Source: Gemmatimonadota bacterium (GTDB lineage Bacteria > JAAXHH01). Taken from it: a stretch of DNA of 64,000 bases. Shown in pieces: positions 1-64,000 of the stretch; the stretch's first letter is position 1; every line of letters starts with the position of its first letter. A program made the translations under genes and the position numbers. Location: the NCBI GenBank assembly GCA_009838645.1, contig VXRC01000032.1, forward strand, positions 1 to 64,000, written 5' to 3'. The notes below the pieces were generated by a model that saw nothing but the letters and a program-made list of their open reading frames with translations, was not told the DNA's origin and searched no databases.

Positions 1-1
1 C

Positions 2-343
2 TGCAAGATCATGGACTTTGGCAAGTACAAGTACGAGCAGAGCAAGCGGGTGAAGGAATCGCGCAAGAAGCAGCACGTGACGCAACTGAAGGAGATCCGC
101 TTCAAGACGCCCAAGATCAGCGAACACGACCTGGAGTACCGGGCCGAACAGGCCCGCGATTTCCTGAAGCACGGGAACAAGGTCAAGGTGTCCGTGCGGT
201 TCTGGGGCCGTGAAATGACCCACGTGGAACTGGGCCAGCGGAAATTGGAGCACATGGCGCAGATACTGGAGGACGTGGGCACCATCGAACAGCGGCCCAG
301 GCTGGAAGGCCGCAGCATGTCGCTGGTCCTCATGCCCAGGTAG
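2..343 (+). CDS. infC: Translation initiation factor IF-3, carboxy-terminal part (cut by window edge)
   Basis: IF-3 binds the 30S ribosomal subunit, keeps it apart from 50S and checks the start codon and initiator tRNA. The frame is already open at base 2 and the first visible residues (CKIMDFGKYKYE) match the junction between the two IF-3 domains, so the amino-terminal domain and the start codon lie outside the window. The 113 visible residues cover the whole carboxy-terminal 30S-binding domain, ending in the typical M-x-L-V-L-M-P stretch. rpmI follows after 16 bases and rplT after that, the classical infC-rpmI-rplT order. The characteristic non-AUG start of infC cannot be checked here. Confidence 0.97.
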   Translation, partial: CKIMDFGKYKYEQSKRVKESRKKQHVTQLKEIRFKTPKISEHDLEYRAEQARDFLKHGNKVKVSVRFWGREMTHVELGQRKLEHMAQILEDVGTIEQRPRLEGRSMSLVLMPR

Positions 344-359
344 ACACCAGGAGTAGATC

Positions 360-554
360 ATGCCGAAAATCAAGACGTTGAAAGCGGCGGCGAAACGCTT
401 CAAGCGGGTCGCCTCCGGCAAGTTCAAACGCAGCCATTCCCACGCGACCCACAATAAGTTGTCCAAGAACGGCAAGCGCACGAGAAGCCTTCGCGGCACC
501 GCCATGGCGAGCAAGGCCGACACGCCGCGCCTCAGGCGGATGATGCCGAACTAA
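360..554 (+). CDS. rpmI: 50S ribosomal protein L35
   Basis: Small basic protein of the large ribosomal subunit. The 64 residues carry the family pattern: MPKIKT start, A-A-K-R-F-K, then K-F-K-R-S-H-S-H-A-T-H and a late R-R-M-M-P-N end. Length is normal for L35 (about 65). A purine-rich AGGAG lies about eight bases before the ATG. It sits between infC and rplT. Its last 14 bases are the seed of a 44-base tandem repeat that continues into the gap before rplT. Confidence 0.97.
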   Translation: MPKIKTLKAAAKRFKRVASGKFKRSHSHATHNKLSKNGKRTRSLRGTAMASKADTPRLRRMMPN

Positions 555-643
555 TAGTCATGGTGTGCCTGACCGCACAGCCTGGGATGCCAAACTAGAT
601 GTCATGGTGTGCCTGACCGCACAGCCTGGGACGCCGAACTAAT
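543..643. repeat. 44-bp tandem repeat continuing from the 3' end of rpmI
   Basis: The block at 557-600 is repeated at 601-644 with few mismatches (unit about 44 bases). The final bases of rpmI, including the stop codon (TGCCGAACTAAT), match the end of each unit. The gap thus looks like two extra copies of a segment anchored on the end of rpmI. There is no convincing reading frame in it. Confidence 0.85.
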
Positions 644-659
644 TTAAGGAACAGAACAC

Positions 660-1016
660 ATGCCACGTGCCACGAACGCCACCGCCTCGCACAGGCGGCG
701 CAAGAAAACCATCAAGCTGGCCAGGGGATACTGGGGCCGCCGCAACCGGCTTTACCGGACGGCCCGCGAAGCCGTCAACCGTGGCTGGGCCTATGCGTAC
801 CGCGACCGCCGCCGCCGCCGTCGCGATTTCCGCCGTCTGTGGATCACCCGGATCAACGCGGCGGCAAGGCTCAACGGCCTGACGTACGGTCAACTCATAC
901 ACGGCATGAAGCTGGCCCGGATCGAAATCGACCGGAAACTCCTTGCCGAACTCGCCGTCAACGATCCGCCCGCCTTCGCCGTGGTGGCAGACGCAGCCAA
1001 AGCGCAGGTCTCCTGA
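660..1016 (+). CDS. rplT: 50S ribosomal protein L20
   Basis: Essential early assembly protein of the 50S subunit that binds 23S rRNA; in other bacteria it also represses its own operon. The 118 residues match L20 throughout: MPRATN start, a long basic helix ([17 protein letters not shown]), the [12 protein letters not shown] stretch and [10 protein letters not shown]. The length equals the family norm. A TAAGGAACAG ribosome-binding region precedes the ATG. No L20 autoregulatory pseudoknot was recognised in the short repeat-filled gap upstream. Confidence 0.97.
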
Positions 1017-1061
1017 CGCTAAACCACCGTAGACCGCTGAAGGACCGGGACCGGACCATTC

Positions 1062-2072
1062 ATGGTACAGGAAGCAGAAGCGATTGAAGCCCGGGCGCTG
1101 GAGGAAATCGCCCGCGCCGCCGACCCGTCGGACCTGGAAGATATCCGCATCAGGTACATGGGGAAGAACGGCGACCTGACCCGCGTCCTGCGGTCCGTGG
1201 GCAAGGCGGAACCCCGAGACCGCCCCCGCATCGGCCAGCGGGTCAACCAGGCCAAGAAGACCATCGGCGAAGCCCTGGAAGCGCGCAGGGCGGCGTGCGA
1301 AGCGAGTGGGGAAACCGCGGCCGGCGACCTGGACGTCACGCTGCCGGGACGCCCCCCGCCCCTGGGAAGCAAGCATCCGCTGACCCTGATCCGCGAGGAA
1401 GTCACCGAGATCTTCCGGGACATGGGTTTCTCGGTGGTGGACGGTCCCGAGGTGGAGTGGGACTACTATAACTTCGAAGCGCTGAACATCCCGCGTGACC
1501 ATCCGGCCCGGGACACCCAGGACACCTTCTATCTCGGCAGCGACATCGTGCTCCGGACCCATACCTCGCCGGTGCAGGTCCGGGTCATGGAACAGCAGAA
1601 ACCCCCGGTGCGCGTGATCGTGCCGGGACGCACCTACCGCCACGAGAACCCCGACGCCACCCACGCCTTCACCTTCCATCAGTGCGAGGGCCTGTACGTG
1701 GACAAAGGCGTCACGATGGCGCAGCTCAAGGGCGACATGACCTATTTCGCCCAGCGGCTCTTCGGCGGGAAGGTCAAGGTGCGTTTCCTCCCCGATTTCT
1801 TCCCCTTCACCGAACCCAGCGTACAGTACGACTTCTCCTGTGTCGCGTGCGGCGGAGGCGGTTGCCGGATTTGCAAGCACTCGGGCTGGCTGGAGATCTC
1901 GGGCGCCGGCATGGTCGACCCGGCCGTCTTCGGATTCGTGGACTACGATCCGGAAGTATACACCGGCTACGCCTTCGGCATGGGGCTGGACCGCCTCGCC
2001 ATGTTCAAGTACGGGATCGACAGCATCCATATGTTCCTGGAGAACGACCTGCGCCAGCTCGAAGGCAACTGA
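1062..2072 (+). CDS. pheS: Phenylalanyl-tRNA synthetase alpha subunit
   Basis: Catalytic subunit of the (alpha-beta)2 enzyme that charges tRNA-Phe. The 336 residues contain an amino-terminal helical tRNA-binding arm (about 1-95) and a class II catalytic domain. Motif 2 is seen as G-R-T-Y-R-H-E around residue 190 and motif 3 as G-Y-A-F-G-M-G-L-D-R-L-A-M around 305. The cysteine-rich C-V-A-C-G-G-G-G-C-R-I-C segment near 260 is typical of bacterial alpha subunits. Order and length fit a standard pheST operon downstream of rplT. The 45-base gap from rplT is without obvious terminator, so cotranscription is likely. Confidence 0.97.
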   Translation: MVQEAEAIEARALEEIARAADPSDLEDIRIRYMGKNGDLTRVLRSVGKAEPRDRPRIGQRVNQAKKTIGEALEARRAACEASGETAAGDLDVTLPGRPPPLGSKHPLTLIREEVTEIFRDMGFSVVDGPEVEWDYYNFEALNIPRDHPARDTQDTFYLGSDIVLRTHTSPVQVRVMEQQKPPVRVIVPGRTYRHENPDATHAFTFHQCEGLYVDKGVTMAQLKGDMTYFAQRLFGGKVKVRFLPDFFPFTEPSVQYDFSCVACGGGGCRICKHSGWLEISGAGMVDPAVFGFVDYDPEVYTGYAFGMGLDRLAMFKYGIDSIHMFLENDLRQLEGN

Positions 2073-2145
2073 GCGCGGTGCGTCCGGCACGGAGCCCGGC
2101 GACCGGCAAGAAGCCCGGCGTCCCCGGCAAGGAGCCAAGCGTCCG

Positions 2146-4566
2146 ATGGTGATTAAAGTACCCCTTTCGTGGCTGCAGGCGTACTGCGACATCCCGTGGC
2201 CCGTCGAAGAACTGGTGGACCGGCTGGTCATGTCCGGCCTGGAAGTCGACGGTGTCGATACGGTCGGCAGCGACTTCGAGGGGTTCGTCGTCGGACACGT
2301 GGAGCGCGTGGAGCGCCATCCCAACGCCGATCGGCTTTCCCTCTGCACCGTGGACGTGGGGAGCGAGTCCCTGCAGGTCATCTGCGGGGCGCCGAACGTG
2401 GCCGCCGGCCAGAAGGTGCCGGTCGCGCGGGTCGGCGCGGTGCTGCCGGGCGGCATGGAGATCCGGAAAGCGAAGATTCGCGGGGTGGAGTCCTTCGGGA
2501 TGATCTGCTCCGAGGCCGAACTGAACCTGTCCGACGACCACGAAGGCATCATGGTGCTCGATGCCGGCGTCGAACCCGGACAGCCCCTGAAGAACGTCGT
2601 GGGCGGACCGGAAACGGTGTTGAGCGTCGACGTGGGCACCAACCGCCCCGACTGCCTTTCGCTCATCGGCGTGGCCCGGGAGATCACCGCCCTGTCGGGC
2701 GGCGAACTGCGCCTGCCGTCCGGCGGCGTCGATGAAGCGGGTCCTCCCGTCGATACCCTGGCCAGCGTCCGCGTCGACGCCCCCGATGACTGCCCCCGGT
2801 TCGTGGGCCGCGTGATCACCGGCGTCCGGATCGGGCCTTCGCCGGACTGGCTGAAGAGACGGATCGAAGCCGCCGGTGTCCGGTCCATCAGCAACGTGGT
2901 CGACGTGACGAACTACGTCATGCTCGAAATGGGACAGCCGCTGCATGCCTACGATCTGGACAGGCTGGCGGGACGGGGCATCGTCGTCCGCCGCGCCGGG
3001 GAGGAGGAGGCCTTCACCACCCTGGACGGGGTGGACCGTACCCTCGACGGCGAGGTGCTGATGATCGCCGACCACGAAACGGGCATCGGCGTCGGCGGCG
3101 TGATGGGTGGACTGGATACCGAGATCACCCCGGAAACCGGCAGGGTCTTCCTGGAAGGCGCCTGTTTCGACGCGGTGCGGGTGCGGCGGGGTTCGAAGGC
3201 GCTGCAGCTGCAGACGGACGCGTCGCGCCGGTTCGAACGGGGCATGGACCCGGAACTGCAGGGCGAGGCCGTGGGCAGGGCCGCGGGGCTGATCGCCGAG
3301 GTGGCCGGGGGCGTGGTGGCGGAAGGCATGATCGACGTCCGGGCCCCGGCCGGACCCGACCCGGCGATCCGGTTGCGAACGAGCCGCGTGAACGGGTTGC
3401 TGGGCACCGGCCTGGACCGGGACGAGATCGCCGCGTTGCTGCGCCGGCTGCGGTTCGACGCGTGGGCCGACGGCGTGGATCTCGAGGTCGGCGTGCCGTC
3501 GTTCAGGCGGGACGTGTTCCGCGAAGTGGATCTGATCGAGGAGGTCGCCCGCCTTTACGGCTACGACAAGATCGAACCGGTGGGTTCTGCGCCGCCCCGA
3601 GACGATTCGGCCGAAGCCCGGGGACAGGAGGAGGCCCGCCGCGGCAAGCAGGACGACCAGCAGCGCCTGCGCGACGCGATGGCCGGGTTCGGCTTCACGG
3701 AGGTGGTCACCCACAGTCTCCTGCACCCGGACCTGAACCGCCTCATCGATCCATCCCGTCCCAGCGTCATGATCGACAATCCCCTGAGTCCCGAACTCTC
3801 CGCCATGCGCACAAGCCTGGCGGCCTCGGTGCTGGGTGTCGTGCGCTGGAACGCCAATCGGAAAGTACGGGACATCCGCATATTCGAGGCCGGGCGCGTT
3901 TTCTGGGCGAAAGAAGAAGGCCTTCCCGACGAACCCGAACACCTCTGTTTCGCCGTCACGGGGCAGCGCCACAGCCCGCACTGGGACGGCCCTCCGGAGG
4001 CCTTCGATTTCTTCGATTTGAAGGGTCTTGCGGAAGCGCTTCTCAGCCGGTTAGGACTTGACAGGGTCGAAACCGTCTCGTATGATAAGGTCGATCCTCT
4101 GTTCGATGAGGACCGGACCGGCGAACTGCTCGCGGACGGAATGCGGACCGGCCGTTTCGGCGCGGTGTCGCACCGGGTTCTCGACCAATACGAGATCCGG
4201 GAGCCCGTATGGATGGGGGTGATCGACTGCGGCGTCCTCTTCGGCCAGGCGTCTGATCGAAGGACCTATCGTGCGCCGCCCAAGTACCCCGCGGTCGAGA
4301 GAGACCTGGCTATTGTCGTGCCCGAAGAGGTTACTCATCGGGACATACTGAATGAAATCCGCGCGTGTAGCGGCGACCTCCTGGAATCGGTCGAACTGTT
4401 CGACGTGTACCGGGGAACGCAGATCGCGGCCCATAGCAAGAGCATGGCGTACGCCATGCGGTTCAGGTCCGGAGAACGGACGCTGACGGACGCTGAAGTC
4501 ACGCGGCTTCAGGACAAGGTGCTGCGCCGGCTGGTGAGCCGGTACCGGGCGGAACTTCGCTCCTAG
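2146..4566 (+). CDS. pheT: Phenylalanyl-tRNA synthetase beta subunit
   Basis: Partner of PheS, giving tRNA recognition and editing. The frame stays open upstream inside pheS, but homology begins at M-V-I-K-V-P-L-S-W-L, so the ATG at 2146 was chosen; GGAG lies 11 bases before it. The product is 806 residues, normal for the family. It has an EMAP-type tRNA-binding domain (about 40-150), the B3/B4 editing region, B5, a degenerate class II core and a carboxy-terminal ferredoxin-fold anticodon-binding domain (about 710-806). The 73-base gap after pheS holds imperfect repeats of CCGGCAAGGAGCC. Confidence 0.96.
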   Translation: MVIKVPLSWLQAYCDIPWPVEELVDRLVMSGLEVDGVDTVGSDFEGFVVGHVERVERHPNADRLSLCTVDVGSESLQVICGAPNVAAGQKVPVARVGAVLPGGMEIRKAKIRGVESFGMICSEAELNLSDDHEGIMVLDAGVEPGQPLKNVVGGPETVLSVDVGTNRPDCLSLIGVAREITALSGGELRLPSGGVDEAGPPVDTLASVRVDAPDDCPRFVGRVITGVRIGPSPDWLKRRIEAAGVRSISNVVDVTNYVMLEMGQPLHAYDLDRLAGRGIVVRRAGEEEAFTTLDGVDRTLDGEVLMIADHETGIGVGGVMGGLDTEITPETGRVFLEGACFDAVRVRRGSKALQLQTDASRRFERGMDPELQGEAVGRAAGLIAEVAGGVVAEGMIDVRAPAGPDPAIRLRTSRVNGLLGTGLDRDEIAALLRRLRFDAWADGVDLEVGVPSFRRDVFREVDLIEEVARLYGYDKIEPVGSAPPRDDSAEARGQEEARRGKQDDQQRLRDAMAGFGFTEVVTHSLLHPDLNRLIDPSRPSVMIDNPLSPELSAMRTSLAASVLGVVRWNANRKVRDIRIFEAGRVFWAKEEGLPDEPEHLCFAVTGQRHSPHWDGPPEAFDFFDLKGLAEALLSRLGLDRVETVSYDKVDPLFDEDRTGELLADGMRTGRFGAVSHRVLDQYEIREPVWMGVIDCGVLFGQASDRRTYRAPPKYPAVERDLAIVVPEEVTHRDILNEIRACSGDLLESVELFDVYRGTQIAAHSKSMAYAMRFRSGERTLTDAEVTRLQDKVLRRLVSRYRAELRS

Positions 4567-4608
4567 CGTCGTCGAGGCGCGCTGGAATACACCTTTGCGG
4601 AGGGATCC

Positions 4609-4872
4609 ATGCAAGAACAATCCATAGAGATGTTGCTGGGCCGGATCGAAACGATGATCGACCTGATCCAGCGGTTGAAGGAAGAGAACGCGGATCTGCG
4701 CGGCCGGAACCAGAACCTCGAGACGCAGGTTCAGGAACTGCAGCAGCAGCAGGAGCAGTCGGTTACCTCCAAAGAAGAACTGAAACAGGAAAACCAGGCG
4801 TTGCGCGTCAAGCAGGACGACATCAAGGCGCGTATAGACACGATGCTGTCGCGCCTGGACGTCATCGAGTAG
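4609..4872 (+). CDS. ZapB-like coiled-coil protein
   Basis: An 87-residue, highly charged protein predicted to be one continuous coiled coil: heptads of L, I and V run from about residue 9 to the end, and a glutamine-rich stretch lies near residues 43-50. There is no signal peptide and no membrane segment. A GGAGGG ribosome-binding site precedes the ATG. It lies directly before zapA, and ZapB-like coiled coils partner with ZapA at the division ring in other bacteria; that partnership is inferred from position and shape, not from a clear sequence motif. It could instead be an unrelated short coiled-coil protein. Confidence 0.7.
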   Translation: MQEQSIEMLLGRIETMIDLIQRLKEENADLRGRNQNLETQVQELQQQQEQSVTSKEELKQENQALRVKQDDIKARIDTMLSRLDVIE

Positions 4873-4966
4873 GATCAGTCCAGATCAGTCCCTGTTTTGA
4901 CCGCCGCAGTCCGCCTGGCGTCCGGCATGCGTTTCCAGGCCGGCTGCTCACCGGGATGGACCCATT

Positions 4967-5317
4967 ATGGATGACGAGAAAGTCACCGTACGCGTCAACA
5001 TCTGCGGGACCGAATATCCGATCCAGGCGGAAGAGGAAGCCGAGTACATCCAGCGGATCGCCGCCTACGTGGACGAGCGCATGCGCGAGGTACCCGTCAG
5101 CGTGACCATGCAGTCCCTTACCAGCGTGGCGGTCCTCACGGCGATCAGGATCGCCGACGAACTGCACAAGGTACGTGAAAAACAGCAGAACCAGATCGTA
5201 TCGGAGTCCATGCATCACGATCGGATCGCGGAGCTGATCCGGCGCATGGACGAGTTGCTGGAGCACCCGGTTCCTGAACAGGATGAAGAGAAGGAAGACC
5301 ATGACCGATCTTGTTGA
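4967..5317 (+). CDS. zapA: Cell division protein ZapA
   Basis: ZapA binds FtsZ filaments and bundles them at the division septum. The 116-residue product has the ZapA pattern: an amino-terminal beta strand region (V-T-V-R-V-N-I-C-G-T-E-Y-P-I), followed by A-x-Y-V-D-E-R-M-R-E and a long carboxy-terminal helix that dimerises. The acidic tail (EQDEEKEDHD) is longer than usual. It sits between the ZapB-like gene and rny, a common placement of zapA in many phyla. The ribosome-binding site is weak. Confidence 0.9.
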   Translation: MDDEKVTVRVNICGTEYPIQAEEEAEYIQRIAAYVDERMREVPVSVTMQSLTSVAVLTAIRIADELHKVREKQQNQIVSESMHHDRIAELIRRMDELLEHPVPEQDEEKEDHDRSC

Positions 5318-5370
5318 GGAACGGACCATGTCCGGAACAACCGTCGTAATTGAAGAAGGTGGCTGCCACT

Positions 5371-6927
5371 ATGCTTGTGACGATCAGTCTCTACGCCGGC
5401 ACCGCCCTGATCATGTTTCTCTTCGGATGGTTCATTCGAAAGCGTGTCGAAAAACGTAAGACGGACAGTATGGAGCGCTTGGCAGAGAGCATCCTCGCAG
5501 AGGCGGTGGAAGAAGCTGAAACGATAAAGAACACGGCCAGGATCGAAATGGAGGAGGAATCCTACCAGGCCAAGGCAAAGTTCGAGCGAGAAAGCAACCA
5601 GACCCGCCAGGACTTCCAGCGCGTCGAAAAACGGATCTCGATCAGGGAGCAGAACCTGGAGCGCAAGGCCGACTACGTGGCCAAGCGCGAAAAAGGCATC
5701 CAGAAGCATCTCCAGTCGCTGCAGGAGCGGGACGAGAAACTGGTGGAATCCGAAGAGCGGCTGGATCAGTTGATCAAGCGGCAGACCGAACAACTCGAGC
5801 AATCCGCCGGCATGACGACGGAGGAGGCGAGAAAGGCGCTGCTCAGCAACATCGACGCCCGGATACGCGCCGAAGCCGGCCAGCAAGCCCGCAGCATAAT
5901 CGAAGAAGCCCGCCAGAACGCGGAGGTCGAAGCCCGGGAAATCATCACGCACGCGATGCAGAAACACACGCTGGATCACGTGACGGAAACGACGACGTCG
6001 GTCATATCCCTGCCCGATAACGAAATGAAGGGACGCATCATCGGACGCGACGGACGCAACATCCAGGCGTTCGAAATGTCAACCGGGATCGACGTCATCG
6101 TCGACGACACCCCCAATGCCGTCGTCCTCTCCGGGTTCAACCCCATGCGCCGCGAAATCGCGAAGCTGTCCATGGAGAAGCTCATCCAGGACGGGAGAAT
6201 CCATCCCGGATTCATCGAGCAGGTCGTCTCCAAGACCCAGGAAGAAATCAGCGATCTGATCCAGGATACGGGCGACCAGGTGCTCTTCGACCTGGGCATT
6301 ACCGGCGTCCGTCCCGAGCTGGCCATGCTGCTCGGGCAGCTGAAGTACCGGATGACCAGCGGGCAGAACGCGCTGCATCACTGTCGCGAAGTGGCCGAGC
6401 TGGCGGGGATCATGGCGCAGGAACTGGACCTGGACGTGACCCTGGCCAGGCGCTGCGGACTGCTGCACGACATCGGCAAGGCCGTGGAAGGCGGACCGGA
6501 AGGCGCCCACGGGAAACTTGGGAGATCGGTCGTCGAGAAATACGGAGAACCGTCCGAAGTGCTGGAATGCATCGACGCCATCCACGAAAACCCGGAAGAG
6601 ACCACCCCCATGGCCGTGGTGGTCAGAACCGCCGACGCCCTATCCATGTCCAGACCGGGCGCGCTCAGGGAACCGCTGGAAAAGTACGTCCGCCGGCTCC
6701 GGGAGATGGAACGGCTGGTGAACTCCTTCGACGGCGTATCCAGGGCCTTCGTCATGAAGGCGGGAAAAGAAGTACGGGTCATGATCGATCACGAGGAAGT
6801 CGACGACCTCCGCGCGGTCCAGCTCGCCACGGAAATCGCCCGTAAGATCCAGGCCCGGATGGAATACTCGGGCCAGATCAAGGTGACGGTCATCCGGCAG
6901 ACCCGGGCGGTCGAAATCGCCAGGTAG
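5371..6927 (+). CDS. rny: Ribonuclease Y
   Basis: Membrane-anchored endoribonuclease that starts mRNA decay. The ATG at 5371 was chosen because GAAGGTGG stands about nine bases upstream and the product (518 residues) then matches the family length of about 520; a TTG at 5350 in the same frame would add seven residues. Domains in order: one membrane helix (about 3-22), a long charged coiled coil (about 30-200), a KH domain with G-R-I-I-G-R-D-G-R-N near residue 221, and an HD phosphodiesterase domain with L-L-H-D-I-G-K near 370. It follows zapA closely and is probably in the same transcript. Confidence 0.96.
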   Translation: MLVTISLYAGTALIMFLFGWFIRKRVEKRKTDSMERLAESILAEAVEEAETIKNTARIEMEEESYQAKAKFERESNQTRQDFQRVEKRISIREQNLERKADYVAKREKGIQKHLQSLQERDEKLVESEERLDQLIKRQTEQLEQSAGMTTEEARKALLSNIDARIRAEAGQQARSIIEEARQNAEVEAREIITHAMQKHTLDHVTETTTSVISLPDNEMKGRIIGRDGRNIQAFEMSTGIDVIVDDTPNAVVLSGFNPMRREIAKLSMEKLIQDGRIHPGFIEQVVSKTQEEISDLIQDTGDQVLFDLGITGVRPELAMLLGQLKYRMTSGQNALHHCREVAELAGIMAQELDLDVTLARRCGLLHDIGKAVEGGPEGAHGKLGRSVVEKYGEPSEVLECIDAIHENPEETTPMAVVVRTADALSMSRPGALREPLEKYVRRLREMERLVNSFDGVSRAFVMKAGKEVRVMIDHEEVDDLRAVQLATEIARKIQARMEYSGQIKVTVIRQTRAVEIAR

Positions 6928-7049
6928 GGGTGTTGCCGGTAGAACGACATGGCCCACAAAGCGGTGTTTCCGCTAAAGCGGGATGGCCGGTAAAGCGGCG
7001 TTGCCGGTCGGTCGCTATGGCCGGCACAGACCGGGGAGGTAGGCCAGGC

Positions 7050-8360
7050 TTGGTAAACGAGGGCGACAACGGCGTACTGACCGTTACCGAACTGACCGCG
7101 GGGATCAAGACGCTCCTCGAGGAAGCGTTTCCCTACTTGTCGGTATCCGGTGAAATCTCCAACTACAAGCGGCACTCGTCCGGTCATGCCTACTTCTCGC
7201 TGAAGGACGACCGCAGCCAGCTGCGATGCGTCATGTGGCGGTCGGCGAACCGCAAACTGACATTCGAACCCGAAGACGGCATGGAGGTCCTGGCGCGGGG
7301 TGCCCTTTCCGTCTACGACGTGCAGGGGCAGTACCAACTCGTCGCCCAGCAACTGAGGCCCGTGGGCGCAGGCGCGCTCCAGGCGGCCTTCGAACGGTTG
7401 AAGGCCAAGCTCGAGAAAGAGGGCCTGTTCCGCGAGGAACACAAGCAGGCGCTGCCTTCCTTCCCGGAGCGGGTGGGCGTGGTCACCTCCGCGTCCGGCG
7501 CCGCGGTCCGGGACATCATTCAGGTCCTGCGCAGGCGTGCACCGTGGGTCTCGATTATCCTCCGGCCGGCGCCCGTGCAGGGCGAAGGCGCCGCGGCGGA
7601 GATCGCGGCCGCCATCGAGGAGATGAACGACTACGGCGTGGTGGACGTGCTGATCGTTGGCCGGGGAGGCGGATCGGTGGAGGACCTGTGGGCGTTCAAC
7701 GAAGAGGCGGTGGTCCGGGCGGTCTTCCAGTCCCGGATCCCGGTGGTTTCGGCCGTGGGACACGAAACGGACTACACGCTGACCGACTTCGCGGCCGATC
7801 TACGGGCGCCCACGCCATCGGGCGCGGCCGAAATCGTCGTCCGCGACCTGCGGGAATTGAAGGACCGGTCGGAGGCCGTGCTGAGACGGCTCTGCGGAAG
7901 CATGACGGGGTACCTGGACCGGTCCCGCCAGCGGGTTGCCACGGCACTGACCAGTTACGGGATCAGGCGGCCCGTCGACCAGATCGGCCAGTACGCCCAG
8001 TTCACCGATGAACTGACCCGCCGCCTGGCCGACCGGTGCTTCCACGACCACGAAACACGCGTCCAGCTGGTCGGAGGACTGGCCGGACGGCTCCAGGCCC
8101 TCAGCCCGCTCTCCGTACTGGAACGCGGATACGCCGTCTGCCAGCGCGCGTCGGACGGGCGCATCGTCCGCGATGCGGATGAACTCAGCGTCGACGACCG
8201 TGTGAACGTACGCCTGCGCAAGGGCGAAGCGTTCTGCCGGGTCGAGCACCTGCATGACGGGGCGGAAAAAACAGTGGCTGCCGACCGGGGTAAACGGCGC
8301 GAGGAAGCGCCGGCCACCTTCGGCCTGTTCGATGAATCGAATACCACCGAAACTGCCTGA
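7050..8360 (+). CDS. xseA: Exodeoxyribonuclease VII large subunit
   Basis: With XseB it forms exonuclease VII, which degrades single-stranded DNA. The frame is open from 6930, but conserved sequence starts at L-T-V-T-E-L-T. The TTG at 7050 was chosen because GGGGAGG lies ten bases upstream; an ATG at 7017 has no such site and would add 11 residues. The product is about 436 residues. It has an OB-fold nucleic-acid domain (V-S-G-E-I-S-N-Y-K, then H-A-Y-F-S-L-K) and the XseA core with G-R-G-G-G-S-x-E-D-L-W-A-F-N-E and S-A-V-G-H-E-T-D. The short gap from rny contains degenerate GCCGGTA-type repeats. Confidence 0.95.
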   Translation: MVNEGDNGVLTVTELTAGIKTLLEEAFPYLSVSGEISNYKRHSSGHAYFSLKDDRSQLRCVMWRSANRKLTFEPEDGMEVLARGALSVYDVQGQYQLVAQQLRPVGAGALQAAFERLKAKLEKEGLFREEHKQALPSFPERVGVVTSASGAAVRDIIQVLRRRAPWVSIILRPAPVQGEGAAAEIAAAIEEMNDYGVVDVLIVGRGGGSVEDLWAFNEEAVVRAVFQSRIPVVSAVGHETDYTLTDFAADLRAPTPSGAAEIVVRDLRELKDRSEAVLRRLCGSMTGYLDRSRQRVATALTSYGIRRPVDQIGQYAQFTDELTRRLADRCFHDHETRVQLVGGLAGRLQALSPLSVLERGYAVCQRASDGRIVRDADELSVDDRVNVRLRKGEAFCRVEHLHDGAEKTVAADRGKRREEAPATFGLFDESNTTETA

Positions 8361-8377
8361 CCGACGGGATACCGAGG

Positions 8378-8644
8378 ATGAACGAAAAGGAAAAACCGAC
8401 TTTCGAGGAAGCGCTGAAGCGCCTCGAGCTTATCGTCGAACGCATGGAACAGGGCGATCTCCCGCTGGATGAATCACTGGCCCTCTTCCAGGAGGGCATC
8501 GAGCTTTCCCGGATCTGCACCCGGCAGCTGAACGCGGCGGACGAACACGTGCGCAAGCTGGTGCGCGTGGAGAACGGCCGGTTCGTCATCGAGCCCTTCG
8601 AACCGGAATCGCCGCCCAGCCAGGGCAACGACCTGCAGTTCTAG
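8378..8644 (+). CDS. xseB: Exodeoxyribonuclease VII small subunit
   Basis: Small regulatory subunit that wraps onto XseA. The 88 residues match XseB: F-E-E-A-L-K-R-L-E-x-I-V, then L-E/M-E-Q-G-D-L-P-L-D-E-S-L-A-L-F-Q-E-G and a short variable tail. It starts 17 bases after xseA with a GAGG ribosome-binding site. Length is typical (about 80). Confidence 0.95.
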   Translation: MNEKEKPTFEEALKRLELIVERMEQGDLPLDESLALFQEGIELSRICTRQLNAADEHVRKLVRVENGRFVIEPFEPESPPSQGNDLQF

Positions 8645-8694
8645 ATTCCGGCGACCCCCATCGAGCGTTCCCGTCGGGCCGGGTGTCCCTAGAC

Positions 8695-8727
8695 GCGTGG
8701 GATCGTACCACGCGGGATCGTACCACC
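8695..8727. repeat. Short tandem repeat, about 16 bp x 2
   Basis: Two adjoining copies of GCG(T)GGGATCGTACCAC in the gap between xseB and the polyprenyl synthase gene. The remainder of the 141-base gap shows no gene, promoter or terminator that could be supported. Confidence 0.7.
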
Positions 8728-8785
8728 TTCGCGGTCCCACTGCCGCCAATGCCGCAAGCCGCGCCGACGGGGCCGCACCAGATGA

Positions 8786-9895
8786 ATGGCGTCGTTTATG
8801 ACCGATACCCCGGGAAAGCAGGACTTCCTCGACGCGCTGGCCGTGCGCAAGGAATGGGTGCGCGAGTACCTGGAAGCTGACCGCCGTAAAGTACTGTTCG
8901 TTCCGGAGGACATTCACGACGGGGTGTTCAGCTACCTGAAGGCGTCCGGCAAGGTGCTCCGTCCCTGTGTGCTCTACTTCTCCTGCGGCGCCGTGGGCGG
9001 CCGGGAGCGGTCCGCAACGCCCGCGGCGGTCGCGGTGGAACTGTTCCACACCTGGACCATCGTACATGACGACATCATGGACCGGGACGCGCTGCGGCGC
9101 GGCACGCCCACCGTCCACGAGGAATTCAGGAGACGGTCGCTGGCCGGCGGGGCTTTCGACGAAAGAGAAGCCGCCCACTACGGCCTGTCTATCGGGATCA
9201 TGACCGGCGAGGTCCAGCACGGGTGGGCCACCGCGCTATTGACTGAACTGTACGACGCGGACGCGGACAACGGCGAGGTGGTGATCGAACTCATCCGCTA
9301 CCTGGAGACGGAAGTACTCCTGGCTCTCGTCGGCGGACAGGCGCTGGACATTCAGTACGCCAAGGCGCCCATGGACAGCCTGGACGAAGCGTCCGTGATC
9401 GACATGTTCTGGCGAAAAACAGGCGCGCTCTACGCCTTCGCGGGCGCGGCCGGCGCGATGATCGGCCTGAATACGCCGGACCGGAACCACCCCATGGTAA
9501 GGGCGATTTCATCGTTCACCGGCGAATGCGGCGTGGCTTTCCAGCTGCAGGACGACATCCTGGGCCTCACGGCCGACGAGGCCACGCTGGGGAAACCGGT
9601 GTGCTCCGACCTCCGGGAAGGGAAGCGCACCCTGCTGCTCGTCCACACCTACCACAGGGCTTCGCCCGCCGAGCGGCGGTTTCTGCTCGACGTCGTCGGA
9701 AAACCGGGGGCTACCGACGGGCAGATCGCGGAGGTCCGCGACCTCATCCTGGTCCACGGCGGTCTCGACCACGCCCGGTCGCTCATGGAACGCCGCGTGG
9801 CCGATGCCATTCGAAATCTCGATGCGATTCCCGACTCTTCCTATAAGGGGTACCTGGTCAACTGGGCGGAGTACCTGATCGGAAGGACCTTCTGA
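8786..9895 (+). CDS. Polyprenyl (farnesyl/geranylgeranyl-type) diphosphate synthase
   Basis: Condenses isopentenyl diphosphate with an allylic diphosphate to make the prenyl chains used for quinones or cell-wall carriers. The 369-residue product shows both aspartate-rich motifs: H-D-D-I-M-D-R-D at about residue 92, followed by R-R-G-x-P, and Q-D-D-I-L-G at about 255, followed by G-K-P and D-L-R-E-G-K-R-T-L-L. The chain length of the product cannot be read from sequence alone. A second ATG at 8798 is an alternative start. The gene overlaps nadK by one base (TGATG). Confidence 0.92.
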   Translation: MASFMTDTPGKQDFLDALAVRKEWVREYLEADRRKVLFVPEDIHDGVFSYLKASGKVLRPCVLYFSCGAVGGRERSATPAAVAVELFHTWTIVHDDIMDRDALRRGTPTVHEEFRRRSLAGGAFDEREAAHYGLSIGIMTGEVQHGWATALLTELYDADADNGEVVIELIRYLETEVLLALVGGQALDIQYAKAPMDSLDEASVIDMFWRKTGALYAFAGAAGAMIGLNTPDRNHPMVRAISSFTGECGVAFQLQDDILGLTADEATLGKPVCSDLREGKRTLLLVHTYHRASPAERRFLLDVVGKPGATDGQIAEVRDLILVHGGLDHARSLMERRVADAIRNLDAIPDSSYKGYLVNWAEYLIGRTF

Positions 9896-10857
9896 TGCAT
9901 CGCGTGGGCATCATCGCCAATCCGGCGCGGCCTGTAGTCGCCGGACTGATTCCGGAACTCGTGCGGCTGGTCAGGTCGCGGACTGGAAAGCCAACGCTCG
10001 CGGCCGGCCTGGCAGCCACGGCCGGCGAGGCCGTAGCCCGCAGGGAGTGCGTGGTCGTGGATTCGGACGAACGCGCTGTGGAGGACGTCGACTGGGTCAT
10101 CGCCATCGGGGGGGACGGCACACTGCTCAAGACCGCGCGCCTGGTGGGCGCTTCCGGCACGCCCATTCTCGGCGTCAATTCCGGAAAGCTCGGATTCATG
10201 ATGCAGACGACGCCCGGCGACCTCGACGACGCCCTCGAACGCGTCTTCGACGGGCGGTACACGCTGGAAAAGCGGCTGGTCCTGCAGGGACGGATAGCGA
10301 ACGGGACGTCGGTGGACGCGGCCGCCGGTGCGGGCACGGCCGCCGGTGCGGGCACGGCCGCCGGTGCGGGCGCGGCCGCCGCCGATGCAGACCAGGTAGT
10401 CGCCGGCGCGTTTTCAGCGCTGAACGATATCGTGATCGACAAGGGCGCGATCTGCCGGGTCATCGAACTGGGCATCTATATCAATGACGAATACGTCAAC
10501 GATGTCATGGCCGATGGGCTGATCGTGTCGACCCCGACCGGCTCCACAGCCTATTCGCTGGCGGCGGGAGGCCCGATTCTGGCGCCCGACATGGAAGCGA
10601 TCGTCGTGTCGCCCATCTGTCCGCATACGCTTTCCAATCGCGCCATGGTGCTCGCCGCACGGGACCGCATCCGGATCGAAGTCCGGGCGGACCATCCCGA
10701 TCTCCTGCTCACCGTGGACGGCCAGGAGAACGTGGTGATCCAGCCGGGCAGCACGGTCGAGCTCTTCCGGGCGGACCACACCATACACCTGATCCGGTTC
10801 ACGGATCGTTCCTTTTACGATGTCCTGCGCACGAAGCTGAAATGGGGGGAACGCTGA
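9895..10857 (+). CDS. nadK: NAD kinase, with an in-frame alanine/glycine repeat
   Basis: Phosphorylates NAD to NADP. The 320-residue product has the family signatures: I-A-I-G-G-D-G-T-L-L-K near residue 70, G-V-N-S-G-K-L-G-F near 100 and T-P-T-G-S-T-A-Y-S-L-A-A-G-G-P near 215. Between the first and second beta-rich parts (about residues 140-165) lies an alanine/glycine stretch coded by three 18-base repeats that ordinary NAD kinases lack. The insertion falls between conserved blocks, so the enzyme is probably still active. Its start overlaps the stop of the prenyl synthase, implying translational coupling. Confidence 0.94.
   Translation: MHRVGIIANPARPVVAGLIPELVRLVRSRTGKPTLAAGLAATAGEAVARRECVVVDSDERAVEDVDWVIAIGGDGTLLKTARLVGASGTPILGVNSGKLGFMMQTTPGDLDDALERVFDGRYTLEKRLVLQGRIANGTSVDAAAGAGTAAGAGTAAGAGAAAADADQVVAGAFSALNDIVIDKGAICRVIELGIYINDEYVNDVMADGLIVSTPTGSTAYSLAAGGPILAPDMEAIVVSPICPHTLSNRAMVLAARDRIRIEVRADHPDLLLTVDGQENVVIQPGSTVELFRADHTIHLIRFTDRSFYDVLRTKLKWGER
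10321..10374. repeat. In-frame 18-bp tandem repeat in nadK
   Basis: Three head-to-tail copies of GCCGCCGGTGCGGGCACG (third copy with one change). They code for A-A-G-A-G-T repeated and keep the frame. A partial unit continues on either side. Confidence 0.9.
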
Positions 10858-10939
10858 ACAACCCGGTCCCGGCCGGACCTGCCCGGTCCGGCCTTGCTCG
10901 ACCGGTCTCGTGCGGTCCCCGCCGTTCATGTTGTAGCCT

Positions 10940-12649
10940 ATGCTCGCGAACCTGAGGGTCACAAACTACGCGCTTCTGGATGAGGTGGACATCGAGTTCA
11001 CCCCCGGACTGAACGTGCTCACGGGTGAAACCGGCTCCGGGAAGTCCATCCTGATCGGCGCGCTGGGACTCGTTCTCGGCGGCCGGGCCGCGTCGGACAC
11101 CATACGGGGCGGTGCCCGGTCCGCGATCGTCGAGGGGCTGTTCGAAGGGGAGCGCGACCCGCAGCTGCGGGACCTGCTATCGGAGATCGGCGTGGACCCG
11201 GAGGAGGATGCGCTGATTATCCGTCGGGAGGTCAGCCGCGACGGGCGCAACCGGTGTACGATCAACGGCAGCCTGGTCACCGTTTCCGTCCTCAGGAGAC
11301 TGGGCGTCCTGCTGGTCGACCTTCACGGACAGCACGATCACCAGACGCTGCTGAACCCGCGGACGCACCGGGACTTTCTGGACGGTTTCGAAGACGTCCG
11401 AACGCCGAAGAAACGCGTCGCAGAAGCCTACCGCCGATTCACCGAAAGGTCGGAGGCCCTGCGGCTGCTGGAGGAGGAACTCGCCGCCACCCGGGAGCGG
11501 GAAGAACTCTACCGCTTCCAGCTCGACGAACTCGATCAGGCGGGCCTTTCGCCGGGGGAGGACGAGGAACTGGAAAGGGAACGAGCCGTCCTGGAGCACG
11601 CGGAACAGTTGATCCGGGTCGCTTCCGAGGCTTCCGAGGCGCTTTCCGAGGGCGAGGGTGCGTTCGTCGACGGACTGGTCCGCGTCATCCGCGCGTTGGA
11701 GGACGCGGAGCGCATCGACCCCTCGCTCGGCGAGGCCCTCGAAAGCGTGCGCACCGCGCGTTACCAACTCGACGACTGCACCGATTTCCTGCGGCGCTAC
11801 CGCGACCGCGTCGAATACGACCCGGCGCGCCTGGAAGAGGTGATGGACCGGCTGGATCTCATCGGCCGGCTCAAGCGGAAATACGGCGCCACCCTCGAAG
11901 AGGTCGCGGTCCACCGCGAACGGATCGCCGGAGAACTGGAACGGATGGACACGGCCGACGAACGCCGGAACCGTCTGAGCGAGGAAGTGGAAGCGGCCCG
12001 GCGTGACCTGGCCGAAAGGGCGAAGGCCCTGTCGGACCGGCGCAAACAGGTTGCCCGCAAGCTGGAAGGAAGGGTCGTGGCGGAACTGGCGGAGCTGGGC
12101 ATGGGGAAGACGGGCTTCCAGGTCGGGATCGCGTGGCAGGAGTCCGATGACGGTACGTTGCGGATCGACGGCCGCGGTTTCCGAGTGGACGCCCACGGGA
12201 TGGACCGGATCGAATTCCTGATATCGCCCAATGCCGGGGAGGATCTGAAGCCGCTGGCGAGTATCGCATCCGGTGGCGAGATCTCCCGCATCATGCTGGC
12301 GCTGAAGGTGATCCTGGCCGAATCCGACCGCATGCCGACGCTGATATTCGACGAACTGGACATCGGGATCGGCGGCCGCATTGCCGAATCGGTCGGGCAC
12401 CGCCTGAAGCTGCTTTCCCGGGATCACCAGGTGCTGTGCATCACCCATCTTCACCAGGTAGCCTGCTGGGGCCGTACGCATTTCACGGTGCAAAAGCATT
12501 CAGCCGACGGCAGGTCGGTCACGCTGGTCGATAACCTGGACGAGGACGGACGGGTCAGGGAGATCGCGCGTATGCTGGCCGGGGAAACGGTGGACGCCAT
12601 GGCCCTTTCCCACGCCCGCGAGATGCTCCGGCGCACGGCGGCCGTATGA
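10940..12649 (+). CDS. recN: DNA repair protein RecN
   Basis: SMC-like ATPase used in double-strand break repair. The 569 residues show an amino-terminal ATP-binding half with Walker A (G-E-T-G-S-G-K-S) near residue 30 and the family start L-x-N-L-x-V-x-N-Y-A-L-L-D. A coiled-coil middle runs from about 150 to 370, with a conserved Y-R-F-Q-L-D-E-L. The carboxy-terminal half has A-S-G-G-E-I-S-R-I-M-L-A and Walker B (T-L-I-F-D-E-L-D-I-G-I-G-G). Length is normal. The NAD kinase-RecN order is common. The pgsA-type gene starts inside its stop codon (ATGA). Confidence 0.96.
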   Translation: MLANLRVTNYALLDEVDIEFTPGLNVLTGETGSGKSILIGALGLVLGGRAASDTIRGGARSAIVEGLFEGERDPQLRDLLSEIGVDPEEDALIIRREVSRDGRNRCTINGSLVTVSVLRRLGVLLVDLHGQHDHQTLLNPRTHRDFLDGFEDVRTPKKRVAEAYRRFTERSEALRLLEEELAATREREELYRFQLDELDQAGLSPGEDEELERERAVLEHAEQLIRVASEASEALSEGEGAFVDGLVRVIRALEDAERIDPSLGEALESVRTARYQLDDCTDFLRRYRDRVEYDPARLEEVMDRLDLIGRLKRKYGATLEEVAVHRERIAGELERMDTADERRNRLSEEVEAARRDLAERAKALSDRRKQVARKLEGRVVAELAELGMGKTGFQVGIAWQESDDGTLRIDGRGFRVDAHGMDRIEFLISPNAGEDLKPLASIASGGEISRIMLALKVILAESDRMPTLIFDELDIGIGGRIAESVGHRLKLLSRDHQVLCITHLHQVACWGRTHFTVQKHSADGRSVTLVDNLDEDGRVREIARMLAGETVDAMALSHAREMLRRTAAV

Positions 12650-13239
12650 ACCGTGCGACGCCCGCGAAGGACGGCGGCATGAGTCCGGATTCCGAAGGGA
12701 ACGGAAGAACGGGACGGTTCTGGACGCCGCCCAATATGCTGTCCCTTTCGCGCATCGCCGCCGTTCCATTCATCTACTGGAGTTTCGCCGGGGATGCGCG
12801 CCTGGCACTGTTTGTACTCGTCGGGTGCGCCTTTCTGACGGACGCGGCCGACGGTTATCTGGCGCGCCGCTTCCACTGGGCATCCCGATGGGGGCTGGTA
12901 CTCGACCCGCTGGCCGACAAGATCCTGGTCGGCAGCCTGTCAGTCTTTCTGGTCCTGTTCCGGGAATTCCCTCTCTGGGCGGCCGCGCTGATCATCGCCC
13001 GCGACCTGTCCATTCTTGTTGCGGGCGCGTACCTGTATCTCAAGCCCGGGAACGTGGTCCTGCCGGCCGACCGGGTCGGCAAACTGACCACCCTGGCCAT
13101 GAGCGTCGCGCTGGTCCTCTACGTTGTGGATTGGCAGCCGTACGGAACGTGGGCTCTCGGGACGGCCCTCTGCTGCGTGGTCGGATCGGGCCTGCATTAC
13201 ATCCTGGAATTCGCGCGGCGGGAGAGAACGGCCACATGA
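12646..13239 (+). CDS. pgsA: CDP-diacylglycerol-glycerol-3-phosphate 3-phosphatidyltransferase family protein
   Basis: CDP-alcohol phosphatidyltransferase, most likely making phosphatidylglycerol phosphate in the inner membrane. The 197-residue product carries the complete family motif D-x2-D-G-x2-A-R-x8-G-x3-D-x3-D at about residues 66-91, starting D-A-A-D-G-Y-L-A-R. Several hydrophobic helices surround it. A hydrophilic amino-terminal extension of about 25 residues precedes the usual start (P-P-N-M-L-S-L-S-R). The substrate is inferred: related enzymes use inositol or serine. It overlaps recN and the following unknown gene by four bases each. Confidence 0.88.
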   Translation: MNRATPAKDGGMSPDSEGNGRTGRFWTPPNMLSLSRIAAVPFIYWSFAGDARLALFVLVGCAFLTDAADGYLARRFHWASRWGLVLDPLADKILVGSLSVFLVLFREFPLWAAALIIARDLSILVAGAYLYLKPGNVVLPADRVGKLTTLAMSVALVLYVVDWQPYGTWALGTALCCVVGSGLHYILEFARRERTAT

Positions 13240-14180
13240 ATCGCGGGGCATCGAAATGGGCGGTCACCGGCTGGCATCACCTGTCGTTCGAACGGCCCGA
13301 AGACTGGAGCATCGGCGCGGTATCGGGCGATTTTACGACGGGCTATCTGCGGCTCGACGACACGGAGATGCCCCGTTTCGAACTGAGATGGGAGCGCACG
13401 CGCGGCCGGGAAGCGCCCGACCAGGTGGTCGCGAGATATATCAAGAACCTCACCGGAAAGGGCGGGAAGAAGGCGCCGCCCGTCAAGATCCGGCGCGACC
13501 TGGCGCTCATCAAGGACGAGTCCGTACTGGCGGACCGGACGGTGGAGGGGTTTCACTGGCGGACGGAAGGACCCGAGCCCCTGCAGGCCTACGGCTGCCT
13601 GTGGATGTGCGAAACCTGCGGCCGCACGGTCTTCGCCCAGGTCCTTGGGCGCGGGGGAGAGTCCATGATGACCCGGGCCTCGAGATTGCTGAGCACCCTG
13701 GACGACCACGCCCGCGGCGACACCGCCACCTGGGCCGTGTATGGGTTGCGCATCGAGCTGCCAGCCGACTGCGTCCTGAAGCACCACTCCTTCATGACGG
13801 GCCGTATCGAGTTGACTTTCCAGCGCGGCGGCGCCAGATTGGAACTGTTAAGGATGAGCCTTGCCGAAATGCACCTGGAGGGCCGGACGTTCCCGGACTG
13901 GTTCCAGGACAACTACGGCAGCGAAATCGACGTCTGGATCGACGACGCGGGTCCCACGGGCGGCCATCCGTCCATCGGCGGAACGGGCCAGGGCTTGGAT
14001 CCCGACACGGTGCACAGCCGCATGGCGTGGCTGCCGTGGCGGCGGCCGCGAAAAAAACCATTGAGTTGTCGCGGCTGGCATTGTATCGATGGCAATAGGT
14101 TATACGTGCTGCGACACCTGGACGAATCGCACCGGTCCGAGTTTCTGGACGAAATAGCCGGTACGGTGGTCTGCCACTGA
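13236..14180 (+). CDS. Unknown soluble protein, first gene of a PqqD/ABC-transporter operon
   Basis: I do not recognise a named family. The 314-residue product has no signal peptide or membrane helix and is rich in beta-strand-like segments. It opens with a tryptophan-rich part (W-H-H-L-S-F-E-R-P-E-D-W-S) followed by G-Y-L-R-L-D-D-T-E-M-P-R-F-E-L-R-W-E. A cysteine cluster (C-L-W-M-C-E-T-C-G-R-T) lies near residue 126 and may bind metal. Its start overlaps the pgsA stop (ATGA) and it is followed within 16 bases by a PqqD-like gene and then ABC transporter genes, so it probably works with them. Confidence 0.85.
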   Translation: MNRGASKWAVTGWHHLSFERPEDWSIGAVSGDFTTGYLRLDDTEMPRFELRWERTRGREAPDQVVARYIKNLTGKGGKKAPPVKIRRDLALIKDESVLADRTVEGFHWRTEGPEPLQAYGCLWMCETCGRTVFAQVLGRGGESMMTRASRLLSTLDDHARGDTATWAVYGLRIELPADCVLKHHSFMTGRIELTFQRGGARLELLRMSLAEMHLEGRTFPDWFQDNYGSEIDVWIDDAGPTGGHPSIGGTGQGLDPDTVHSRMAWLPWRRPRKKPLSCRGWHCIDGNRLYVLRHLDESHRSEFLDEIAGTVVCH

Positions 14181-14196
14181 TCTCGGGGTCGTAACC

Positions 14197-14592
14197 ATGC
14201 AATTGTTTCGAAAGAAGCCGCCCCCGCTGCCCCGAAGGGATTTGTTGCGCGCGAAGCCGGTTCGCAATGAGAAGCTGACCTGCGAGGAGAACTCCGACGG
14301 GGAGATCGTGCTGGGCATCCCGAGGCGCAAGACCTGGTGGATCAACACCATGTCCCGGATGTTCTACGTACCGAGCCGGCGGACGGTGGTGCTGGACCGG
14401 ATCGGTTCGTTCCTCTGGGGGTTGTGTGACGGGCAGAACACGGTGGACCACGTCATATCGACGATCCGGACCGAATACAAGCTGGAACGCAAGGAAGCGG
14501 AAGTCTCCACGCTGACGTACCTGAAACAACTCACGGAGAAGGGGTTGATCGGACTGGCCGTGGCAAACAGAAAAGGAGAAAGGAACGCATGA
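14197..14592 (+). CDS. PqqD-like protein
   Basis: A 131-residue protein whose second half resembles PqqD, a small winged-helix-like domain that in peptide-modifying pathways binds a precursor peptide. The signature is L-D-R-I-G-S-F-L-W-G-L-C-D-G-Q-N-T-V about residues 66-83, followed by a helix and T-Y-L-K-Q-L-T-E-K-G-L-I. The first 50 residues are basic and proline-rich. No PQQ biosynthesis gene, radical SAM enzyme or precursor peptide was seen nearby. It overlaps the permease gene by four bases (ATGA), so it is translated together with the transporter. Confidence 0.8.
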   Translation: MQLFRKKPPPLPRRDLLRAKPVRNEKLTCEENSDGEIVLGIPRRKTWWINTMSRMFYVPSRRTVVLDRIGSFLWGLCDGQNTVDHVISTIRTEYKLERKEAEVSTLTYLKQLTEKGLIGLAVANRKGERNA

Positions 14593-15251
14593 CGACGGAA
14601 TCGGCCGCGACGGCCGGCACGACGGAGAAACAGATATCGCTGCCCCTGTCCAAGGCGATCGAAATCAGTTTCCGCAGCCTGAGGATCCGGTTCTGGCGGT
14701 CGCTGATCACGATCGGAGGCATCTTCTTCGGCATCGCCTTTCTCATGTCCATCCTGACCAGCGCCTCCATCAACGAAGCGCTCGTGGAAGGTGGTTCTCC
14801 CCAGGTCCGGGCATTGCTGGAACAGAAGGGCGCGGACGGCGATTCGGCGACGCAGCAGGTATGGCTTGTTTCCCTCTCTCTGCTCGTGTGCGTCGTCGGC
14901 ATCACAAACGCCATGTTGATGTCGGTAACCGAAAGGTACCGTGAAATCGGAACCATGAAGTGCCTGGGGGCCCTGGATAAGTTCATCATTCAACTTTTCG
15001 TGCTGGAGTCCACCTTCCAGGGACTGGTCGGATCGGTAGGCGGGGTCATCATGGGCTGCCTGTTCATGCTGATCTCGATGATGACCTCCTATGGATGGGA
15101 TCCCCTGGTGCTCTTTCCCGTACTGGAGGTGGCTCAAAGCGGCCTGTATTCGCTCGGGGCCGGACTGGGCCTCGCCATCATCGGAGCGCTGTATCCCGCG
15201 TACCGGGCATCCCAGATGCCGCCGGCCGACGCCATGCGCACGGAAGTCTGA
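14589..15251 (+). CDS. Short FtsX/MacB-type ABC transporter permease
   Basis: A 220-residue membrane protein with the conserved carboxy-terminal half of FtsX-like permeases: E-R-Y-R-E-I-G-T-M-K-C-L-G-A near residue 117 and the closing Y-P-A-Y-R-A-S-Q-M-P-P-A-D-A-M-R. Four hydrophobic helices are visible (about 40-62, 90-112, 130-165 and 180-200). The segment between helices one and two, which in MacB or LolC is a periplasmic domain of some 200 residues, is here only about 25. The partner ATPase is encoded 88 bases downstream. The substrate is unknown. Confidence 0.85.
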   Translation: MTTESAATAGTTEKQISLPLSKAIEISFRSLRIRFWRSLITIGGIFFGIAFLMSILTSASINEALVEGGSPQVRALLEQKGADGDSATQQVWLVSLSLLVCVVGITNAMLMSVTERYREIGTMKCLGALDKFIIQLFVLESTFQGLVGSVGGVIMGCLFMLISMMTSYGWDPLVLFPVLEVAQSGLYSLGAGLGLAIIGALYPAYRASQMPPADAMRTEV

Positions 15252-15339
15252 CGAGGGAATATCACCGTACCAGGGAATACCATCGGAACACTTTGCTGGA
15301 TGGCATCAAACCGGAAAGTCGACCTGAAAGGGGCGGGAA

Positions 15340-16116
15340 ATGACTGAAGAGCAGACCGCGGTAATGGACGCGCCGGATACCGAAACCCAGAATATCGTGC
15401 GCACCCGCGGGGTCAAGCGGGTGTACCAGATGGGCAAGCTCTCCCTGGAAGCGCTCAAGGGCATCGACATGGAGGTCCAGCGCGGGGAGTACATCTCCAT
15501 CATGGGCCCGTCGGGTTCGGGCAAGTCCACCCTGTTCAACATGATCGGCGCGCTGGACAAGCCCACGGAGGGCAAGGTCTACATCGACGAAGTCGACGTC
15601 GCCCAGCTGGACGCCTACGAACTGGCCTGGCTGCGGTGCCGCAAGATCGGCTACATCTTTCAGACCTTCAACCTGATTCCGGTCATGACCGCCCTGGAGA
15701 ACGTTACCCTGCCGATGATTTTCGCCGGCCTGGCGACGGATGAGGCCATCGACAAGGGCGTCGACCTGCTGACGCTGGTGGGGCTCGGCGAACGGGTCCA
15801 GCACAAGCCGCTGGAACTGTCCGGCGGGCAGCAGCAGCGTGTCGCCGTGGCCCGCGCACTGGCCAACGATCCGGCCATCGTCCTCGCGGACGAGCCCACG
15901 GGCAACCTGGACCGGAAGACGGGACGGGAGATCATCGAGCTATTGCGGGAACTTAACCAGGAAAAGCAGGTGACGATCATTTCGGCGACTCACGATCTGA
16001 AGATGCTGGACGTTTCAGACCGCATCCTGTGGGTGCAGGACGGAAGGATCACCAAGAACCAGCGGCGCGAGGAACTGGACCTGGACCTGGGCCAGATCGG
16101 CGCCGAAGAGGAATAA
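15340..16116 (+). CDS. ABC transporter ATP-binding protein (LolD/MacB type)
   Basis: ATPase that powers the preceding FtsX-type permease. The 258 residues contain Walker A (G-P-S-G-S-G-K-S-T) near residue 55, a Q-loop (Y-I-F-Q-T-F-N-L-I), the signature L-S-G-G-Q-Q-Q-R-V-A-V-A-R near 157, Walker B with I-V-L-A-D-E-P-T-G-N-L-D and a switch histidine (S-A-T-H-D). The V-T/M-T-A-L-E-N-V-x-L-P pattern is typical of the LolD/MacB/FtsE class. The gap before it contains two copies of AGGGAATA-C-type sequence. It converges on secA with a gap of 54 bases and no clear terminator. Confidence 0.93.
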   Translation: MTEEQTAVMDAPDTETQNIVRTRGVKRVYQMGKLSLEALKGIDMEVQRGEYISIMGPSGSGKSTLFNMIGALDKPTEGKVYIDEVDVAQLDAYELAWLRCRKIGYIFQTFNLIPVMTALENVTLPMIFAGLATDEAIDKGVDLLTLVGLGERVQHKPLELSGGQQQRVAVARALANDPAIVLADEPTGNLDRKTGREIIELLRELNQEKQVTIISATHDLKMLDVSDRILWVQDGRITKNQRREELDLDLGQIGAEEE

Positions 16117-16170
16117 GCCGGCATTTCCGCGAGCCGGACGTAAAGTCGCCTCGACTCGGGCCAGCCGGTA

Positions 16171-19188
<3,018 letters not shown>

Positions 19189-19251
19189 GGTCTCTGGTCC
19201 TTGGTTCGGCGTCCCGCTTGCACGCTATACCGGCCTGTACTCCAACCATGA

Positions 19252-19280
19252 AACTTAAGGGAGCGGCCGGATGGGGACAA
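19252..19280 (-). promoter_or_regulatory. Possible secA promoter
   Basis: On the minus strand TTGTCC (19275-19280) and TAAGTT (19252-19257) are separated by 17 bases. It would start transcription about 57 bases before the secA ATG. The boxes match the consensus only in part. Confidence 0.4.
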
Positions 19281-19328
19281 CTCTTTTCTTCACACTGGAA
19301 CGGTCGGTTCCGGGTTGCTGCAGCCCAT

Positions 19329-19365
19329 GAAAAAACCCCGGCGGGCAGGCGTGCGCGCCGGGGTT
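19329..19365 (-). terminator. Rho-independent terminator after the sigma factor gene
   Basis: On the minus strand a ten-base-pair stem (AACCCCGGCG with CGCCGGGGTT, at 19356-19365 and 19334-19343) is followed by a run of U residues read from the A run at 19329-19333. It lies about 36 bases past the sigma-factor stop and before the secA promoter region. Confidence 0.85.
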
Positions 19366-19400
19366 GCGTTTCGGAATTCAAGCGGCAGGACATGCCCCTG

Positions 19401-20276
19401 TCAGTCGTCGTCCCGGAGGTAGGGGCTGAGCTTGCCGCTGCGGGTCGCGTGACGCAGCCGCTGCAGCGCCCGTTCCTTGATCTGGCGGATCCGTTCCCGC
19501 GTCAGGCCGAAACGGATGCCGATCTCCTCGAGCGTGTGGGCCCTTTCCGAACCCACGCCGAAGTACAGTCGGATCACTTCCGCCTCGCGGGGCGGTAGGG
19601 TGTCCAGCACCTTTCCGACGTCCGACTTCAGGAACTGAAGCATGGTGCTCTCGTCCGGCGCCGTCTGCATTTCGTCGGGCAGGAGGTCGAGCAGGCTGCG
19701 GTCGTCGTCGTGATTGAAGGGCACGTCCAGGGAAATGCAGTGGCTGAACGAACTGAGGGCCTCGTTGATCTCTTCGACCGAAATATCCATTTCCTCGGCG
19801 ATTTCATCGATATCGGGCTTGCGGCCGAGTTCATGCTGCAGGTGCTTTGAGGTCTGTTTGATGCGGCGAAGTTCTTCGGAGCGGTTGACGGGGACGCGAA
19901 CGGTCCTCGACTGATTGGCTATGGACTGTATGATGGCCTGGCGTATCCACCAGACGGCGTAGGAGATGAACTTGTAACCCCTGGTTTCGTCGAATTTCTT
20001 GGCGGCCCGCATGAGGCCCATGTTGCCCTCGTTGATCATGTCCAGCAGGGGCAGGCCGTAGTTCTGGTACTGACGGGCTACGCTGACGACGAACCTGAGA
20101 TTGGCCTTCACCAGCTTGTCCAGCGCATTCTGGTCGCCCTGCTTGATCAAACGGGCAAGCCGTACTTCCTCCTCGGCCGTGATCAAGGGATACTTGGACA
20201 TTTCGGCCAGGTAGCGGTACAGCGCCTGTTCGTACCTGGCCCCGTTTCCATAGGATTCCTGGTATGATGTGCCGAT
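19401..20276 (-). CDS. RNA polymerase sigma factor, primary (RpoD/RpoS) type, probable ATC start
   Basis: Directs RNA polymerase to -35/-10 promoters. From the first ATG (20201) the product has 266 residues with region 2 (D-L/M-I-N-E-G-N-M-G-L-M-R-A-A-K-K-F-D, then Y-A-V-W-W-I-R-Q-A-I), region 3 and region 4 (T-L-E-E-I-G-I-R-F-G-L-T-R-E-R-I-R-Q-I). Region 1.2, however, begins before this ATG: the same frame upstream reads Y-E-Q-A-L-Y-R-Y-L-A-E. That frame has no ATG, GTG or TTG before a stop; an ATC at 20276-20274 stands nine bases after a GGAGG. I therefore extend to 20276 (291 residues). The fallback is 19401..20201. It lacks region 1.1, so it may be a group 2 or short primary sigma. Confidence 0.9.
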   Translation of the reverse strand: MGTSYQESYGNGARYEQALYRYLAEMSKYPLITAEEEVRLARLIKQGDQNALDKLVKANLRFVVSVARQYQNYGLPLLDMINEGNMGLMRAAKKFDETRGYKFISYAVWWIRQAIIQSIANQSRTVRVPVNRSEELRRIKQTSKHLQHELGRKPDIDEIAEEMDISVEEINEALSSFSHCISLDVPFNHDDDRSLLDLLPDEMQTAPDESTMLQFLKSDVGKVLDTLPPREAEVIRLYFGVGSERAHTLEEIGIRFGLTRERIRQIKERALQRLRHATRSGKLSPYLRDDD

Positions 20277-20627
20277 CTTCCCTCACCTCCCCCTCGCGAC
20301 ATGCGCGGTGCGTTTCTGTCCCGTCCGCTCCGGCCTATGCGGGCCCGTTTCCCGTTACCCCGTGATTGATTGTGGTGTGAACGGTGTGCTGAACGATGCG
20401 TGCCATACAGGGTCCTGTAAAAGCTGTCCAGAATATGCGAGCGGCAAAGACGCCATCGTCAGACAGACGGAAAGGACATTCCGGCGGGTGCGCGTTCGTA
20501 ATCGAAATTGCGTCGTTGCATAAGCCAGTGGGAACCGGAAAGGACCGTCGTCGAATACGACCGCAATCCAACATGCACGGACCATGCGGACCATCGACGA
20601 GACCTGTCCCGGACGAACGGTCCCAGC
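20277..20627 (-). other. Long 5' leader of the sigma factor mRNA
   Basis: If the promoter at 20634-20662 is used, the transcript has about 350 untranslated bases before the proposed ATC start. I see no coding region supported by homology and no terminator in it; the small frames present look random. A strong GGGGGAGGTGAGG ribosome-binding region ends it. Its length suggests RNA-level control but no known riboswitch was recognised. Confidence 0.5.
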
Positions 20628-20633
20628 GTAAAC

Positions 20634-20662
20634 AAATTACACCGAAAAGCCCGTCAAGTCAA
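20634..20662 (-). promoter_or_regulatory. Promoter of the sigma factor gene
   Basis: On the minus strand TTGACT (20657-20662) and TAATTT (20634-20639) are separated by exactly 17 bases. It is back to back with the purS promoter, the two -35 boxes being 17 bases apart. Confidence 0.7.
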
Positions 20663-20679
20663 GTGTTTTCCCTTTAAGA

Positions 20680-20708
20680 TTGACAGGCGAAGGACCGGCG
20701 GATAAATT
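20680..20708 (+). promoter_or_regulatory. Promoter of the purS-purL operon
   Basis: A perfect -35 box TTGACA (20680-20685) and TAAATT (20703-20708) are separated by 17 bases. It would give a leader of about 60 bases before the purS ATG. No purine riboswitch or PurR-type palindrome was recognised. Confidence 0.75.
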
Positions 20709-20775
20709 GGGCACGCTCAAAACCGGACGCCGACCCCACGAACGGAGATCCTTCCCGCGAAGGAAACCACAGCGG

Positions 20776-21264
20776 ATGACCGCGGAATCGAAGACCCGGC
20801 GTATTGCCGTCGAGAACAGGAAAGACGTGATGGACGCCGTAGGCGAAGGGCTCCGCGGCGATATCCGCGACCTGGGCATAGGAGGCGTCGAGGGCGTTCG
20901 GCACATCCGGCTCTACGCGCTCCACGGCGCCCTGTCGGCCGCCGAACTGGACCGGATCACCACCGGTCTGCTCGCCGATCCGGTCACCCAGGATCATCTC
21001 GAAATCGCCGACGCGGGCCTGCCGGTCGCTCCCGGAGAGTGGGGCGTGGAAGTGTGGTTCAGGCCCGGAGTAACCGACGCCGTGGGCGAAACGGCGCTGA
21101 AAGGCAGCCGCGACCTGGGCGTCGCGGGGATAGAATCGGTGGACACCGGGCGGGGCTACATCCTGGCGGGTCCGCTCATCCGGTCGCAGGTCGACACCAT
21201 ATGCCGTCGGCTGCTGGCCAACGACGTGATCGAAAGATACGCATGTTACGAAGGGGGCCAATGA
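20776..21264 (+). CDS. purS: Phosphoribosylformylglycinamidine synthase subunit PurS with two tandem PurS domains
   Basis: PurS joins PurL and PurQ in step four of purine synthesis, bridging the two. The ATG at 20776 was chosen because homology begins soon after it; the frame is open earlier. The product has 162 residues, twice the usual 80. Two related halves are visible: D-V-M-D-A-V-G-E-G-L-R at about 18 and G-V-T-D-A-V-G-E-T-A-L-K at about 96, each followed by R-D-L-G-I/V-x-G-I/V-E and a final helix with L-L-A-D/N. The natural PurS dimer may thus be one chain here. It overlaps purL by four bases (ATGA). Confidence 0.88.
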   Translation: MTAESKTRRIAVENRKDVMDAVGEGLRGDIRDLGIGGVEGVRHIRLYALHGALSAAELDRITTGLLADPVTQDHLEIADAGLPVAPGEWGVEVWFRPGVTDAVGETALKGSRDLGVAGIESVDTGRGYILAGPLIRSQVDTICRRLLANDVIERYACYEGGQ

Positions 21265-23690
21265 CCTTCGAGACCGACGACACGGTCGAGACCTTCTCCC
21301 TGCTGAAGGCGACCGACGATGAAATGACGCGACTGAGCCGGGACGGCATGCTGGCGCTCAACCTGGAGGAAATGCGGTCGATCCGGCGCCATTTCGACGC
21401 GCTCGGCCGCGACCCGACGGACGTCGAAATGGAGACACTGGCCCAGACCTGGTCCGAGCACTGCAAGCACAAGGTCTTCAACGGGGTCATCGACTACGTA
21501 TCGGGCCGGAAGACGGAGCGCATCGACAACCTCTTCGCCCGCACCATCAGGAAGGCGACCGAAGACATCCGCCGGGCCCAGGGGCCGAACGACCGTTGTG
21601 TATCCGTGTTCGTCGACAACGCCGGGATCATCGAATTCGACGAAGACTATCATCTCGTCTTCAAGGTGGAAACGCATAACCATCCTTCGGCGCTGGATCC
21701 CTACGGCGGGGCCAACACGGGCATCGGCGGGGTCATTCGCGATCCGCTCGGGACGGGCCTGGGCGGCAAGCCCATATTCAACACAGACGTCTTCTGCTTC
21801 GCGCCGCCCGACTTCCCCTACGACGATCTGCCGGAAGGCGTACTGCACCCGAAGCGCGTCTTCAAGGGCGTCGTGGCCGGCGTCCGGGATTACGGCAACC
21901 GGATGGGCATACCGACCGTCAACGGGGCCATCCTGTTCGATGAGCGGTACCTGGGCAACCCGCTGGTTTACTGTGGCACCGCGGCTGTCATCCCGGTCGA
22001 CCGGTGCGAGAAATCGGCCGAACCGGGCGATCTCGTCGTCACTATCGGCGGGCGGACCGGCAGGGACGGGATCCACGGGGCCACGTTCTCGTCCATCGAA
22101 CTGACCGACGCTTCGGAATCCACCGCCACGCAGGCCGTCCAGATCGGGAATCCCATCGAGGAGAAGAAGATCCTCGACATCCTGATGCAGGCGCGGGACC
22201 GCGGGCTCTACCGGAACATCACCGACTGCGGCGCCGGTGGGTTTTCGTCGGCCATCGGCGAGATGGGACAGGATACGGGCGCGGAAGTGCACCTGGAGAA
22301 GGCGCCCCTGAAATACGGCGGCCTGAAACCGTGGGAGATCTTCCTCTCGGAATCCCAGGAACGCATGATTCTGGCCGTTCCCCCCGAGCACATCGAGTCC
22401 TTAAGGGACCTCTGCGCGAGCGAAGACGTCGAGGCCTCGGTGATCGGCGAGTTCACCGGTGACCGGCGGCTCCGGGTCACCCACAAGCCCGGTGCGGGAG
22501 AAAGCCGCATCACCGTCGCGGACCTGGACATGGAGTTCCTGCACAAGGGGGTGCCTCGCATCGTCCGGACGGCCCGGTGGGATCCGCCGGACCATCCCGA
22601 GCCTCCTGAGGCCGGCCGTCCCGGTCCCGCGCAGAGCCTTGTCCGGCTGCTGTCGTCCTGGAACGTGGCGAGCAAGGAGTGGGTCGTCCGCCAGTATGAT
22701 CACGAGGTACAGGGCGGCAGCGTGCTGAAGCCGCTGCAGGGCGCCCGCAACGACGGCCCGGGCGACGCCGCCGTCGTGCGTCCCGTGCTCTCGTCGGACC
22801 GGGGCGCCATCGTTGCCAACGGCATAAACCCCTCCTATGGCGATGTAGATCCGTACTGGATGGCGGCATCCGCCATCGACGAGGCCCTTCGCCAGGTCAC
22901 CTGCGTCGGGGGCCGCATCGACCGGACCGCGCTGTTGGACAACTTCTGCTGGGGCAATCCGGACAAACCGGACCGCCTCGCCTCGCTGGTCCGCGCGGCC
23001 AAGGCCTGTTACGACTTCGCGGTCGCCTACGGCACGCCTTTCATCTCGGGGAAGGACAGCTTCTACAACGAGTTCTCCGACGGCGAGCGGACCATCGCCA
23101 TCCCGCCCACGCTGCTTATATCGGCGATCTGCGTGATGGACGACGTGCGCAAGGCGGTCAGCATGGACGTCAAGGCGCCGGGAAGCAGCATCTACGCCGT
23201 GGGACGCACGCGCGACGAACTGGGCGGTTCCCGGTACTACCGCATGCTCGGATTCGTCGGGCGGAACGCGCCGACCGTGGACGCCGCCACAGGGAGCGGG
23301 ACCATGAACCGATTACACAAGGCCATTTCGCAGGGCCTCGTGGCCGCCTGTCACGACTGTTCCGAGGGCGGCCTCGCCGTGGCCGCGGCGGAAATGGCCT
23401 TCGCGGGCGGATACGGCATAGTTCTGGACTTGGACGCCGTGCCCCGGGACCCCGAAGCGGACCGCGACGACACTGTCCTGTTTTCCGAATCGAACAGCCG
23501 TTTCGTGGTAGAGGTGCCCAGTGGCCGGGAAGCCGACTTCGAAGCCATAATGGAAGGAAGCCCGTTCGGCCGCGCGGGGACCGTGACCGGGGAGGACCGT
23601 TTCCTCGTGCGCGGGCTGGGCGGCGATGAGATCGTTTCTACGGAATTGTCCATATTGAAGGAAGCATGGCAGCGGCCCCTGCGGTGGTGA
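21261..23690 (+). CDS. purL: Phosphoribosylformylglycinamidine synthase II (PurL)
   Basis: ATP-dependent synthase that converts FGAR and ammonia (from PurQ) to FGAM. The 809-residue product has a conserved start region with W-S-E-H-C-K-H-K near residue 66, the substrate loop H-N-H-P-S-A-L-D-P-Y-G-G-A-N-T-G-I-G-G near 137, and S-G-K-D-S-F-Y-N-E and H-D-C-S-E-G-G-L-A-V-A in the second half. Two AIR-synthase-like repeats make up the protein. It is somewhat longer than the small PurL of Bacillus (about 740). The start overlaps the purS stop, so the two are coupled. Confidence 0.96.
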   Translation: MTFETDDTVETFSLLKATDDEMTRLSRDGMLALNLEEMRSIRRHFDALGRDPTDVEMETLAQTWSEHCKHKVFNGVIDYVSGRKTERIDNLFARTIRKATEDIRRAQGPNDRCVSVFVDNAGIIEFDEDYHLVFKVETHNHPSALDPYGGANTGIGGVIRDPLGTGLGGKPIFNTDVFCFAPPDFPYDDLPEGVLHPKRVFKGVVAGVRDYGNRMGIPTVNGAILFDERYLGNPLVYCGTAAVIPVDRCEKSAEPGDLVVTIGGRTGRDGIHGATFSSIELTDASESTATQAVQIGNPIEEKKILDILMQARDRGLYRNITDCGAGGFSSAIGEMGQDTGAEVHLEKAPLKYGGLKPWEIFLSESQERMILAVPPEHIESLRDLCASEDVEASVIGEFTGDRRLRVTHKPGAGESRITVADLDMEFLHKGVPRIVRTARWDPPDHPEPPEAGRPGPAQSLVRLLSSWNVASKEWVVRQYDHEVQGGSVLKPLQGARNDGPGDAAVVRPVLSSDRGAIVANGINPSYGDVDPYWMAASAIDEALRQVTCVGGRIDRTALLDNFCWGNPDKPDRLASLVRAAKACYDFAVAYGTPFISGKDSFYNEFSDGERTIAIPPTLLISAICVMDDVRKAVSMDVKAPGSSIYAVGRTRDELGGSRYYRMLGFVGRNAPTVDAATGSGTMNRLHKAISQGLVAACHDCSEGGLAVAAAEMAFAGGYGIVLDLDAVPRDPEADRDDTVLFSESNSRFVVEVPSGREADFEAIMEGSPFGRAGTVTGEDRFLVRGLGGDEIVSTELSILKEAWQRPLRW

Positions 23691-23810
23691 CGCCGGGGGC
23701 GGCCAGGCCGGCGGCTCGACGGCTGGCGGCCTGGGTGCCAGCTGCCCGTCCGACAGCAGTCCGGCGACTGCCGGCCTTTCATGCCGTTCCTATATGACCC
23801 GGGAGCATCC

Positions 23811-24731
23811 ATGTCCAAAGTCTCGGTCCTGATACTGCGCGCCGCGGGGATCAACTGCGACGAGGAAACAGCCCACGCCTTCCGTCTCGCCGGCGCGGAG
23901 CGGGTGGATCCCGTCCATATCAACGCCTTCATCCAGGGACGCCGTCGCCTGTCCGAGTACGACGTGCTGGTCCTGTCCGGAGGGTTTTCCTACGGCGACG
24001 ATCTCTCCGGCGGAAAAGTGCTCGCCAACGAGATGCAGTGCAAGCTGATGGAGGACGTGGAAACGTTCATCGGGGAAGGCAAACTCATCCTCGGCATCTG
24101 CAACGGATTCCAGGTGCTGGTCAAGATGGGGCTGCTGCCCCAGACGGAACGGGGGGGCAGGCGGCAGGAAGCGACGGTGTTCTACAACGACTCCGGCAAG
24201 TTCGAGTGCCGCTGGGTCTACCTGCGCAGGAACCCCGATAGTCCCTGCGTCTTCACCCGGGACATGCCGGAGACCATCTACATACCGGTCGCGAACGGTG
24301 AAGGCAAGGTCATACTGGCTTCGGAGGACGTGCGGTCGCGGCTGGGGCCGGGCGGCCATATCGCGTTGCAGTACGTCAACCCGCCCTGGGTGTCCGCCGG
24401 GGAATCCGCCGGAGTGGCCGGCGGTGAGGCGACCGCAACTGTCGCCCGAGTGGCCGGCGGTGAAGCGACCGTGGTTGTCGCCCGAGAGGCCGCCGAAGTG
24501 GCCGCCGAGTTAGCAACGGCAGCCACGCCTTATCCCTGGAGTCCCAACGGCTCGGTGGACGCCATCGCCGGAATCTGCGACTCCACGGGACGGATCTTCG
24601 GGCTCATGCCTCATCCGGAGCGTTACACCCACCCGACCCATCATCCCCGGTGGACCCGGGAGGGCTGCAGAGAGCCGGACGGCCTGCATATCTTCCGCAA
24701 CGCCGTGAACTATGTCCGCGGGGTCCAGTAG
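23811..24731 (+). CDS. purQ: Phosphoribosylformylglycinamidine synthase I, glutaminase subunit (PurQ)
   Basis: Class I glutamine amidotransferase that feeds ammonia to PurL. The ATG at 23811 begins the conserved S-K-V-S-V-L-I-L-R-A-A-G-I-N-C. The nucleophile Cys97 lies in G-I-C-N-G-F-Q-V-L and the His/Glu pair in M-P-H-P-E-R near residue 277. The protein has 306 residues, about 50 more than usual; the excess is an alanine/glycine/valine-rich stretch (about 204-240) coded by a 36-base repeat, placed between conserved blocks. The 120-base gap after purL is GC-rich without a clear signal. Confidence 0.95.
   Translation: MSKVSVLILRAAGINCDEETAHAFRLAGAERVDPVHINAFIQGRRRLSEYDVLVLSGGFSYGDDLSGGKVLANEMQCKLMEDVETFIGEGKLILGICNGFQVLVKMGLLPQTERGGRRQEATVFYNDSGKFECRWVYLRRNPDSPCVFTRDMPETIYIPVANGEGKVILASEDVRSRLGPGGHIALQYVNPPWVSAGESAGVAGGEATATVARVAGGEATVVVAREAAEVAAELATAATPYPWSPNGSVDAIAGICDSTGRIFGLMPHPERYTHPTHHPRWTREGCREPDGLHIFRNAVNYVRGVQ
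24412..24483. repeat. In-frame 36-bp tandem repeat in purQ
   Basis: Two copies (24412-24447 and 24448-24483) of a 36-base unit beginning GAGTGGCCGGCGGTGA, followed by a decayed third. Each unit codes for 12 residues of the type V-A-G-G-E-A-T-x-x-V-A-R. Confidence 0.88.
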
Positions 24732-24753
24732 CTGCCGAAGGGAGCGTGCTTAA

Positions 24754-25299
24754 ATGAGCTTCCCTCCGTTCACCCGAGCCATCGAACGCCGTATGTACGT
24801 GATCGGGATCCTCCTGGTCCCCGTCGCGCTCTTCGTGCTGCTCAGCCTCGCCACCCACGCCGAATCAGACTACCCCAATTCGAGCCGGAGTCCGGGTGAA
24901 GTCACCAACCTGGGCGGCCTGCCCGGCGCCCTGGTATCCTACGGCGTGATGCTCGCCCTTGGATACGGGGGATACGTCGTCCCCATCCTCATCGGATTGC
25001 TGGCCTGGAACCGGATCCGGGGGCAGCATCCGGTGAGATTGCTCGCGCAAGCCGCCTGGCTCCTGGTACTCGTAGTAGTCGGGGTTTCCACGGGGAGCCT
25101 GATCCCGGTCCTTCCCGAGTCCCTCAGGTTCAGGATCGGCGGCGTTCTGGGGTTCTACCTGGGCGGCCAGATGGCGGGTGCGCTGGGCGTGGACCGATCA
25201 CTGGTACTGGGCGGCTCTTTGTGCCTGGTGGTTCTGGTGGCCATGTTGTACTGGACTGTTGGACGCCGCGCACGCCGGCGGGTCGGATCCGACTCCTGA
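24754..25299 (+). CDS. Stand-alone FtsK-type amino-terminal membrane domain
   Basis: The 181 residues resemble only the four-helix membrane domain of the DNA translocase FtsK/SpoIIIE: a first helix (about 17-35), a loop with Y-P-N-S-S-R-S-P-G-E-V-T-N-L-G-G-L-P-G-A, and three more helices to about 170. The gene then stops after a basic tail (R-R-A-R-R-R-V-G). No linker, RecA-like motor or gamma domain follows; a protease gene starts 50 bases later. It may be a truncated ftsK or a real small membrane protein. An AAGGGAG ribosome-binding region precedes the ATG. Confidence 0.75.
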   Translation: MSFPPFTRAIERRMYVIGILLVPVALFVLLSLATHAESDYPNSSRSPGEVTNLGGLPGALVSYGVMLALGYGGYVVPILIGLLAWNRIRGQHPVRLLAQAAWLLVLVVVGVSTGSLIPVLPESLRFRIGGVLGFYLGGQMAGALGVDRSLVLGGSLCLVVLVAMLYWTVGRRARRRVGSDS

Positions 25300-25348
25300 A
25301 CCCAGCGAGATCCAACCGCAGTTTCGGGACCAAACCGGAGTGCTGTCC

Positions 25349-27421
25349 ATGAAGCAATGTGCCGTGATTCTGTTCGTTCTCGCCGCATCTCCGGCGCTCG
25401 TTGCGGACCCGCTTGACCAGCGTGCCTTCGAACCTGGCGCCGTTTCAGTGGTGCCCAAGATACCCGAAAGCCTTCAGGAAACGCTTTCGACGGGGTTGTC
25501 CGGTGACCGACTGAAAGTGTGGATCTACCTGGCGGACAAGGGGGTCGCCAGCGGTACAGGATACGCCCTGGCCGTGGCTGCGGCGGAAGACCGATTGACC
25601 CCTCGCGCACGTCGCAGACTCGCGATGAGAGGCAACGGTCCTGCGGGATTGGAGGACATCCCGATCCACACACCCTATGTAAACCGGATCGTGGAGTCGG
25701 GCGGACTGATCCACCAAATGTCCCGCTGGCACAACGCGGTAAGCGTGTCGGGCGATCCGAAGGTGATTCAAAGCCTTGCAGAACTGCCCTTTGTCCTCAG
25801 GATAGAAGCGGTCGACCGCTTGCGGCGTCCGCGCCCGGTTACTCCGCGACGGCCCGCGTCGCCGGAGACAACACCGAGTCGTCGTCGGACCCGGACCAAC
25901 CGGGTCGACTACGGACCGTCTTTCGTCCAATTGAACCAGTTGCAGGTACCTGTGCTGCACGATATCGGTCTGTCGGGCCAGGGCGTGTTGGTGGCGTTGT
26001 TCGACTCGGGATTCAGCCTGGATCACGCGGTCTTTGACAGCCTGCGAACCCGAGTGGAGGCACGGCGTGATTTCGTGGCGGATCACCTGGGGATGGCCGG
26101 ATTCCCTTACGATGCGCATGGCACTCAGGTGCTTTCGGTAATTGGTGGGTTCGCACCCGGTAATCTGGTCGGGCCCGCCTTCGGCGCCCGTTACCTCCTC
26201 GCCAGTACGGAGGCCGTTACCTTTGAGAACGAGATCGAGGAGGACTGGTGGATCGCCGCGCTGGAGTGGGCCGACAGCCTCGGCGTGGACGTGGTCAGCA
26301 GTTCACTCGGCTACATCGACTGGTATGCCTATGAAGACATGGACGGCAAATCCGCCATGATTTCCCGGGCGGCCTCCATGGCGACGGACCGCGGCATCGT
26401 GGTTGTGAGCGCCATGGGCAACCTGGGCGGCCAGCCCTACGAGAAAATGAGTGCTCCCGCTGACGCAGAGAAAGTGATATCCGTCGGCGCTGTCGACGCC
26501 TCCGGTAACCGGTGGGCGACTTCTTCTGTTGGACCTACGTACGACGGCCGTATAAAGCCGGATGTGATGGCCATGGGCCAGGGCGTCTACACGGTGCAGC
26601 CGTTTTCCGCCCAGGCCTATGCCCACAACAACGGCACATCTTTTTCCGCGCCCCTAGTGGCGGGCGTCGCCGCGCTGCTGCTGGAAGCCTACCCCCACTG
26701 GACCCCTCAAAAGGTGCAAAGGGTACTCCGCCAGACGGCCAGCCAGGCCGTCGCCCCGGATACCCTGAACGGGTACGGCATAGTCCAAGCGGCCGACGCA
26801 CTGATGACCGAGTCGCGAGGAAGTGTACGGTCATTCACCGCAGAGAACGGACTGAGCGGCGTGTTCCTTTCCTGGACTGCGGGGCTGGAAATCAACCTGT
26901 TGTCCTACCGGATCGAACGTAGAGACTATCCGGATGGATCGTATGAAGAGCTGGCCACCGTACCTGTGAACAGGGTCGGAGGCAATGGTCTCGCCACGAA
27001 CGCCTATTCCTACAGCGACACGGCCGTACAAACGGGCAACGCCTACGAATACCGGTTGGAGCCCGTGGGCCGCAGAGGGCTCACGTTGACGGCGGAACCC
27101 GCCACGGCGCGCGTCGATCACACGTCCGGCCCGACGGAAGGGCTAGTAGCGGTCCTCTATCCGAACGCACCGAACCCATTTGCCGGTAGTACGGATATTC
27201 GCTTCGAACTTACTGCAACGACCTGGGTCAACGTGACGATCTACGATCTGCTCGGAAGGCGGATGCGGGTCCTGGCGGACCGGATGTTGGGACCCGGCCG
27301 TTACGCCCTGCCCTGGAACGGACGAGACGACGATGGCCGCGCCGTGCCAAGCGGCGTGTACCTGTACCGCATGACCGCTGGTGGAATCGAGCAGAGGGGC
27401 AAGATGCTGCTGCTGCGTTAG
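25349..27421 (+). CDS. Secreted subtilisin-like (S8) serine protease with carboxy-terminal sorting-type domain
   Basis: Exported serine protease. The ATG at 25349 gives a signal peptide (M-K-Q-C-A-V-I-L-F-V-L-A-A-S-P-A-L-V-A). The catalytic triad is visible as Asp in V-A-L-F-D-S-G-F (about 214), His in D-A-H-G-T-Q-V (about 255) and Ser in N-G-T-S-F-S-A-P-L-V-A-G (about 430). A fibronectin-like region follows, then a FlgD/T9SS-type end: Y-P-N-A-P-N-P-F, I-Y-D-L-L-G-R, and G-V-Y-L-Y-R-M ... G-K-M-L-L-L-R. Total 690 residues. Such ends direct export or surface anchoring in the Bacteroidetes group; no T9SS component is in the window. Confidence 0.9.
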   Translation: MKQCAVILFVLAASPALVADPLDQRAFEPGAVSVVPKIPESLQETLSTGLSGDRLKVWIYLADKGVASGTGYALAVAAAEDRLTPRARRRLAMRGNGPAGLEDIPIHTPYVNRIVESGGLIHQMSRWHNAVSVSGDPKVIQSLAELPFVLRIEAVDRLRRPRPVTPRRPASPETTPSRRRTRTNRVDYGPSFVQLNQLQVPVLHDIGLSGQGVLVALFDSGFSLDHAVFDSLRTRVEARRDFVADHLGMAGFPYDAHGTQVLSVIGGFAPGNLVGPAFGARYLLASTEAVTFENEIEEDWWIAALEWADSLGVDVVSSSLGYIDWYAYEDMDGKSAMISRAASMATDRGIVVVSAMGNLGGQPYEKMSAPADAEKVISVGAVDASGNRWATSSVGPTYDGRIKPDVMAMGQGVYTVQPFSAQAYAHNNGTSFSAPLVAGVAALLLEAYPHWTPQKVQRVLRQTASQAVAPDTLNGYGIVQAADALMTESRGSVRSFTAENGLSGVFLSWTAGLEINLLSYRIERRDYPDGSYEELATVPVNRVGGNGLATNAYSYSDTAVQTGNAYEYRLEPVGRRGLTLTAEPATARVDHTSGPTEGLVAVLYPNAPNPFAGSTDIRFELTATTWVNVTIYDLLGRRMRVLADRMLGPGRYALPWNGRDDDGRAVPSGVYLYRMTAGGIEQRGKMLLLR

Positions 27422-27482
27422 GGGTGGCGTGGTGCCGGGGTAGCGGCACGCGGTTTCAGCCCGGCCGGCAAGCCGGTTTCGT

Positions 27483-27524
27483 GCCGGACGAAGCGCGGTG
27501 ACGGCCGGACGAAATGCGGTGAAG
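27483..27524. repeat. 21-bp tandem repeat downstream of the protease gene
   Basis: Two imperfect copies of a 21-base unit starting GCCGGACGAA, in the 262-base gap between the protease gene and the erpA-like gene. The rest of this gap holds a GC-rich inverted segment near 27462 and the promoter listed next. Confidence 0.65.
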
Positions 27525-27551
27525 GCAACCGGGCGACCTTCGATAAAGAGG

Positions 27552-27580
27552 TTGACATCCAGACGGGTTCTGGTTTATAT
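27552..27580 (+). promoter_or_regulatory. Promoter of the Fe-S cluster gene set
   Basis: TTGACA (27552-27557) and TTATAT (27575-27580) with a 17-base spacer, about 100 bases before the erpA-like start. No IscR-type site was recognised. Confidence 0.7.
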
Positions 27581-27683
27581 AGCCTTAGCAACAAACGGTA
27601 CATGTTTCCGGTCGTGCAAGACGGATACAAGTCAGTGCGGACAAAGCTACTTACGCCATTCATTCGCAAGGGGGTTGGACATC

Positions 27684-28007
27684 ATGGTCACCGTGACGGA
27701 CGTTGCCGCCGACAAGATCAAAACCATGATCGAGGACCAGGAAAATCCGGATCTCGGACTGCGCGTCATGATCTCCGGCGGGGGATGTTCCGGTTTTCAG
27801 TACAAGCTTGCTTTCGACAAGAACGCGACCGACAACGACCAGATCATCGAGCAGAACGGCATCAAGGTTTTCGTCGACAACAAGAGCGCCATCTACCTGA
27901 TGGGTGCGGAACTGGACTATGTGGAAGGGCTGATGGGCGCAGGGTTCAAAGTCAGCAATCCCAATGCCAAGGGCACCTGCGGCTGCGGCGAGTCGTTTTA
28001 CGTATAG
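27684..28007 (+). CDS. A-type iron-sulfur cluster carrier (IscA/ErpA/HesB family)
   Basis: Carries or inserts Fe-S clusters into target proteins. The ATG at 27684 was chosen as conserved sequence (V-T-V-T-D-V-A-A-D-K-I) begins there. The 107-residue protein keeps all three cluster cysteines: one in I-S-G-G-G-C-S-G-F-Q-Y and two in G-T-C-G-C-G-E-S-F at the end. Which member of the family (IscA, ErpA, SufA) cannot be decided. It is followed by an Mrp-like ATPase that probably acts in the same process. Confidence 0.93.
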   Translation: MVTVTDVAADKIKTMIEDQENPDLGLRVMISGGGCSGFQYKLAFDKNATDNDQIIEQNGIKVFVDNKSAIYLMGAELDYVEGLMGAGFKVSNPNAKGTCGCGESFYV

Positions 28008-28079
28008 GTCCGACAGGCGCGGGAACGGAACCGCGCATCCCGGACAGCCCAGGCAGTCCGTAAACGCGGATCGAGTACT

Positions 28080-28904
28080 TTGGCTGCGGAAACCGAAATC
28101 CCCCGTGACGCGCTGACCGGTATCCGCCACGTCATCGCCGTGGCCAGCGGCAAGGGCGGCGTGGGCAAGTCGACCGTCAGCGTCAATCTTTCCCTTGCCC
28201 TCGCGGAAGCGGGCCATGCGGTCGGCCTGCTCGACGCGGATATTTACGGCCCGAACGTGCCCCAGATGATGGGCGTTTCCGGGTCCCTCGAGAAAGATCC
28301 TTCCGGCAGCATCCAACCTGTTGTAAATCATGATGTCCGGCTGGTCTCCGTCGGTTTCGTCGCGGGGCCGTCTGACGCGGTGATCTACAGGGGCCCCCTG
28401 GTGGGCAAGATGGTGAAGAGCTTCCTCGGCAACGTTTCCTGGGGGGAACTGGACTACCTGGTGGTCGATCTGCCGCCCGGCACCGGCGACGCGTCGCTGA
28501 CCTTGGCCCAGTCGGTCGAACTCACCGGGGCCGTCATCGTCACGACCCCCCAGCAGGTCGCCCTGTCGGACGTGCGCAAGGCGATCAACATGTTCCAGCG
28601 GTTGCGGGTCCCCGTGCTGGGCATCGTCGAAAACATGAGTTTCTTCCTCAACGCCGCGACGGGTGAACGGACCCACATCTTCGGCCGGGGCGGCGGCGTT
28701 GCGTTGAGCGATGAACTGGGCCTGCCCTTCCTGGGTGAGATTCCCCTATCGCCGGCCGTCTGCGCGGGAGGAGACGCGGGAAAACCCATCTTCCTCGAGC
28801 CCGGGAACGCCGTCGAAACGGAGGCGTTCAAGGGTGTCCGGGCGGCCGTCGAGGCCGAGATCGAGAACCAGCCGGCGCCGCTGCCCGGTCCGGTCCGGAC
28901 CTGA
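28080..28904 (+). CDS. Mrp/ApbC-family P-loop ATPase lacking the CxxC pair
   Basis: Mrp/ApbC proteins are Fe-S carrier ATPases. The 274-residue product has the deviant Walker A (G-K-G-G-V-G-K-S-T) near residue 24, D-A-D-I-Y-G-P-N-V-P-Q-M-M, and D-L-P-P-G-T-G-D. It lacks the MIP18-type amino-terminal domain seen in long forms. The usual cluster-binding C-x-x-C after E-N-M-S-x-F is absent (here E-N-M-S-F-F-L-N-A-A-T-G-E). The TTG start at 28080 is the only reasonable one before the P-loop. The next gene overlaps its stop by one base. Confidence 0.9.
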   Translation: MAAETEIPRDALTGIRHVIAVASGKGGVGKSTVSVNLSLALAEAGHAVGLLDADIYGPNVPQMMGVSGSLEKDPSGSIQPVVNHDVRLVSVGFVAGPSDAVIYRGPLVGKMVKSFLGNVSWGELDYLVVDLPPGTGDASLTLAQSVELTGAVIVTTPQQVALSDVRKAINMFQRLRVPVLGIVENMSFFLNAATGERTHIFGRGGGVALSDELGLPFLGEIPLSPAVCAGGDAGKPIFLEPGNAVETEAFKGVRAAVEAEIENQPAPLPGPVRT

Positions 28905-29437
28905 TGCTGCGGCTTCCCCGGACCGTCTACGAAGGCATGGCGGCCCACGCCGTGGCGGAGTATCCACGGGAGTGCTGCGGGTTCCTCACCGGTACAGGCG
29001 GTCTGGACAGTCCAGACCGCCCGGATGATCCGACCGAGCCGATGGACCCGGTAGGCCAGGTCGAATCAATAGACCCGGAGTCCTGGCGGGTGCACCGGTG
29101 CAGGAACATCCAGGACGAGTTGCACGCGAAAGACCCGGCGGAACATCCCCGGGACGCCCGGACCGCCTACGCTTTCAGCCGGGCGGACATGGAGCGGCTG
29201 TTCTTCGGGGAGTTCGACCCTCCGGGCGCGCGGGTCCAAGGATTCTATCATTCCCACCCGGACGCGCCGGCGTATTTCTCGGAGAAGGACCGGATGGACG
29301 CCCTGACCGGCTGGCTGGACCCGGAACCCGGCTACCTGGTACTTTCCGTCACGAAGGACGCCGTAAGCGATATCAAGATGTTCCGGTGGGTGGACGATGA
29401 GACGGGTTTCGAGGAGTTGCCCGTGGAACTGGTTTAA
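28904..29437 (+). CDS. JAMM/MPN+ zinc metalloprotease (Mec/RadC-like fold)
   Basis: A 177-residue isopeptidase-type enzyme. The JAMM zinc motif is complete: H-S-H-P-D-A-P-A-Y-F-S-E-K-D (H-x-H-x7-S-x2-D) near residue 117, with the upstream catalytic Glu23 in Y-P-R-E-C-C-G-F-L. Bacterial relatives trim sulfur-carrier proteins of the ThiS/MoaD/CysO kind, but no such carrier gene is nearby. An aspartate/proline-rich stretch (about residues 33-58) with D-P or D-R-P steps is inserted after the first strand. It is coupled to the mrp-like gene and followed by an xdhC-like gene. Confidence 0.88.
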   Translation: MLRLPRTVYEGMAAHAVAEYPRECCGFLTGTGGLDSPDRPDDPTEPMDPVGQVESIDPESWRVHRCRNIQDELHAKDPAEHPRDARTAYAFSRADMERLFFGEFDPPGARVQGFYHSHPDAPAYFSEKDRMDALTGWLDPEPGYLVLSVTKDAVSDIKMFRWVDDETGFEELPVELV

Positions 29438-29458
29438 TCCTTTAGCAGGAATAGACGC

Positions 29459-30568
29459 ATGAAAGAGGTTTTCGACGAGGTCGTGAACGTCCTGTCGCGA
29501 GGCGAAAAGGCGGCGCTTTCCACCATCGTGTCGAGCAAGGGATCGCTGCCGATGAGCAAGAAGGCGAAAATGCTCGTCAAGGGGGACGGTTCGTTCACCG
29601 GCACGGTGGGCGGCGGTTGCCTGGAAGCCGACGTCTGGGCCGAGGCCCGCGAGGTCATGGACCGTTCCGCCCCCAGGCTGCAGCACTTCATCCTGACCGA
29701 GAAGCACGCCGGCGACGAGGGACTGAACTGCGGCGGCAACGTGGAGATCTTCACGGAGCCGATCCGGAAGGGCCCCATGCAGGAGATCTTCGAGGCGATC
29801 CGCGGGCTTCACGACGCGCGGGGCATCGGGCTCCTGGCCACGCTGGTGTCGGGCCGGGCCGGAACGGAAGCCGGCAAGATGCTGCTCACCGATACCGGAG
29901 AGACCGTCGGCACGCTCGGAGACCCCGCCCTGGACGACCGGATCAGGCTGGATTCAGACCTGGAAATCACCGAGAACCTGTTGCGGGTGGTCACGCTGGA
30001 GCACGAAGACGTGGAGACCCGGATCTTCCTGGAGTCCATCTGGCCGGCGCCGCAGCTTTTTCTTTTCGGCGGCGGCCACGTGGCCAGGGCCATTGCCCGG
30101 ATCGCCGATACCGTCGGGTTCCGCATCATCGTGGTGGACGACCGGCCGGCCTTCGCGAACCATGAGCGGTTTCCCGAGGCCGACGAGGTGGTCGTGGACG
30201 CCTTCGACGAGGTCGTGGGCAAGCTGCCCATCGACGGCTCGTCCTACCTGGTCGCGGTGACCCGCGGACACCAGTGGGACCAGCCCGTCATCGAGCAGGC
30301 GGTTTGGACCGACGCCGCCTATATCGGCATGATCGGCAGCCGGCGCAAGATTGCCCTGATGTGGAAGAACCTGGAAGAAAAAGGCGTGCCCCGGCACCTG
30401 CTCGAGCAGGTACACGCGCCCATCGGCAAGGAGATCGGCGCCGATACCCCCGAAGAGATCGCCGTCAGTATCATGGCAGAGTTGGTCGAATTCCGGCGGT
30501 CCGGCGGAAAGCCGGCCCACCTGGTTTCCACGGTGAGGGACGCGGCGGGTACGGCGGGTGCGGGCTGA
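29459..30568 (+). CDS. XdhC/CoxI-family molybdenum enzyme maturation factor
   Basis: XdhC/CoxI proteins bind sulfurated molybdenum cofactor and insert it into xanthine or CO dehydrogenase-type enzymes. The 369 residues show the amino-terminal XdhC domain (S-K-G-S-L-P-M-S-K-K-A-K-M, G-G-G-C-L-E-A-D) and the carboxy-terminal Rossmann domain (L-F-L-F-G-G-G-H-V-A-R-A, V-V-D-D-R-P-A-F-A-N, then Y-I-G-M-I-G-S-R-R-K). No molybdoenzyme gene is in the window, so the client is unknown. It lies 21 bases after the JAMM gene. Confidence 0.92.
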   Translation: MKEVFDEVVNVLSRGEKAALSTIVSSKGSLPMSKKAKMLVKGDGSFTGTVGGGCLEADVWAEAREVMDRSAPRLQHFILTEKHAGDEGLNCGGNVEIFTEPIRKGPMQEIFEAIRGLHDARGIGLLATLVSGRAGTEAGKMLLTDTGETVGTLGDPALDDRIRLDSDLEITENLLRVVTLEHEDVETRIFLESIWPAPQLFLFGGGHVARAIARIADTVGFRIIVVDDRPAFANHERFPEADEVVVDAFDEVVGKLPIDGSSYLVAVTRGHQWDQPVIEQAVWTDAAYIGMIGSRRKIALMWKNLEEKGVPRHLLEQVHAPIGKEIGADTPEEIAVSIMAELVEFRRSGGKPAHLVSTVRDAAGTAGAG

Positions 30569-31801
30569 CTAGGCTTCCCCCAGTTCGTCGCGATGTTCCC
30601 CGATCTTCGCGACCGCCCGGACTATGTCATCCATGTCGTCCCGGTCCCCCAGCAGCACATTCTGCGAGAACCATACGGCCTCCGAACGGCAGGCCCGCTC
30701 CGTTACCGGCAGATTCAACGCGTCATAGTCAACGGCAGATAGCGCCGGGCTTTGGTATATGCCGTAATTTCGTTCCGTGAAAACCGGTTGTTTGTACAGG
30801 GGGATGGAGTAACCCGGACTGGCGGGGATCCCCTCGGCGCGCAGGGCCTCGATGAAGCGTGTTTTCGGGACACCGCCGAAGGATGCTTCGTTGTACCTGA
30901 ACATGTATATGTGCCGCGCGTGGCGGTCGGCCTTCGCGGACCTGGCCACCGGTGAGATGCCCGGAATCGCCCCGAGGCGTTCGGTCAGGTACTCGCCGTT
31001 GCCGTGACGCAGGTCGGCCTGGGCCTCCAGGTGATCCATCTGGACCAGGAGCAGGGCGCCCTGTACCTCGGTCATGCGGTTGTTGCCGGCCACGCGGAAA
31101 TGGTTGTATCGGGGTCCCTGCTCGGCGTGCCCGCAGTCGGCGAGGGACCGTGCCGCCGCCGCCAGGCCGTCGTCGTTGGTGAGCATGATGCCCCCTTCGC
31201 CGGCGGTAAGGTTCTTGGAGGACTGGAAGCTGAAAGCGCCGATCGAACCGATGGCGCCCACGCCCCGGCCTCCCCACCGCGCGCCGTGGGCCTGTGCCGC
31301 GTCCTCGATCACCGCGAGGCCATGACGGCCGGCGATCCCATTGATCCGATCCATGTCCGCGGGCAGGCCCGCGAAATGCACCGCCACGACGGCCCGAGTC
31401 CGCGGTGTGACGGCCTCCTCGACCCGATCGGGATCCAGGTTGTAGGTAAGGGGATCGATGTCGACGAACACGGGCACGGCGTTCGACATCACGACCGAGC
31501 TGGCCGATGCGATGAAGGTATAGGCCGGCACGATGACCTCGTCGCCGGGTTCGATGCCGACGGCCTGCAGCGCGAGGCAGAGGGCCGTGGTACCGTTGCT
31601 GACGGCAATGCCGTGGGCGGCGTGCTGGAAGGATGCAAAGCGCTGTTCGAGGCTGCGCACCTTCTCGCCCTGGATGCTTCCCCACCGGCCGGAGCGCACG
31701 GTTTCGCCGCCGGCCCGGGCGCTCGCGTCCAGGTTCATGGGCCAGGACGGAAAGGGTTCGGTCCGTACCGGCGCCGCGCCGTTTATCGCCAATCGGGGCA
31801 T
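30569..31801 (-). CDS. DegT/DnrJ/EryC1/StrS-family PLP aminotransferase
   Basis: Sugar or related aminotransferase using pyridoxal phosphate. The 410-residue protein has the family pattern: S-N-G-T-T-A-L-C-L-A-L near residue 70, P-A-Y-T-F-I-A-S-A, the cofactor Asp/Gln in I-E-D-A-A-Q-A-H-G-A, and the Schiff-base lysine in F-S-F-Q-S-S-K-N-L-T-A-G-E-G-G near 190. GGGAG lies six bases before the ATG. It follows ftsY on the same strand after 15 bases. No other nucleotide-sugar gene is nearby, so the substrate is open; secondary-metabolism and catabolic members exist. Confidence 0.93.
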   Translation of the reverse strand: MPRLAINGAAPVRTEPFPSWPMNLDASARAGGETVRSGRWGSIQGEKVRSLEQRFASFQHAAHGIAVSNGTTALCLALQAVGIEPGDEVIVPAYTFIASASSVVMSNAVPVFVDIDPLTYNLDPDRVEEAVTPRTRAVVAVHFAGLPADMDRINGIAGRHGLAVIEDAAQAHGARWGGRGVGAIGSIGAFSFQSSKNLTAGEGGIMLTNDDGLAAAARSLADCGHAEQGPRYNHFRVAGNNRMTEVQGALLLVQMDHLEAQADLRHGNGEYLTERLGAIPGISPVARSAKADRHARHIYMFRYNEASFGGVPKTRFIEALRAEGIPASPGYSIPLYKQPVFTERNYGIYQSPALSAVDYDALNLPVTERACRSEAVWFSQNVLLGDRDDMDDIVRAVAKIGEHRDELGEA

Positions 31802-31816
31802 GACATTCTCCCGTAA

Positions 31817-32728
31817 TCAGTTGAAGAGGGCGTCCACGAAGGCCGGCGCGTCGAAGTCCTGCAGGTCCTCGATCTGTTCGCCCACGCCGATGAGTTTGAC
31901 GGGGATCCCCAGGTGCACGCCGATGGCGAACACGATGCCGCCCCGTGCGGTCCCGTCCAGCTTCGTCAGTGCGATACCCGTCAGGCCGCCGAGGGCTTCG
32001 CTGAAGACGCGGGCCTGGGAGAGGGCGTTCTGGCCGGTGGTCCCGTCGAGCACGAGCAGCACCTCGTGGGGCGCGCCGTCCATCTGCTTGCCCGCGGTGC
32101 GTTTGATCTTCTTCAGTTCCTCCATCAGGTTGTCCCTGGTGTGCAGCCGGCCCGCCGTGTCGATGATGACCACGTCCGCATCCCGGGCGGCGGCGGCCTG
32201 CATGGCGTCGTAGACTACGGCCGAGGGATCGGACCCGTGCTGGTGCCGGATGAAGTCCGCCTCCGCGCGGCGCGCCCAGACTTCCAGCTGGTCGATGGCC
32301 GCCGCCCGAAAGGTATCGGCCGCGGCGATCAGGACCTTCTTCCCTTCCCCGGCGTAACGGGCCGCCATCTTCCCGGCGGTCGTGGTCTTGCCCGAGCCAT
32401 TGACCCCCACGATCATGATGACCCGGGGCCGCTGGTCCGATACGGGTGCCGGCGCATCGCCCAGAATGTCCGTCATCTCCTCGCGGAGCAGACCCATGAG
32501 GTCATCGGGATTCCGGGTCCGGCGGTCGACCGCGCGGCCCCGCAGTCCGTCGATGATCCGCAGGGTCGTTTCCACGCCCACGTCGGTCTGCAGCAGGATG
32601 GCTTCGATTTCCTCCAGCAGGTCCTCGTCGATACGGTCATACTGGCCCACGGCCTGGTGGATCCTGCGCGCAAGCCCGTCCCGCGTCCTGGCCAACCCGT
32701 CTCTCAGTCTGCGTACTACCCCCAGCAT
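31817..32728 (-). CDS. ftsY: Signal recognition particle receptor FtsY
   Basis: GTPase that docks SRP-bound ribosomes at the membrane. The frame is open to 32818, but the ATG at 32728 (M-L-G-V-V-R-R-L) was chosen: GGAG stands eight bases before it and the upstream codons are repeat-derived. The 303 residues hold the N-domain helix bundle (about 1-95) and the G domain with [24 protein letters not shown] and [10 protein letters not shown]. The acidic A-domain of E. coli FtsY is absent, as in many phyla. Confidence 0.96.
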
Positions 32729-32758
32729 GCCCTGGTCTCCGGTTTCCTCTGGTGTTGA

Positions 32759-32809
32759 CCGGTTGCCCGGCCGGACCGCTGACCCGTCGGACCGGCTGCC
32801 CGGCCGGAC
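32759..32809. repeat. 33-bp spaced repeat upstream of ftsY
   Basis: CCGG(T/C)TGCCCGGCCGGAC occurs at 32759-32776 and again at 32792-32809. It lies in the 215-base gap between ftsY and trxA, in which I see no further gene and no clear terminator. Confidence 0.65.
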
Positions 32810-32943
32810 TGCATACAAAAAACCGGGAGTGCGTCGATCGGCCTTCCCGGCTTTCGTTGAATGTCCGTCCCACGTCTATCGAGCCGCGCCTAGTCTCGCC
32901 CGGCGGAAAATGGCCGTGCCCGGCCGTGCCTGGCCTCGTCCGT

Positions 32944-33267
32944 TTACAGGTGGCCGTCGATCTTCTCGGCGAGTTGCTGCTTGGGGAGCGCGCCGATGAT
33001 CCGGTCCACCTCGGCGCCGTCCTTGAAGATCAGGAGGCTCGGAATGCTCCGAATGCCGAAACGGGTGGCCGCTTCCCGGTTCTCGTCCACGTCGACCTTG
33101 ACGACTTTCAGGCGTCCGTCGTAATCGCCCGCGAGCTCCACCAGCGTGGGGGCGACGGCCTTGCAGGGCCCGCACCACTCCGCCCAGAAATCGACCAGTA
33201 CGGGCGTGCTGCTGTTAATGACCTCGGATTCGAATTGATCGTCCGTAATCGCTGTAGGCTGTCCCAC
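32944..33267 (-). CDS. trxA: Thioredoxin
   Basis: Small disulfide reductase. The active site W-C-G-P-C lies near residue 31 (D-F-W-A-E-W-C-G-P-C-K), and the cis-proline loop is I-R-S-I-P-S-L-L-I-F. The frame can start at a GTG at 33285, but an AAGGAG ends eight bases before the GTG at 33267, which gives 107 residues, the normal length. The promoter listed at 33313-33342 fits this gene. It lies between the two-component regulator genes and ftsY. Confidence 0.95.
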   Translation of the reverse strand: MGQPTAITDDQFESEVINSSTPVLVDFWAEWCGPCKAVAPTLVELAGDYDGRLKVVKVDVDENREAATRFGIRSIPSLLIFKDGAEVDRIIGALPKQQLAEKIDGHL

Positions 33268-33312
33268 TTTCGCTGCTCCTTTCACGGTGATGTATGTAAA
33301 TCGCTCCCAGCC

Positions 33313-33342
33313 AAATTCGGTGTTTCACGAGCGTTTTGTCAA
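33313..33342 (-). promoter_or_regulatory. Possible trxA promoter
   Basis: On the minus strand a perfect TTGACA (33337-33342) is followed after 18 bases by GAATTT (33313-33318). The -10 box is weak. Confidence 0.45.
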
Positions 33343-33373
33343 GCATTTTCGCAGCGCGAATCACCGGAAAGGA

Positions 33374-35035
33374 TCAGGCGTATTCGTCCAGGCCGTAGTC
33401 CCTGATCTTGCGGTAGATGGACCGCTCGCTGATGCCGAGTTCCTGCGCGGCCCGGCCCCGGTGCCCTTTGTTTCGCTCGAGCGCGCGGCGTATGGCCTCC
33501 CGCTCCCAGTCTTCCATGGAACGCAACCGGTCCAGTCCGGCCTCGGTCGGCACCGCCTCGGTCGGCCGTTCGAAACCCGGGCCCGCGTCGTCCTGGTGCC
33601 GTTCGAAACCCGGGCCCGCGTCGTTCTGGTGCCGTTCGAAACCCGGACCCGCTTCGTCTTGGGACGGTTCGACGTACTGTGCCGTTTCCGAGGGAGGCTT
33701 TTCGAGGACCCGATCCGCTTCCGCGGGGGGCGGCAACTGAAAACGTTCAGGAAGCTGTTCCGAACCCCGGCCGAGGGCCGTGGAGATCTTGGCCGGGAGT
33801 TCGTGGATGGCGGTCAGGATCTGCCACAGGATCTTGTAGAACATCTCGCGGTCCATGTCCTGCGGGTCGCGGTTCTGCGGGACCGGCAGGGCCCGGTTCG
33901 CCATGGGCGGCGTGTAGATACTGTCCGGAAGGTCTTCCGCGTCGATCCTGGCCTTGCCGGAAGTCACCACCAGTGATTCGACGAGGTGTCGCAGTTCCCG
34001 TATGTTGCCCGGCCAATCGTAGTCGGAGAGGGCCGCCAGGGCTTCCTCTGTGAAGACGGGAGGGGGTGCGCCGGGCTTCCCGGGGGCGTGCCGCATGAAG
34101 TGGCCGATCAACCTGGGGATGTCGTCGCGGCGCTCCCGCAGGGCGGGCAGATGGATGTGCACGGCGTTGAGCCGGTAGTACAGGTCCTGGCGGAACGTAC
34201 CGTCGTGGATGTCCCCGGAGAGGTCCCGGTTGGTCGATGCGATGAGGCGGACGTCGGTCTTCACCGGCGACGAGCCGCCGACACGGATGAACTCCTGCTG
34301 CTCCAGGACGCGCAGCAGCTTTACCTGCGTCGAACGGGGCATGTCGCCGATTTCATCGAGGAGCAGCGTGCCGCCGTTCGCCTGCTCGAAGTATCCCTTC
34401 CGTTGGCCCTTGGCGTCCGTGAATGCGCCTTTTTCGTGACCGAACAGCTCGCTTTCGAGCACCCCTTCGGCGATGGCGCCGCAGTTGATGGGTATGAAAG
34501 GGCCGTCGCGCCGGTCGCTGTAGTGGTGGATCGCCCGGGCGAATCCCTCCTTGCCGGTGCCGCTTTCTCCCGTAAGCAAGACCTGGATCCCCGTGGGCGC
34601 CACCTGGAGCACCGAGTCCATGGCGGCGATGAAGCGCTCATTCTTGCCCAGGAGCTGGAACCGCTGGTGGAACTCCCGCCGGAGGTCCAGCATGCGCATT
34701 TTCGTGAGCAGTTCTTCGGCGTCGACGGGCTTCTCGATGTAGTCGCTGACGTCTAGTTGGCGGAATTGCCGGGGAGGCTCATGCTGCCGGGTGGTGAGCA
34801 TGATTTCGGTATCGGGGTGCTTCGCCGAAAGGGTGCGTATCAGCTGCTCCGGATCGGCGTCGCTCAGGGCGAGATCGACGAGGACGACATCCGGCGGTTC
34901 CGACCTCGCCGCACGCAACGCCTCGGCCGCGGCGCCGGTCTCTTGCACGTCGTAACCCCCATTCCGCAGGATGCTCGCCGCGTGACGCCGGCTGTCCGTT
35001 TCACCGTCGACGACCAGTATCGTCCGACCTTCCAA
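33374..35035 (-). CDS. NtrC-type response regulator with GAFTDA loop
   Basis: A 553-residue enhancer-binding-type regulator. Domains: receiver (about 1-120; phospho-acceptor Asp in V-V-L-V-D-L-A-L, Lys in Y-I-E-K-P), AAA+ ATPase (about 130-375; Walker A G-E-S-G-T-G-K-E, Walker B G-G-T-L-L-L-D-E-I-G) and a Fis-type helix-turn-helix at the end (A-A-Q-E-L-G-I-S-E-R-S-I-Y-R-K-I). The sigma-54-contacting loop reads G-A-F-T-D-A rather than G-A-F-T-G-A. A linker of about 95 residues carries an 11-residue repeat (G-P-G-F-E-R-H-Q-x-D-A). No histidine kinase is adjacent; the next regulator lies 21 bases upstream. Confidence 0.92.
   Translation of the reverse strand: MEGRTILVVDGETDSRRHAASILRNGGYDVQETGAAAEALRAARSEPPDVVLVDLALSDADPEQLIRTLSAKHPDTEIMLTTRQHEPPRQFRQLDVSDYIEKPVDAEELLTKMRMLDLRREFHQRFQLLGKNERFIAAMDSVLQVAPTGIQVLLTGESGTGKEGFARAIHHYSDRRDGPFIPINCGAIAEGVLESELFGHEKGAFTDAKGQRKGYFEQANGGTLLLDEIGDMPRSTQVKLLRVLEQQEFIRVGGSSPVKTDVRLIASTNRDLSGDIHDGTFRQDLYYRLNAVHIHLPALRERRDDIPRLIGHFMRHAPGKPGAPPPVFTEEALAALSDYDWPGNIRELRHLVESLVVTSGKARIDAEDLPDSIYTPPMANRALPVPQNRDPQDMDREMFYKILWQILTAIHELPAKISTALGRGSEQLPERFQLPPPAEADRVLEKPPSETAQYVEPSQDEAGPGFERHQNDAGPGFERHQDDAGPGFERPTEAVPTEAGLDRLRSMEDWEREAIRRALERNKGHRGRAAQELGISERSIYRKIRDYGLDEYA
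33566..33664. repeat. In-frame 33-bp tandem repeat in the first NtrC-type gene
   Basis: Three copies start at 33566, 33599 and 33632, each beginning CCGTTCGAAACCCGG. They code on the minus strand for 11-residue units in the linker before the DNA-binding domain. Confidence 0.9.
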
Positions 35036-35056
35036 ACCGGAACTCCTTGGCTGACG

Positions 35057-36712
35057 CTACTCCAGGTGATAGGCCTTTATCTTCCGAAAGAGGGTGCGCT
35101 GCCCGATCCGCAGGACCCGGGCGGTCCGCGCCTTGTTCCGCCCGCAGGCGGCCAGGGTCGCGGCGATCAGTCTCCGTTCGCCTTCCTTCATCGTCATGCC
35201 CACCCGGATGTCCACACCGTCTCCGTCCTCGCCGTTCGCGGCGGATTGGCCGGACCGCTCGGGCAGGAATTCCGCCGGGATGTCCTCCATGTCCAGCCCG
35301 TCCCCGTCGGCGAGCAATATCATGGTTTCCAGGCACCGTCGCAGCGACGCGCCGTCCGCCGACCAATCGACGGCGGCCAGTACGGCCAGGGCCCGGTCGG
35401 TGATGGGCCGGACGGGCACGTGGCGCTGTTCGGCGATTTTACCGGCCAGGTAGAGGATAAAGTCCGGCGACAGGTCGTCCGCCCGGTCAGGTACTTCGTT
35501 CAGCGGAACCGCCGTCGATTCCGGCCGGGTATGCCGTATGAATTCCGGGACGTCCGCCACGGTCAGGGTCTTTCCCGTACCCATGACGATCATGCCCTCG
35601 ATGCAGTTCTCCAGCTGGCGCACGTTCCCGGGCCAGTGGTAGGTGGAAAGCATTTCCAGGGCCGGCGGGTCGATACGCTCGATCGGCTTATTCTCCCGTT
35701 CGCCGAACCGGCGGATGCAGTGGTCGATCAGCAGCGGTAGATCCTCTTTCCGTTCCCGCAGTGGCGGCAGGGAGAGGGTCACCACGCGCAGCCGGTAATA
35801 GAGGTCTTCCCGAAAGCGTCCGCTTTCGATCTCGGCTTCGAGGTCGCGGTTCGTCGCCGCGATGACCCGGGTGTCCGTCTTCAGCCAGTTTCCGCTGCCC
35901 ACCCGCTGGAACTTGCGTTCCTGGAGGACGCGCAGCAGTTTCACCTGGGTGGAAGGCGCGAGTTCGCCCACCTCGTCGAGGAAGAGCGTGCCCCCGTCGG
36001 CCAGTTCGAACCGGCCCCTGTAGGTCTTGACCGCGTTCGTGAAAGCGCCTTTCTCGTGGCCGAACAGTTCGCTCTCGATCACCCCTTCCGACAGGGCGTT
36101 GCAGAAGACGGGCACGAAGGACCTGTTCCTCCGGGAACTCGCGCGGTGGAGGGCGTGGGCCACCAGTTCCTTGCCCGTGCCGCTCTCGCCGAAGATGAGT
36201 ACCGTGGACTGGGTATCGGCGATCTGGAGGATCTGCTCCCGGATACGCTGCATGGATGCGGACCGTCCCACGATGTTCTCGAATCCGTACCGGGTGTCGA
36301 GCTGGTGCAGCAACTCCTGGTTTTCCTGCACGATGCGCTGGCGGTCAAGGATCTTCTCGATTTCCGCCGCGAGCTTCTCCACGTACACGGGTTTTTCGAG
36401 TACGTCGTACGCCCCCTCCTTCATGGCGGCTACGGCCAGGTCCATGGAGCCGGGATCCGTCATCAGGATGACGCCCACCTCGGGATTCCTGCCCAGGGCG
36501 ACGCCCATCAGGCGCAGGCCGTCTATGCCGGGGGCATTCAGGTCCGAGATGATGACGCTCGGGGATTCCGTCGCCAGGACGTTGAGCGCCTTGTCGCTGT
36601 TCTCCACGGCGATCACGCGGTGATCCCGCTGGGTGAGGCCGTAGTGTTTCTCGTCCCGGCCGCGGGAGGAACCTTCAACCAGCAGGATGACCGATTCTGT
36701 CGGACTGTTCAT
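35057..36712 (-). CDS. NtrC-type response regulator with GAFTNA loop and a duplicated helical lid
   Basis: Product of 551 residues from the ATG at 36712 (a TTG at 36733 would add seven). The receiver domain keeps the Asp (V-I-I-S-D-L-N-A-P-G) and Lys (V-L-E-K-P) but has lost the acidic pair after the first strand (V-E-G-S-S). The AAA+ domain has G-E-S-G-T-G-K-E-L-V and G-G-T-L-F-L-D-E-V-G; its loop reads G-A-F-T-N-A. After the normal lid (Y-H-W-P-G-N-V-R-Q-L-E-N-C-I) a second, degenerate copy appears (V-D-W-S-A-D-G-A-S-L-R-R-C-L-E) before the Fis-type helix-turn-helix. It is probably cotranscribed with the downstream regulator. Confidence 0.92.
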   Translation of the reverse strand: MNSPTESVILLVEGSSRGRDEKHYGLTQRDHRVIAVENSDKALNVLATESPSVIISDLNAPGIDGLRLMGVALGRNPEVGVILMTDPGSMDLAVAAMKEGAYDVLEKPVYVEKLAAEIEKILDRQRIVQENQELLHQLDTRYGFENIVGRSASMQRIREQILQIADTQSTVLIFGESGTGKELVAHALHRASSRRNRSFVPVFCNALSEGVIESELFGHEKGAFTNAVKTYRGRFELADGGTLFLDEVGELAPSTQVKLLRVLQERKFQRVGSGNWLKTDTRVIAATNRDLEAEIESGRFREDLYYRLRVVTLSLPPLRERKEDLPLLIDHCIRRFGERENKPIERIDPPALEMLSTYHWPGNVRQLENCIEGMIVMGTGKTLTVADVPEFIRHTRPESTAVPLNEVPDRADDLSPDFILYLAGKIAEQRHVPVRPITDRALAVLAAVDWSADGASLRRCLETMILLADGDGLDMEDIPAEFLPERSGQSAANGEDGDGVDIRVGMTMKEGERRLIAATLAACGRNKARTARVLRIGQRTLFRKIKAYHLE

Positions 36713-36790
36713 GGTATGTGGTTCGGGAGGCAAGGGTCAGGTTGACGGGGCTTCAAGCCGGGCGGCCGCTTCCGATTCGGCGCCCACTCG

Positions 36791-36819
36791 AAATTACGCC
36801 AGGGCCCGGTCGCTGTCAA
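36791..36819 (-). promoter_or_regulatory. Promoter of the regulator operon
   Basis: On the minus strand TTGACA (36814-36819) and TAATTT (36791-36796) are separated by 17 bases, about 75 bases before the ATG of the GAFTNA regulator. Confidence 0.75.
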
Positions 36820-36841
36820 ACGTTAAACCGGGTGTCCGGCG

Positions 36842-36914
36842 GCCCGGAGTGAGCCGCCGCCGCGCGCTGCAGCATCCGCCGGCGTGCCCGGAGTGACCCG
36901 CCGCCGCGCACTGC
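36842..36914. repeat. 44-bp period repeat beside the SDR gene
   Basis: A 29-base block beginning GCCCGGAGTGA occurs at 36842-36870 and 36886-36914 with two mismatches, just past the 3' end of the SDR gene. The period is 44, the same as at rpmI, but the sequence is different. Confidence 0.75.
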
Positions 36915-36923
36915 TCGGTGGCA

Positions 36924-37673
36924 TCAGGGAAACGGCTGGGCCGATACCTGGTAGGCGGGCATGACCCACATTTCGGGTATAACCACGCGGGCGGGCTGGC
37001 ATAACACGAAAACGACGGTGTCCGCGATGTCTTCGGGGGTGAGCATCAGGGACAGGCGCTTCTCCGACACGGGCTGGGGCCGGTTCTTGAGGATGGGCGT
37101 TTTCACCTCGCCGGGCAGGATGGCGCTGGCGCGGAGCCCGAATTCGGCGGCTTCCAGGTTGATTGAATGGGTCAGCGACACCATGCCGTGCTTTGACGCG
37201 CAGTAGGCGGCCCCGCCGAGGAGGGACACCTGGCGTCCGGCCATGGACGCGACATTGATGACGGTGCCTTCACCCCGCGCCTTCATGGATTCGTAGACCG
37301 CGCGGAAACAGTTGAACGCGCCCGTTAGATTGATGTCGACCACGCGGTCCCAGTCCTCCACCGACATTTCGGTCGCCGTGCGCAGGGGCGTATTGACGCC
37401 CGCGTTGTTCACCAGGACCGACACCGGGCTTAGCTGATCGACCGCCCGGGCAATCGCCGCGTCGATCTGATCCCGGTTGGTCACGTCCATGGGGGCGATG
37501 ACCGCCCGCCGCCCCGCGGCTTCCACCTCTCCGGCGACGGTCGTTAGGGGCTCGCTCCGCCGGCTGGATAGGATCACGTCCGCGCCTTCCCGGGCCAGGG
37601 CCAGCGCGATGCCGCGTCCGATGCCGGAACCCGCGCCGGTGATCCAGGCCACCTGTCCCTCGAGTCTGTTCAT
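36924..37673 (-). CDS. Short-chain dehydrogenase/reductase (SDR)
   Basis: NAD(P)-dependent oxidoreductase of the classical SDR type. The frame is open far upstream, but the ATG at 37673 starts the Rossmann domain (M-N-R-L-E-G-Q-V-A-W). Visible motifs: T-G-A-G-S-G-I-G-R-G near residue 13, V-N-N-A-G near 90, catalytic Ser in V-I-N-V-A-S-M, and Y-C-A-S-K (Y-x3-K) near 157. The 249-residue length is normal. It follows the acetamidase gene after 47 bases on the same strand. The substrate cannot be read from sequence. Confidence 0.93.
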   Translation of the reverse strand: MNRLEGQVAWITGAGSGIGRGIALALAREGADVILSSRRSEPLTTVAGEVEAAGRRAVIAPMDVTNRDQIDAAIARAVDQLSPVSVLVNNAGVNTPLRTATEMSVEDWDRVVDINLTGAFNCFRAVYESMKARGEGTVINVASMAGRQVSLLGGAAYCASKHGMVSLTHSINLEAAEFGLRASAILPGEVKTPILKNRPQPVSEKRLSLMLTPEDIADTVVFVLCQPARVVIPEMWVMPAYQVSAQPFP

Positions 37674-37720
37674 AGCGATCTCCGATTCCTGGTTTGTTGC
37701 CGTCCGGCACGCTGGAGCGG

Positions 37721-38689
37721 TCAGGCCCGGGTCAACTCGTCGTGAACCGACCGGGTGTCGATATCCAGGCTGCGCAGCAGGTCTTTCCTGATCTTGCATA
37801 CCATGGTATAAGCGGGATCGAACACGTTGCCCATGTCGTACTCGACGCACTGGCCGAGCAACGTGTGAGCCGCCCTGGGATCGAGACCGTAGTCGGCCTG
37901 CAGCCAGCGCAGCATTTCGGTGGTTGCGTGCTGGACGCACTGGTCGAGGGGCCGGGCGTTGCCCGCCGTGAAAAGGTACTCCGCGTTCTCGCCACGGGGC
38001 CAGGCGCTTGGCTTTCCCTTGAGCACCCTGAAGGTGAACTGCACGTCGAAGGAGATCTCGACGCCCGTGCCGACGATCTCTCCGTCGCCCTGCACCACGT
38101 GGCCATCGCCGATGTGGAACAGGGCGCCGGGCGCGAACACGGGGAAGTACGCGGTGACGCCTTCCACGAATCCCCGGTAGTCCATGTTGCCCCCGTGACT
38201 GGCGGAGGTGGCCGTCGAGATCGCCTGGCCCTTGTCCGGCGCCACGCCGAAACACCCCGTCATGGGCGCCAGGTGCAGGGACATCCGTCCGAGCCTGGTG
38301 TCGTCCGGGTCGACTAGCGTGACCATCCTCCGCTCCAGGTCGACCTCCCAGCGGCAGAGATCGTCCCGGCTTACGATTTCCCCCGCGGTCTCCCGCACGT
38401 AATCGGGATCGAGCACGTTGGGCGCCACGAGCGGACGGGTCCAGCCGAAGGGGCGGTTGGGCGTGAGCCGGTCCAGGTGCACGGCGAGCGTGTCGCCCGG
38501 TTCGGCGCCGTCGACATGAAAGGGCCCCGTCTGTGGATTGCCCGGAGGCGTCACGGGCGTGTCGGAACGGTCCTTCCCCCGGGCGTCGACCGTCGACGTG
38601 ACGACGGTATCCCCATCCTGCACGCGCAGGGCGGGTTCGTGGGAACCCATGGTGGTATGGTAGCGGGCGGGCTCGAAGTGGTGGACCAT
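37721..38689 (-). CDS. Acetamidase/formamidase family protein
   Basis: FmdA/AmdA-type amidohydrolase that releases ammonia from short amides. The ATG at 38689 was chosen because GGGAG lies six bases before it, giving 322 residues. Conserved parts include G-D-T-V-V-T, T-G-P-F-H-V-D-G-A-E-P-G-D-T-L-A-V, P-M-T-G-C-F-G-V-A-P and G-D-G-H-V-V-Q-G-D-G-E-I-V-G-T-G-V-E. Together with the SDR gene it may form a small catabolic operon. The exact amide is unknown. Confidence 0.92.
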   Translation of the reverse strand: MVHHFEPARYHTTMGSHEPALRVQDGDTVVTSTVDARGKDRSDTPVTPPGNPQTGPFHVDGAEPGDTLAVHLDRLTPNRPFGWTRPLVAPNVLDPDYVRETAGEIVSRDDLCRWEVDLERRMVTLVDPDDTRLGRMSLHLAPMTGCFGVAPDKGQAISTATSASHGGNMDYRGFVEGVTAYFPVFAPGALFHIGDGHVVQGDGEIVGTGVEISFDVQFTFRVLKGKPSAWPRGENAEYLFTAGNARPLDQCVQHATTEMLRWLQADYGLDPRAAHTLLGQCVEYDMGNVFDPAYTMVCKIRKDLLRSLDIDTRSVHDELTRA

Positions 38690-38749
38690 GATCACTCCCG
38701 GATTTCTGTGCTGCACGAAACGGTGTCTGATGCCTGGTTCCGCCGGTTA

Positions 38750-38778
38750 GAATAACCATGGGCGGCGCGCACGGTCAA
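38750..38778 (-). promoter_or_regulatory. Promoter of the acetamidase-SDR operon
   Basis: On the minus strand TTGACC (38773-38778) and TTATTC (38750-38755) are 17 bases apart. The leader would be about 55 bases. Confidence 0.6.
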
Positions 38779-38825
38779 GGTGAATCCGGTTGTTTTCACG
38801 CTGCAGCTCCTCGACGGGATATCCC

Positions 38826-38856
38826 TTGACAGGACCGCGGCCGAAATCCATAAATA
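38826..38856 (+). promoter_or_regulatory. Possible promoter of the small Cys-protein gene
   Basis: A perfect TTGACA (38826-38831) is followed by TAAATA (38851-38856) at a long 19-base spacing, or CATAAA at 17 bases. The arrangement is divergent from the acetamidase promoter. Confidence 0.4.
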
Positions 38857-38916
38857 ACACAGCGTTCAAGTACACAGCGTCCACGTCCGATTTGCACCGA
38901 TTCCGGATCACCGAGC

Positions 38917-39207
38917 ATGCCTATCCGCCCCTATGACGAGACCCTGGTCGGCCTGACGCCGGCGGGCGACAAGATCCACCACATCCTGCCCGAATTCCAG
39001 CGGACCCAGACGGGCTGCCCCCACGGCGTCGAGTTCTGGGTGGCCATACGGACGGTATCCCGGGATGACGAGCCGGTGATCCTGCAGTGGTGCATGTCGT
39101 GCCAGCAGGTGGAGGTCCTCGGTCAGGAGGAATACGCCTGGCGGGCGCATCTGGACGAGCTGCGGAAGACCGGGGTGCGGGACCAGCCTGGATCGGACCG
39201 GGTGTAG
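38917..39207 (+). CDS. Small protein of unknown function with CxH and CxxC
   Basis: A 96-residue protein that I do not recognise. It has no signal peptide or membrane helix. Cysteines and histidines in T-G-C-P-H-G near residue 33 and Q-W-C-M-S-C-Q-Q near 58 could form a metal site. The last 20 residues are variable. The frame is kept by a plausible promoter upstream and its position before ilvE-like gene on the same strand (109-base gap). The ribosome-binding site is weak, so the gene is likely but not certain. Confidence 0.65.
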   Translation: MPIRPYDETLVGLTPAGDKIHHILPEFQRTQTGCPHGVEFWVAIRTVSRDDEPVILQWCMSCQQVEVLGQEEYAWRAHLDELRKTGVRDQPGSDRV

Positions 39208-39316
39208 AGGCCGACACGGCGCACTGGACCGGGCGCGGGCGGAAACGGCGGGACGCGGAATCGCGGAGGCACCGGATCACAAATCGACAGATCGACCATA
39301 CATAAGGAGCACGGGC

Positions 39317-40270
39317 ATGGCCAAGAAGACGAAAATGTGGGGCGAGGATCATTCAAAGTACATCTGGCTGGACGGGGAACGGATCCCCTGGGACCAGGGT
39401 ACGGTGCATGTCACGCAGGGACATATATTCGCCCACGCCATTTTCGAGGGGATCCGGGCATACTGGAACGACGACCGGGAGAAACTCTTCGTCTTCCGTT
39501 TCAAGGAACACCTGGATCGCCTGTACCGGTCGATCAAGCTGATGCGCATGAAAACGCCGTACACACTGGAGGACGTGTGGAACGGCTCCCTCGAACTGTG
39601 CCGGGTCCACGGGTACCGGGAGGACGTCTACATATTCCCGACCGTGTATTTCTCGCCGGACGTGTATCTCAACAAGATGGCGGGTCCGGCCCACGTCTAC
39701 GTCCACACCTTCGCCTACGGCTCCAACCTGCGCCGAAAGGACGGCGCCAGGTGCTCGGTCAGCTCCTGGACGCGCATTTCGGACAACACGCTCCCGGCCC
39801 GCATCAAGTGCTGGGCCAACTACCGCAACAGCGCCATCGCGTGGACCGACGCCACGCTGAAGGGCTTCGACGAAACGATCATGCTGAACAACCGCGGCAA
39901 GGTCTGCGAAGCGCCCGGCGCCTGCCTGATGATGATCCAGGACGGCGTCCTGATCACCCCGCCGGTGACGGCCGATATCCTGGTGAGCGTCACCCGGGAT
40001 ACCATATTGAGGATCGGGCGGGACGTCATCGGGATGCCGGTCGTGGAAAGGGAGATCGACCGCACGGAACTGTATACGGCCGATGAGGTTTTCCTGTGCG
40101 GGACGGGCGCGGAAGTCACGCCGGTCGCTTCGATCGACAACTACGACATTGGGGACGGATCCATCGGCCCGGGCACGCAGCAGTTCCGCGAGGCCTACAA
40201 CGGTCTCATCCGGGGGATCGACGAACGCTTCCCCGAGTGGCGCACCGACGTGCCGTTGCAGCCCGCGTAG
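39317..40270 (+). CDS. ilvE: Branched-chain amino acid aminotransferase-like protein (fold type IV)
   Basis: PLP enzyme of the IlvE family that interconverts branched-chain amino acids and 2-oxo acids. The 317 residues begin with W-L-D-G-E-R-I-P-W and contain G-H-I-F-A-H-A-I-F-E-G-I-R-A-Y. The Schiff-base lysine fits I-K-C-W-A-N-Y near residue 158 (normally K-x-G-G-N-Y), and the phosphate-binding part reads C-E-A-P-G-A-C-L-M where IlvE usually has E-G-x-G-x-N-x-F. G-T-G-A-E-V-T-P-V is intact. AAGGAG precedes the ATG. The altered pocket residues leave substrate use less certain. Confidence 0.88.
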   Translation: MAKKTKMWGEDHSKYIWLDGERIPWDQGTVHVTQGHIFAHAIFEGIRAYWNDDREKLFVFRFKEHLDRLYRSIKLMRMKTPYTLEDVWNGSLELCRVHGYREDVYIFPTVYFSPDVYLNKMAGPAHVYVHTFAYGSNLRRKDGARCSVSSWTRISDNTLPARIKCWANYRNSAIAWTDATLKGFDETIMLNNRGKVCEAPGACLMMIQDGVLITPPVTADILVSVTRDTILRIGRDVIGMPVVEREIDRTELYTADEVFLCGTGAEVTPVASIDNYDIGDGSIGPGTQQFREAYNGLIRGIDERFPEWRTDVPLQPA

Positions 40271-40289
40271 GGCGGGTCGTTGAGGTTTT

Positions 40290-43037
40290 CTATCGGGCCC
40301 GGTTCTCGGCCGCCAGACCGATCAGGTTGGCGAAGAGTCGTACGGCGCCGGGCACGCCCGCGGGAAGCTGGCGGAACCACGCGTAGCCCGTGTAGATATA
40401 GCGCCCTTTGCCGTAACGGGCTTCGAGCAACCCGCCGCCCTTGGGTGGCTCGCCCGGGTCCTGGGAGGCCATGAGCGGCGTGTAGCGGGGGTCCCATTCG
40501 CCCTGGAAGTACAGGCCGCGTTCCTGCACCCACCCTTCGAAATCCGCGTCGGTGATCCGGTTGGGCCGGTTGAAGACGGGATGGTCCGGTACCAGGATGT
40601 CCATCGGCGCGTCCTCCCGGGTCACCCGGTCATGGGGGCGGTTGATCTGGAAGGGGTAGGGCCCGAACTGGTCGAGGTTGAAGGCGTACTTGTTGTACTG
40701 CACGATGTAGACGCCCCCGGCCTCCACATAGTCCAGCAGCCGCTGGTTCACGGCGATGAGATCGTCGCGGACTTCGTAGGCGCGGATGCCCGCGATGATC
40801 AGGTCGAAGGCGTCCAGGTCGGCCGTGGCGAGATCCTCACCCGTCAGCAGCCGCACCCGCAGGCCCATCTGCTCCAGTACGAGCGGGACCTGGTCGCCCG
40901 ATCCCATGATATAACCCACACTCAGGTCGTCCGGCAGATTGACCGGGGCCACCTGCACGACGGATGCCGAACCGCGGTACAGGTGCCTCGGTTCGATGTG
41001 GGGATAGGCGATAACCTCGTATCCCTCGCGGTATTCGTTCCCGCCGGCCTTTGCCACCGCCCGTACATCGTAGGCCCCGTCCTGGGCGTATCGTGCCGGG
41101 ATTACCGTGTAGTTGAACGTGGCGGCCTGCCCCCTTCCCGAGAACGTAAGGGGAAATACTCCGGGCGAGACTTCCCACCCGTCCGGCGCCTCGAGGGACA
41201 ATCCGCCATCGATCCCGCCGTCCACATTGCTGACCACGGACACGCTGAACCGCATGGGGCTTTCCCGTCCCGACGGTGCGACGACCACCTGCGGGTCCAT
41301 GGTGACCGACAGCGCGGGCACGACCTGGAGTTCGCGGCGGATTTCACCGAAGGCCCGGTCGGCGAAACGATACTGCGCGGCTTGGCGGATCTCGATCTCG
41401 ACGCCGTCCACGAGAAACCGGGCCCGGCCGATTACGGGCTGCGGGCGCCAGGGAGACCCGATCAGTGCCGTGTCTTCCACCACGACCCTCGGATCGTTCA
41501 GGGAGCGGCGGTGCCAGTAGGGCCGGGTGAGGCCGGCGTCGGGCGGTACTTCGACCCGCCAGTTCTCCGCGAAGCTTTCGTTGTAGCCGATGTCTGAGGA
41601 TTGCCGGGACAAACCGGGTGAACCGGACGAACCGGGTGGTCCTGGCGATCCGAACCGTCCAGGCGTTCTGGCCGGTCTGGCCGGGACCGGATCAAGGACC
41701 GCGGTCCAACCCTCCGGAACGTCCAGCGCCAGGTCGGTGACGCGGACGGGCCGCACACTGCGGTTCAGCAGCACCAGGTGCACGCCGAGCAGGTTGCCCG
41801 GGACGACCCGGTCGTCGCTGGTGAGCACTTCGAAGGCCATGCCGAGGGCCAGGACCGCCGCATTGGCGAAGTCTTCCTCCTTCTGATCGAGCAGAAAGAG
41901 CATATCCGCGAGGACGCCGGCCGGCAGGCCGCCCTGTTCAAGGTCGCTCCGGAGCGCCCGGATCATGCGCAGGCCTTCCAACACGGGGTCCAGCACGGCG
42001 GGAGGGTCCAGCGGCCGGTAGGCGTCCACGGCCTCGCGGGCCAACGCGTCCAGCCGCTCGAGCCGGCCGGCGAATCCGGGGATCTTTCCGGCGTCCGGTC
42101 CGGCCATGGCATGGAATCGCATGAAAGTCGTGTCCAGGCCGTCGAACAGGTGGGCGTCTCCGTCCGCGTGCGCCATGCCCGCGTGCGCCATGCCCGCACG
42201 CGCGACCAGCTTGATCTTCGTGGTCGCCGGACCCTTCGGCTGCAGGGTCCCCATGTCCTGGGAGCGGTGCATGCTGCGGCCCGCCAGGCCGAGTTCGCGG
42301 TACGACCGGTCCAGCACGGGACTGTAGGTGCCTACGTCGACCACCAGGGAATCGATGCTGTCGAAGGATGCCCGCGTGTTGTTGATGTACAGCTTGCGGG
42401 CCTGCCAGGGACGCAGGCCGTCCCGCAGGTGTTCGGGAAAGCGTTCCGGATCGGCCGCGACGATAAAGGCTTCGCGGGTGATCCTCCCGGCCGCCTGGTG
42501 ATGCCCGTGCCCGTCGCGGGGAGAATCGGCGAATACGGACACGATCACGTCGGGACGAAAGCGGCGGATGACCCGCACGACGTCCGAAAGCAGCATTTCA
42601 TCATGATTCCAGTATTCCAGGGTTTCCTCGGCCGACTTGGAGAACCCGAAGTCGTACGTCCGTGTGAAGAACTGCTCCGCGCCGTCGAATCGGCGGGCTG
42701 TCAGCAGCTCTTCCGTCCGGATCACGCCGATGGCGTCGTAGAGCTCGGGGCCGATGAGGTTCTGTCCACCTTCGCCGCGGTTGAGGGAAAGGTAGGCGGT
42801 CCGCGCGTGTAACCCCCGGCTCACGTAGGCGACCAGGGCGCTGTTCTCGTCATCGGGATGGGCGCCGGTGTGCAGCATGCTGGCCACGACGGGCAGGCGC
42901 AGCACGGCCTGGGCCAGGGTGGACGTCCCCTTGCCGTCGGGCACCGGACGGATGTCGCCGGCCGTGGCGGCTGTGCTGGCCGCGACAGTCGGCGCGGAGA
43001 AAGCGAGCAGGAGACAGAGGAGAAATCGAGTGTGCAT
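40290..43037 (-). CDS. Large secreted PIG-L family deacetylase with carboxy-terminal GATase-like domain
   Basis: A 915-residue exported protein: signal peptide at 1-20, then a PIG-L (GlcNAc deacetylase-like) domain with the zinc motif H-P-D-D-E near residue 60 and D-G-H-G-H-H-Q-A-A-G near 175. The middle (about 400-670) looks like beta-sandwich domains. The end (about 700-915) resembles a class I glutaminase/ThuA-like Rossmann fold (G-S-G-D-Q-V-P, F-D-L-I-I-A-G-I-R-A-Y). Two low-complexity inserts are present: A-G-M-A-H repeats near 290 and a G-S-P-G-P-P-type stretch near 490. Its substrate is probably an N-acetylated sugar, but this is inferred. Confidence 0.88.
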   Translation of the reverse strand: MHTRFLLCLLLAFSAPTVAASTAATAGDIRPVPDGKGTSTLAQAVLRLPVVASMLHTGAHPDDENSALVAYVSRGLHARTAYLSLNRGEGGQNLIGPELYDAIGVIRTEELLTARRFDGAEQFFTRTYDFGFSKSAEETLEYWNHDEMLLSDVVRVIRRFRPDVIVSVFADSPRDGHGHHQAAGRITREAFIVAADPERFPEHLRDGLRPWQARKLYINNTRASFDSIDSLVVDVGTYSPVLDRSYRELGLAGRSMHRSQDMGTLQPKGPATTKIKLVARAGMAHAGMAHADGDAHLFDGLDTTFMRFHAMAGPDAGKIPGFAGRLERLDALAREAVDAYRPLDPPAVLDPVLEGLRMIRALRSDLEQGGLPAGVLADMLFLLDQKEEDFANAAVLALGMAFEVLTSDDRVVPGNLLGVHLVLLNRSVRPVRVTDLALDVPEGWTAVLDPVPARPARTPGRFGSPGPPGSSGSPGLSRQSSDIGYNESFAENWRVEVPPDAGLTRPYWHRRSLNDPRVVVEDTALIGSPWRPQPVIGRARFLVDGVEIEIRQAAQYRFADRAFGEIRRELQVVPALSVTMDPQVVVAPSGRESPMRFSVSVVSNVDGGIDGGLSLEAPDGWEVSPGVFPLTFSGRGQAATFNYTVIPARYAQDGAYDVRAVAKAGGNEYREGYEVIAYPHIEPRHLYRGSASVVQVAPVNLPDDLSVGYIMGSGDQVPLVLEQMGLRVRLLTGEDLATADLDAFDLIIAGIRAYEVRDDLIAVNQRLLDYVEAGGVYIVQYNKYAFNLDQFGPYPFQINRPHDRVTREDAPMDILVPDHPVFNRPNRITDADFEGWVQERGLYFQGEWDPRYTPLMASQDPGEPPKGGGLLEARYGKGRYIYTGYAWFRQLPAGVPGAVRLFANLIGLAAENRAR
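42166..42195. repeat. In-frame 15-bp tandem repeat in the PIG-L gene
   Basis: Two exact copies of GCGTGCGCCATGCCC, coding on the minus strand for A-G-M-A-H twice. Confidence 0.85.
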
Positions 43038-43045
43038 GATGGGCT

Positions 43046-43135
43046 CCGGTTCGATCGGGCGTCCGGCAGCGACCGCCGGTTCGATCGGGCGTCCGGCAGC
43101 GACCGCCGGTTCGATCAGGCGTCCGGCAGCGACCG
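43046..43135. repeat. 30-bp tandem repeat at the 3' end of the cytochrome c gene
   Basis: Three copies start at 43046, 43076 and 43106, each CCGGTTCGATCGGGCGTCCG and ten more bases. The copy at 43106 contains the stop codon and last codons of the cytochrome gene (minus strand), so the other two are extra copies of the gene end in the gap before the PIG-L gene. Confidence 0.92.
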
Positions 43136-44026
43136 TCTGTATAGCCAGATAACGCCCGCTACCACGAGGAATAGGCCGATGAACATCCAGCCGAACCTGC
43201 GCCGGGTATCGACTTCGGTGCGCGCGGTTTCCACTTCTTTTCTGATGCTTGGGTAGACCTGTTCCAGCGAATCGACGACGGCGACCATTGTCTCGAGTAC
43301 GAAGACGTGGGAGGCCCGCTCGACATAGGCGTCCCGCGCCAGGGTGGCCTGGGTCAGGATGAGGTCGACCGGGACCCCGGCCGAACGGATCTCCTCCGCG
43401 GCCAGCCGGAACTCGACGACCGGCTCGAGTCCCCGGTCGGTCAGGGCGATGTAATCGTCCATGATCGCCTGCTCGTGACAGTCCTCGCAGTTGTCGGGTA
43501 TGGAAATCAGGGACGCCTGGGGTTGGACTATTTCGTGGTTTGAGTGGCAGTCCACGCAGTTGGGCCAGAAATCCCCCTCGAGGCCATGGGGGCTGGGCAC
43601 GTAGTTATTCATCTGGACCTGGTGGCACTCGCCGCACAGTTCGTGGACGACGTAGGGGTCAGGCAGGCCGACGAAGTCCATTTCGACGTCGTGCGCTTCG
43701 TCCTCCACCATCGTGGCGGCGTTCCCGCCGTGACAATCCTGGCAGTAGATGTCCGCCGGAAGATGCGCGCTCCGCTGCCATTCGGCCACCGGCAGGCTCA
43801 TGTCTTCGTCGTCCAGGCCGGCATGGCAGCTGACGCAATTATTGGTCGCCGCGGACAGTTGCGCTTCCGCGGAATCTGCTGTCGTCCAGGAGAGGATCAG
43901 CAGCGGAAGGAGGAAGAGGGCCGCCCGCGCCCGGTATGCCGCCCGCGCCCGGTATGCCGCCCGCGCCCGGTATGCCGCCCGCGCCCGGTATGCCACCCGC
44001 GTACGATATGATGCCCGTCCGCTCAT
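43115..44026 (-). CDS. Pentahaem cytochrome c, membrane anchored
   Basis: A 303-residue electron carrier with five C-x-x-C-H haem sites: C-V-S-C-H, C-Q-D-C-H, C-G-E-C-H, C-V-D-C-H and C-E-D-C-H, between about residues 65 and 185. A signal peptide-like stretch (A-L-F-L-L-P-L-L-I-L-S-W) follows an unusual amino-terminal run of R-A-R-A-A-Y repeats, and a carboxy-terminal membrane helix (F-I-G-L-F-L-V-V-A-G-V-I-W) anchors it. Its start overlaps the cytochrome b stop (ATGA). Position implies it takes the place of cytochrome c1 as electron acceptor of the Rieske/cytochrome b complex. The true start within the repeats is uncertain. Confidence 0.92.
   Translation of the reverse strand: MSGRASYRTRVAYRARAAYRARAAYRARAAYRARAALFLLPLLILSWTTADSAEAQLSAATNNCVSCHAGLDDEDMSLPVAEWQRSAHLPADIYCQDCHGGNAATMVEDEAHDVEMDFVGLPDPYVVHELCGECHQVQMNNYVPSPHGLEGDFWPNCVDCHSNHEIVQPQASLISIPDNCEDCHEQAIMDDYIALTDRGLEPVVEFRLAAEEIRSAGVPVDLILTQATLARDAYVERASHVFVLETMVAVVDSLEQVYPSIRKEVETARTEVDTRRRFGWMFIGLFLVVAGVIWLYRRSLPDA
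43923..43994. repeat. In-frame 18-bp tandem repeat at the start of the cytochrome c gene
   Basis: Four perfect copies of GCCCGCGCCCGGTATGCC, then decaying units up to the ATG. They code on the minus strand for R-A-R-A-A-Y, placing a string of arginines before the signal peptide. Confidence 0.95.
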
Positions 44027-45237
44027 TCGGTCCCCTCGCCGCTAGTGTCCGGCAGGACAACAGGTTCCTCGACCGTCCCGATGGCGTGGGGCCAGCCGTA
44101 GATGTCGAAGTGATACCTCGTGCCCATGAAGGTCATCTCCGTTTCCGAGATCTTGCCGAGCAGGGCGAGGGCGATGTTCAGCACGATGAACAGGATGCCG
44201 AGGGACGTCGCGAGGGGCCGGCGCGCGGGCGTACGGGCCGGCGTACGGTCCCAGAAGGGCAGCAGCAAAATGGCCAGGACCACCAGGCCGGACCCGATGA
44301 TGCCGATGGTTTTCGGGAGGTATTTCAGTGCCTGGTAGGAGGACAGGAAATACCATTCCGGCTTGACGCCCACCGGCGTGTTGAAGGGGTCGGCCTTTTC
44401 GTGAAGCGGCAGGGGGTAGTAGATGATCATGAAGATCATCGACGCCAGGACCAGCAGGACCACGATGGCTTCTTTCATCACGTGCTGTGGGTAGAAGGGC
44501 TTGCCGCCGGCTTTCTTCAGTTCTTCCGGCGTTTTCTCCGGCACGTCCGTTCCTTCGAGCGGCGAGATGCCCTTGTACCGGATGAGGACCAGGTGCACGG
44601 TGACCAGGGCGATGAAGGCCCACGGCAGCAGCACCACGTGCAGCACGAAGAAGCGGGTGAGGGTCACGTCGGAGATGATTTCGCCGCCCCGCATGAGAAT
44701 CAGCAGGTACTCGCCGATGAGCGGCGTCGCGGCGGCGATCTCCGTACCCACCGTCGTGCCCCAGTAGGAGAGCTGGTCCCAGGGCAGGAGATAGCCCGTA
44801 AAGCCGAAGGCCAGGGTCACGACCAGCAGGCCGAACCCGAAGAGCCAAGTAAGCTCCCGGGGTTTCTTGTAACCGCCGTAGAAGAACACGCGGACCGAGT
44901 GCAGCAGCAGGAAGGCGATCATGAAATTGGCGCCGTAGGTATGCACCTGGCGCATGAGCCAGCCGAAGCGCACCTGCTCCATTATGTACTTCACGCTCTC
45001 GTAGGCCGTATCGGCCGACGCCTCGTAGTAGATCATCAGGAAGACGCCCGAGACGGCCTGGGAAAGGAAGAACATCAGGGTGACCGTTCCGAAGGAGAAC
45101 AGCCAGTTGAGATGGCGGGGCACGGGCTTGGTCAGCTGGCGGCGGCAGAAATCGATGATGACCGAGATTTCCGTGCGATCATCGAGCCAGTTGTACACCT
45201 CGTTGGACAGGCGTCTGATCATGGTGGCTGGTCGCAT
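44023..45237 (-). CDS. Cytochrome b of a bc-type quinol-oxidising complex
   Basis: Membrane subunit that oxidises quinol. The 404-residue protein has about eight to nine helices. Haem-ligating histidines sit in R-Q-V-H-T-Y-G-A-N-F and L-L-L-H-S-V-R-V on one helix and F-F-V-L-H-V-V-L-L-P and L-V-T-V-H-L-V-L on another. The Qo-site P-E-W-Y motif is present (V-K-P-E-W-Y-F-L-S-S-Y). Amino- and carboxy-terminal parts, separate in b6f complexes, are joined here. It lies between the Rieske gene and the pentahaem cytochrome in one operon. The start could be the ATG at 45237 or the one five codons on. Confidence 0.95.
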   Translation of the reverse strand: MRPATMIRRLSNEVYNWLDDRTEISVIIDFCRRQLTKPVPRHLNWLFSFGTVTLMFFLSQAVSGVFLMIYYEASADTAYESVKYIMEQVRFGWLMRQVHTYGANFMIAFLLLHSVRVFFYGGYKKPRELTWLFGFGLLVVTLAFGFTGYLLPWDQLSYWGTTVGTEIAAATPLIGEYLLILMRGGEIISDVTLTRFFVLHVVLLPWAFIALVTVHLVLIRYKGISPLEGTDVPEKTPEELKKAGGKPFYPQHVMKEAIVVLLVLASMIFMIIYYPLPLHEKADPFNTPVGVKPEWYFLSSYQALKYLPKTIGIIGSGLVVLAILLLPFWDRTPARTPARRPLATSLGILFIVLNIALALLGKISETEMTFMGTRYHFDIYGWPHAIGTVEEPVVLPDTSGEGTE

Positions 45238-45261
45238 GCTCCGCGTAGAAAGTGCCGAACG

Positions 45262-45303
45262 GACGCCGGCGGTCAGACGCCGGCGGTCAGACGCCGGCGG
45301 TTA
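45262..45303. repeat. 14-bp tandem repeat at the 3' end of the Rieske gene
   Basis: Three copies of GACGCCGGCGGT(C/T)A at 45262, 45276 and 45290. The last copy covers the Rieske stop codon, so the spacer towards cytochrome b was formed by extra copies of the gene end. Confidence 0.9.
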
Positions 45304-45819
45304 CACGCCGACGATGATCTTGTCGTCGGTGACGGACAGTTCGACCGCGGTCAGGGGACCGGGAATCGGTCCGCCCTGGACGCTGCCGTCCGTGCCGAAT
45401 ATGCCGCCGTGACAGGGACAGATCAGGCTCTGCGTTCCCCCCTCCCACTTGACGACGCAACCCAGGTGGGGACAAACGGCGTTGTAGGCGATGTAACCGT
45501 CGGAAGTGTTGACCACGATGGTCGGCCGGCCCCGGTAGATAACCGTCCTGGACGTGCCGGGAGGCAGGGACGCGCGGTCGATTTCAACCCGGTTGGCGCC
45601 TTCGGCTTCGGGGGGTGGTTCGATGTAACGGATGAGCGGATAGACGGCCATCAGGGAGCCGATACCGCCCAGCGCGCCGAGGCATCTCTTCAGGAATCGG
45701 CGGCGGCGGACCGGATCGGGACGCGTCTTCCCTGGGGTCTTTCCGGTGGTCTTTCCGGGGGTCTTGCCGGACTTCTCGCCGGGTGCGGCTGGCCCGGGCG
45801 GCTTCTGTGACGAGGACAT
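45301..45819 (-). CDS. Rieske 2Fe-2S protein
   Basis: Iron-sulfur subunit that passes electrons from quinol to cytochrome c. The 172 residues have both cluster motifs, C-P-H-L-G-C near residue 117 and C-P-C-H-G-G near 137, with the P-x-P-G-P-L end. A lysine/threonine/proline/glycine-rich amino terminus (K-T-P-G-K repeats) precedes a membrane helix (L-G-A-L-G-G-I-G-S-L-M-A-V) after R-R-R-R-F, a twin-arginine-like arrangement. It is the first gene of the bc operon; its promoter is at 45858-45886. No clear ribosome-binding site precedes the ATG. Confidence 0.95.
   Translation of the reverse strand: MSSSQKPPGPAAPGEKSGKTPGKTTGKTPGKTRPDPVRRRRFLKRCLGALGGIGSLMAVYPLIRYIEPPPEAEGANRVEIDRASLPPGTSRTVIYRGRPTIVVNTSDGYIAYNAVCPHLGCVVKWEGGTQSLICPCHGGIFGTDGSVQGGPIPGPLTAVELSVTDDKIIVGV
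45725..45770. repeat. In-frame 12-bp tandem repeat in the Rieske gene
   Basis: Nearly four copies of GTCTTTCCGGGG-type units, coding on the minus strand for T-P-G-K or T-T-G-K before the membrane helix. Confidence 0.85.
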
Positions 45820-45857
45820 GTAAATTATCCATAATGACGTGATTTCTGGTCATGCGT

Positions 45858-45886
45858 AGATTAAGGACCGCCGGCCTGGATGTCAA
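45858..45886 (-). promoter_or_regulatory. Promoter of the Rieske/cytochrome operon
   Basis: On the minus strand TTGACA (45881-45886) and TAATCT (45858-45863) with a 17-base spacer. The leader would be about 30 bases. Confidence 0.75.
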
Positions 45887-45932
45887 CCTCTTTCGGGGGG
45901 TTCCGGCGGACGTGCGTCCGACCCGAATCGCC

Positions 45933-45962
45933 TTGACACAGCGGGATAAATGGGCGTACCTA
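45933..45962 (+). promoter_or_regulatory. Possible promoter of the TPR lipoprotein gene
   Basis: TTGACA (45933-45938) and TACCTA (45957-45962) with an 18-base spacer. Transcription would start within a few bases of the ATG at 45973, which suggests a leaderless message. Confidence 0.45.
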
Positions 45963-45972
45963 TTCAGATACC

Positions 45973-46974
45973 ATGGCCGCTTCATTCTTCAGGACGGTAC
46001 TGCCGCTCCTTGCCGCGGCAACCCTGGCGCATGTCCCCGGATGCGCGGCTTCTTCGCTCTCCGTCCGGTTCGATGTATACCGTTCGCCCCTGCTCGGCCT
46101 CCCCGGCGAAGAAGAATCGATCGCCCTGCTCGGTTTCAACGGCACCGACCTGGCCCTGAACAACCTGACCGGGTTCCTGTTCGCCCGCGCGCTCGTTTCG
46201 GATTCCACGCTGACGGCCATCGAAATGAGACCGGTGCTCCGGACGTTGTCCCGCCACCCTCACGAGGCCGGCCGGATCCCCGATTCTCTCGCACTGATCG
46301 TAGGAAGGGAAATCAACGCCGATATCACGCTCGTCGGCGATCTCGAAAGGGCTTACACGGAAGCTTACGGGGAGGTAAAAGTCTTTCGGGAGGAGGAGGC
46401 CATGGAGGTGGGACTCGGAAGAACCGATATCAAGATCGTAAACAAGTCCTATATCGTGCCGCATATCGATCAGACGGCGGTCATGACGGCTACGCTCAGG
46501 GCCTACGACGTCGGTTCGAACGAACTGCTCGGCAGCTTTTCCGTCACGGAAACCGAATCCTACCGCACGGTGCTGCCAGATCCCGTCGAGTCGCCGCCGG
46601 AAGGGAACGTCTCCGTCGAGATCGTTTCGCCGATGCTGACCGAGGTAATCGCCAGGCGCATCGTGGACCGTCTGATGGCCTCCATCGTCCGGGAGGAAAT
46701 CCAGGTTACGCGGCGGCTGGTCCCTGCCGGCAGTCGCGGGGGGATCTCGGCGGCAAGGGAAGGGAACTGGTCCGGGGCGGTGGCGATATGGGAAGGTCTC
46801 GTGGAAGTGGACCCGAACAACGCGGAAGCGTGGAACAACCTTGCGATTGCCTACGAAAGGTCCGGCCGCCGGACCGATGCCTCGGCCGCCTACCGAAGCG
46901 CGCTCTCAGCGAGACCCGGCGACCGGACGATCCAGGTCAACAGCCGGGCATTCGGACTCCCCGAGGCCCACTAG
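45973..46974 (+). CDS. Lipoprotein with carboxy-terminal TPR repeats, function unknown
   Basis: A 333-residue protein with a lipoprotein signal peptide; the probable lipidated cysteine is Cys24 (H-V-P-G-C-A-A). The middle (about 30-230) is a mixed alpha/beta region I do not recognise; it contains I-G/V-G-R-E-I-N-A-D and V-N-K-S-Y-I-V-P. The end has about two TPR units (W-S-G-A-V-A-I-W-E-G-L-V-E-V-D-P-N-N-A-E-A-W-N-N-L-A). It is likely periplasmic, attached to a membrane. The gene end overlaps the convergent oxidoreductase gene by four bases. No Shine-Dalgarno sequence precedes the ATG. Confidence 0.85.
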   Translation: MAASFFRTVLPLLAAATLAHVPGCAASSLSVRFDVYRSPLLGLPGEEESIALLGFNGTDLALNNLTGFLFARALVSDSTLTAIEMRPVLRTLSRHPHEAGRIPDSLALIVGREINADITLVGDLERAYTEAYGEVKVFREEEAMEVGLGRTDIKIVNKSYIVPHIDQTAVMTATLRAYDVGSNELLGSFSVTETESYRTVLPDPVESPPEGNVSVEIVSPMLTEVIARRIVDRLMASIVREEIQVTRRLVPAGSRGGISAAREGNWSGAVAIWEGLVEVDPNNAEAWNNLAIAYERSGRRTDASAAYRSALSARPGDRTIQVNSRAFGLPEAH

Positions 46975-47990
46975 TCGAACCGGACCATCCGGTTGCCCGC
47001 GGCCGATTCGTAGATACCATCCAGGATCTGCATGATCTCGACGCCCTGCTCGCCCGTGGACATGGGCGTGCGGCCGGCCCGGATACAGTCCACGAAATGG
47101 GCGATCTCGGCCGCGATGCAGACCGACCATTCCCGCGGCGCGTAGGCGGGCGTGATATCCACCTGCTCGCCGTGCAGGTCGGTATAGACGGTCAGATCGT
47201 TGCCCGTGATCTCGGCGCCGCCCCGGGTGCCCATGAGCTTGACGTAGGAGCCTTCCGAAGGCACGTGGGAGGCCCAGCTCGTCTCCGCGACGAGCGTGGC
47301 ATCGCCCTCGAACCGGATGAAGGCCGCGGCGAGGTCTTCCACGTCGAAGACGCCTTCCGCCGAATCGCTCAGCCGTGCGTAGGTGGCGCCCACCACGGAC
47401 TCGGGCCGCGGGTTGCCCATGAGCCAGCGCGCCAGATCGATCATGTGGACGCCCAGGTCGATCAAGGGCCCGCCGCCGGCCTGGGCCTTGCGCGTAAACC
47501 AGGTCCCGGCGCCCGGAATGCCGCTCCGCCTCAACCAGCCGGTCTTCGCGTAGTAGATCTCACCCAGCACGTCCTGCTCGATCAGTTTCTTCAGGATCTG
47601 CGTCTCGGCGCGGAAACGGTTGTTCAGGGCGATCATGAGGTAACGGCCGTTGCGCCGGGCTGCGGCGGCCATGTCGCGCGCCTGGACCGCGTTCAGCGCC
47701 ATGGGCTTCTCGCACAGCACGTGGACGCCGGCGTCCAGGCCGTCGATGGTCACGGGCGCGTGCAGGAAATTCGGCAGGCAGACACTGACGAGATCGGGGC
47801 CCAGGGCGAGCAGGTCCCGGTAGGCGGAAAACGCATGGGGCACGCCGTGTTCCGACGCGGTCCGTTCGGCCAGCCCGACGTCCAGATCGGCCAGTCCGAC
47901 GACTTCCACCCGTTCGTCCGCGAGATAACCGGAGAGATGGGCCCGTCCCAGCCCCAGTCCGATCACGCCGGCGGTCGTTTTTTTGTTCAT
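46971..47990 (-). CDS. Gfo/Idh/MocA-family oxidoreductase
   Basis: NAD(P)-dependent dehydrogenase acting on sugars or inositol-like compounds. The 339 residues begin with a Rossmann fold (G-V-I-G-L-G-L-G-R-A-H) and carry the family signature C-E-K-P-M-A-L-N near residue 93, with the catalytic-type H-M-I-D-L-A-R-W near 185. Length is typical. It is encoded just after the RidA-like gene on the same strand, with a repeat-filled gap of 83 bases. Substrate unknown. Confidence 0.93.
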   Translation of the reverse strand: MNKKTTAGVIGLGLGRAHLSGYLADERVEVVGLADLDVGLAERTASEHGVPHAFSAYRDLLALGPDLVSVCLPNFLHAPVTIDGLDAGVHVLCEKPMALNAVQARDMAAAARRNGRYLMIALNNRFRAETQILKKLIEQDVLGEIYYAKTGWLRRSGIPGAGTWFTRKAQAGGGPLIDLGVHMIDLARWLMGNPRPESVVGATYARLSDSAEGVFDVEDLAAAFIRFEGDATLVAETSWASHVPSEGSYVKLMGTRGGAEITGNDLTVYTDLHGEQVDITPAYAPREWSVCIAAEIAHFVDCIRAGRTPMSTGEQGVEIMQILDGIYESAAGNRMVRFD

Positions 47991-48027
47991 TCGCCTCTGC
48001 TGGAATGGTCCGGAGACTACTTGCCGA

Positions 48028-48096
48028 CTACTTGCTGCCGCGGTAGGCGCCTACTTGCCGCCGCGGTAGATAACTACTTGCCGCCGCGGTAGGCGA
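48028..48096. repeat. 23-bp tandem repeat at the 3' end of the ridA-like gene
   Basis: Three copies start at 48028, 48051 and 48074, each CTACTTGC(T/C)GCCGCGGTAG plus a few bases. The copy at 48074 holds the stop codon and last codons (Y-R-G-G-K) of the RidA-like gene; the other two fill the gap to the oxidoreductase gene. Confidence 0.9.
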
Positions 48097-48592
48097 TCAG
48101 ATCAATCTCGATGCCGGCGTTCAGCACGACACCGGACTGTATGGTGGACCGGGCCGGCGGATCGCCCGTGTAGTAGGACCGGTACACTTCGTTCATAGCG
48201 GAAAAGTCATTAAGGTCGTTGAGAAACACCGTGGCCTTGACGACGTCGTCCATGGTCAGCCCGGACTTGGCCAGCGCCGTCTGCAGGTTATCCATGACCA
48301 TTTTCGTTTCCGCTTCGATACCGCCGGGGATGATCCGGCCCCGGACGGCGGCGATCTTGCCGGACAGGAACACGAAATCGCCCGCCTCGATGGCCTCGCT
48401 GTAGTTCGCGCCCGGGTTAACCGCCTTGCGGCCCCGGTCGTCCTGCGATTGGGCGGGCATGACGGCGTACCCCAGCGAAACGGCGGCGACGAGCAGCGCC
48501 GTGAGGCCGGCGAACAGCCACCTGGAAATCACTATGTTCAACTCGAAGCTTTCTTCCTTTCTACCGCCCCGGATTCGTATGGTCGAGCCCAT
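48074..48592 (-). CDS. RidA-family protein with an amino-terminal membrane or signal segment
   Basis: RidA proteins hydrolyse reactive enamine/imine intermediates. The last 120 residues match RidA: P-G-A-N-Y-S-E-A-I-E-A-G-D-F-V-F-L-S-G, then M-D-N-L-Q-T-A-L-A-K-S-G-L, V-V-K-A-T-V-F-L-N-D and P-A-R-S-T-I-Q (substrate arginine). Ordinary RidA has about 130 residues; this protein has 172 because of a front part with a hydrophobic helix (W-L-F-A-G-L-T-A-L-L-V-A-A-V-S-L), followed by P-A-Q-S-Q. It may be exported or anchored. GGGGAGG precedes the ATG. Confidence 0.9.
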   Translation of the reverse strand: MGSTIRIRGGRKEESFELNIVISRWLFAGLTALLVAAVSLGYAVMPAQSQDDRGRKAVNPGANYSEAIEAGDFVFLSGKIAAVRGRIIPGGIEAETKMVMDNLQTALAKSGLTMDDVVKATVFLNDLNDFSAMNEVYRSYYTGDPPARSTIQSGVVLNAGIEIDLIAYRGGK

Positions 48593-48613
48593 GATAACCT
48601 CCCCTGATTTTGG

Positions 48614-48642
48614 TTGACACTACATGCCTTCGGCATTATCTT
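48614..48642 (+). promoter_or_regulatory. Promoter of a small RNA or attenuated leader
   Basis: TTGACA (48614-48619) and TATCTT (48637-48642) with a 17-base spacer, reading towards the zinc-ribbon gene. Transcription should start near 48649. Confidence 0.6.
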
Positions 48643-48648
48643 TATCGA

Positions 48649-48805
48649 CTATGATCAAAAAATCAAGTAGTATTGGGAAAAGGATGGATAGGTCTACGTG
48701 CCCTATTGTTCGTATGGTCCGACTGCAATTGCCTCTTCGGACCCGGGGCGCGGTAAAACCAGATTGAAGCGAAGAAAAATGCACGGTCAGCGTGCATTTT
48801 TTTTT
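48649..48805 (+). ncRNA. Putative small RNA or attenuator leader (about 155 nt)
   Basis: The segment lies between a good promoter and a strong terminator, 36 bases before the zinc-ribbon gene. It has no supported reading frame and does not resemble 6S, SRP or tmRNA that I could recognise. It could be an independent small RNA or a leader whose terminator is bypassed under some condition. Only the flanking signals support it. Confidence 0.4.
48775..48805 (+). terminator. Rho-independent terminator before the zinc-ribbon gene
   Basis: An 11-base-pair stem (48775-48785 with 48791-48801, core AATGCACG/CGTGCATT) with a five-base loop and a run of nine T (48797-48805). The A-rich left arm would also let it work, more weakly, on the other strand. 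Confidence 0.85.
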
Positions 48806-48841
48806 GTCCGCCTTTTCATCTCCGTGGAGGGCTAAGGTCGC

Positions 48842-49558
48842 ATGCAGGAAAGCTTGATAGCGCTGTTGGAATTGCAGAAGACGGATCAGGACCTGCACGA
48901 ACTCGAACAGTACAAGGTAGACATACCCAACCAGCTCAAGTCAATGGAATCCGCCCAGTCCGAGGCGGAAACCAGGCTCTCGGACCAGGAAACGAAGGTC
49001 GCGGACATCGAGAAGGACCGGCGTCAGCACGAACGGGACCTGCAGGCCGCGCAGGAACAGGTCAAGAAGTACCAGGGTCAGCTCTACAGCGTGAAGACCA
49101 ACAAGGAGTACGACGCCCTCCAGGCGGAGATCCAGGCGCAGAAAAACCGCATCTCAGAACTCGAGGACGCGATCCTGCAGTTGATTTCCGAGGCCGAGAC
49201 CGAGGAGGAGACGCTGGAGACCATTCGCGGCGAGACCGAATCACTCATCGAACGCTTCGGCGAGGAGCGCACGGCACTCGAGTCCAGGCTGTCGGCGGTG
49301 GACGAAGACGTCGCCGTCAAAATGGACGAACGCAAGCGGATGGCCATGCGCGTGGAGAACCCGGTCCTGAAGGTATACGACCGGATCCGGCGGAACTTGC
49401 GGGGGATGACCGTCGTACCGCTGAAGAAGGGGGCCTGCTCCGGCTGTTTCCACGTGATCCCGCTACAGGTCATCATGCAGATCCGCCAGGGGCGGAGGCT
49501 GATATCCTGTGAGAGTTGCGGCCGGATCCTGATTCTCGAAGAAGGGCTGGAGTATTGA
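48842..49558 (+). CDS. Coiled-coil protein with C4 zinc ribbon (CT398/CdsZ-like)
   Basis: A 238-residue protein with a long antiparallel coiled coil (about 15-170) and a zinc ribbon at the end: G-A-C-S-G-C-F and S-C-E-S-C-G-R. The I-Y/V-Y-D-R-I-R and P-L-K-x-G-A-C-x-G-C patterns are typical of this widespread family of poorly known function. It has a GGAGGG ribosome-binding site. The RNase P RNA promoter overlaps its stop codon, a gene order also known from other phyla for this family. Role unknown; DNA or RNA binding is possible. Confidence 0.9.
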   Translation: MQESLIALLELQKTDQDLHELEQYKVDIPNQLKSMESAQSEAETRLSDQETKVADIEKDRRQHERDLQAAQEQVKKYQGQLYSVKTNKEYDALQAEIQAQKNRISELEDAILQLISEAETEEETLETIRGETESLIERFGEERTALESRLSAVDEDVAVKMDERKRMAMRVENPVLKVYDRIRRNLRGMTVVPLKKGACSGCFHVIPLQVIMQIRQGRRLISCESCGRILILEEGLEY

Positions 49559-49583
49559 ACCGCGCCGCGTCCTGTGTTATATT
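49555..49583 (+). promoter_or_regulatory. Promoter of RNase P RNA
   Basis: TTGAAC (49555-49560) and TATATT (49578-49583) with a 17-base spacer, seven bases before the first base of the RNA. The -35 box overlaps the stop codon of the upstream gene. Confidence 0.8.
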
Positions 49584-49590
49584 GTATAGG

Positions 49591-49982
49591 TAAAACGTCC
49601 CAAGTCGACCAGGCGATCGCGTTCGCCGGCCAGGCGGACGAGGAAAGTCCGAGCACCGCAGGGCGGGATGCCTGCTAACGGCAGGGGGCAGTGATGCCAC
49701 GGAAAGTGTCACAGAAAACACACGGCCGATCCCTTCGGGGAGGCAAAGGTGAAAAGGCGAGGTAAGAGCTCACCGCGGTCCGGGTAACCGGTCCGGCAGG
49801 ACAAACCCCATCTGGTGCAAGACCGAATAGGAGAGGAGAGACGGCCCGTCTCGACCGCCGGGAAACCGGAGACTCTCGGGTTAGGTCGCACGAGGCGGCT
49901 GGTGACAGCCGTCCCAGATAGATGATCGCCACCTTCATCGCGAAGGCACAGAACTCGGCTTACGGTCGGCTTGGACGTTTTA
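49591..49982 (+). ncRNA. rnpB: RNase P RNA (bacterial type A)
   Basis: Catalytic RNA of RNase P, which trims the 5' end of tRNA precursors. The universally conserved stretches are present: GAGGAAAGTCCGAGC near 49639, GCAGGGCGGGATGCC soon after, and AGATAGATGATCGCC with ACAGAACTCGGCTTACGG near the 3' end. The two ends pair as helix P1: TAAAACGTCC at 49591-49600 with GGACGTTTTA at 49973-49982. This fixes the mature ends at about 49591 and 49982. Size (about 390) fits type A. Confidence 0.96.
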
Positions 49983-50025
49983 CAGCACCTCGCGAAACGA
50001 TCACCCTCAGATTCCGACAATTTAC

Positions 50026-51735
50026 ATGAACAGCCGCTGGGTCCTATTAGACGAACATCCCCAGGTTCCCCAGATGATGGAGCTGATCAACGTCCCGCGC
50101 GTGATCGCGCAGATCCTGCTCAACCGGGGCGTTACGACCTTTGACGACGCCCGTTATTTCCTGAAGCCCACCCTCGAAGACCTGCACAGTCCCTTTCTCA
50201 TGGCGGACATGGACCTGGCCGTGGAACGGATTCACGAAGCCATCCAGGGCGGGGAACACATCATGGTCTTCGGCGACTACGACGTGGACGGCACGACGGC
50301 GACCACGCTGCTGTACCTGACGATCAAGCTTTTGACGGACCGGATTTCCGCCTACATACCCAATCGCATGACTGACGGTTACGGACTGTCCATAGAAGGC
50401 CTGGAGGAAGCCAGGAGCCGCGGCGTGACGCTGATCCTGGCCGTCGACTGCGGGATTACCGCGAACGCCGAGGTGGAACAGGCCCGCGAAATGGGCATCG
50501 ACGTCGTCATCATCGATCACCATGTGCCGGGCGATACTCTTCCGAACGGTGTGGCCATTCTGAATCCGAAGCGTGACGACTGCGAATACCCTTTCAAGGA
50601 GCTCTGCGGCGTCGGCCTGGCGTACAAAGTGGCGCAGGCGCTGGCCGAGCACGTGGGACTGCCGGAAAACACGGTGTATACGCACATGGACCTCGTTGCC
50701 CTGGGCACCACGGCGGACATCGTCCCCCTGCGCGACGAGAACCGGGTGCTGACCAAGTACGGGCTGGACATGATGCAGCAGACGCACAAATCGGGCCTGC
50801 AGGCGCTGCTGGACGTCGCGGGGCTGCGGGAGAAGGAACTGTCCACGGGCCACATGCTCTTCCTGCTGGCGCCGCGGATAAACGCCGCCGGCCGCATGGG
50901 CGACGCCACGCGCGTGGTCGATCTTCTGATCACCGAAGACCAGAAAGAAGCGGCACAACTGGCCGAAGAACTGAACGTGGAGAACAAGCGGCGGCGCAAG
51001 GAGGATACGCTCACCTTCGAAGCGGCCCGGGACCTCGCGGAGAACGATCCGGTCCTCAGGGAGTCGAAAGGCCTCGTACTCGATTCGGACACCTGGCATC
51101 CCGGCATCATCGGCATCGTGGCGTCCCGCATGGTGGAAGCCTTCAACCGGCCGGTCGTGATGATCTCGACCGCGGGTGAGAAGGGACGCGGCTCGGCGCG
51201 GACCGTGGGCGACTTCCACCTGTACAACGCCATCAAGGAGTGCTCCGACCTGCTGATCCAGTTCGGCGGCCACCACCACGCGGCGGGCCTGTCCATCGAA
51301 AAGGAACGCATCGACGAGTTCAGGCAGAGATTCAACGAGGTGGTCGCGGCGCGCGCGACGCCGGCCGATTTCATCCCCAAGCTCGAAATCGACTCGGAAA
51401 TCGAACTCGACGAGGTGACCCCGCGCATGGTCAAGCTCATGAAGATGATCGGGCCCTTCGGTCCGGCGAACCACCACCCTGTGCTCGTGTCCCGCAACCT
51501 GAGCGTCGTCGGAAAACTCCGGACCATCGGGATGGAAAAGAAACACCTGAGGTTCAGGGTCAGGCAGAAAGGCCGCACCATGGACGCGATCGGTTTCGGC
51601 ATGGCGCATTTCGCCGATCGCCTGAACGACAGCCGGGACCGCCTGGACCTGGCCTACACCATCGAGGAAAACACCTTTCGAGGCGAAACCAGCCTCCAGA
51701 TGAGAATAAAAGACATACAACTCGGCACGGTATAG
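50026..51735 (+). CDS. recJ: Single-stranded-DNA-specific exonuclease RecJ
   Basis: 5'-3' exonuclease of DNA repair. The 569 residues show the DHH phosphoesterase motifs: V-F-G-D-Y-D-V-D-G-T-T-A near residue 83, I-I-D-H-H-V-P-G near 163, and A-L-G-T-T-A-D-I-V-P near 225. The DHHA1 domain has F-G-G-H-H-H-A-A-G-L-S near 420, and an OB-fold ends the protein. The length matches RecJ. It begins 43 bases after the RNase P RNA with no separate promoter seen. Confidence 0.96.
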   Translation: MNSRWVLLDEHPQVPQMMELINVPRVIAQILLNRGVTTFDDARYFLKPTLEDLHSPFLMADMDLAVERIHEAIQGGEHIMVFGDYDVDGTTATTLLYLTIKLLTDRISAYIPNRMTDGYGLSIEGLEEARSRGVTLILAVDCGITANAEVEQAREMGIDVVIIDHHVPGDTLPNGVAILNPKRDDCEYPFKELCGVGLAYKVAQALAEHVGLPENTVYTHMDLVALGTTADIVPLRDENRVLTKYGLDMMQQTHKSGLQALLDVAGLREKELSTGHMLFLLAPRINAAGRMGDATRVVDLLITEDQKEAAQLAEELNVENKRRRKEDTLTFEAARDLAENDPVLRESKGLVLDSDTWHPGIIGIVASRMVEAFNRPVVMISTAGEKGRGSARTVGDFHLYNAIKECSDLLIQFGGHHHAAGLSIEKERIDEFRQRFNEVVAARATPADFIPKLEIDSEIELDEVTPRMVKLMKMIGPFGPANHHPVLVSRNLSVVGKLRTIGMEKKHLRFRVRQKGRTMDAIGFGMAHFADRLNDSRDRLDLAYTIEENTFRGETSLQMRIKDIQLGTV

Positions 51736-51749
51736 CCTCCGATCCCGCT

Positions 51750-52739
51750 ATGAAACTACTCGACCGTTTCCTTGCCGGCGACCGAACCGCATTGTCCCGC
51801 GTCATCACCCTCCTTGAAAACGACAGAGACCGGCGTTCCGCCATGCTGGACGTGCTGTATCCCCGTTCCGGCAAGGCCCGCCGCATCGGGATTACGGGCC
51901 CGCCCGGTTCCGGAAAGAGCACCCTTGCCGACCGTCTCACCGCCCGGCTTCGCAAAAGCGGCCGCACGGTAGGCATCATCGCCGTGGACCCGACGAGCCC
52001 CTTCACCGGCGGCGCGCTGCTCGGCGACCGGCTCCGCATGCAGGGATCGTGGGACGATCCGCAGGTTTTCATGCGCAGCCAGGCCGACCGAAGCCATTCC
52101 GGCGGGCTTTCGGAGGCGACGCCTTACGCGATGACGGCCCTTGACGCCTTCGGCAAAGATGTTATCATTGTGGAGACCGTGGGCGTAGGCCAGTCCACCC
52201 TCGATGTTACCGACGTCAGCGATACGACCGTCGTCCTGCTCACGCCGGAATCGGGCGACAGCGTTCAGGCCATGAAGGCCGGCCTGATGGAGATCGCCGA
52301 CGTGCTGGTCGTCAACAAGTCCGACCGCGAAGGCGCGGACCGGTTCGCCTCGGAACTGAAGATGATCGTGGACATGGGGCGGTGGGAGGAAGGCTGGAAA
52401 CCACCCGTCCTCAGCGCCAGCGCGCGGGACGATACCGGTATCGACGGCCTGTATGAGCGCCTGGACGCACACGCGGACTACCTCGCCGGAGAAGGCAGGT
52501 TGCAGGCGCGCCGGCTGCGCCAGGGGCGCTCGGCCATCGAGAAAGCGCTCGGCGAATGGTGGCATGGCCGGCTGACGGTGCTTCGGGACGCCGGAGACGC
52601 GATGGACCGCCTTTCCGAACGCGTGGCCTGCAGGGAGTTGAGCCCGCTGGCGGCCGCCCGGGAGATGATGGAAGGGATCGAAGATCATGGCGGAAAACAT
52701 ACGGGTTCTCGTCGCCAAACCGGGCCTGGACGGCCATGA
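51750..52739 (+). CDS. MeaB/ArgK-type GTPase (methylmalonyl-CoA mutase chaperone)
   Basis: G3E GTPase that loads and protects B12 in methylmalonyl-CoA mutase. The ATG at 51750 starts the homologous part of a longer open frame, giving 329 residues. Motifs: P-loop G-P-P-G-S-G-K-S-T near residue 53, [26 protein letters not shown] near 140 and N-K-S-D near 190. The next gene, for the B12-binding subunit, overlaps it by 53 bases, which supports the function. Confidence 0.94.
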
Positions 52740-53103
52740 CCGCGGCGCCAAGGTGGTGGCCGCGGCCTTGCGCGACGCCGGCATGGAAGTGATCTACACC
52801 GGGCTCCGGCAGACGCCGGAAATGATCGTGGAAGCGGCCGTGCAGGAGGACGTGGACGTGGTCGCGCTGAGCATCCTCTCGGGCGCCCACATGACCATCT
52901 TCCCCCGGGTCATGGACCTGCTGCGGGAACGGGGCGTCCAGCACATGCTCCTCACCGGCGGCGGCATCATCCCGAAAACCGACGCGGAGGAGCTCGCGGA
53001 AATCGGCGTGGGAAAGCTGTTCGGTCCCGGCACTTCGACGCGGGACATCATCGCCTACATCAACGAGGAAGTGGACCGCCGCCGCGTGGCGGACGAGATT
53101 TAG
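52687..53103 (+). CDS. B12-binding small subunit of methylmalonyl-CoA-type mutase
   Basis: A 138-residue stand-alone cobalamin-binding domain. The cobalt-ligating motif D-x-H-x-x-G is D-G-H-D-R-G with His17, followed by A-L-S-I-L-S-G and L-T-G-G-G. It matches the last part of MutB/McmA. In split enzymes a large catalytic subunit is separate; none is in this window, so it must be elsewhere or the protein serves a different acyl-CoA mutase. Its 3' end is repeated 60 bases downstream. Confidence 0.93.
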
Positions 53104-53166
53104 GCCGTGGCGGTATCGTGACGGATGCGAGATGGCCCCTGCCGCGTGGCGGACGAGATTCAGGCC
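53081..53166. repeat. Duplicated 3' end of the B12-subunit gene (60-bp period)
   Basis: The last codons and stop region at 53081-53106 (GCCGCGTGGCGGACGAGATT and following) recur at 53141-53166 with few changes. The copy lies in the gap before the amidohydrolase gene and has CAG in place of the stop TAG. Confidence 0.9.
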
Positions 53167-53199
53167 ACGGCTTTTAGGTTAGGTAACGAGGAGGTAAGC

Positions 53200-54906
53200 A
53201 TGCGAAAGTCAGTGATTGCAGCGACCATCGCGGGACTGATGTCCCTGGTATGGTCCACCGGCGGCGAGGCCCAGGTGCGCAGGTCCACCGCGGACCTGGT
53301 GCTGAAAAACGGCACGGTCTACACGATGGACGCCGATCGGCCCAAGGCGCAGGCCGTGGCCGTCATCGGCAACCGGATCGCCGTCGTGGGCGTCGATGCG
53401 GACGTGGAGCCCTTCATCGGTCCCGATACCCGGGTGATCGATCTCGAAGGCCAGACCCTGGTGCCCGGGTTGAAGGAAAGCCACGGCCACCTCATGGGCA
53501 TCGGGATTGCCAAGATGACGGTCGACCTGGTGGGCATTTCGGGTTACGACGAACTCATCGAGCGGGTGCTTGCGGCGGCCGACGGTGTGGAGGAGGGCGA
53601 TTGGATCACCGGCCGCGGGTGGCACGAGGAGAAGTGGACCGACCGCAGTTCGCTCACAGTCCGTGGGTTCATGACCCACCACAAGCTGAGCGAGGCCGTG
53701 CCGGATATCCCGGTGTACGTGCGACGGGCCGACGGCCATGCCGCCTTTGCCAACGCCAAAGCCATGGAACTGATGGGGATCGACCGGAACACGCAGTCTC
53801 CCGAAGGCGGCGACATCATCAAGGACGCCGATGGCAACCCCACGGGGATCCTGGTGGACAAGGCCATGGGACTGGTGAGCGTTCCCGGCCTGACGGAGAA
53901 CCAGCGGCGGCAGGCCCTTGAACTCGGCATCCAGGAATGCTTGGCCAACGGCATCACGATGTTCGATGACGCCGGAGTCGGCGAGGACGGGATCGACCTG
54001 TACAAAGAGTACGCGGACGCGGGCAAGCTGGACATGCGCGTCTACGTGATGGCCTCGAATCTGCACACCATGGTCGCCCTGCAGAAACCGTGGTCTCACC
54101 CCGAGGGGTTTCTCACCGTCCGTGCCGTCAAGATGTACGGAGACGGGGCGCTCGGCTCGCGGGGCGCCTGGCTGCTGGAGCCCTACGAAGACGATCCGGG
54201 AAATTCCGGATTCCCCACGACCCCGCCCGACATGATCTACGACGCCGCCCGTTTCGCCCTGGAGCATGGATGGCAGGTGTGCACCCACGCCATCGGCGAC
54301 CGCGGTAACCGCATGATGCTCGACATGTACGAGAAGGCGATGGAGGAATTCCCCCACGTGAAGGACCACCGGTTCCGCGACGAACATACCCAGATCCTGG
54401 ACGAGGCGGACATCCCCCGGTTCGCCCAACTGGGCGTGATCGCGTCGATGCAGGGCATACACGCGACCTCGGACCTTCCCTGGGCGCCGGACCGGCTCGG
54501 TACCTCCCGCACGGCGGAGGGCGGCTATGTCTGGCAGAAGCTGCTACAGCATGGCGTGAAGGTCATCAACGGGACCGACGCGCCGGTGGAGGACATCAGT
54601 CCCATCGCTTCCTTCTACGCCAGCGTGACCCGTGAGCGGCCGGACGGTACGCCCGAAGGCGGGATGTTCGGCGACCAGCGCATGTCGCGCCAGGAGGCGT
54701 TGCGGTCCTATACCCTGGACGCCGCCTACGGCTCGTTTCACGAAGACGTGCTCGGGTCCATCGAGCAGGGCAAGCTCGCCGATTTTACGGTGTTGTCGAA
54801 AGACATCATGACCGTGCCTGAGAACCAGATCCTGGACACGGAAATCGTGTATACCATCGTGGACGGGAAAGTGCGGTACGAGAGAGGGCGGCCCGCGGTT
54901 CCGTGA
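53200..54906 (+). CDS. Exported YtcJ-type amidohydrolase
   Basis: Metal-dependent hydrolase of the amidohydrolase-3 type. The ATG at 53200 was chosen for its GAGGAGG site and signal peptide (V-I-A-A-T-I-A-G-L-M-S-L-V-W ... E-A-Q). The 568 residues include A-D-L-V-L-K-N-G-T-V-Y-T-M-D near 30, V-P-G-L-K-E-S-H-G-H-L near 87 (metal-binding H-x-H), T-H-A-I-G-D-R near 365 and N-G-T-D-A-P-V near 455. Such proteins act on amides or cyclic ureides; the substrate is not known. Upstream codons in the same frame are repeat-derived. Confidence 0.93.
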   Translation: MRKSVIAATIAGLMSLVWSTGGEAQVRRSTADLVLKNGTVYTMDADRPKAQAVAVIGNRIAVVGVDADVEPFIGPDTRVIDLEGQTLVPGLKESHGHLMGIGIAKMTVDLVGISGYDELIERVLAAADGVEEGDWITGRGWHEEKWTDRSSLTVRGFMTHHKLSEAVPDIPVYVRRADGHAAFANAKAMELMGIDRNTQSPEGGDIIKDADGNPTGILVDKAMGLVSVPGLTENQRRQALELGIQECLANGITMFDDAGVGEDGIDLYKEYADAGKLDMRVYVMASNLHTMVALQKPWSHPEGFLTVRAVKMYGDGALGSRGAWLLEPYEDDPGNSGFPTTPPDMIYDAARFALEHGWQVCTHAIGDRGNRMMLDMYEKAMEEFPHVKDHRFRDEHTQILDEADIPRFAQLGVIASMQGIHATSDLPWAPDRLGTSRTAEGGYVWQKLLQHGVKVINGTDAPVEDISPIASFYASVTRERPDGTPEGGMFGDQRMSRQEALRSYTLDAAYGSFHEDVLGSIEQGKLADFTVLSKDIMTVPENQILDTEIVYTIVDGKVRYERGRPAVP

Positions 54907-54965
54907 TGGGACCGGCCGAAGCAAGCGGCCCGCCATGCCGTAATGGTAAGGCCGAAGCGGACCAC

Positions 54966-55009
54966 GCAGCGCGCCGAAGTACAACCGGCAGCGCGTCGAA
55001 GTACAACCG
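54966..55009. repeat. 22-bp tandem repeat after the amidohydrolase gene
   Basis: Two copies of GCAGCGCG(C/T)CGAAGTACAACCG at 54966-54987 and 54988-55009, followed by the terminator. Confidence 0.88.
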
Positions 55010-55019
55010 GCAGTGTAAG

Positions 55020-55060
55020 GAACGGGGAGGGAACCCACGGGGGCTTTCCCCGTTCTTTAT
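55020..55060 (+). terminator. Rho-independent terminator after the amidohydrolase gene
   Basis: A nine-base-pair stem (GAACGGGGA at 55020-55028 with TCCCCGTTC at 55047-55055) followed by TTTAT. It closes the unit that ends with the amidohydrolase gene. Confidence 0.75.
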
Positions 55061-55086
55061 ATCAGGGAATCCATCCACTGTAGAAC

Positions 55087-55115
55087 TTGACGCGGACGCG
55101 TTTAGGATACATATT
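55087..55115 (+). promoter_or_regulatory. Promoter of the lolA-rimO-bamD-nadD operon
   Basis: TTGACG (55087-55092) and CATATT (55110-55115) with a 17-base spacer, about 50 bases before the lolA-like ATG. Confidence 0.6.
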
Positions 55116-55168
55116 TTCAGGCTTGCGTAGGAAGTGATTCGCATGGGTATTCCGCGAGAGGAGTTGGC

Positions 55169-55900
55169 ATGGCCGCTCATCTCTGGGTCGGCCTGTTGAC
55201 CGGCCTGATGGCGATGCAGGGTGTTGAAGCGACGGGGGTCGTCCGGACGCCGGAGGACGTCGGACCGCTGGAGTACGTCGGACCGCCGGAGCAGCTTCAT
55301 ACGGCGGAGACCGTCACCGGAAAGATGCGCCAGCGCTTCGACGCCGTGCGGTCTCTGGCGGCCCGGTATACCGTTACGACGTTTGCGGCCGTGCTCGAAA
55401 GCCGTAGCGAGACCGAAGGGAAACTCTATCTGCAGAGGGACCGGAACCGCCTGCGCATGGAAGAGGCCGGCCAGACCATCGTTTCAGACGGCGAGACGCT
55501 GTGGACCTACGTGCCCGGCAACCGGCAGGTCATCGTGTCGCCGGCGGGGGAAGAGGGATCGGAATCCGGACCCGGGCGCACGGGCCGGCCAGGCCGACCG
55601 GACGACTTCATATTCAACTACTCGAACCGTTACCTGTATGCGCTGGAGGGCAGGGAACCGGTCGATGGCATGCCGTGCTCCCGGCTCAGGCTCACCGCCG
55701 TCGAACCGGCCGACGGCCTTCCGGATCTGCGCATCTGGGTGGACGAGAAAAACTGGCTTACGCGGAAAGTGACGTACAGGGACGACATGGGGTCTGAAAC
55801 CACCCTGCGTTTCATGGATTACCGTCTGAACGAGAAACTCGCTCCCGGGTTGTTCGAAATGACGGCGCCCGAGGGGGTCGAATGGGTCGACCTGCGCTGA
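55169..55900 (+). CDS. LolA-like outer membrane lipoprotein carrier
   Basis: Periplasmic carrier that moves lipoproteins to the outer membrane. The 243-residue product begins with a short hydrophobic signal (V-G-L-L-T-G-L-M-A-M). The LolA-type half-barrel is seen as L-A-A-R-Y-T-V-T-T, E-G-K-L-Y-L-Q-R-D-R-N-R-L-R, D-G-E-T-L-W-T-Y-V-P-G-N-R-Q-V near residue 107, and L-R-I-W-V-D-E-K-N-W-L near 190. A glycine/arginine-rich insert (about 130-145) and a repetitive D-V-G-P-L-E-Y-V-G-P-P-E stretch near the start are unusual. It heads an envelope-related operon with a BamD-like gene. Confidence 0.85.
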   Translation: MAAHLWVGLLTGLMAMQGVEATGVVRTPEDVGPLEYVGPPEQLHTAETVTGKMRQRFDAVRSLAARYTVTTFAAVLESRSETEGKLYLQRDRNRLRMEEAGQTIVSDGETLWTYVPGNRQVIVSPAGEEGSESGPGRTGRPGRPDDFIFNYSNRYLYALEGREPVDGMPCSRLRLTAVEPADGLPDLRIWVDEKNWLTRKVTYRDDMGSETTLRFMDYRLNEKLAPGLFEMTAPEGVEWVDLR

Positions 55901-55947
55901 AGGACGCCGCGTAGAAGCAGAGTAAGCGCAGCAAGCGGAGAAAGACT

Positions 55948-57372
55948 TTGCCCAACATCAGTCTCGCCAGCCTGGGTTGTTCGAAGAACCTGGTGGATTC
56001 CGAAGTCATGCTGGGCCAGCTCACCCGGGCTGGATACAACGTGGTGGCCGACCACGGCGACGCGGACGTCATCATCGTGAACACCTGTGCGTTCATCGGT
56101 CCCGCCAAGGAGGAGTCCATCGAGACCATACTGGACCTCGCGCGGTTCAAGGAGGACGGCCGGTGCGATTCGCTCGTCGTCACGGGATGCATGGCGCAGC
56201 GATACGCCCACGGCCTGGTGGCCGAAATGCCGGAAGTGGACGCCGTGATCGGTGTGCATCAATACCCGCGCATCGTCCAACTGCTGGACCGTCTGCGCGG
56301 CCGGCGCGAGACCCTGCGGGAGATACGAAGGCAGCCCCTGCCCACCGACTACTCCTACCCGAGGGTCATCACCACGCCCCGCCATTCCGTCTACCTCAAG
56401 ATCGCCGAGGGGTGCGACCGCAGGTGCACGTTCTGCATCATCCCGGCCATCCGGGGCGGCCAGCGGAGCCGCACCGTGGATTCGCTCGTGGAAGAGGCCC
56501 GGACGCTGGCCGGCCAGGGCGCCGTCGAACTGAACCTGATCTCGCAAGACACCACCTGGTACGGCAAGGACCTGGCGCAGCCGGCCAGGCTGGAGGACCT
56601 GCTCACCGCCCTGAACGGCGTGGAAGGCGTGCGCTGGATCCGGGCGCTGTACAATCACCCCGTGCGGTTCACCGACACGCTGATCCATGCCTTCGCCGAC
56701 CTGGAACGGGTGTGCAACTATATCGACATGCCTCTGCAGCACATATCGGACCCCATGCTCTCGCGCATGAACCGCGAGACGACCTCGAAGGAGACGCGCG
56801 CGCTCCTGAAGCGGATCCGCGACCGGATGCCGGACGCGACGCTGAGAACCACCTTCATCGTGGGCTTTCCGGGAGAGACCGAGGAGGACTTCGAACAGCT
56901 CTACGACTTCGTCGGGGAGACGCGGTTCGACCGCATGGGCGTGTTCATGTATTCGCGGGAGGAGCAGACGCCGGCCGCACGGTACGACGGCCAGATCTCC
57001 GAGCCCGTCAAGCAGGAGCGGCACGACCGGCTCATGGCGCTGCAGCGCGAAATATCACTCGAACGCAACCGGTCCTTCGTGGGGAAGACGGTCGAAGTGC
57101 TGATCGACGAACTTGCCGATGAAGGGCACTACACCGGGCGGACCGCCGCGGATGCGCCGGAGGTCGACAACGAGGTGCTGGTCACCGGCGAAGGCCTGGC
57201 GGCCGAGGACGGTCTGGCCCCCGGAGACTTCGCCTCCGTGGACATCATCGACGCCATGGAATACGACCTGGTCGGCGCGGTCTCGACAGGGTCCCCCGTA
57301 CACGGTGGACCAAAACCGCAGCGAGGGCCAAACCCGCAGACGTTTCCCGCCCAATTCGGAACACCGGCATGA
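55948..57372 (+). CDS. rimO: Ribosomal protein S12 methylthiotransferase RimO
   Basis: Radical SAM enzyme that adds a methylthio group to an aspartate of ribosomal protein S12. The 474 residues have the UPF0004 domain (S-L-G-C-S-K-N-L-V-D-S-E at the start, V-N-T-C-A-F-I-G, V-T-G-C-M-A-Q-R-Y), the radical SAM site C-D-R-R-C-T-F-C near residue 155, and a TRAM domain at about 375-445. The D-S-E after N-L-V distinguishes RimO from MiaB. The start is TTG with GGAGAAAG before it. A short low-complexity tail follows the TRAM domain. Confidence 0.95.
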   Translation: MPNISLASLGCSKNLVDSEVMLGQLTRAGYNVVADHGDADVIIVNTCAFIGPAKEESIETILDLARFKEDGRCDSLVVTGCMAQRYAHGLVAEMPEVDAVIGVHQYPRIVQLLDRLRGRRETLREIRRQPLPTDYSYPRVITTPRHSVYLKIAEGCDRRCTFCIIPAIRGGQRSRTVDSLVEEARTLAGQGAVELNLISQDTTWYGKDLAQPARLEDLLTALNGVEGVRWIRALYNHPVRFTDTLIHAFADLERVCNYIDMPLQHISDPMLSRMNRETTSKETRALLKRIRDRMPDATLRTTFIVGFPGETEEDFEQLYDFVGETRFDRMGVFMYSREEQTPAARYDGQISEPVKQERHDRLMALQREISLERNRSFVGKTVEVLIDELADEGHYTGRTAADAPEVDNEVLVTGEGLAAEDGLAPGDFASVDIIDAMEYDLVGAVSTGSPVHGGPKPQRGPNPQTFPAQFGTPA

Positions 57373-58271
57373 TCATCCCCCCCTTACGCCGCTACAGGAT
57401 CCCCGTCACGGGGATATTCCTCGCCCTGCTCGTGGTTTCGGCGTGCAGCCCGCCCGGATTCGAGTCCGACTGGACCGCGGAGGAACTCTACGACTACGCC
57501 ATGGAGCGCGTGGAGCAGGAGGACTGGCTGAATGCCCTGGACGCCTTCCGGGCCATCACCCTCGGCCACTCCGGCAGCGATATCGTGGACGACGCCCTGT
57601 ACCATCAGGGGGAAATGCACATCAACATGGAGGAATACCCCCTGGCCACGCTCGTGTTCCGGCGGCTGATCAGCGATTTTCCCCAGAGCCCGTACAGCGA
57701 CGAGAGCCAGTACAAGCTGGCCTATGCCACGTTCCTCCAGTCCAATCCGCCCCATCTCACACAGGACAAGACCTTCGAAGCCATCCGCGAACTCCAGTTC
57801 TTCCTCCAGGAGTATCCCGACAGCGAATGGAGCGCGGAAGTCCACGAGCTGCTGCAGCAATGTTTCGACAAGGTGGCCGAGAAGGATTACCGGATCGGCA
57901 ACCTCTACTACAAGTTGAAGGACTGGGAAGCGGCCCGTCTCTATTTCGGCGAACTGCTGGAAACCTACCCCATGAGCAACTGGGCTTCCCGGGCGCAATT
58001 CGAAATCGCCGACAGCTACGCGAGGGAGGGGAAATACCGGGAAGCCATCGAGCAGTTCGAGATTTTCATCCAGAGCTATCCCGAAAACGAACGGTCGGCG
58101 GAGGCCGGAAAGCGTCTTTCCGAACTGAGAAACAGTTACGTAGCGCCATCCCTGGCCGAGGACGGCCCCATGGACGACACGTCTTACACGGACGACCCGG
58201 CTTCCACGGACGACCCGGCTTCCACGGACGGATCCTCACCGGCCGAATCCGAGAGCGGCAACTCACCGTGA
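57369..58271 (+). CDS. bamD: BamD-like outer membrane assembly lipoprotein
   Basis: TPR lipoprotein of the outer-membrane-protein assembly (BAM) machinery. The 300-residue protein has a signal peptide with the lipobox V-V-S-A-C (probable Cys26). About five TPR units follow: A-E-E-L-Y-D-Y-A-M-E near 42, then Y-P-L-A-T-L-V-F-R-R-L, A-I-R-E-L-Q-F-F-L-Q-E-Y-P, Y-Y-K-L-K-D-W-E-A-A-R-L-Y-F and Y-R-E-A-I-E-Q-F-E-I-F. The carboxy-terminal tail has D-D-P-A-S-T repeats. It overlaps rimO and nadD by four bases each (ATGA and GTGA). Confidence 0.9.
   Translation: MIIPPLRRYRIPVTGIFLALLVVSACSPPGFESDWTAEELYDYAMERVEQEDWLNALDAFRAITLGHSGSDIVDDALYHQGEMHINMEEYPLATLVFRRLISDFPQSPYSDESQYKLAYATFLQSNPPHLTQDKTFEAIRELQFFLQEYPDSEWSAEVHELLQQCFDKVAEKDYRIGNLYYKLKDWEAARLYFGELLETYPMSNWASRAQFEIADSYAREGKYREAIEQFEIFIQSYPENERSAEAGKRLSELRNSYVAPSLAEDGPMDDTSYTDDPASTDDPASTDGSSPAESESGNSP
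58190..58225. repeat. In-frame 18-bp tandem repeat in the bamD-like gene
   Basis: Two exact copies of GACGACCCGGCTTCCACG, coding for D-D-P-A-S-T in the disordered tail, with decayed flanking units. Confidence 0.9.
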
Positions 58272-58858
58272 ACATCCAACGGCTCGGTGTTTACGGGGGT
58301 ACGTTCGACCCGATTCACGCCGGCCACCTGGACATTGCCCGGGGCGTGGTCGAACACTGTGCCCTCGACAGGCTCCTGTTCATCCCTTCCGCCCGCCCTC
58401 CGCACAAGCGGGGGCACGCCGTCGCCTCGCCGGATGATCGGTATCGTATGACGCAGTTGGCCGCGCGGAACGATCCCCGGTTCGAGGTGTCGGACGCGGA
58501 GATCAACCGCCCCGGCCTGTCCTATACCGTGGACACGCTGGAGGCGCTGCGGGAGATCTACGGCGAGTCCTGTGCATTCCACCTCGTCATCGGGGCCGAC
58601 AGCCTGCTCGAGATCGACACCTGGCATGCACCGGACCGGGTATTCGAACTGGCGACGGTCGTGACGGTTCCCCGGCCCGGCAAAGACCTCTCCGGTCTGG
58701 ATCCCAGTTGGCGGGACCGGGTCGTCTCCCTCCAGCTTCCCGAGATCGACATCTCTTCCACGGACATCCGCCGTCGCGTCAAAGCAGAACTCCCCATCAC
58801 CCACCTTGTCCCGGCGGAAGTGGCGGACTATATCGAAGAACGCGGCCTTTACAGGTAA
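58268..58858 (+). CDS. nadD: Nicotinate-nucleotide adenylyltransferase
   Basis: Makes deamido-NAD from nicotinate mononucleotide and ATP. The GTG start at 58268 overlaps the bamD stop (GTGA). The 196-residue protein has Y-G-G-T-F-D-P-I-H-A-G-H-L near residue 8, F-I-P-S-A-R-P-P-H-K, V-I-G-A-D-S-L-L near 104 and the I-S-S-T-D-I-R-R-R motif near 163. The gene converges on coaE with a ten-base gap and no separate terminator. Confidence 0.95.
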   Translation: MNIQRLGVYGGTFDPIHAGHLDIARGVVEHCALDRLLFIPSARPPHKRGHAVASPDDRYRMTQLAARNDPRFEVSDAEINRPGLSYTVDTLEALREIYGESCAFHLVIGADSLLEIDTWHAPDRVFELATVVTVPRPGKDLSGLDPSWRDRVVSLQLPEIDISSTDIRRRVKAELPITHLVPAEVADYIEERGLYR

Positions 58859-58868
58859 CGGGGCTGTT

Positions 58869-59459
58869 TCAGGAGAGGATGCGCTTCCAGAGCGCTTCGG
58901 CCTTTTCGATCAGTTCGTTCCGCGTGCCGTTGTTTTCCAGGATAAAATCCGCCCACCGGGCCTGTTTCGCGTCAGACTCCTGGGCGGCGATACGCGCTTC
59001 GGCCTCGCCGCCGGTGAGGCCGCGGAGGATGATCCGTTCTTTGCGTGCGGAAGCGGGTGCGGTGACCAGGATGACCCGGTCGGCCAGGTCGGTGGGTCCG
59101 GTGTCGACCAGCAGGGGGGCGTCCACCACGACGACCCCGTCATAGCCCTCGGCGCGCATCCCGGTGATCCGGCGGCGAATTTCTCCGCGTATGGCGGGCC
59201 GTACCAGGCGGTTCAGCCGTTGCCGGGCTTGCTCGTCGCCGAAGACCAGGCGTCCGAGGGCCCGCCGGTCCACGTCCCCTTCGGCCGTCAGGACGGCCTC
59301 GCCGAAGGCCGACCGGATATCGTCGCGCATCCGTTCGGTCCGCAGCAGGTCGTGGCCGATGGCGTCGGCGTCCAGCACGCGGGCGCCGAGCCGCTCGAAT
59401 ACCCGTGCCGCCGTCGATTTACCCGAGGCGATGCCGCCGGCTACTCCGATGACGATCAA
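58869..59459 (-). CDS. coaE: Dephospho-CoA kinase
   Basis: Last step of coenzyme A synthesis. The 196 residues start I-V-I-G-V-A-G-G-I-A-S-G-K-S-T, a complete P-loop, followed by D-A-D-A-I-G-H-D-L-L near 33 and V-V-V-D-A-P-L-L-V near 110. The start is TTG with AGGTGAG before it. It lies seven bases after smc on the same strand, so it is likely cotranscribed. Confidence 0.95.
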   Translation of the reverse strand: MIVIGVAGGIASGKSTAARVFERLGARVLDADAIGHDLLRTERMRDDIRSAFGEAVLTAEGDVDRRALGRLVFGDEQARQRLNRLVRPAIRGEIRRRITGMRAEGYDGVVVVDAPLLVDTGPTDLADRVILVTAPASARKERIILRGLTGGEAEARIAAQESDAKQARWADFILENNGTRNELIEKAEALWKRILS

Positions 59460-59466
59460 GTCTCAC

Positions 59467-62400
59467 CTATACCCCGACCGTACCGGCGCCGTTGGCCTCC
59501 TCGCCCGGAGCGGCCGCGGTTTCCAGCGCCTCCGAATCGGCATCCTCGAGGCGCACGGAGACCATCTTGGACAGGCCGGGTTCTTCCATGGTAATGCCGT
59601 AGAGGTAATCGGCGGCTTCCATGGTCCGCTTGTTGTGGGTGACCACCAGGAACTGCGTGTCGCTGGTAAACTGGCGCAGGGCGCTGGCGAAGCGCCGGAC
59701 GTTGGCGTCGTCCAGCGGCGCGTCCACCTCGTCGAACACGCAGAAGGGGCTGGGCTTCACGAGGTAGATGGCGAAGAGCAGGGCGATGGCCGTGAGGGCC
59801 GTCTCGCCGCCGGACAGCAGGGCCAGGCTCTGCAGCCGCTTTCCTCCCGGCCGCGCCATGATCTCGATGCCCGCTTCGAGAGGGTCCCCTTCTTCGAGCA
59901 TGAGGTCGGCCTCGCCGCCTTCGAACAGCGTCTGGAAGGTGGTCATGAAGTTGGTCCGGACCTCTTCGAAGGTGGTCATGAAGCGGGACCGGGCGGCCTT
60001 GTTCATCTTGATAATGGTCTTCTCCAGGTTGTCCTTGGCCTCGATGAGGTCGTTCTGCTGCTGCTGGAGAAAGTCGAGCCGCTCCTTGCCCGCCCGGTAC
60101 TCTTCCACCGCCGCCATGTTGATGGGACCCAAGTCGTCCACCTTGCGCTGGATGCCGTCCCGCAGGGTCTGGGCGGCGTCGGGCGAGTATTCGTCCAGTT
60201 CCTCGATCCGCGGCAGTTCGTCCATGCCCTCGGGGTCGGTGTCGTGCCGGTCCATCAACTGTCGCCGGATCTCGTTGCTCTTCATGTATAACTCGGCGTC
60301 TTCCAGTTCCGCCTGGTGGACCTGTTCCTGTACCTGGGTCAGTTCGTTCCGGTTCTCGCCGAGGTGCTGCTGCAGATGGCGTTCGGCTTCCTGCAGGTTC
60401 TGGTGCTCTTCGAGGACGGCGTCGCGGTCCAACGCGCGCTCCCGCCGGGTCGCGTAGTGCGCCTCCAGCTGCTTCTCGTTAACTTTCTGGGCCTTCTCCA
60501 GTTCCGTGGACTGGCTGCCGGCCTCCACCGCCTCGGTCTTTCGCTGCGTCAGGAGATTGGCCAGGCGCTCGTTCTCCTGGGTAAGGAATTCATCGGCGGT
60601 GCTCAACTCGTTGCTCCGGCTTTCCATGGACACGAGGGCGACCCGCGCTTCGTTGGCCGCTTCGGCCAGGTGCTGGCGTTCCTCCTCCATCTCGTCCAGG
60701 GTCTGCTGGTTGGTCCGTTCTTCTGCTTCGGCCGATACCCGGTCGCGGGCCAGGGTCTCCATCGCTGTTTTGCGCTGCTCGCGTTCCCCGGCCGCAGCCT
60801 TCGCGTCCGCGGCCAGGGTATCCGCTTCACGCGCGAGTTCTTCGTCCTGTTCCGTCATCCGGGACCGCTCGAAATCCAACTGCCGTTCCCCGGACTCCGT
60901 TTCCATCAACTTGCGCCGGGACTCGCCGAGTACCTGCTCGACGGAGGCCTGCCGCTGCGCCAGCGCGGCCAGTTCCGTCTCCAGGCCTTCCAGTTCGCCG
61001 GCGACCTTGTCCCGTTGCGCCCGGTCTTCCTCCAGTTCCCCTTCGATCTCCGCGATCCGCTCCGCGCGGCGCAGAAGGTCCGACTCGCCGGCCTCGGACG
61101 ATCCGGACGAACCACCGGTCAGTACGCCGGCCGGGTCCACGACCTCGCCGCCGGCCGTCAGCAGTCTCCAGTCCTGGTCGGTGTCGAACAAGGGGGAAAG
61201 GCGCAGGGCCGTTTCCACGTCCTTCACGAGCACGACCCTGGAGAGCAGGTGGGTCACCGCCGGAGCCAGCGCCTTGTCGGACTTGACCATGGTGCTCGCG
61301 CGGCCGATGATGCCGTCGTCCTCGAAGGGCAGATCCGCGGGCGCGGGGCGGGACTTCATCCGGTCCAGGAGGATGAAGGAAGCCCGGCCGGCCTCCTGCT
61401 CCCGGAGGTAGGCCAGGCCCGCCTCGGCATCTTTTGTGCGGCCGGCCACCACGTACTGCAGCATGTCGTCCAGGTAGGCCGCGATTACTGTTTCGTAGGC
61501 CTTGTCGATGGTGATCCCGTCCGCCAGCACGCCGCGGAGCCCATCGACGTCCGCGCCGTTGGTGAGCAGCGTCCGGACGCCCTGGCCGTATCCTTCGTAC
61601 TGCCGGTGCATGCGATCGAGGAGCGTCCATTCCTTTTCCGCCGTCGCAATGGTCGTTTCGAGGCCGGACAGCTCGTCCCGGGCCGACTCGATGCACTGCT
61701 GCGCGTTCTGGACCGATTCCGTCAGGTTCGCGTGCAGCGACGCGTTCTCTTCCACTACGGCCCGGACGTCCCGCAGTTCCTTCTGCACGGTCTCGACGGC
61801 CGCTTTCTTCGATGCCAGTTCCTCGGCGAGTTTCTTCCGGGCGGACCCCACTTCGGCGCTTCTTTTGCGAAGGGATGCTACGCGGGTTTCAAGGGAACTG
61901 ATGGCCGCCAGCTCGCTCGAGTGCTGCTGAATCGCCGCCATGCTGCGGTCCCGCAGCGCCTGGGTGGCTTCTTTCTGCGCGGAGATCCGGCCGGCGTAGG
62001 TCCGGGACGCCTCGTCCCGCTCCGCGAAGGCAGCGCGTGCCTGTTCCAGCGCCGTCTCCAACGTCTTCCGGTCGTCCCCGATCCGGGCGAGCTGCGACCG
62101 GATACCTTCCAGTTCGGTCTCCGCCTGTTCGGCTTCCCCCGACGCGGAACGAGCCCGCTGCTCCAGGCCGGTCCGGCGCTCCTTGCTCACCAGGAGTTCC
62201 TCTTCCAGCGCCCTGATCTGGTCGTCGATCTGGTTGACGGCGTCCTGCCGCTGCTGGAGTTTTTCCTCCTTTTCCAACTGGACGGCCTTGCTCTTCTCGA
62301 CCTCCGCCTCGGCGGTCCGTATGCGGGTCTGAATGGCTTCCTTCCGCTCCGCGAACTGCCGGATCCGCTCCCGGACGGGCTCGGTCTGCCTTCGCAGGTC

Positions 62401-63105
62401 CTGGAACGCGTGGCAGGCGACCACGATCTCCACGTCTTTCATCTGCTGCATCAGCCGCTCGTACCGCTCGTACTTGCGCACCTGCCGCCGCAGCGTGCTC
62501 ACGCTGCGCTCGACCTCGTCCAGGAGGTCGGCGATACGGACCAGGTCGTGCTCGGTCCCTTCGAGCTTCCGCTGCGCCAGGCGCCGCCGCGTCTTGTACT
62601 TGTTGATGCCGGCGGCTTCCTCGATGAGCTGGCGCCGTTCCAGGGGGCTGCCGTTCACCACCGATTCCACCATGCCCTGCTCGATGATGGAGTAGGCGTG
62701 GGCGCCCATGCCCGTGTCCAGCAGGAGGTTGGTGATGTCCTTGAGGCGGCAGGGAACCTTGTTGATCTGGTACTCGCTCGCGCCCGAGCGGAAATAGCGG
62801 CGCGTGATCGTGACTTCGCTGTATTCGACAGGCAGCATCTGCTCGCTGTTGTCGATCGTCAGCGACACCTCCGCCATGCCGAGGGGCTTGCGGGCGGCCG
62901 TGCCGTTGAAGATGATGTCTTCCATCCGGTCGCCCCGCAGCGAAGTCGCGCGGTGCTCCCCCAGCGCCCAGCGAATGGCGTCGACGATATTGGACTTGCC
63001 GCAGCCGTTCGGACCGACCACGGCCGTGATGCCGTCGCTGAACTTCACCTTCAGCCGGGTGGAGAATGACTTGAAACCGATCATTTCAAGATGGGAGAGA
63101 CGCAT
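59467..63105 (-). CDS. smc: Chromosome segregation protein SMC
   Basis: Large ATPase that organises and separates chromosomes. The 1212 residues show Walker A (G-P-N-G-C-G-K-S-N) near residue 33 with F-K-S-F before it, a first coiled coil (about 165-490), a hinge (about 510-670, with G-V-L-A-D and L-T-G-G-S-S-G) and a second coiled coil. The signature L-S-G-G-E-T-A-L-T-A near 1105 and Walker B (F-C-V-F-D-E-V-D-A-P-L-D-D-A-N) end it. The last 30 residues are alanine/glycine/glutamate-rich. Partner genes scpA and scpB are not in this window. Confidence 0.97.
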   Translation of the reverse strand: MRLSHLEMIGFKSFSTRLKVKFSDGITAVVGPNGCGKSNIVDAIRWALGEHRATSLRGDRMEDIIFNGTAARKPLGMAEVSLTIDNSEQMLPVEYSEVTITRRYFRSGASEYQINKVPCRLKDITNLLLDTGMGAHAYSIIEQGMVESVVNGSPLERRQLIEEAAGINKYKTRRRLAQRKLEGTEHDLVRIADLLDEVERSVSTLRRQVRKYERYERLMQQMKDVEIVVACHAFQDLRRQTEPVRERIRQFAERKEAIQTRIRTAEAEVEKSKAVQLEKEEKLQQRQDAVNQIDDQIRALEEELLVSKERRTGLEQRARSASGEAEQAETELEGIRSQLARIGDDRKTLETALEQARAAFAERDEASRTYAGRISAQKEATQALRDRSMAAIQQHSSELAAISSLETRVASLRKRSAEVGSARKKLAEELASKKAAVETVQKELRDVRAVVEENASLHANLTESVQNAQQCIESARDELSGLETTIATAEKEWTLLDRMHRQYEGYGQGVRTLLTNGADVDGLRGVLADGITIDKAYETVIAAYLDDMLQYVVAGRTKDAEAGLAYLREQEAGRASFILLDRMKSRPAPADLPFEDDGIIGRASTMVKSDKALAPAVTHLLSRVVLVKDVETALRLSPLFDTDQDWRLLTAGGEVVDPAGVLTGGSSGSSEAGESDLLRRAERIAEIEGELEEDRAQRDKVAGELEGLETELAALAQRQASVEQVLGESRRKLMETESGERQLDFERSRMTEQDEELAREADTLAADAKAAAGEREQRKTAMETLARDRVSAEAEERTNQQTLDEMEEERQHLAEAANEARVALVSMESRSNELSTADEFLTQENERLANLLTQRKTEAVEAGSQSTELEKAQKVNEKQLEAHYATRRERALDRDAVLEEHQNLQEAERHLQQHLGENRNELTQVQEQVHQAELEDAELYMKSNEIRRQLMDRHDTDPEGMDELPRIEELDEYSPDAAQTLRDGIQRKVDDLGPINMAAVEEYRAGKERLDFLQQQQNDLIEAKDNLEKTIIKMNKAARSRFMTTFEEVRTNFMTTFQTLFEGGEADLMLEEGDPLEAGIEIMARPGGKRLQSLALLSGGETALTAIALLFAIYLVKPSPFCVFDEVDAPLDDANVRRFASALRQFTSDTQFLVVTHNKRTMEAADYLYGITMEEPGLSKMVSVRLEDADSEALETAAAPGEEANGAGTVGV

Positions 63106-63196
63106 CGGACACGGATCCTGATGGCGAATACAGCCGGTTTTGAAATACGGTAAAGTCGGATCGGGTTGAAAATGGGTTTCAGGAGACTATTAAGGG

Positions 63197-63226
63197 GATA
63201 TATTAGTATATGTAGGGCCTTGTCAA
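63197..63226 (-). promoter_or_regulatory. Promoter of smc-coaE
   Basis: On the minus strand TTGACA (63221-63226) is followed by TATATC at 18 bases (63197-63202) or TAATAT at 15 bases (63200-63205). The gap 63106-63310 between smc and the glycosyltransferase gene is otherwise AT-richer than its surroundings and holds no gene. Confidence 0.6.
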
Positions 63227-63247
63227 GCGAATTATACATTATATACG
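63220..63247 (+). promoter_or_regulatory. Possible promoter of the glycosyltransferase gene
   Basis: TTGTCA (63220-63225) and TATACG (63242-63247) with a 16-base spacer. Its -35 box overlaps that of the smc promoter on the other strand, so the two would compete. Confidence 0.35.
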
Positions 63248-63310
63248 GCGGGCCCGGACCGCTGGAAACCACTGTAAACACGGATCGAAAGGGATTTTGA
63301 GGGGCCAGAT

Positions 63311-63355
63311 ATGGCGATGCCGGATATGGCGCGGCCGGATATGGCGCGGCCGGTG
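63311..63355. repeat. In-frame 15-bp tandem repeat at the start of the glycosyltransferase gene
   Basis: Three units of ATGGCGCGGCCGGAT type (63311, 63326, 63341), each beginning with an in-frame ATG, so the gene has three stacked possible starts. Confidence 0.88.
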
Positions 63356-64000
63356 GACGGTCGGAAGATCGTGGTCATCATACCGGTCCTGAACGAGGAG
63401 GATTCGATCGGGCTGGTCCTGGCCCATATCCCGGAGGGGATGGCCGCGGCCGTGATCGTGGTGGACAATGGGTCGACGGACCGGACGGCAGCCGTGGCCG
63501 CGGAAGGCGGCGCCGTCGTCGTGCGGGAGCCCCGGCGCGGCTATGGGGCGGCCTGCCTGCGCGGCATGGCCGAGGCCGCCCGGTTCACCCCGGACGTCAT
63601 CGTGTTCCTGGACGGTGACTACAGCGACTACCCGGAGGAAATGGGAGAGCTGGTGAGGCCGATCCTGGACGACGGCTACGACCTGGTGATCGGGTCGCGG
63701 ATGCTGGGCCGCCGCGCGCCGGGCTCCATGCCGATCCAGGCCGTCATCGGGAACGTCCTCGTGCCGCGGATCATCCGGTGGCTTTACGGCCATCGGTACA
63801 CCGATCTCGGACCATTCCGGGCCATACGCTACGACCGGTTGCTCGAGCTGGAAATGGCGGATCAGAACTTCGGCTGGACCGTCGAGATGCAGATCAAGGC
63901 GGCGCGGAAGGGCTTTCGGACGCTCGACGTACCAGTGCGGTATCGCAAGCGGGTCGGGGTATCGAAGATAACGGGTACGCTGTCCGGTGCGGTCCGGGCG
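63311..64000 (+). CDS. Family 2 glycosyltransferase, amino-terminal part (cut by window edge)
   Basis: The frame is open from the ATG at 63311 to the last base, 230 codons. It resembles GT-A fold, family 2 enzymes such as dolichol/polyprenyl-phosphate sugar synthases: I-I-P-V-L-N-E-E-D-S-I near residue 26, V-V-D-N-G-S-T-D-R-T near 52, the metal-binding F-L-D-G-D-Y-S-D near 98, and V-I-G-S-R near 126. The first 15 residues are a repeat (M-A-x-P-D units), so the real start may be later. It is divergent from smc. The carboxy-terminal part, including any membrane helices, is outside. Confidence 0.9.
   Translation, partial: MAMPDMARPDMARPVDGRKIVVIIPVLNEEDSIGLVLAHIPEGMAAAVIVVDNGSTDRTAAVAAEGGAVVVREPRRGYGAACLRGMAEAARFTPDVIVFLDGDYSDYPEEMGELVRPILDDGYDLVIGSRMLGRRAPGSMPIQAVIGNVLVPRIIRWLYGHRYTDLGPFRAIRYDRLLELEMADQNFGWTVEMQIKAARKGFRTLDVPVRYRKRVGVSKITGTLSGAVRA

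What the first reader, a model, noticed from the sequence alone, without database searches (positions are those of the whole stretch)
543..63355. Short tandem repeats spread through the whole window, frame-preserving inside genes
At least eighteen minisatellite-like repeats were read. Inside genes the units are 18 (nadK), 36 (purQ), 33 (NtrC-type), 15 (PIG-L), 18 (cytochrome c), 12 (Rieske), 18 (bamD) and 15 bases (glycosyltransferase): all eight divisible by three. Between genes units of 44, 14, 23 and 22 occur. This fits frequent slippage or segmental duplication, with selection removing frame-breaking events. Such density in core housekeeping genes is unusual and could be a lineage trait that tunes linkers and spacers.
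Basis: partly seen in the sequence, partly recalled or inferred. Interest (0 to 1): 0.75.

Follow-up and report, generated by a model that had tools for sequence, protein, structure and literature searches.

The report
Genus-wide turnover of short tandem duplications
In a little-studied genus of uncultured bacteria, almost every spot that tolerates a length change (gene spacers, protein linkers and tails) keeps acquiring short tandem duplications that differ between species, while frame-breaking ones inside genes are removed, so the lineage appears to mutate in an unusual way.

Summary
TRF finds 24 arrays (score >=50) in the window against 0.6 expected. Nearest named relatives are MAGs labelled Latescibacterota/Gemmatimonadetes. 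Five congeners are syntenic at 5-8% substitutions; 64 sites in 64 kb vary in length by >=9 nt, 52 of them hold tandem repeats in some species, and unit and period usually differ between species. Three of the 24 arrays (43198, 47432, 48967) are fixed coding coincidences. In 1.25 Mb of the focal clade 165 of 170 coding arrays have periods divisible by three (non-coding 92 of 197). Indels >=9 nt per 100 substitutions are about 0.95, against 0.06-0.30 in two control genera; small indels and dN/dS are not raised, so relaxed selection alone does not explain it. Units are locus-unique and born by local duplication with 0-4 nt microhomology. Best explanation: a genus-level mutational bias towards tandem duplications of about 9-45 bp, filtered by purifying selection. 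Adaptive tuning is not supported. The molecular cause is unknown: SbcD is missing from all 12 genus genomes and present in family and order relatives, but a repeat-poor control genus lacks it too. Intensity varies within the genus.

The parts
542..643 (+). 44-nt unit x2.3, from the last codons of rpmI (L35) into the rpmI-rplT spacer
   Evidence: orthologous segment 12-42 nt in G001, G003, G006, G009, same 44-nt unit in G002; found at no other locus
2084..2144 (+). 21-nt x3.0 array in the spacer between pheS (1062-2072) and pheT (2146-4566)
   Evidence: length 19-91 nt between species
6958..7008 (+). 17-nt x3.0 array between the RNase Y gene (5371-6927) and xseA (7050-8360)
   Evidence: 17/34-nt arrays in three congeners, nearly empty in G003
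10319..10381 (+). 18-nt x3.5 array in nadK, residues 142-163, between the N- and C-terminal NAD kinase domains
   Evidence: congeners 4-34 residues shorter, all in frame
16301..16333 (-). 9-nt array in secA, tail linker before the SEC-C motif
24407..24492 (+). 36-nt x2.4 array in purQ, residues 199-228
   Evidence: homologues align on either side and lack the repeat
27483..27526 (+). 21-nt x2.1 array in the spacer after the subtilase gene
   Evidence: different 21-22-nt arrays in four congeners
32757..32809 (.). 17-nt x3.2 array in the spacer upstream of 31817-32728 (-)
33565..33662 (-). 33-nt x3.0 array in an NtrC-type regulator, residues 458-491, between AAA lid and HTH
   Evidence: same 33-nt array in G009, other sequences elsewhere
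36836..36903 (.). 22-nt x3.1 array in the spacer between 36924-37673 (-) and 35057-36712 (-)
   Evidence: 5 nt in G003, 139 nt in G001
42164..42197 (-). 15-nt x2.3 array in the PIG-L-domain gene, residues 281-292
   Evidence: one copy in G001 and G009
43046..43135 (-). 30-nt x3.0 array over the 3' end of the cytochrome c gene and the spacer to the PIG-L gene
   Evidence: one copy in G006, two in G001, G002, G009
43920..44001 (-). 18-nt x4.6 array at the N terminus of a multihaem cytochrome c, directly before the hydrophobic signal segment (repeated YRARAA)
   Evidence: start codon assignment uncertain
45262..45310 (-). 14-nt x3.5 array between the Rieske and cytochrome b genes, overlapping the Rieske stop
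45725..45770 (-). 12/24-nt array in the Rieske protein, residues 17-32, before the Rieske domain
48025..48096 (.). 23-nt x3.1 array in a spacer and the end of 48074-48592 (-); repeats in all six genomes
54888..55013 (+). 37-nt x1.9 and 22-nt x2.2 arrays in the spacer before the LolA-like gene
55244..55291 (+). 18-nt x2.7 array in the LolA-like protein, residues 26-41, before the LolA domain
58168..58230 (+). 18-nt x3.5 array in the C-terminal tail of BamD, residues 267-288
63303..63353 (+). 15-nt x3.4 array at the N terminus of a GT2 glycosyltransferase
43198..43237 (-). NOT part of the phenomenon: period-21 coincidence of fixed length in the cytochrome c gene (likewise 47432-47474 and 48967-49006)
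   Evidence: identical length in every congener compared

Best explanation
The window shows a genus-level mutational bias: short DNA segments (about 9-45 bp, mostly 15-22) are tandemly duplicated far more often, relative to point mutations, than in the other bacteria examined. Duplications are local (the unit is usually seen at the same place in a relative) and need little or no microhomology. Once two copies exist they gain and lose copies by slippage or recombination and then decay by substitution. Purifying selection removes events that break a frame, hit a domain core or disturb a promoter, so survivors sit in spacers, interdomain linkers and protein tails, with lengths divisible by three inside genes. 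Shown: the excess, the lineage restriction, turnover between species, locus-specific units, the frame filter, normal dN/dS. Inferred: that the excess arises at mutation and not at retention, and that copies change by slippage. Unknown: which replication or repair change causes it; SbcCD loss is one correlated candidate that is not sufficient.
For: 24 arrays against 0.6 expected. Congeners differ at 64 sites in 64 kb, 52 with tandem repeats. Indels >=9 nt per 100 substitutions 0.81-1.13 in 15 focal pairs against 0.06-0.30 in two control genera; repeat-associated in 49-72% against 0-17% in the G034 genus. Clean insertions that copy the adjacent segment: 52 of 150 against 0 of 9 in the G034 genus. 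79 of 95 arrays have their unit in another species while 51 of 95 are private as arrays. Density drops to 0.1-0.5 per 10 kb in family, order and other phyla. Indels <9 nt and dN/dS not raised. Coding periods 165/3/2 mod 3, non-coding 92/41/64. Units unrelated between loci.
Against: Intensity varies: deeper congeners are intermediate or low, which sits poorly with one fixed genus-wide cause. Control genera are only two and more diverged (10-15%) than most focal pairs, though one control pair at 8.5% also shows few events. No mutation-accumulation or strain data. Selection favouring repeats cannot be formally excluded. Only 12 clean births were available for the microhomology test.
Confidence: 0.75

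Rival explanations
1. Relaxed selection: a host-associated lineage with a small effective population size merely retains slightly harmful duplications that other bacteria lose; the mutation spectrum is ordinary.
For: Arrays sit in tolerant places and tolerance is needed for them to persist.
Against: dN/dS 0.136-0.147 in focal pairs, equal to or below the controls; small indels are not raised; arrays are still depleted between divergent genes.
Confidence: 0.1
2. Adaptive tuning: repeats are maintained by selection because copy-number change adjusts linkers and spacers.
For: Repeats recur at the same sites in many species and sit in linkers of housekeeping proteins. An E. coli example exists where tolA repeat number affects stress tolerance (PMC3477136, abstract only).
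Against: Unit sequence and period change between species and some species have nearly nothing at the site (6 nt in nadK of G009, 4 nt in purQ of G006); density is highest in spacers and lowest where promoters lie.
Confidence: 0.06
3. The cause is loss of the SbcCD nuclease at the base of the genus (a specific form of the best explanation).
For: SbcD over the family cut-off in none of 12 genus genomes, but in both family members and both order relatives.
Against: Repeat-poor G038 and G052 lack SbcD too, and so do repeat-poor congeners such as G008 and G011; a single correlated loss among many untested genes.
Confidence: 0.15
4. Dispersed mobile or satellite element inserted at many places.
For: Many arrays across the genome.
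Against: Units of different loci are no more alike than shuffled units apart from a few GC-rich or Gly/Pro-coding ones; the 44-nt unit is found only at rpmI-rplT in three congeners.
Confidence: 0.02
5. Assembly artefact of metagenome-assembled genomes.
For: All genomes are MAGs, and tandem repeats are known to mislead assembly (PMC6868369, abstract).
Against: Seen in separately assembled genomes, two with contigs above 2.5 Mb; frames stay open through the arrays; arrays are short (median 2.5 copies); control MAGs do not show it.
Confidence: 0.02

Closest known systems
Bacterial minisatellites / VNTR loci (as used for MLVA typing)
   Same: Head-to-tail units above about 9 bp, copy number differing between related genomes, in spacers and in frame inside genes.
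   Different: Usually a limited set of conserved loci per genome with a recognisable unit; here about one variable site per kilobase, low copy number (median 2.5), and units replaced between species of one genus.
Satellite-rich prokaryotes surveyed in PMC6749651 (Methanosarcina, Leptospira interrogans, Burkholderia pseudomallei)
   Same: Lineage-specific abundance of tandem repeats, most long-unit periods multiples of three.
   Different: Those are counted with at least four copies, and some form dispersed families. In this genus such long satellites are only modestly frequent (7-19 per Mb in the three best-sampled genomes, controls up to 9); the excess is in young two- to three-copy arrays unique to their locus.
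Short tandem duplication as a source of insertions in eukaryotes (indel literature, e.g. PMC2374710; recalled in general, abstract only seen)
   Same: Short insertions are to a large part tandem copies of adjacent sequence.
   Different: Here in a bacterium, with larger units, and dominating the indel spectrum (indels >=9 nt outnumber smaller ones 1.5-3 to 1).

Membership tests
Bacterial minisatellites / VNTRs | Tandem head-to-tail units of about 9-100 bp beyond chance | tested here: met
   24 against 0.6 expected
Bacterial minisatellites / VNTRs | Copy number varies between related genomes | tested here: met
   Between species of the genus at most sites; three arrays in the window fail and are excluded
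Bacterial minisatellites / VNTRs | Copy number varies between strains of one species | not testable with these tools
   One genome per species is held; metagenome reads not available
Dispersed satellite family or mobile repeat | Same unit at several unlinked loci | tested here: not met
Long-satellite genomes as in PMC6749651 | Many arrays of four or more exact decamer copies | tested here: inconclusive
   7-19 per Mb in the three best-sampled focal genomes, up to 9 per Mb in control sets, with my own emulation of SATFIND
Mismatch-repair-deficient hypermutability | MutS missing and small indels raised | tested here: not met
   MutS-family genes present in all genomes searched; small indels not raised
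NHEJ fill-in duplication | Ku present | tested here: not met
   No Ku in the genus
SbcCD-deficient repeat instability | SbcD absent where repeats are dense and present where they are rare | tested here: inconclusive
   Absent in 12 of 12 genus genomes and present in G012-G015, but also absent in repeat-poor G038 and G052

The most novel reading that the evidence does not exclude
The genus has lost or altered a genome-stability function (SbcCD is the best correlated candidate, perhaps together with another change), so that short tandem duplications needing almost no homology dominate its indel spectrum: a natural bacterial lineage with rapid minisatellite birth and turnover in which linkers and spacers evolve mainly by duplication.
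Probability: 0.3. Interest if true: 0.75.

Novelty: new variant of a known kind. Interest (0 to 1): 0.55.

Why it matters
How minisatellites are born is hard to study because young arrays are rare in bacteria. This genus offers about one variable site per kilobase, full synteny at 5-8% divergence and a dozen species, so birth, growth and decay of arrays can be read directly, and the cause can be sought by comparing repair genes with repeat-poor relatives of the same family. It also means that linker lengths and spacer sequences in these genomes are full of neutral noise, and that the arrays could serve as strain markers.

Tried and rejected
Dispersed unit family: cross-locus comparison, k-mer enrichment and folding of units gave only GC-rich motifs and no hairpin signal; the 44-nt array was found only at its own locus. 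Long satellites: SATFIND-like count only modestly raised and noisy. NHEJ fill-in duplication: no Ku. Loss of MutS or RecJ: present. Error-prone polymerases: a second PolIII alpha lies beside a Y-family gene throughout the genus (ImuB-DnaE2-like), but similar pairs occur in G016 and G019 too, so it is not diagnostic. Apparent frameshifts of RimO and BamD in G009 were mapping artefacts. One control dN/dS (G050-G045, 1.46) is an evident gene-call error and was ignored. The 270-kb G001-G006 comparison gave only two perfect duplications, too few to add to the microhomology test. Tree of the region: G009 is closest to G000, then G002; the 44-nt array is in G000 and G002 but not G009, so arrays do not follow the tree strictly.
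Full report
Observation. TRF lists 61 rows at score 30 and above in the window. After merging, 24 separate arrays reach score 50 and 16 reach 70, where sequences simulated with the same 2nd- or 5th-order composition give 0.6 and 0.02. Three of the 24 (43198-43237, 47432-47474, 48967-49006; all period 21) have identical length in every congener compared and are ordinary coding coincidences.

Where it comes from. The window is contig C32 of a 3.81-Mb draft genome in 50 contigs. The nearest named records, 89-98% identical in RNase Y, are metagenome-assembled genomes labelled Candidatus Latescibacterota or Gemmatimonadetes. Some isolate names suggest marine sponge sources, and sponge-associated Latescibacterota are described in PMC12993501, but the habitat was not verified here. 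Eleven further genomes of the same genus are held.

Comparison with congeners. Five congeners were fetched over the syntenic region. They align over nearly the whole stretch with 5-8% substitutions, and the alignments break where the repeats lie. Sixty-four clusters have a length difference of 9 nt or more; 52 hold a tandem array in at least one of the six genomes, 48 vary in two or more congeners and 39 in three or more. At one site species may have nothing, a different period, or an unrelated unit: at 39206-39292 G001 has 45x3.3, G006 29x4.3, G002 20x4.6, and G003 only 6 nt. In comparisons with the window only 10-27% of arrays have a same-unit array in the partner, and 51 of 95 arrays are private to one genome, yet the unit is seen at least once in some other species for 79 of 95. 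That is the pattern of local birth followed by rapid turnover.

Is it a lineage trait? Arrays with score 70 or more number 1.25-2.9 per 10 kb in the six focal genomes over the window region and 1.4-1.6 elsewhere in the window's own genome, 2.2 in G005 and 0.2-1.1 in the other congeners sampled, 0.1 and 0.5 in the two family members, 0.25 in G014 of the order, and 0.17-0.26 in other phyla. The trait is strong in the window's clade, weaker in deeper branches of the genus, and not seen in the relatives outside it. Some of the weaker genomes are fragmented, so part of the gradient may be technical.

Indel spectrum. For all 15 pairs of focal genomes, indels of 9 nt or more run at 0.81-1.13 per 100 substitutions, outnumber smaller indels 1.5-2.9 to 1, and are associated with a recognisable repeat in 49-72%. 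In the genus of G034 (GC 0.67, ten pairs) the figures are 0.08-0.29, 0.08-0.61 and 0-17%; in the genus of G038 (GC 0.65) 0.06-0.30 and 0.08-0.40, with 0-3 repeat-associated events per pair. Distant congeners lie between. Among clean insertions 52 of 150 in the focal clade are at least 80% identical to the adjacent segment, against 0 of 9 in the G034 genus. Indels below 9 nt are not raised. dN/dS is 0.136-0.147 in focal pairs and 0.13-0.20 in controls, apart from one value spoiled by gene calling. A general loosening of selection would be expected to raise small indels and dN/dS as well; it did not. The pairs share branches and are not independent.

Frame filter. In 1.25 Mb of the focal clade coding arrays have periods 0/1/2 mod 3 in 165/3/2 cases and non-coding arrays in 92/41/64; density is 1.5 per 10 kb in genes and 13.5 outside; arrays in genes gather towards both ends; spacers between divergent genes, where promoters lie, carry 5.8 per 10 kb against 19-20 in other spacers. 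In a 270-kb comparison of G001 and G006, 50 of 53 coding indels of 9 nt or more are multiples of three, while the others split 38/33/31. Gene calls are from a simple codon-usage caller of my own, so a few array assignments at gene ends may be wrong. In the window the coding sites lie between or outside Pfam domains: between the two NAD kinase domains, behind the main GATase_5 match of PurQ, between AAA lid and HTH of the sigma-54 regulator, before the SEC-C motif of SecA, and in the tails or N-termini of Rieske, BamD, LolA-like, SMC and glycosyltransferase proteins. The checked orthologous frames are open; two apparent shifts were mapping artefacts.

Mechanism. Twelve clean one-to-two-copy births have 0, 0, 0, 1, 1, 1, 1, 2, 3, 3, 3 and 4 nt of flanking microhomology (mean about 1.6; random segments give 0.86), and six further events with longer matches look like growth of existing arrays. 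So births need little homology, while growth is copy-based (inferred). Units of different loci are not related and do not fold unusually, and the 44-nt unit occurs only at the rpmI-rplT locus. MutS-family genes and RecJ are present (RecJ lies in the window at 50026-51735); the window also carries a probable xseA-xseB pair (7050-8360, 8378-8644; named by sequence and context, not tested by a family search); Ku is missing from the genus. SbcD is not found above the cut-off in any of 12 genus genomes and is found in both family members and in the order relatives. That places a loss near the origin of the trait, but the repeat-poor genus of G038 also lacks SbcD, and so do repeat-poor congeners, so the loss alone cannot be enough. 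It is a lead, not a cause.

Conclusion. A mutational bias towards short tandem duplication, specific to this genus in the sample examined and filtered by purifying selection, explains the finding best. The arrays are minisatellites by definition, and lineages with many satellites are known (PMC6749651), but that survey counts arrays of four or more copies, where this genus is only modestly rich by my emulation. What is unusual is the high birth rate of two- to three-copy arrays at about one variable site per kilobase. I found no description of such a lineage in the papers searched, which is a limited library.

Noticed in passing
41591-41670 (-), PIG-L-domain protein, about residues 456-482: The variable linker is a collagen-like Gly-Pro-Pro stretch (9-nt period) in G000, G002 and G009 but absent in G001, G003 and G006, a clear case of a protein feature gained or lost by short repeat turnover.
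   Followed up: partly
25349-27421 (+): A subtilase-family protease with a FlgD_ig-like C-terminal domain is far more diverged (about 75-83% DNA identity) than its neighbours (about 92%) in G001, G003 and G006, but not in G009 and G002 (about 89-90%); fast evolution or allele exchange.
   Followed up: no
G000:C36:18526-21764 and counterparts in the genus: A second DNA polymerase III alpha gene lies beside a Y-family polymerase gene, as in an ImuB-DnaE2 cassette, in most genomes of the genus.
   Followed up: partly
L039 (Candidatus Peribacteria contig MFXT01000021.1), whole locus: Nine arrays in 21 kb (4.2 per 10 kb, periods 15-33), as dense as the focal genus; another lineage worth checking.
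   Followed up: no
43115-45819 (-): Cluster of multihaem cytochrome c, cytochrome b and a Rieske protein, a likely electron-transfer complex.
   Followed up: no

Follow-up and report, generated by a model that had tools for sequence, protein, structure and literature searches.

In the 64,000-nucleotide stretch of Gemmatimonadota DNA analyzed here (the window), we have identified a gene for an RpoD/RpoS-like sigma-70 factor (19401-20276, minus strand, with the stop codon TGA at 19401-19403) that very probably starts at an ATC codon (20276-20274). As the best explanation overall, at a probability of about 0.8, we propose that the AUC (or AUU) start codon combined with an extended Shine-Dalgarno (SD) sequence would give a low, IF3-sensitive output of this sigma factor. 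The gene was assigned by its translation, Pfam matches, relatives in the PDB and orthologs in 16 genomes, and a comparison of these genomes gives good support to the view that the AUC/AUU start is kept across the phylum, a small one whose members are uncultured.

The ATC start codon and its conservation

On the minus strand, the frame of the sigma gene is closed by a TGA stop codon at 20285-20283, two codons before the ATC; GGG AAG lies between them. As had been claimed in the preliminary description, none of ATG, GTG and TTG occurs in this frame between the TGA and the ATG at 20201-20199, the first canonical in-frame start, which would encode Met26; this was confirmed by reading the frame from 20285 to 20201 (GGR, stop, then G K I G T S Y Q E S Y G N G A R Y E Q A L Y R Y L A E M S K Y P L). 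Also, residues of region 1.2 were indeed found upstream of that ATG. When the protein starts at the ATC, the Pfam profile Sigma70_r1_2 is matched at positions 6-33 with 46.0 bits, whereas a start at ATG 20201 gives 36.5 bits at positions 10-33; the latter start would therefore lose the residues YLAE and the preceding helix of region 1.2. The N-terminal peptide predicted for the ATC start is (f)MGTSYQESYGNGAR or GTSYQESYGNGAR.

The ATC had furthermore been described as standing nine bases after GGAGG. This is correct, in that GGAGG (20290-20286) is followed by exactly nine bases, TGAGGGAAG, and then by ATC, and the SD sequence turned out to be longer than claimed: namely, the eight nucleotides GGAGGTGA (20290-20283) are complementary to the 3' end of 16S rRNA. 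A pattern search located GGATCACCTCCTT where a 16S gene of the genome ends, with a match to RF00177 at the same locus; because the 16S gene ends in this sequence, all eight bases of the SD can pair. The in-frame TGA at 20285-20283 is itself part of this SD.

For comparison, we used 16 genomes from five genera and three families of the phylum: 12 of the source genus (its own genome included), two of other genera in the family and two of other families. An ortholog of the sigma gene is present in all 16 with at least 86% amino-acid identity, and the start column of the codon alignment holds ATC in 15 genomes and ATT in one. ATC thus recurs in 11 of 11 other genomes of the genus and in three of the four beyond it, the fourth having ATT, which bears out the earlier proposal that the gene starts at this codon. 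Neither ATG nor GTG was found at this position in any of the 16 genomes, even though ATG is a single base change away from ATC. Between the source genus and the other four genera, the 4-fold degenerate sites of the sigma gene are only 29-41% identical, and the synonymous sites are hence nearly randomized; nonetheless, the missing G at the third base is modest evidence alone and might arise in the absence of selection, because among the 61 comparable C-ending 4-fold columns, 45 gained G in some genome and 16 never did.

A second line of evidence comes from the 25 codons preceding ATG 20201, which evolve as coding sequence according to the codon alignment: 16 columns vary only synonymously, nine vary in the amino acid and none has an invariant codon, and the gaps in this segment (3 nt in genome G015 and 9 nt in G014) keep the frame. 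Likewise, GGAGGTGA is found at a spacing of 8-9 nt in nearly all orthologs, with a spacing of 8 nt in G012 and a GGAGGTG in G004 as the deviations, and all five genera keep both the SD and the spacing. In terms of the alignment as a whole, the AT(C/T) codon, the SD and the 8-9-nt spacing kept in five genera together make a strong case. Beyond the phylum, a canonical codon (ATG, GTG or TTG) lies close to the N-terminus in homologous sigma genes, and the sigma paralogues within the same genomes start at ATG or GTG.

Only two of the 16 genomes, G004 and G012, lack the TGA in frame just before the start. In G004, the upstream frame is open, and the GTG codons there are accompanied by neither an SD nor conserved residues. 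G012 reads ATT AGC ATG and has an in-frame GTG overlapping the SD; because of this GTG and the ATG two codons past the ATT, the genus represented by G012 may use a canonical start, possibly having returned to it. As a separate observation, the codons from the start onward (20262-20276, minus strand; AGC/GGC ACA TCA after the start) are unusually constant at synonymous sites, with TCA in 15 of the 16 genomes, which may point to a constraint on the mRNA around the start codon.

To our knowledge, very few bacterial genes starting outside ATG, GTG and TTG are known, and gene finders are blind to them; the usual annotation would cut 25 residues from this sigma factor. We scanned the whole genome strictly for GGAGGTGA followed after 4-8 nt by ATH, which gave 18 matches. 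Among these, only the sigma gene opens a reading frame of at least 100 codons with no usable canonical start; the other long frames have canonical starts or open far upstream, and two short frames were scored as non-coding. The sigma gene is hence the sole gene of its own genome to be recovered under the strict criteria. A general habit of starting at ATC or ATT was considered as well and rejected, since the near-cognate candidates in a 464-kb sample mostly lie beside a canonical start.

Identity of the sigma factor and its locus

Translated from the ATC, the sigma protein has 291 amino acids and comprises regions 1.2, 2, 3 and 4 but no region 1.1. The Pfam matches for these four regions exceed the curated cut-offs and place the protein in the RpoD/RpoS-type sigma-70 factors (group 1/2); the nearest solved structures, found as sequence relatives in the PDB, are SigA and RpoS. 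A role as the housekeeping (group 1) sigma factor was ruled out. Indeed, for all of the 85 non-orthologous sigma factors compared, which come from outgroups and from the primary-sigma genes of the phylum, the best match is not this protein but the paralogue L002 on contig C48, and the 16 sigma factors of the ATC-start type form one clade of their own in the tree (100/100) on a long stem, whose exact place is unsure owing to long-branch joining. On these sequence comparisons, the gene is a phylum-specific RpoD/RpoS-like paralogue, i.e., "group 2", and the primary sigma factor is a separate gene with an apparent GTG start. The preliminary description had proposed that such control of a sigma factor would link "transcription capacity" to the level of the initiation factor; this wording needs correction, since the gene does not encode the primary sigma factor.

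Between genera, the amino-acid identity of the ATC-start sigma factor is 86-92%, compared with 72-79% for the primary sigma factor. The recognition helices in regions 2.4 and 4.2 much resemble those of the primary sigma factor, and because of this likeness the two are likely to share promoters. We also noticed that one genome carries four RpoD/RpoS-like sigma factors, the other three being located on contigs C48, C49 and C24 (L002, L003 and L004, respectively).

The sigma gene is flanked by a divergent purS-purL pair and by secA downstream, an order kept in the genomes that were read across the five genera. In those genomes, no anti-sigma gene was found beside the sigma gene, the next gene downstream being secA. 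A candidate promoter, TTGACT-17 nt-TAATTT (20634-20662, minus strand), was assigned by eye from its conservation in the genus, and its position implies that the leader is likely to be about 350 nt long. Within the leader, a conserved segment at 20380-20466 (minus strand) is predicted from alignment and folding to form a hairpin with a variable loop, the length of which differs by 9 nt among species. This segment is not recognizable in the other four genera; joint folding of just four near-identical sequences revealed no compensatory changes in the hairpin, and no Rfam family reached its gathering score at the sigma locus.

Alternative starts and the proposed role of IF3

Given that ATG 20201 is the first in-frame ATG, is invariant in the 16 genomes and leaves sigma regions 2-4 intact, translation might start there, with the upstream residues as an untranslated leader. 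We consider this very improbable. An SD was looked for before ATG 20201 and none was found; a start there cuts into region 1.2, as the Pfam scores above indicate, and leaves the strong SD at a fixed spacing from the ATC unexplained. Synonymous substitutions and in-frame gaps across the phylum in the 25 upstream codons also speak against it. Still more improbable is a start in another frame (GTG 20286 or ATG 20303) followed by a programmed frameshift into the sigma frame. While the source genome does have one GTG and one ATG out of frame with the sigma gene, positioned at the SD or upstream of it, other genera do not keep the upstream ATG, the 8-nt spacing in G012 alters the relation between the frames, and the six bases between the SD and the ATC vary and thus cannot contain a conserved slippery site; on these grounds, the frameshift was ruled out. 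As to a base error or an assembly artifact that hides an ATG, its probability is negligible: ATC or ATT is read in 16 separate genomes, and this agreement excludes a sequencing error. The preliminary description had named an ATG or GTG in sister genomes, together with read evidence of a base error here, as refuting the ATC start, and no ATG or GTG was found at this position in the 16.

With the ATC taken as the start codon, the question is what such a start would do. AUU and AUC start codons are discriminated by IF3 in the bacteria studied, and the autoregulation of infC by IF3 is established. In the mechanism we propose, AUC (AUU in one genus) would start translation with fMet, guided by the extended 8-nt SD; the long SD would keep the mRNA bound to the 30S subunit, and AUC would pair poorly with the initiator tRNA. 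IF3 would destabilize or reject the 30S complexes on AUC, and the yield would therefore be low and dependent on the amount of IF3 relative to 30S subunits, falling when IF3 is plentiful and rising when it is scarce. The sigma factor would then be controlled in the manner of infC, which has an AUU start in the same genomes. By analogy with other systems, we infer a low yield from the AUC start and consider the IF3 sensitivity of the sigma gene to be likely; a strong SD with a very weak codon is a combination that elsewhere keeps the protein output low and answerable to IF3. That physiological changes of IF3 actually set the level of the sigma factor is a conjecture for which the chances are somewhat below even. 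Equally tentative is the wider idea that an RpoD/RpoS-like sigma factor is tied to IF3 throughout the phylum, with infC and the sigma gene forming an IF3-responsive set and the IF3/30S ratio switching the transcription program.

Alternatively, the ATC start might be just a fixed throttle on the amount of the sigma factor, which could be disruptive and would be kept scarce in this way, with changes in IF3 having no physiological role, which we also regard as a real possibility of somewhat less than even odds. Consistent with a fixed throttle, reporters with AUU or AUA in Staphylococcus aureus yield about 10% of those with AUG, and cvfC1 with its AUU does not respond to the medium (PMC13009471); IF3 autoregulation, moreover, should keep the IF3 level steady. 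On the other hand, overproduction and fidelity mutants of IF3 alter the SigR level in Streptomyces (PMC5472188), and IF3/ribosome ratios are described as shifting, for example in the cold (PMC6511841).

The infC genes of the phylum bear on the proposed IF3 control. Among the readable loci, 12 of 12 have an ATT start behind GGAGG(TGA). In the source genus, an ATG lies 10 codons past the ATT, and no ATG was found between the ATT and the conserved IRVPQ in G012, G013 and G015. Within the window, infC (2-343, plus strand) lies at the contig edge, and its start is cut off; its relatives have ATT behind GGAGG or GGAGGTGA. pcnB was also considered as a further near-cognate case in the phylum; this is unsupported, the pcnB-like genes starting at ATG where they are readable. 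A short tandem duplication of about 50 nt (gtcatggtgtgcctgaccgcacagcctggga) was noticed at 541-645, between rpmI and rplT.

Comparison with known systems

Several bacterial genes with comparable starts have been described. In Streptomyces, sigR starts at GTC or GTT behind the ribosome-binding site AGGAGGTG and is repressed by IF3; GTC and AGGAGGTG are conserved in 32 of 34 Streptomyces, and extra IF3 lowers SigR while IF3 fidelity mutants raise it (PMC5472188). The extended SDs and start codons of cvfC1 (AUU) and ccpN (AUA) in S. aureus are conserved (PMC13009471), Escherichia coli pcnB has an AUU start as cited in that paper, and an ATC start was confirmed in Listeria rnhC (PMC13068326). The gene described here resembles pcnB, cvfC1, ccpN and rnhC in having a conserved non-canonical start, and cvfC1 and ccpN are also documented to have an extended SD, but those genes do not encode sigma factors and belong to unrelated lineages. 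With infC, which has AUU, AUC or AUA in other bacteria and ATT in this phylum, it shares an AUU/AUC start and a strong SD; infC, however, encodes the regulator itself, whereas the gene here encodes a transcription factor as the supposed target.

As a member of the group 1/2 sigma-70 factors (RpoD/SigA, RpoS and the cyanobacterial group 2), the protein has regions 1.2, 2, 3 and 4 and a length of about 290 amino acids; unlike the others, it forms its own clade on a long stem and is present in 16 of 16 genomes beside a separate primary sigma factor. The closest parallel is sigR, also a sigma gene with a group-wide non-canonical start and an extended ribosome-binding site (AGGAGGTG there and GGAGGTGA here), in genomes whose infC also has a non-canonical start. 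While sigR encodes an ECF factor from GTC next to the anti-sigma gene rsrA, the gene here encodes an RpoD/RpoS-like factor from ATC between secA and purS-purL with no adjacent anti-sigma gene, and the repression by IF3 that is proven for sigR is here proposed by analogy.

In the open-licence literature, sigR was the sole sigma gene found with a proven non-canonical start, and no RpoD/RpoS type with AUC was found, an absence that is weak evidence. With the precedent of sigR, the addition of an RpoD/RpoS-type case by comparison across the phylum is well supported. The gene would thus be the second, independent sigma gene after sigR in which a non-canonical start and an extended SD are kept, which suggests that the wiring of sigma factors to the fidelity of translation initiation has evolved more than once.
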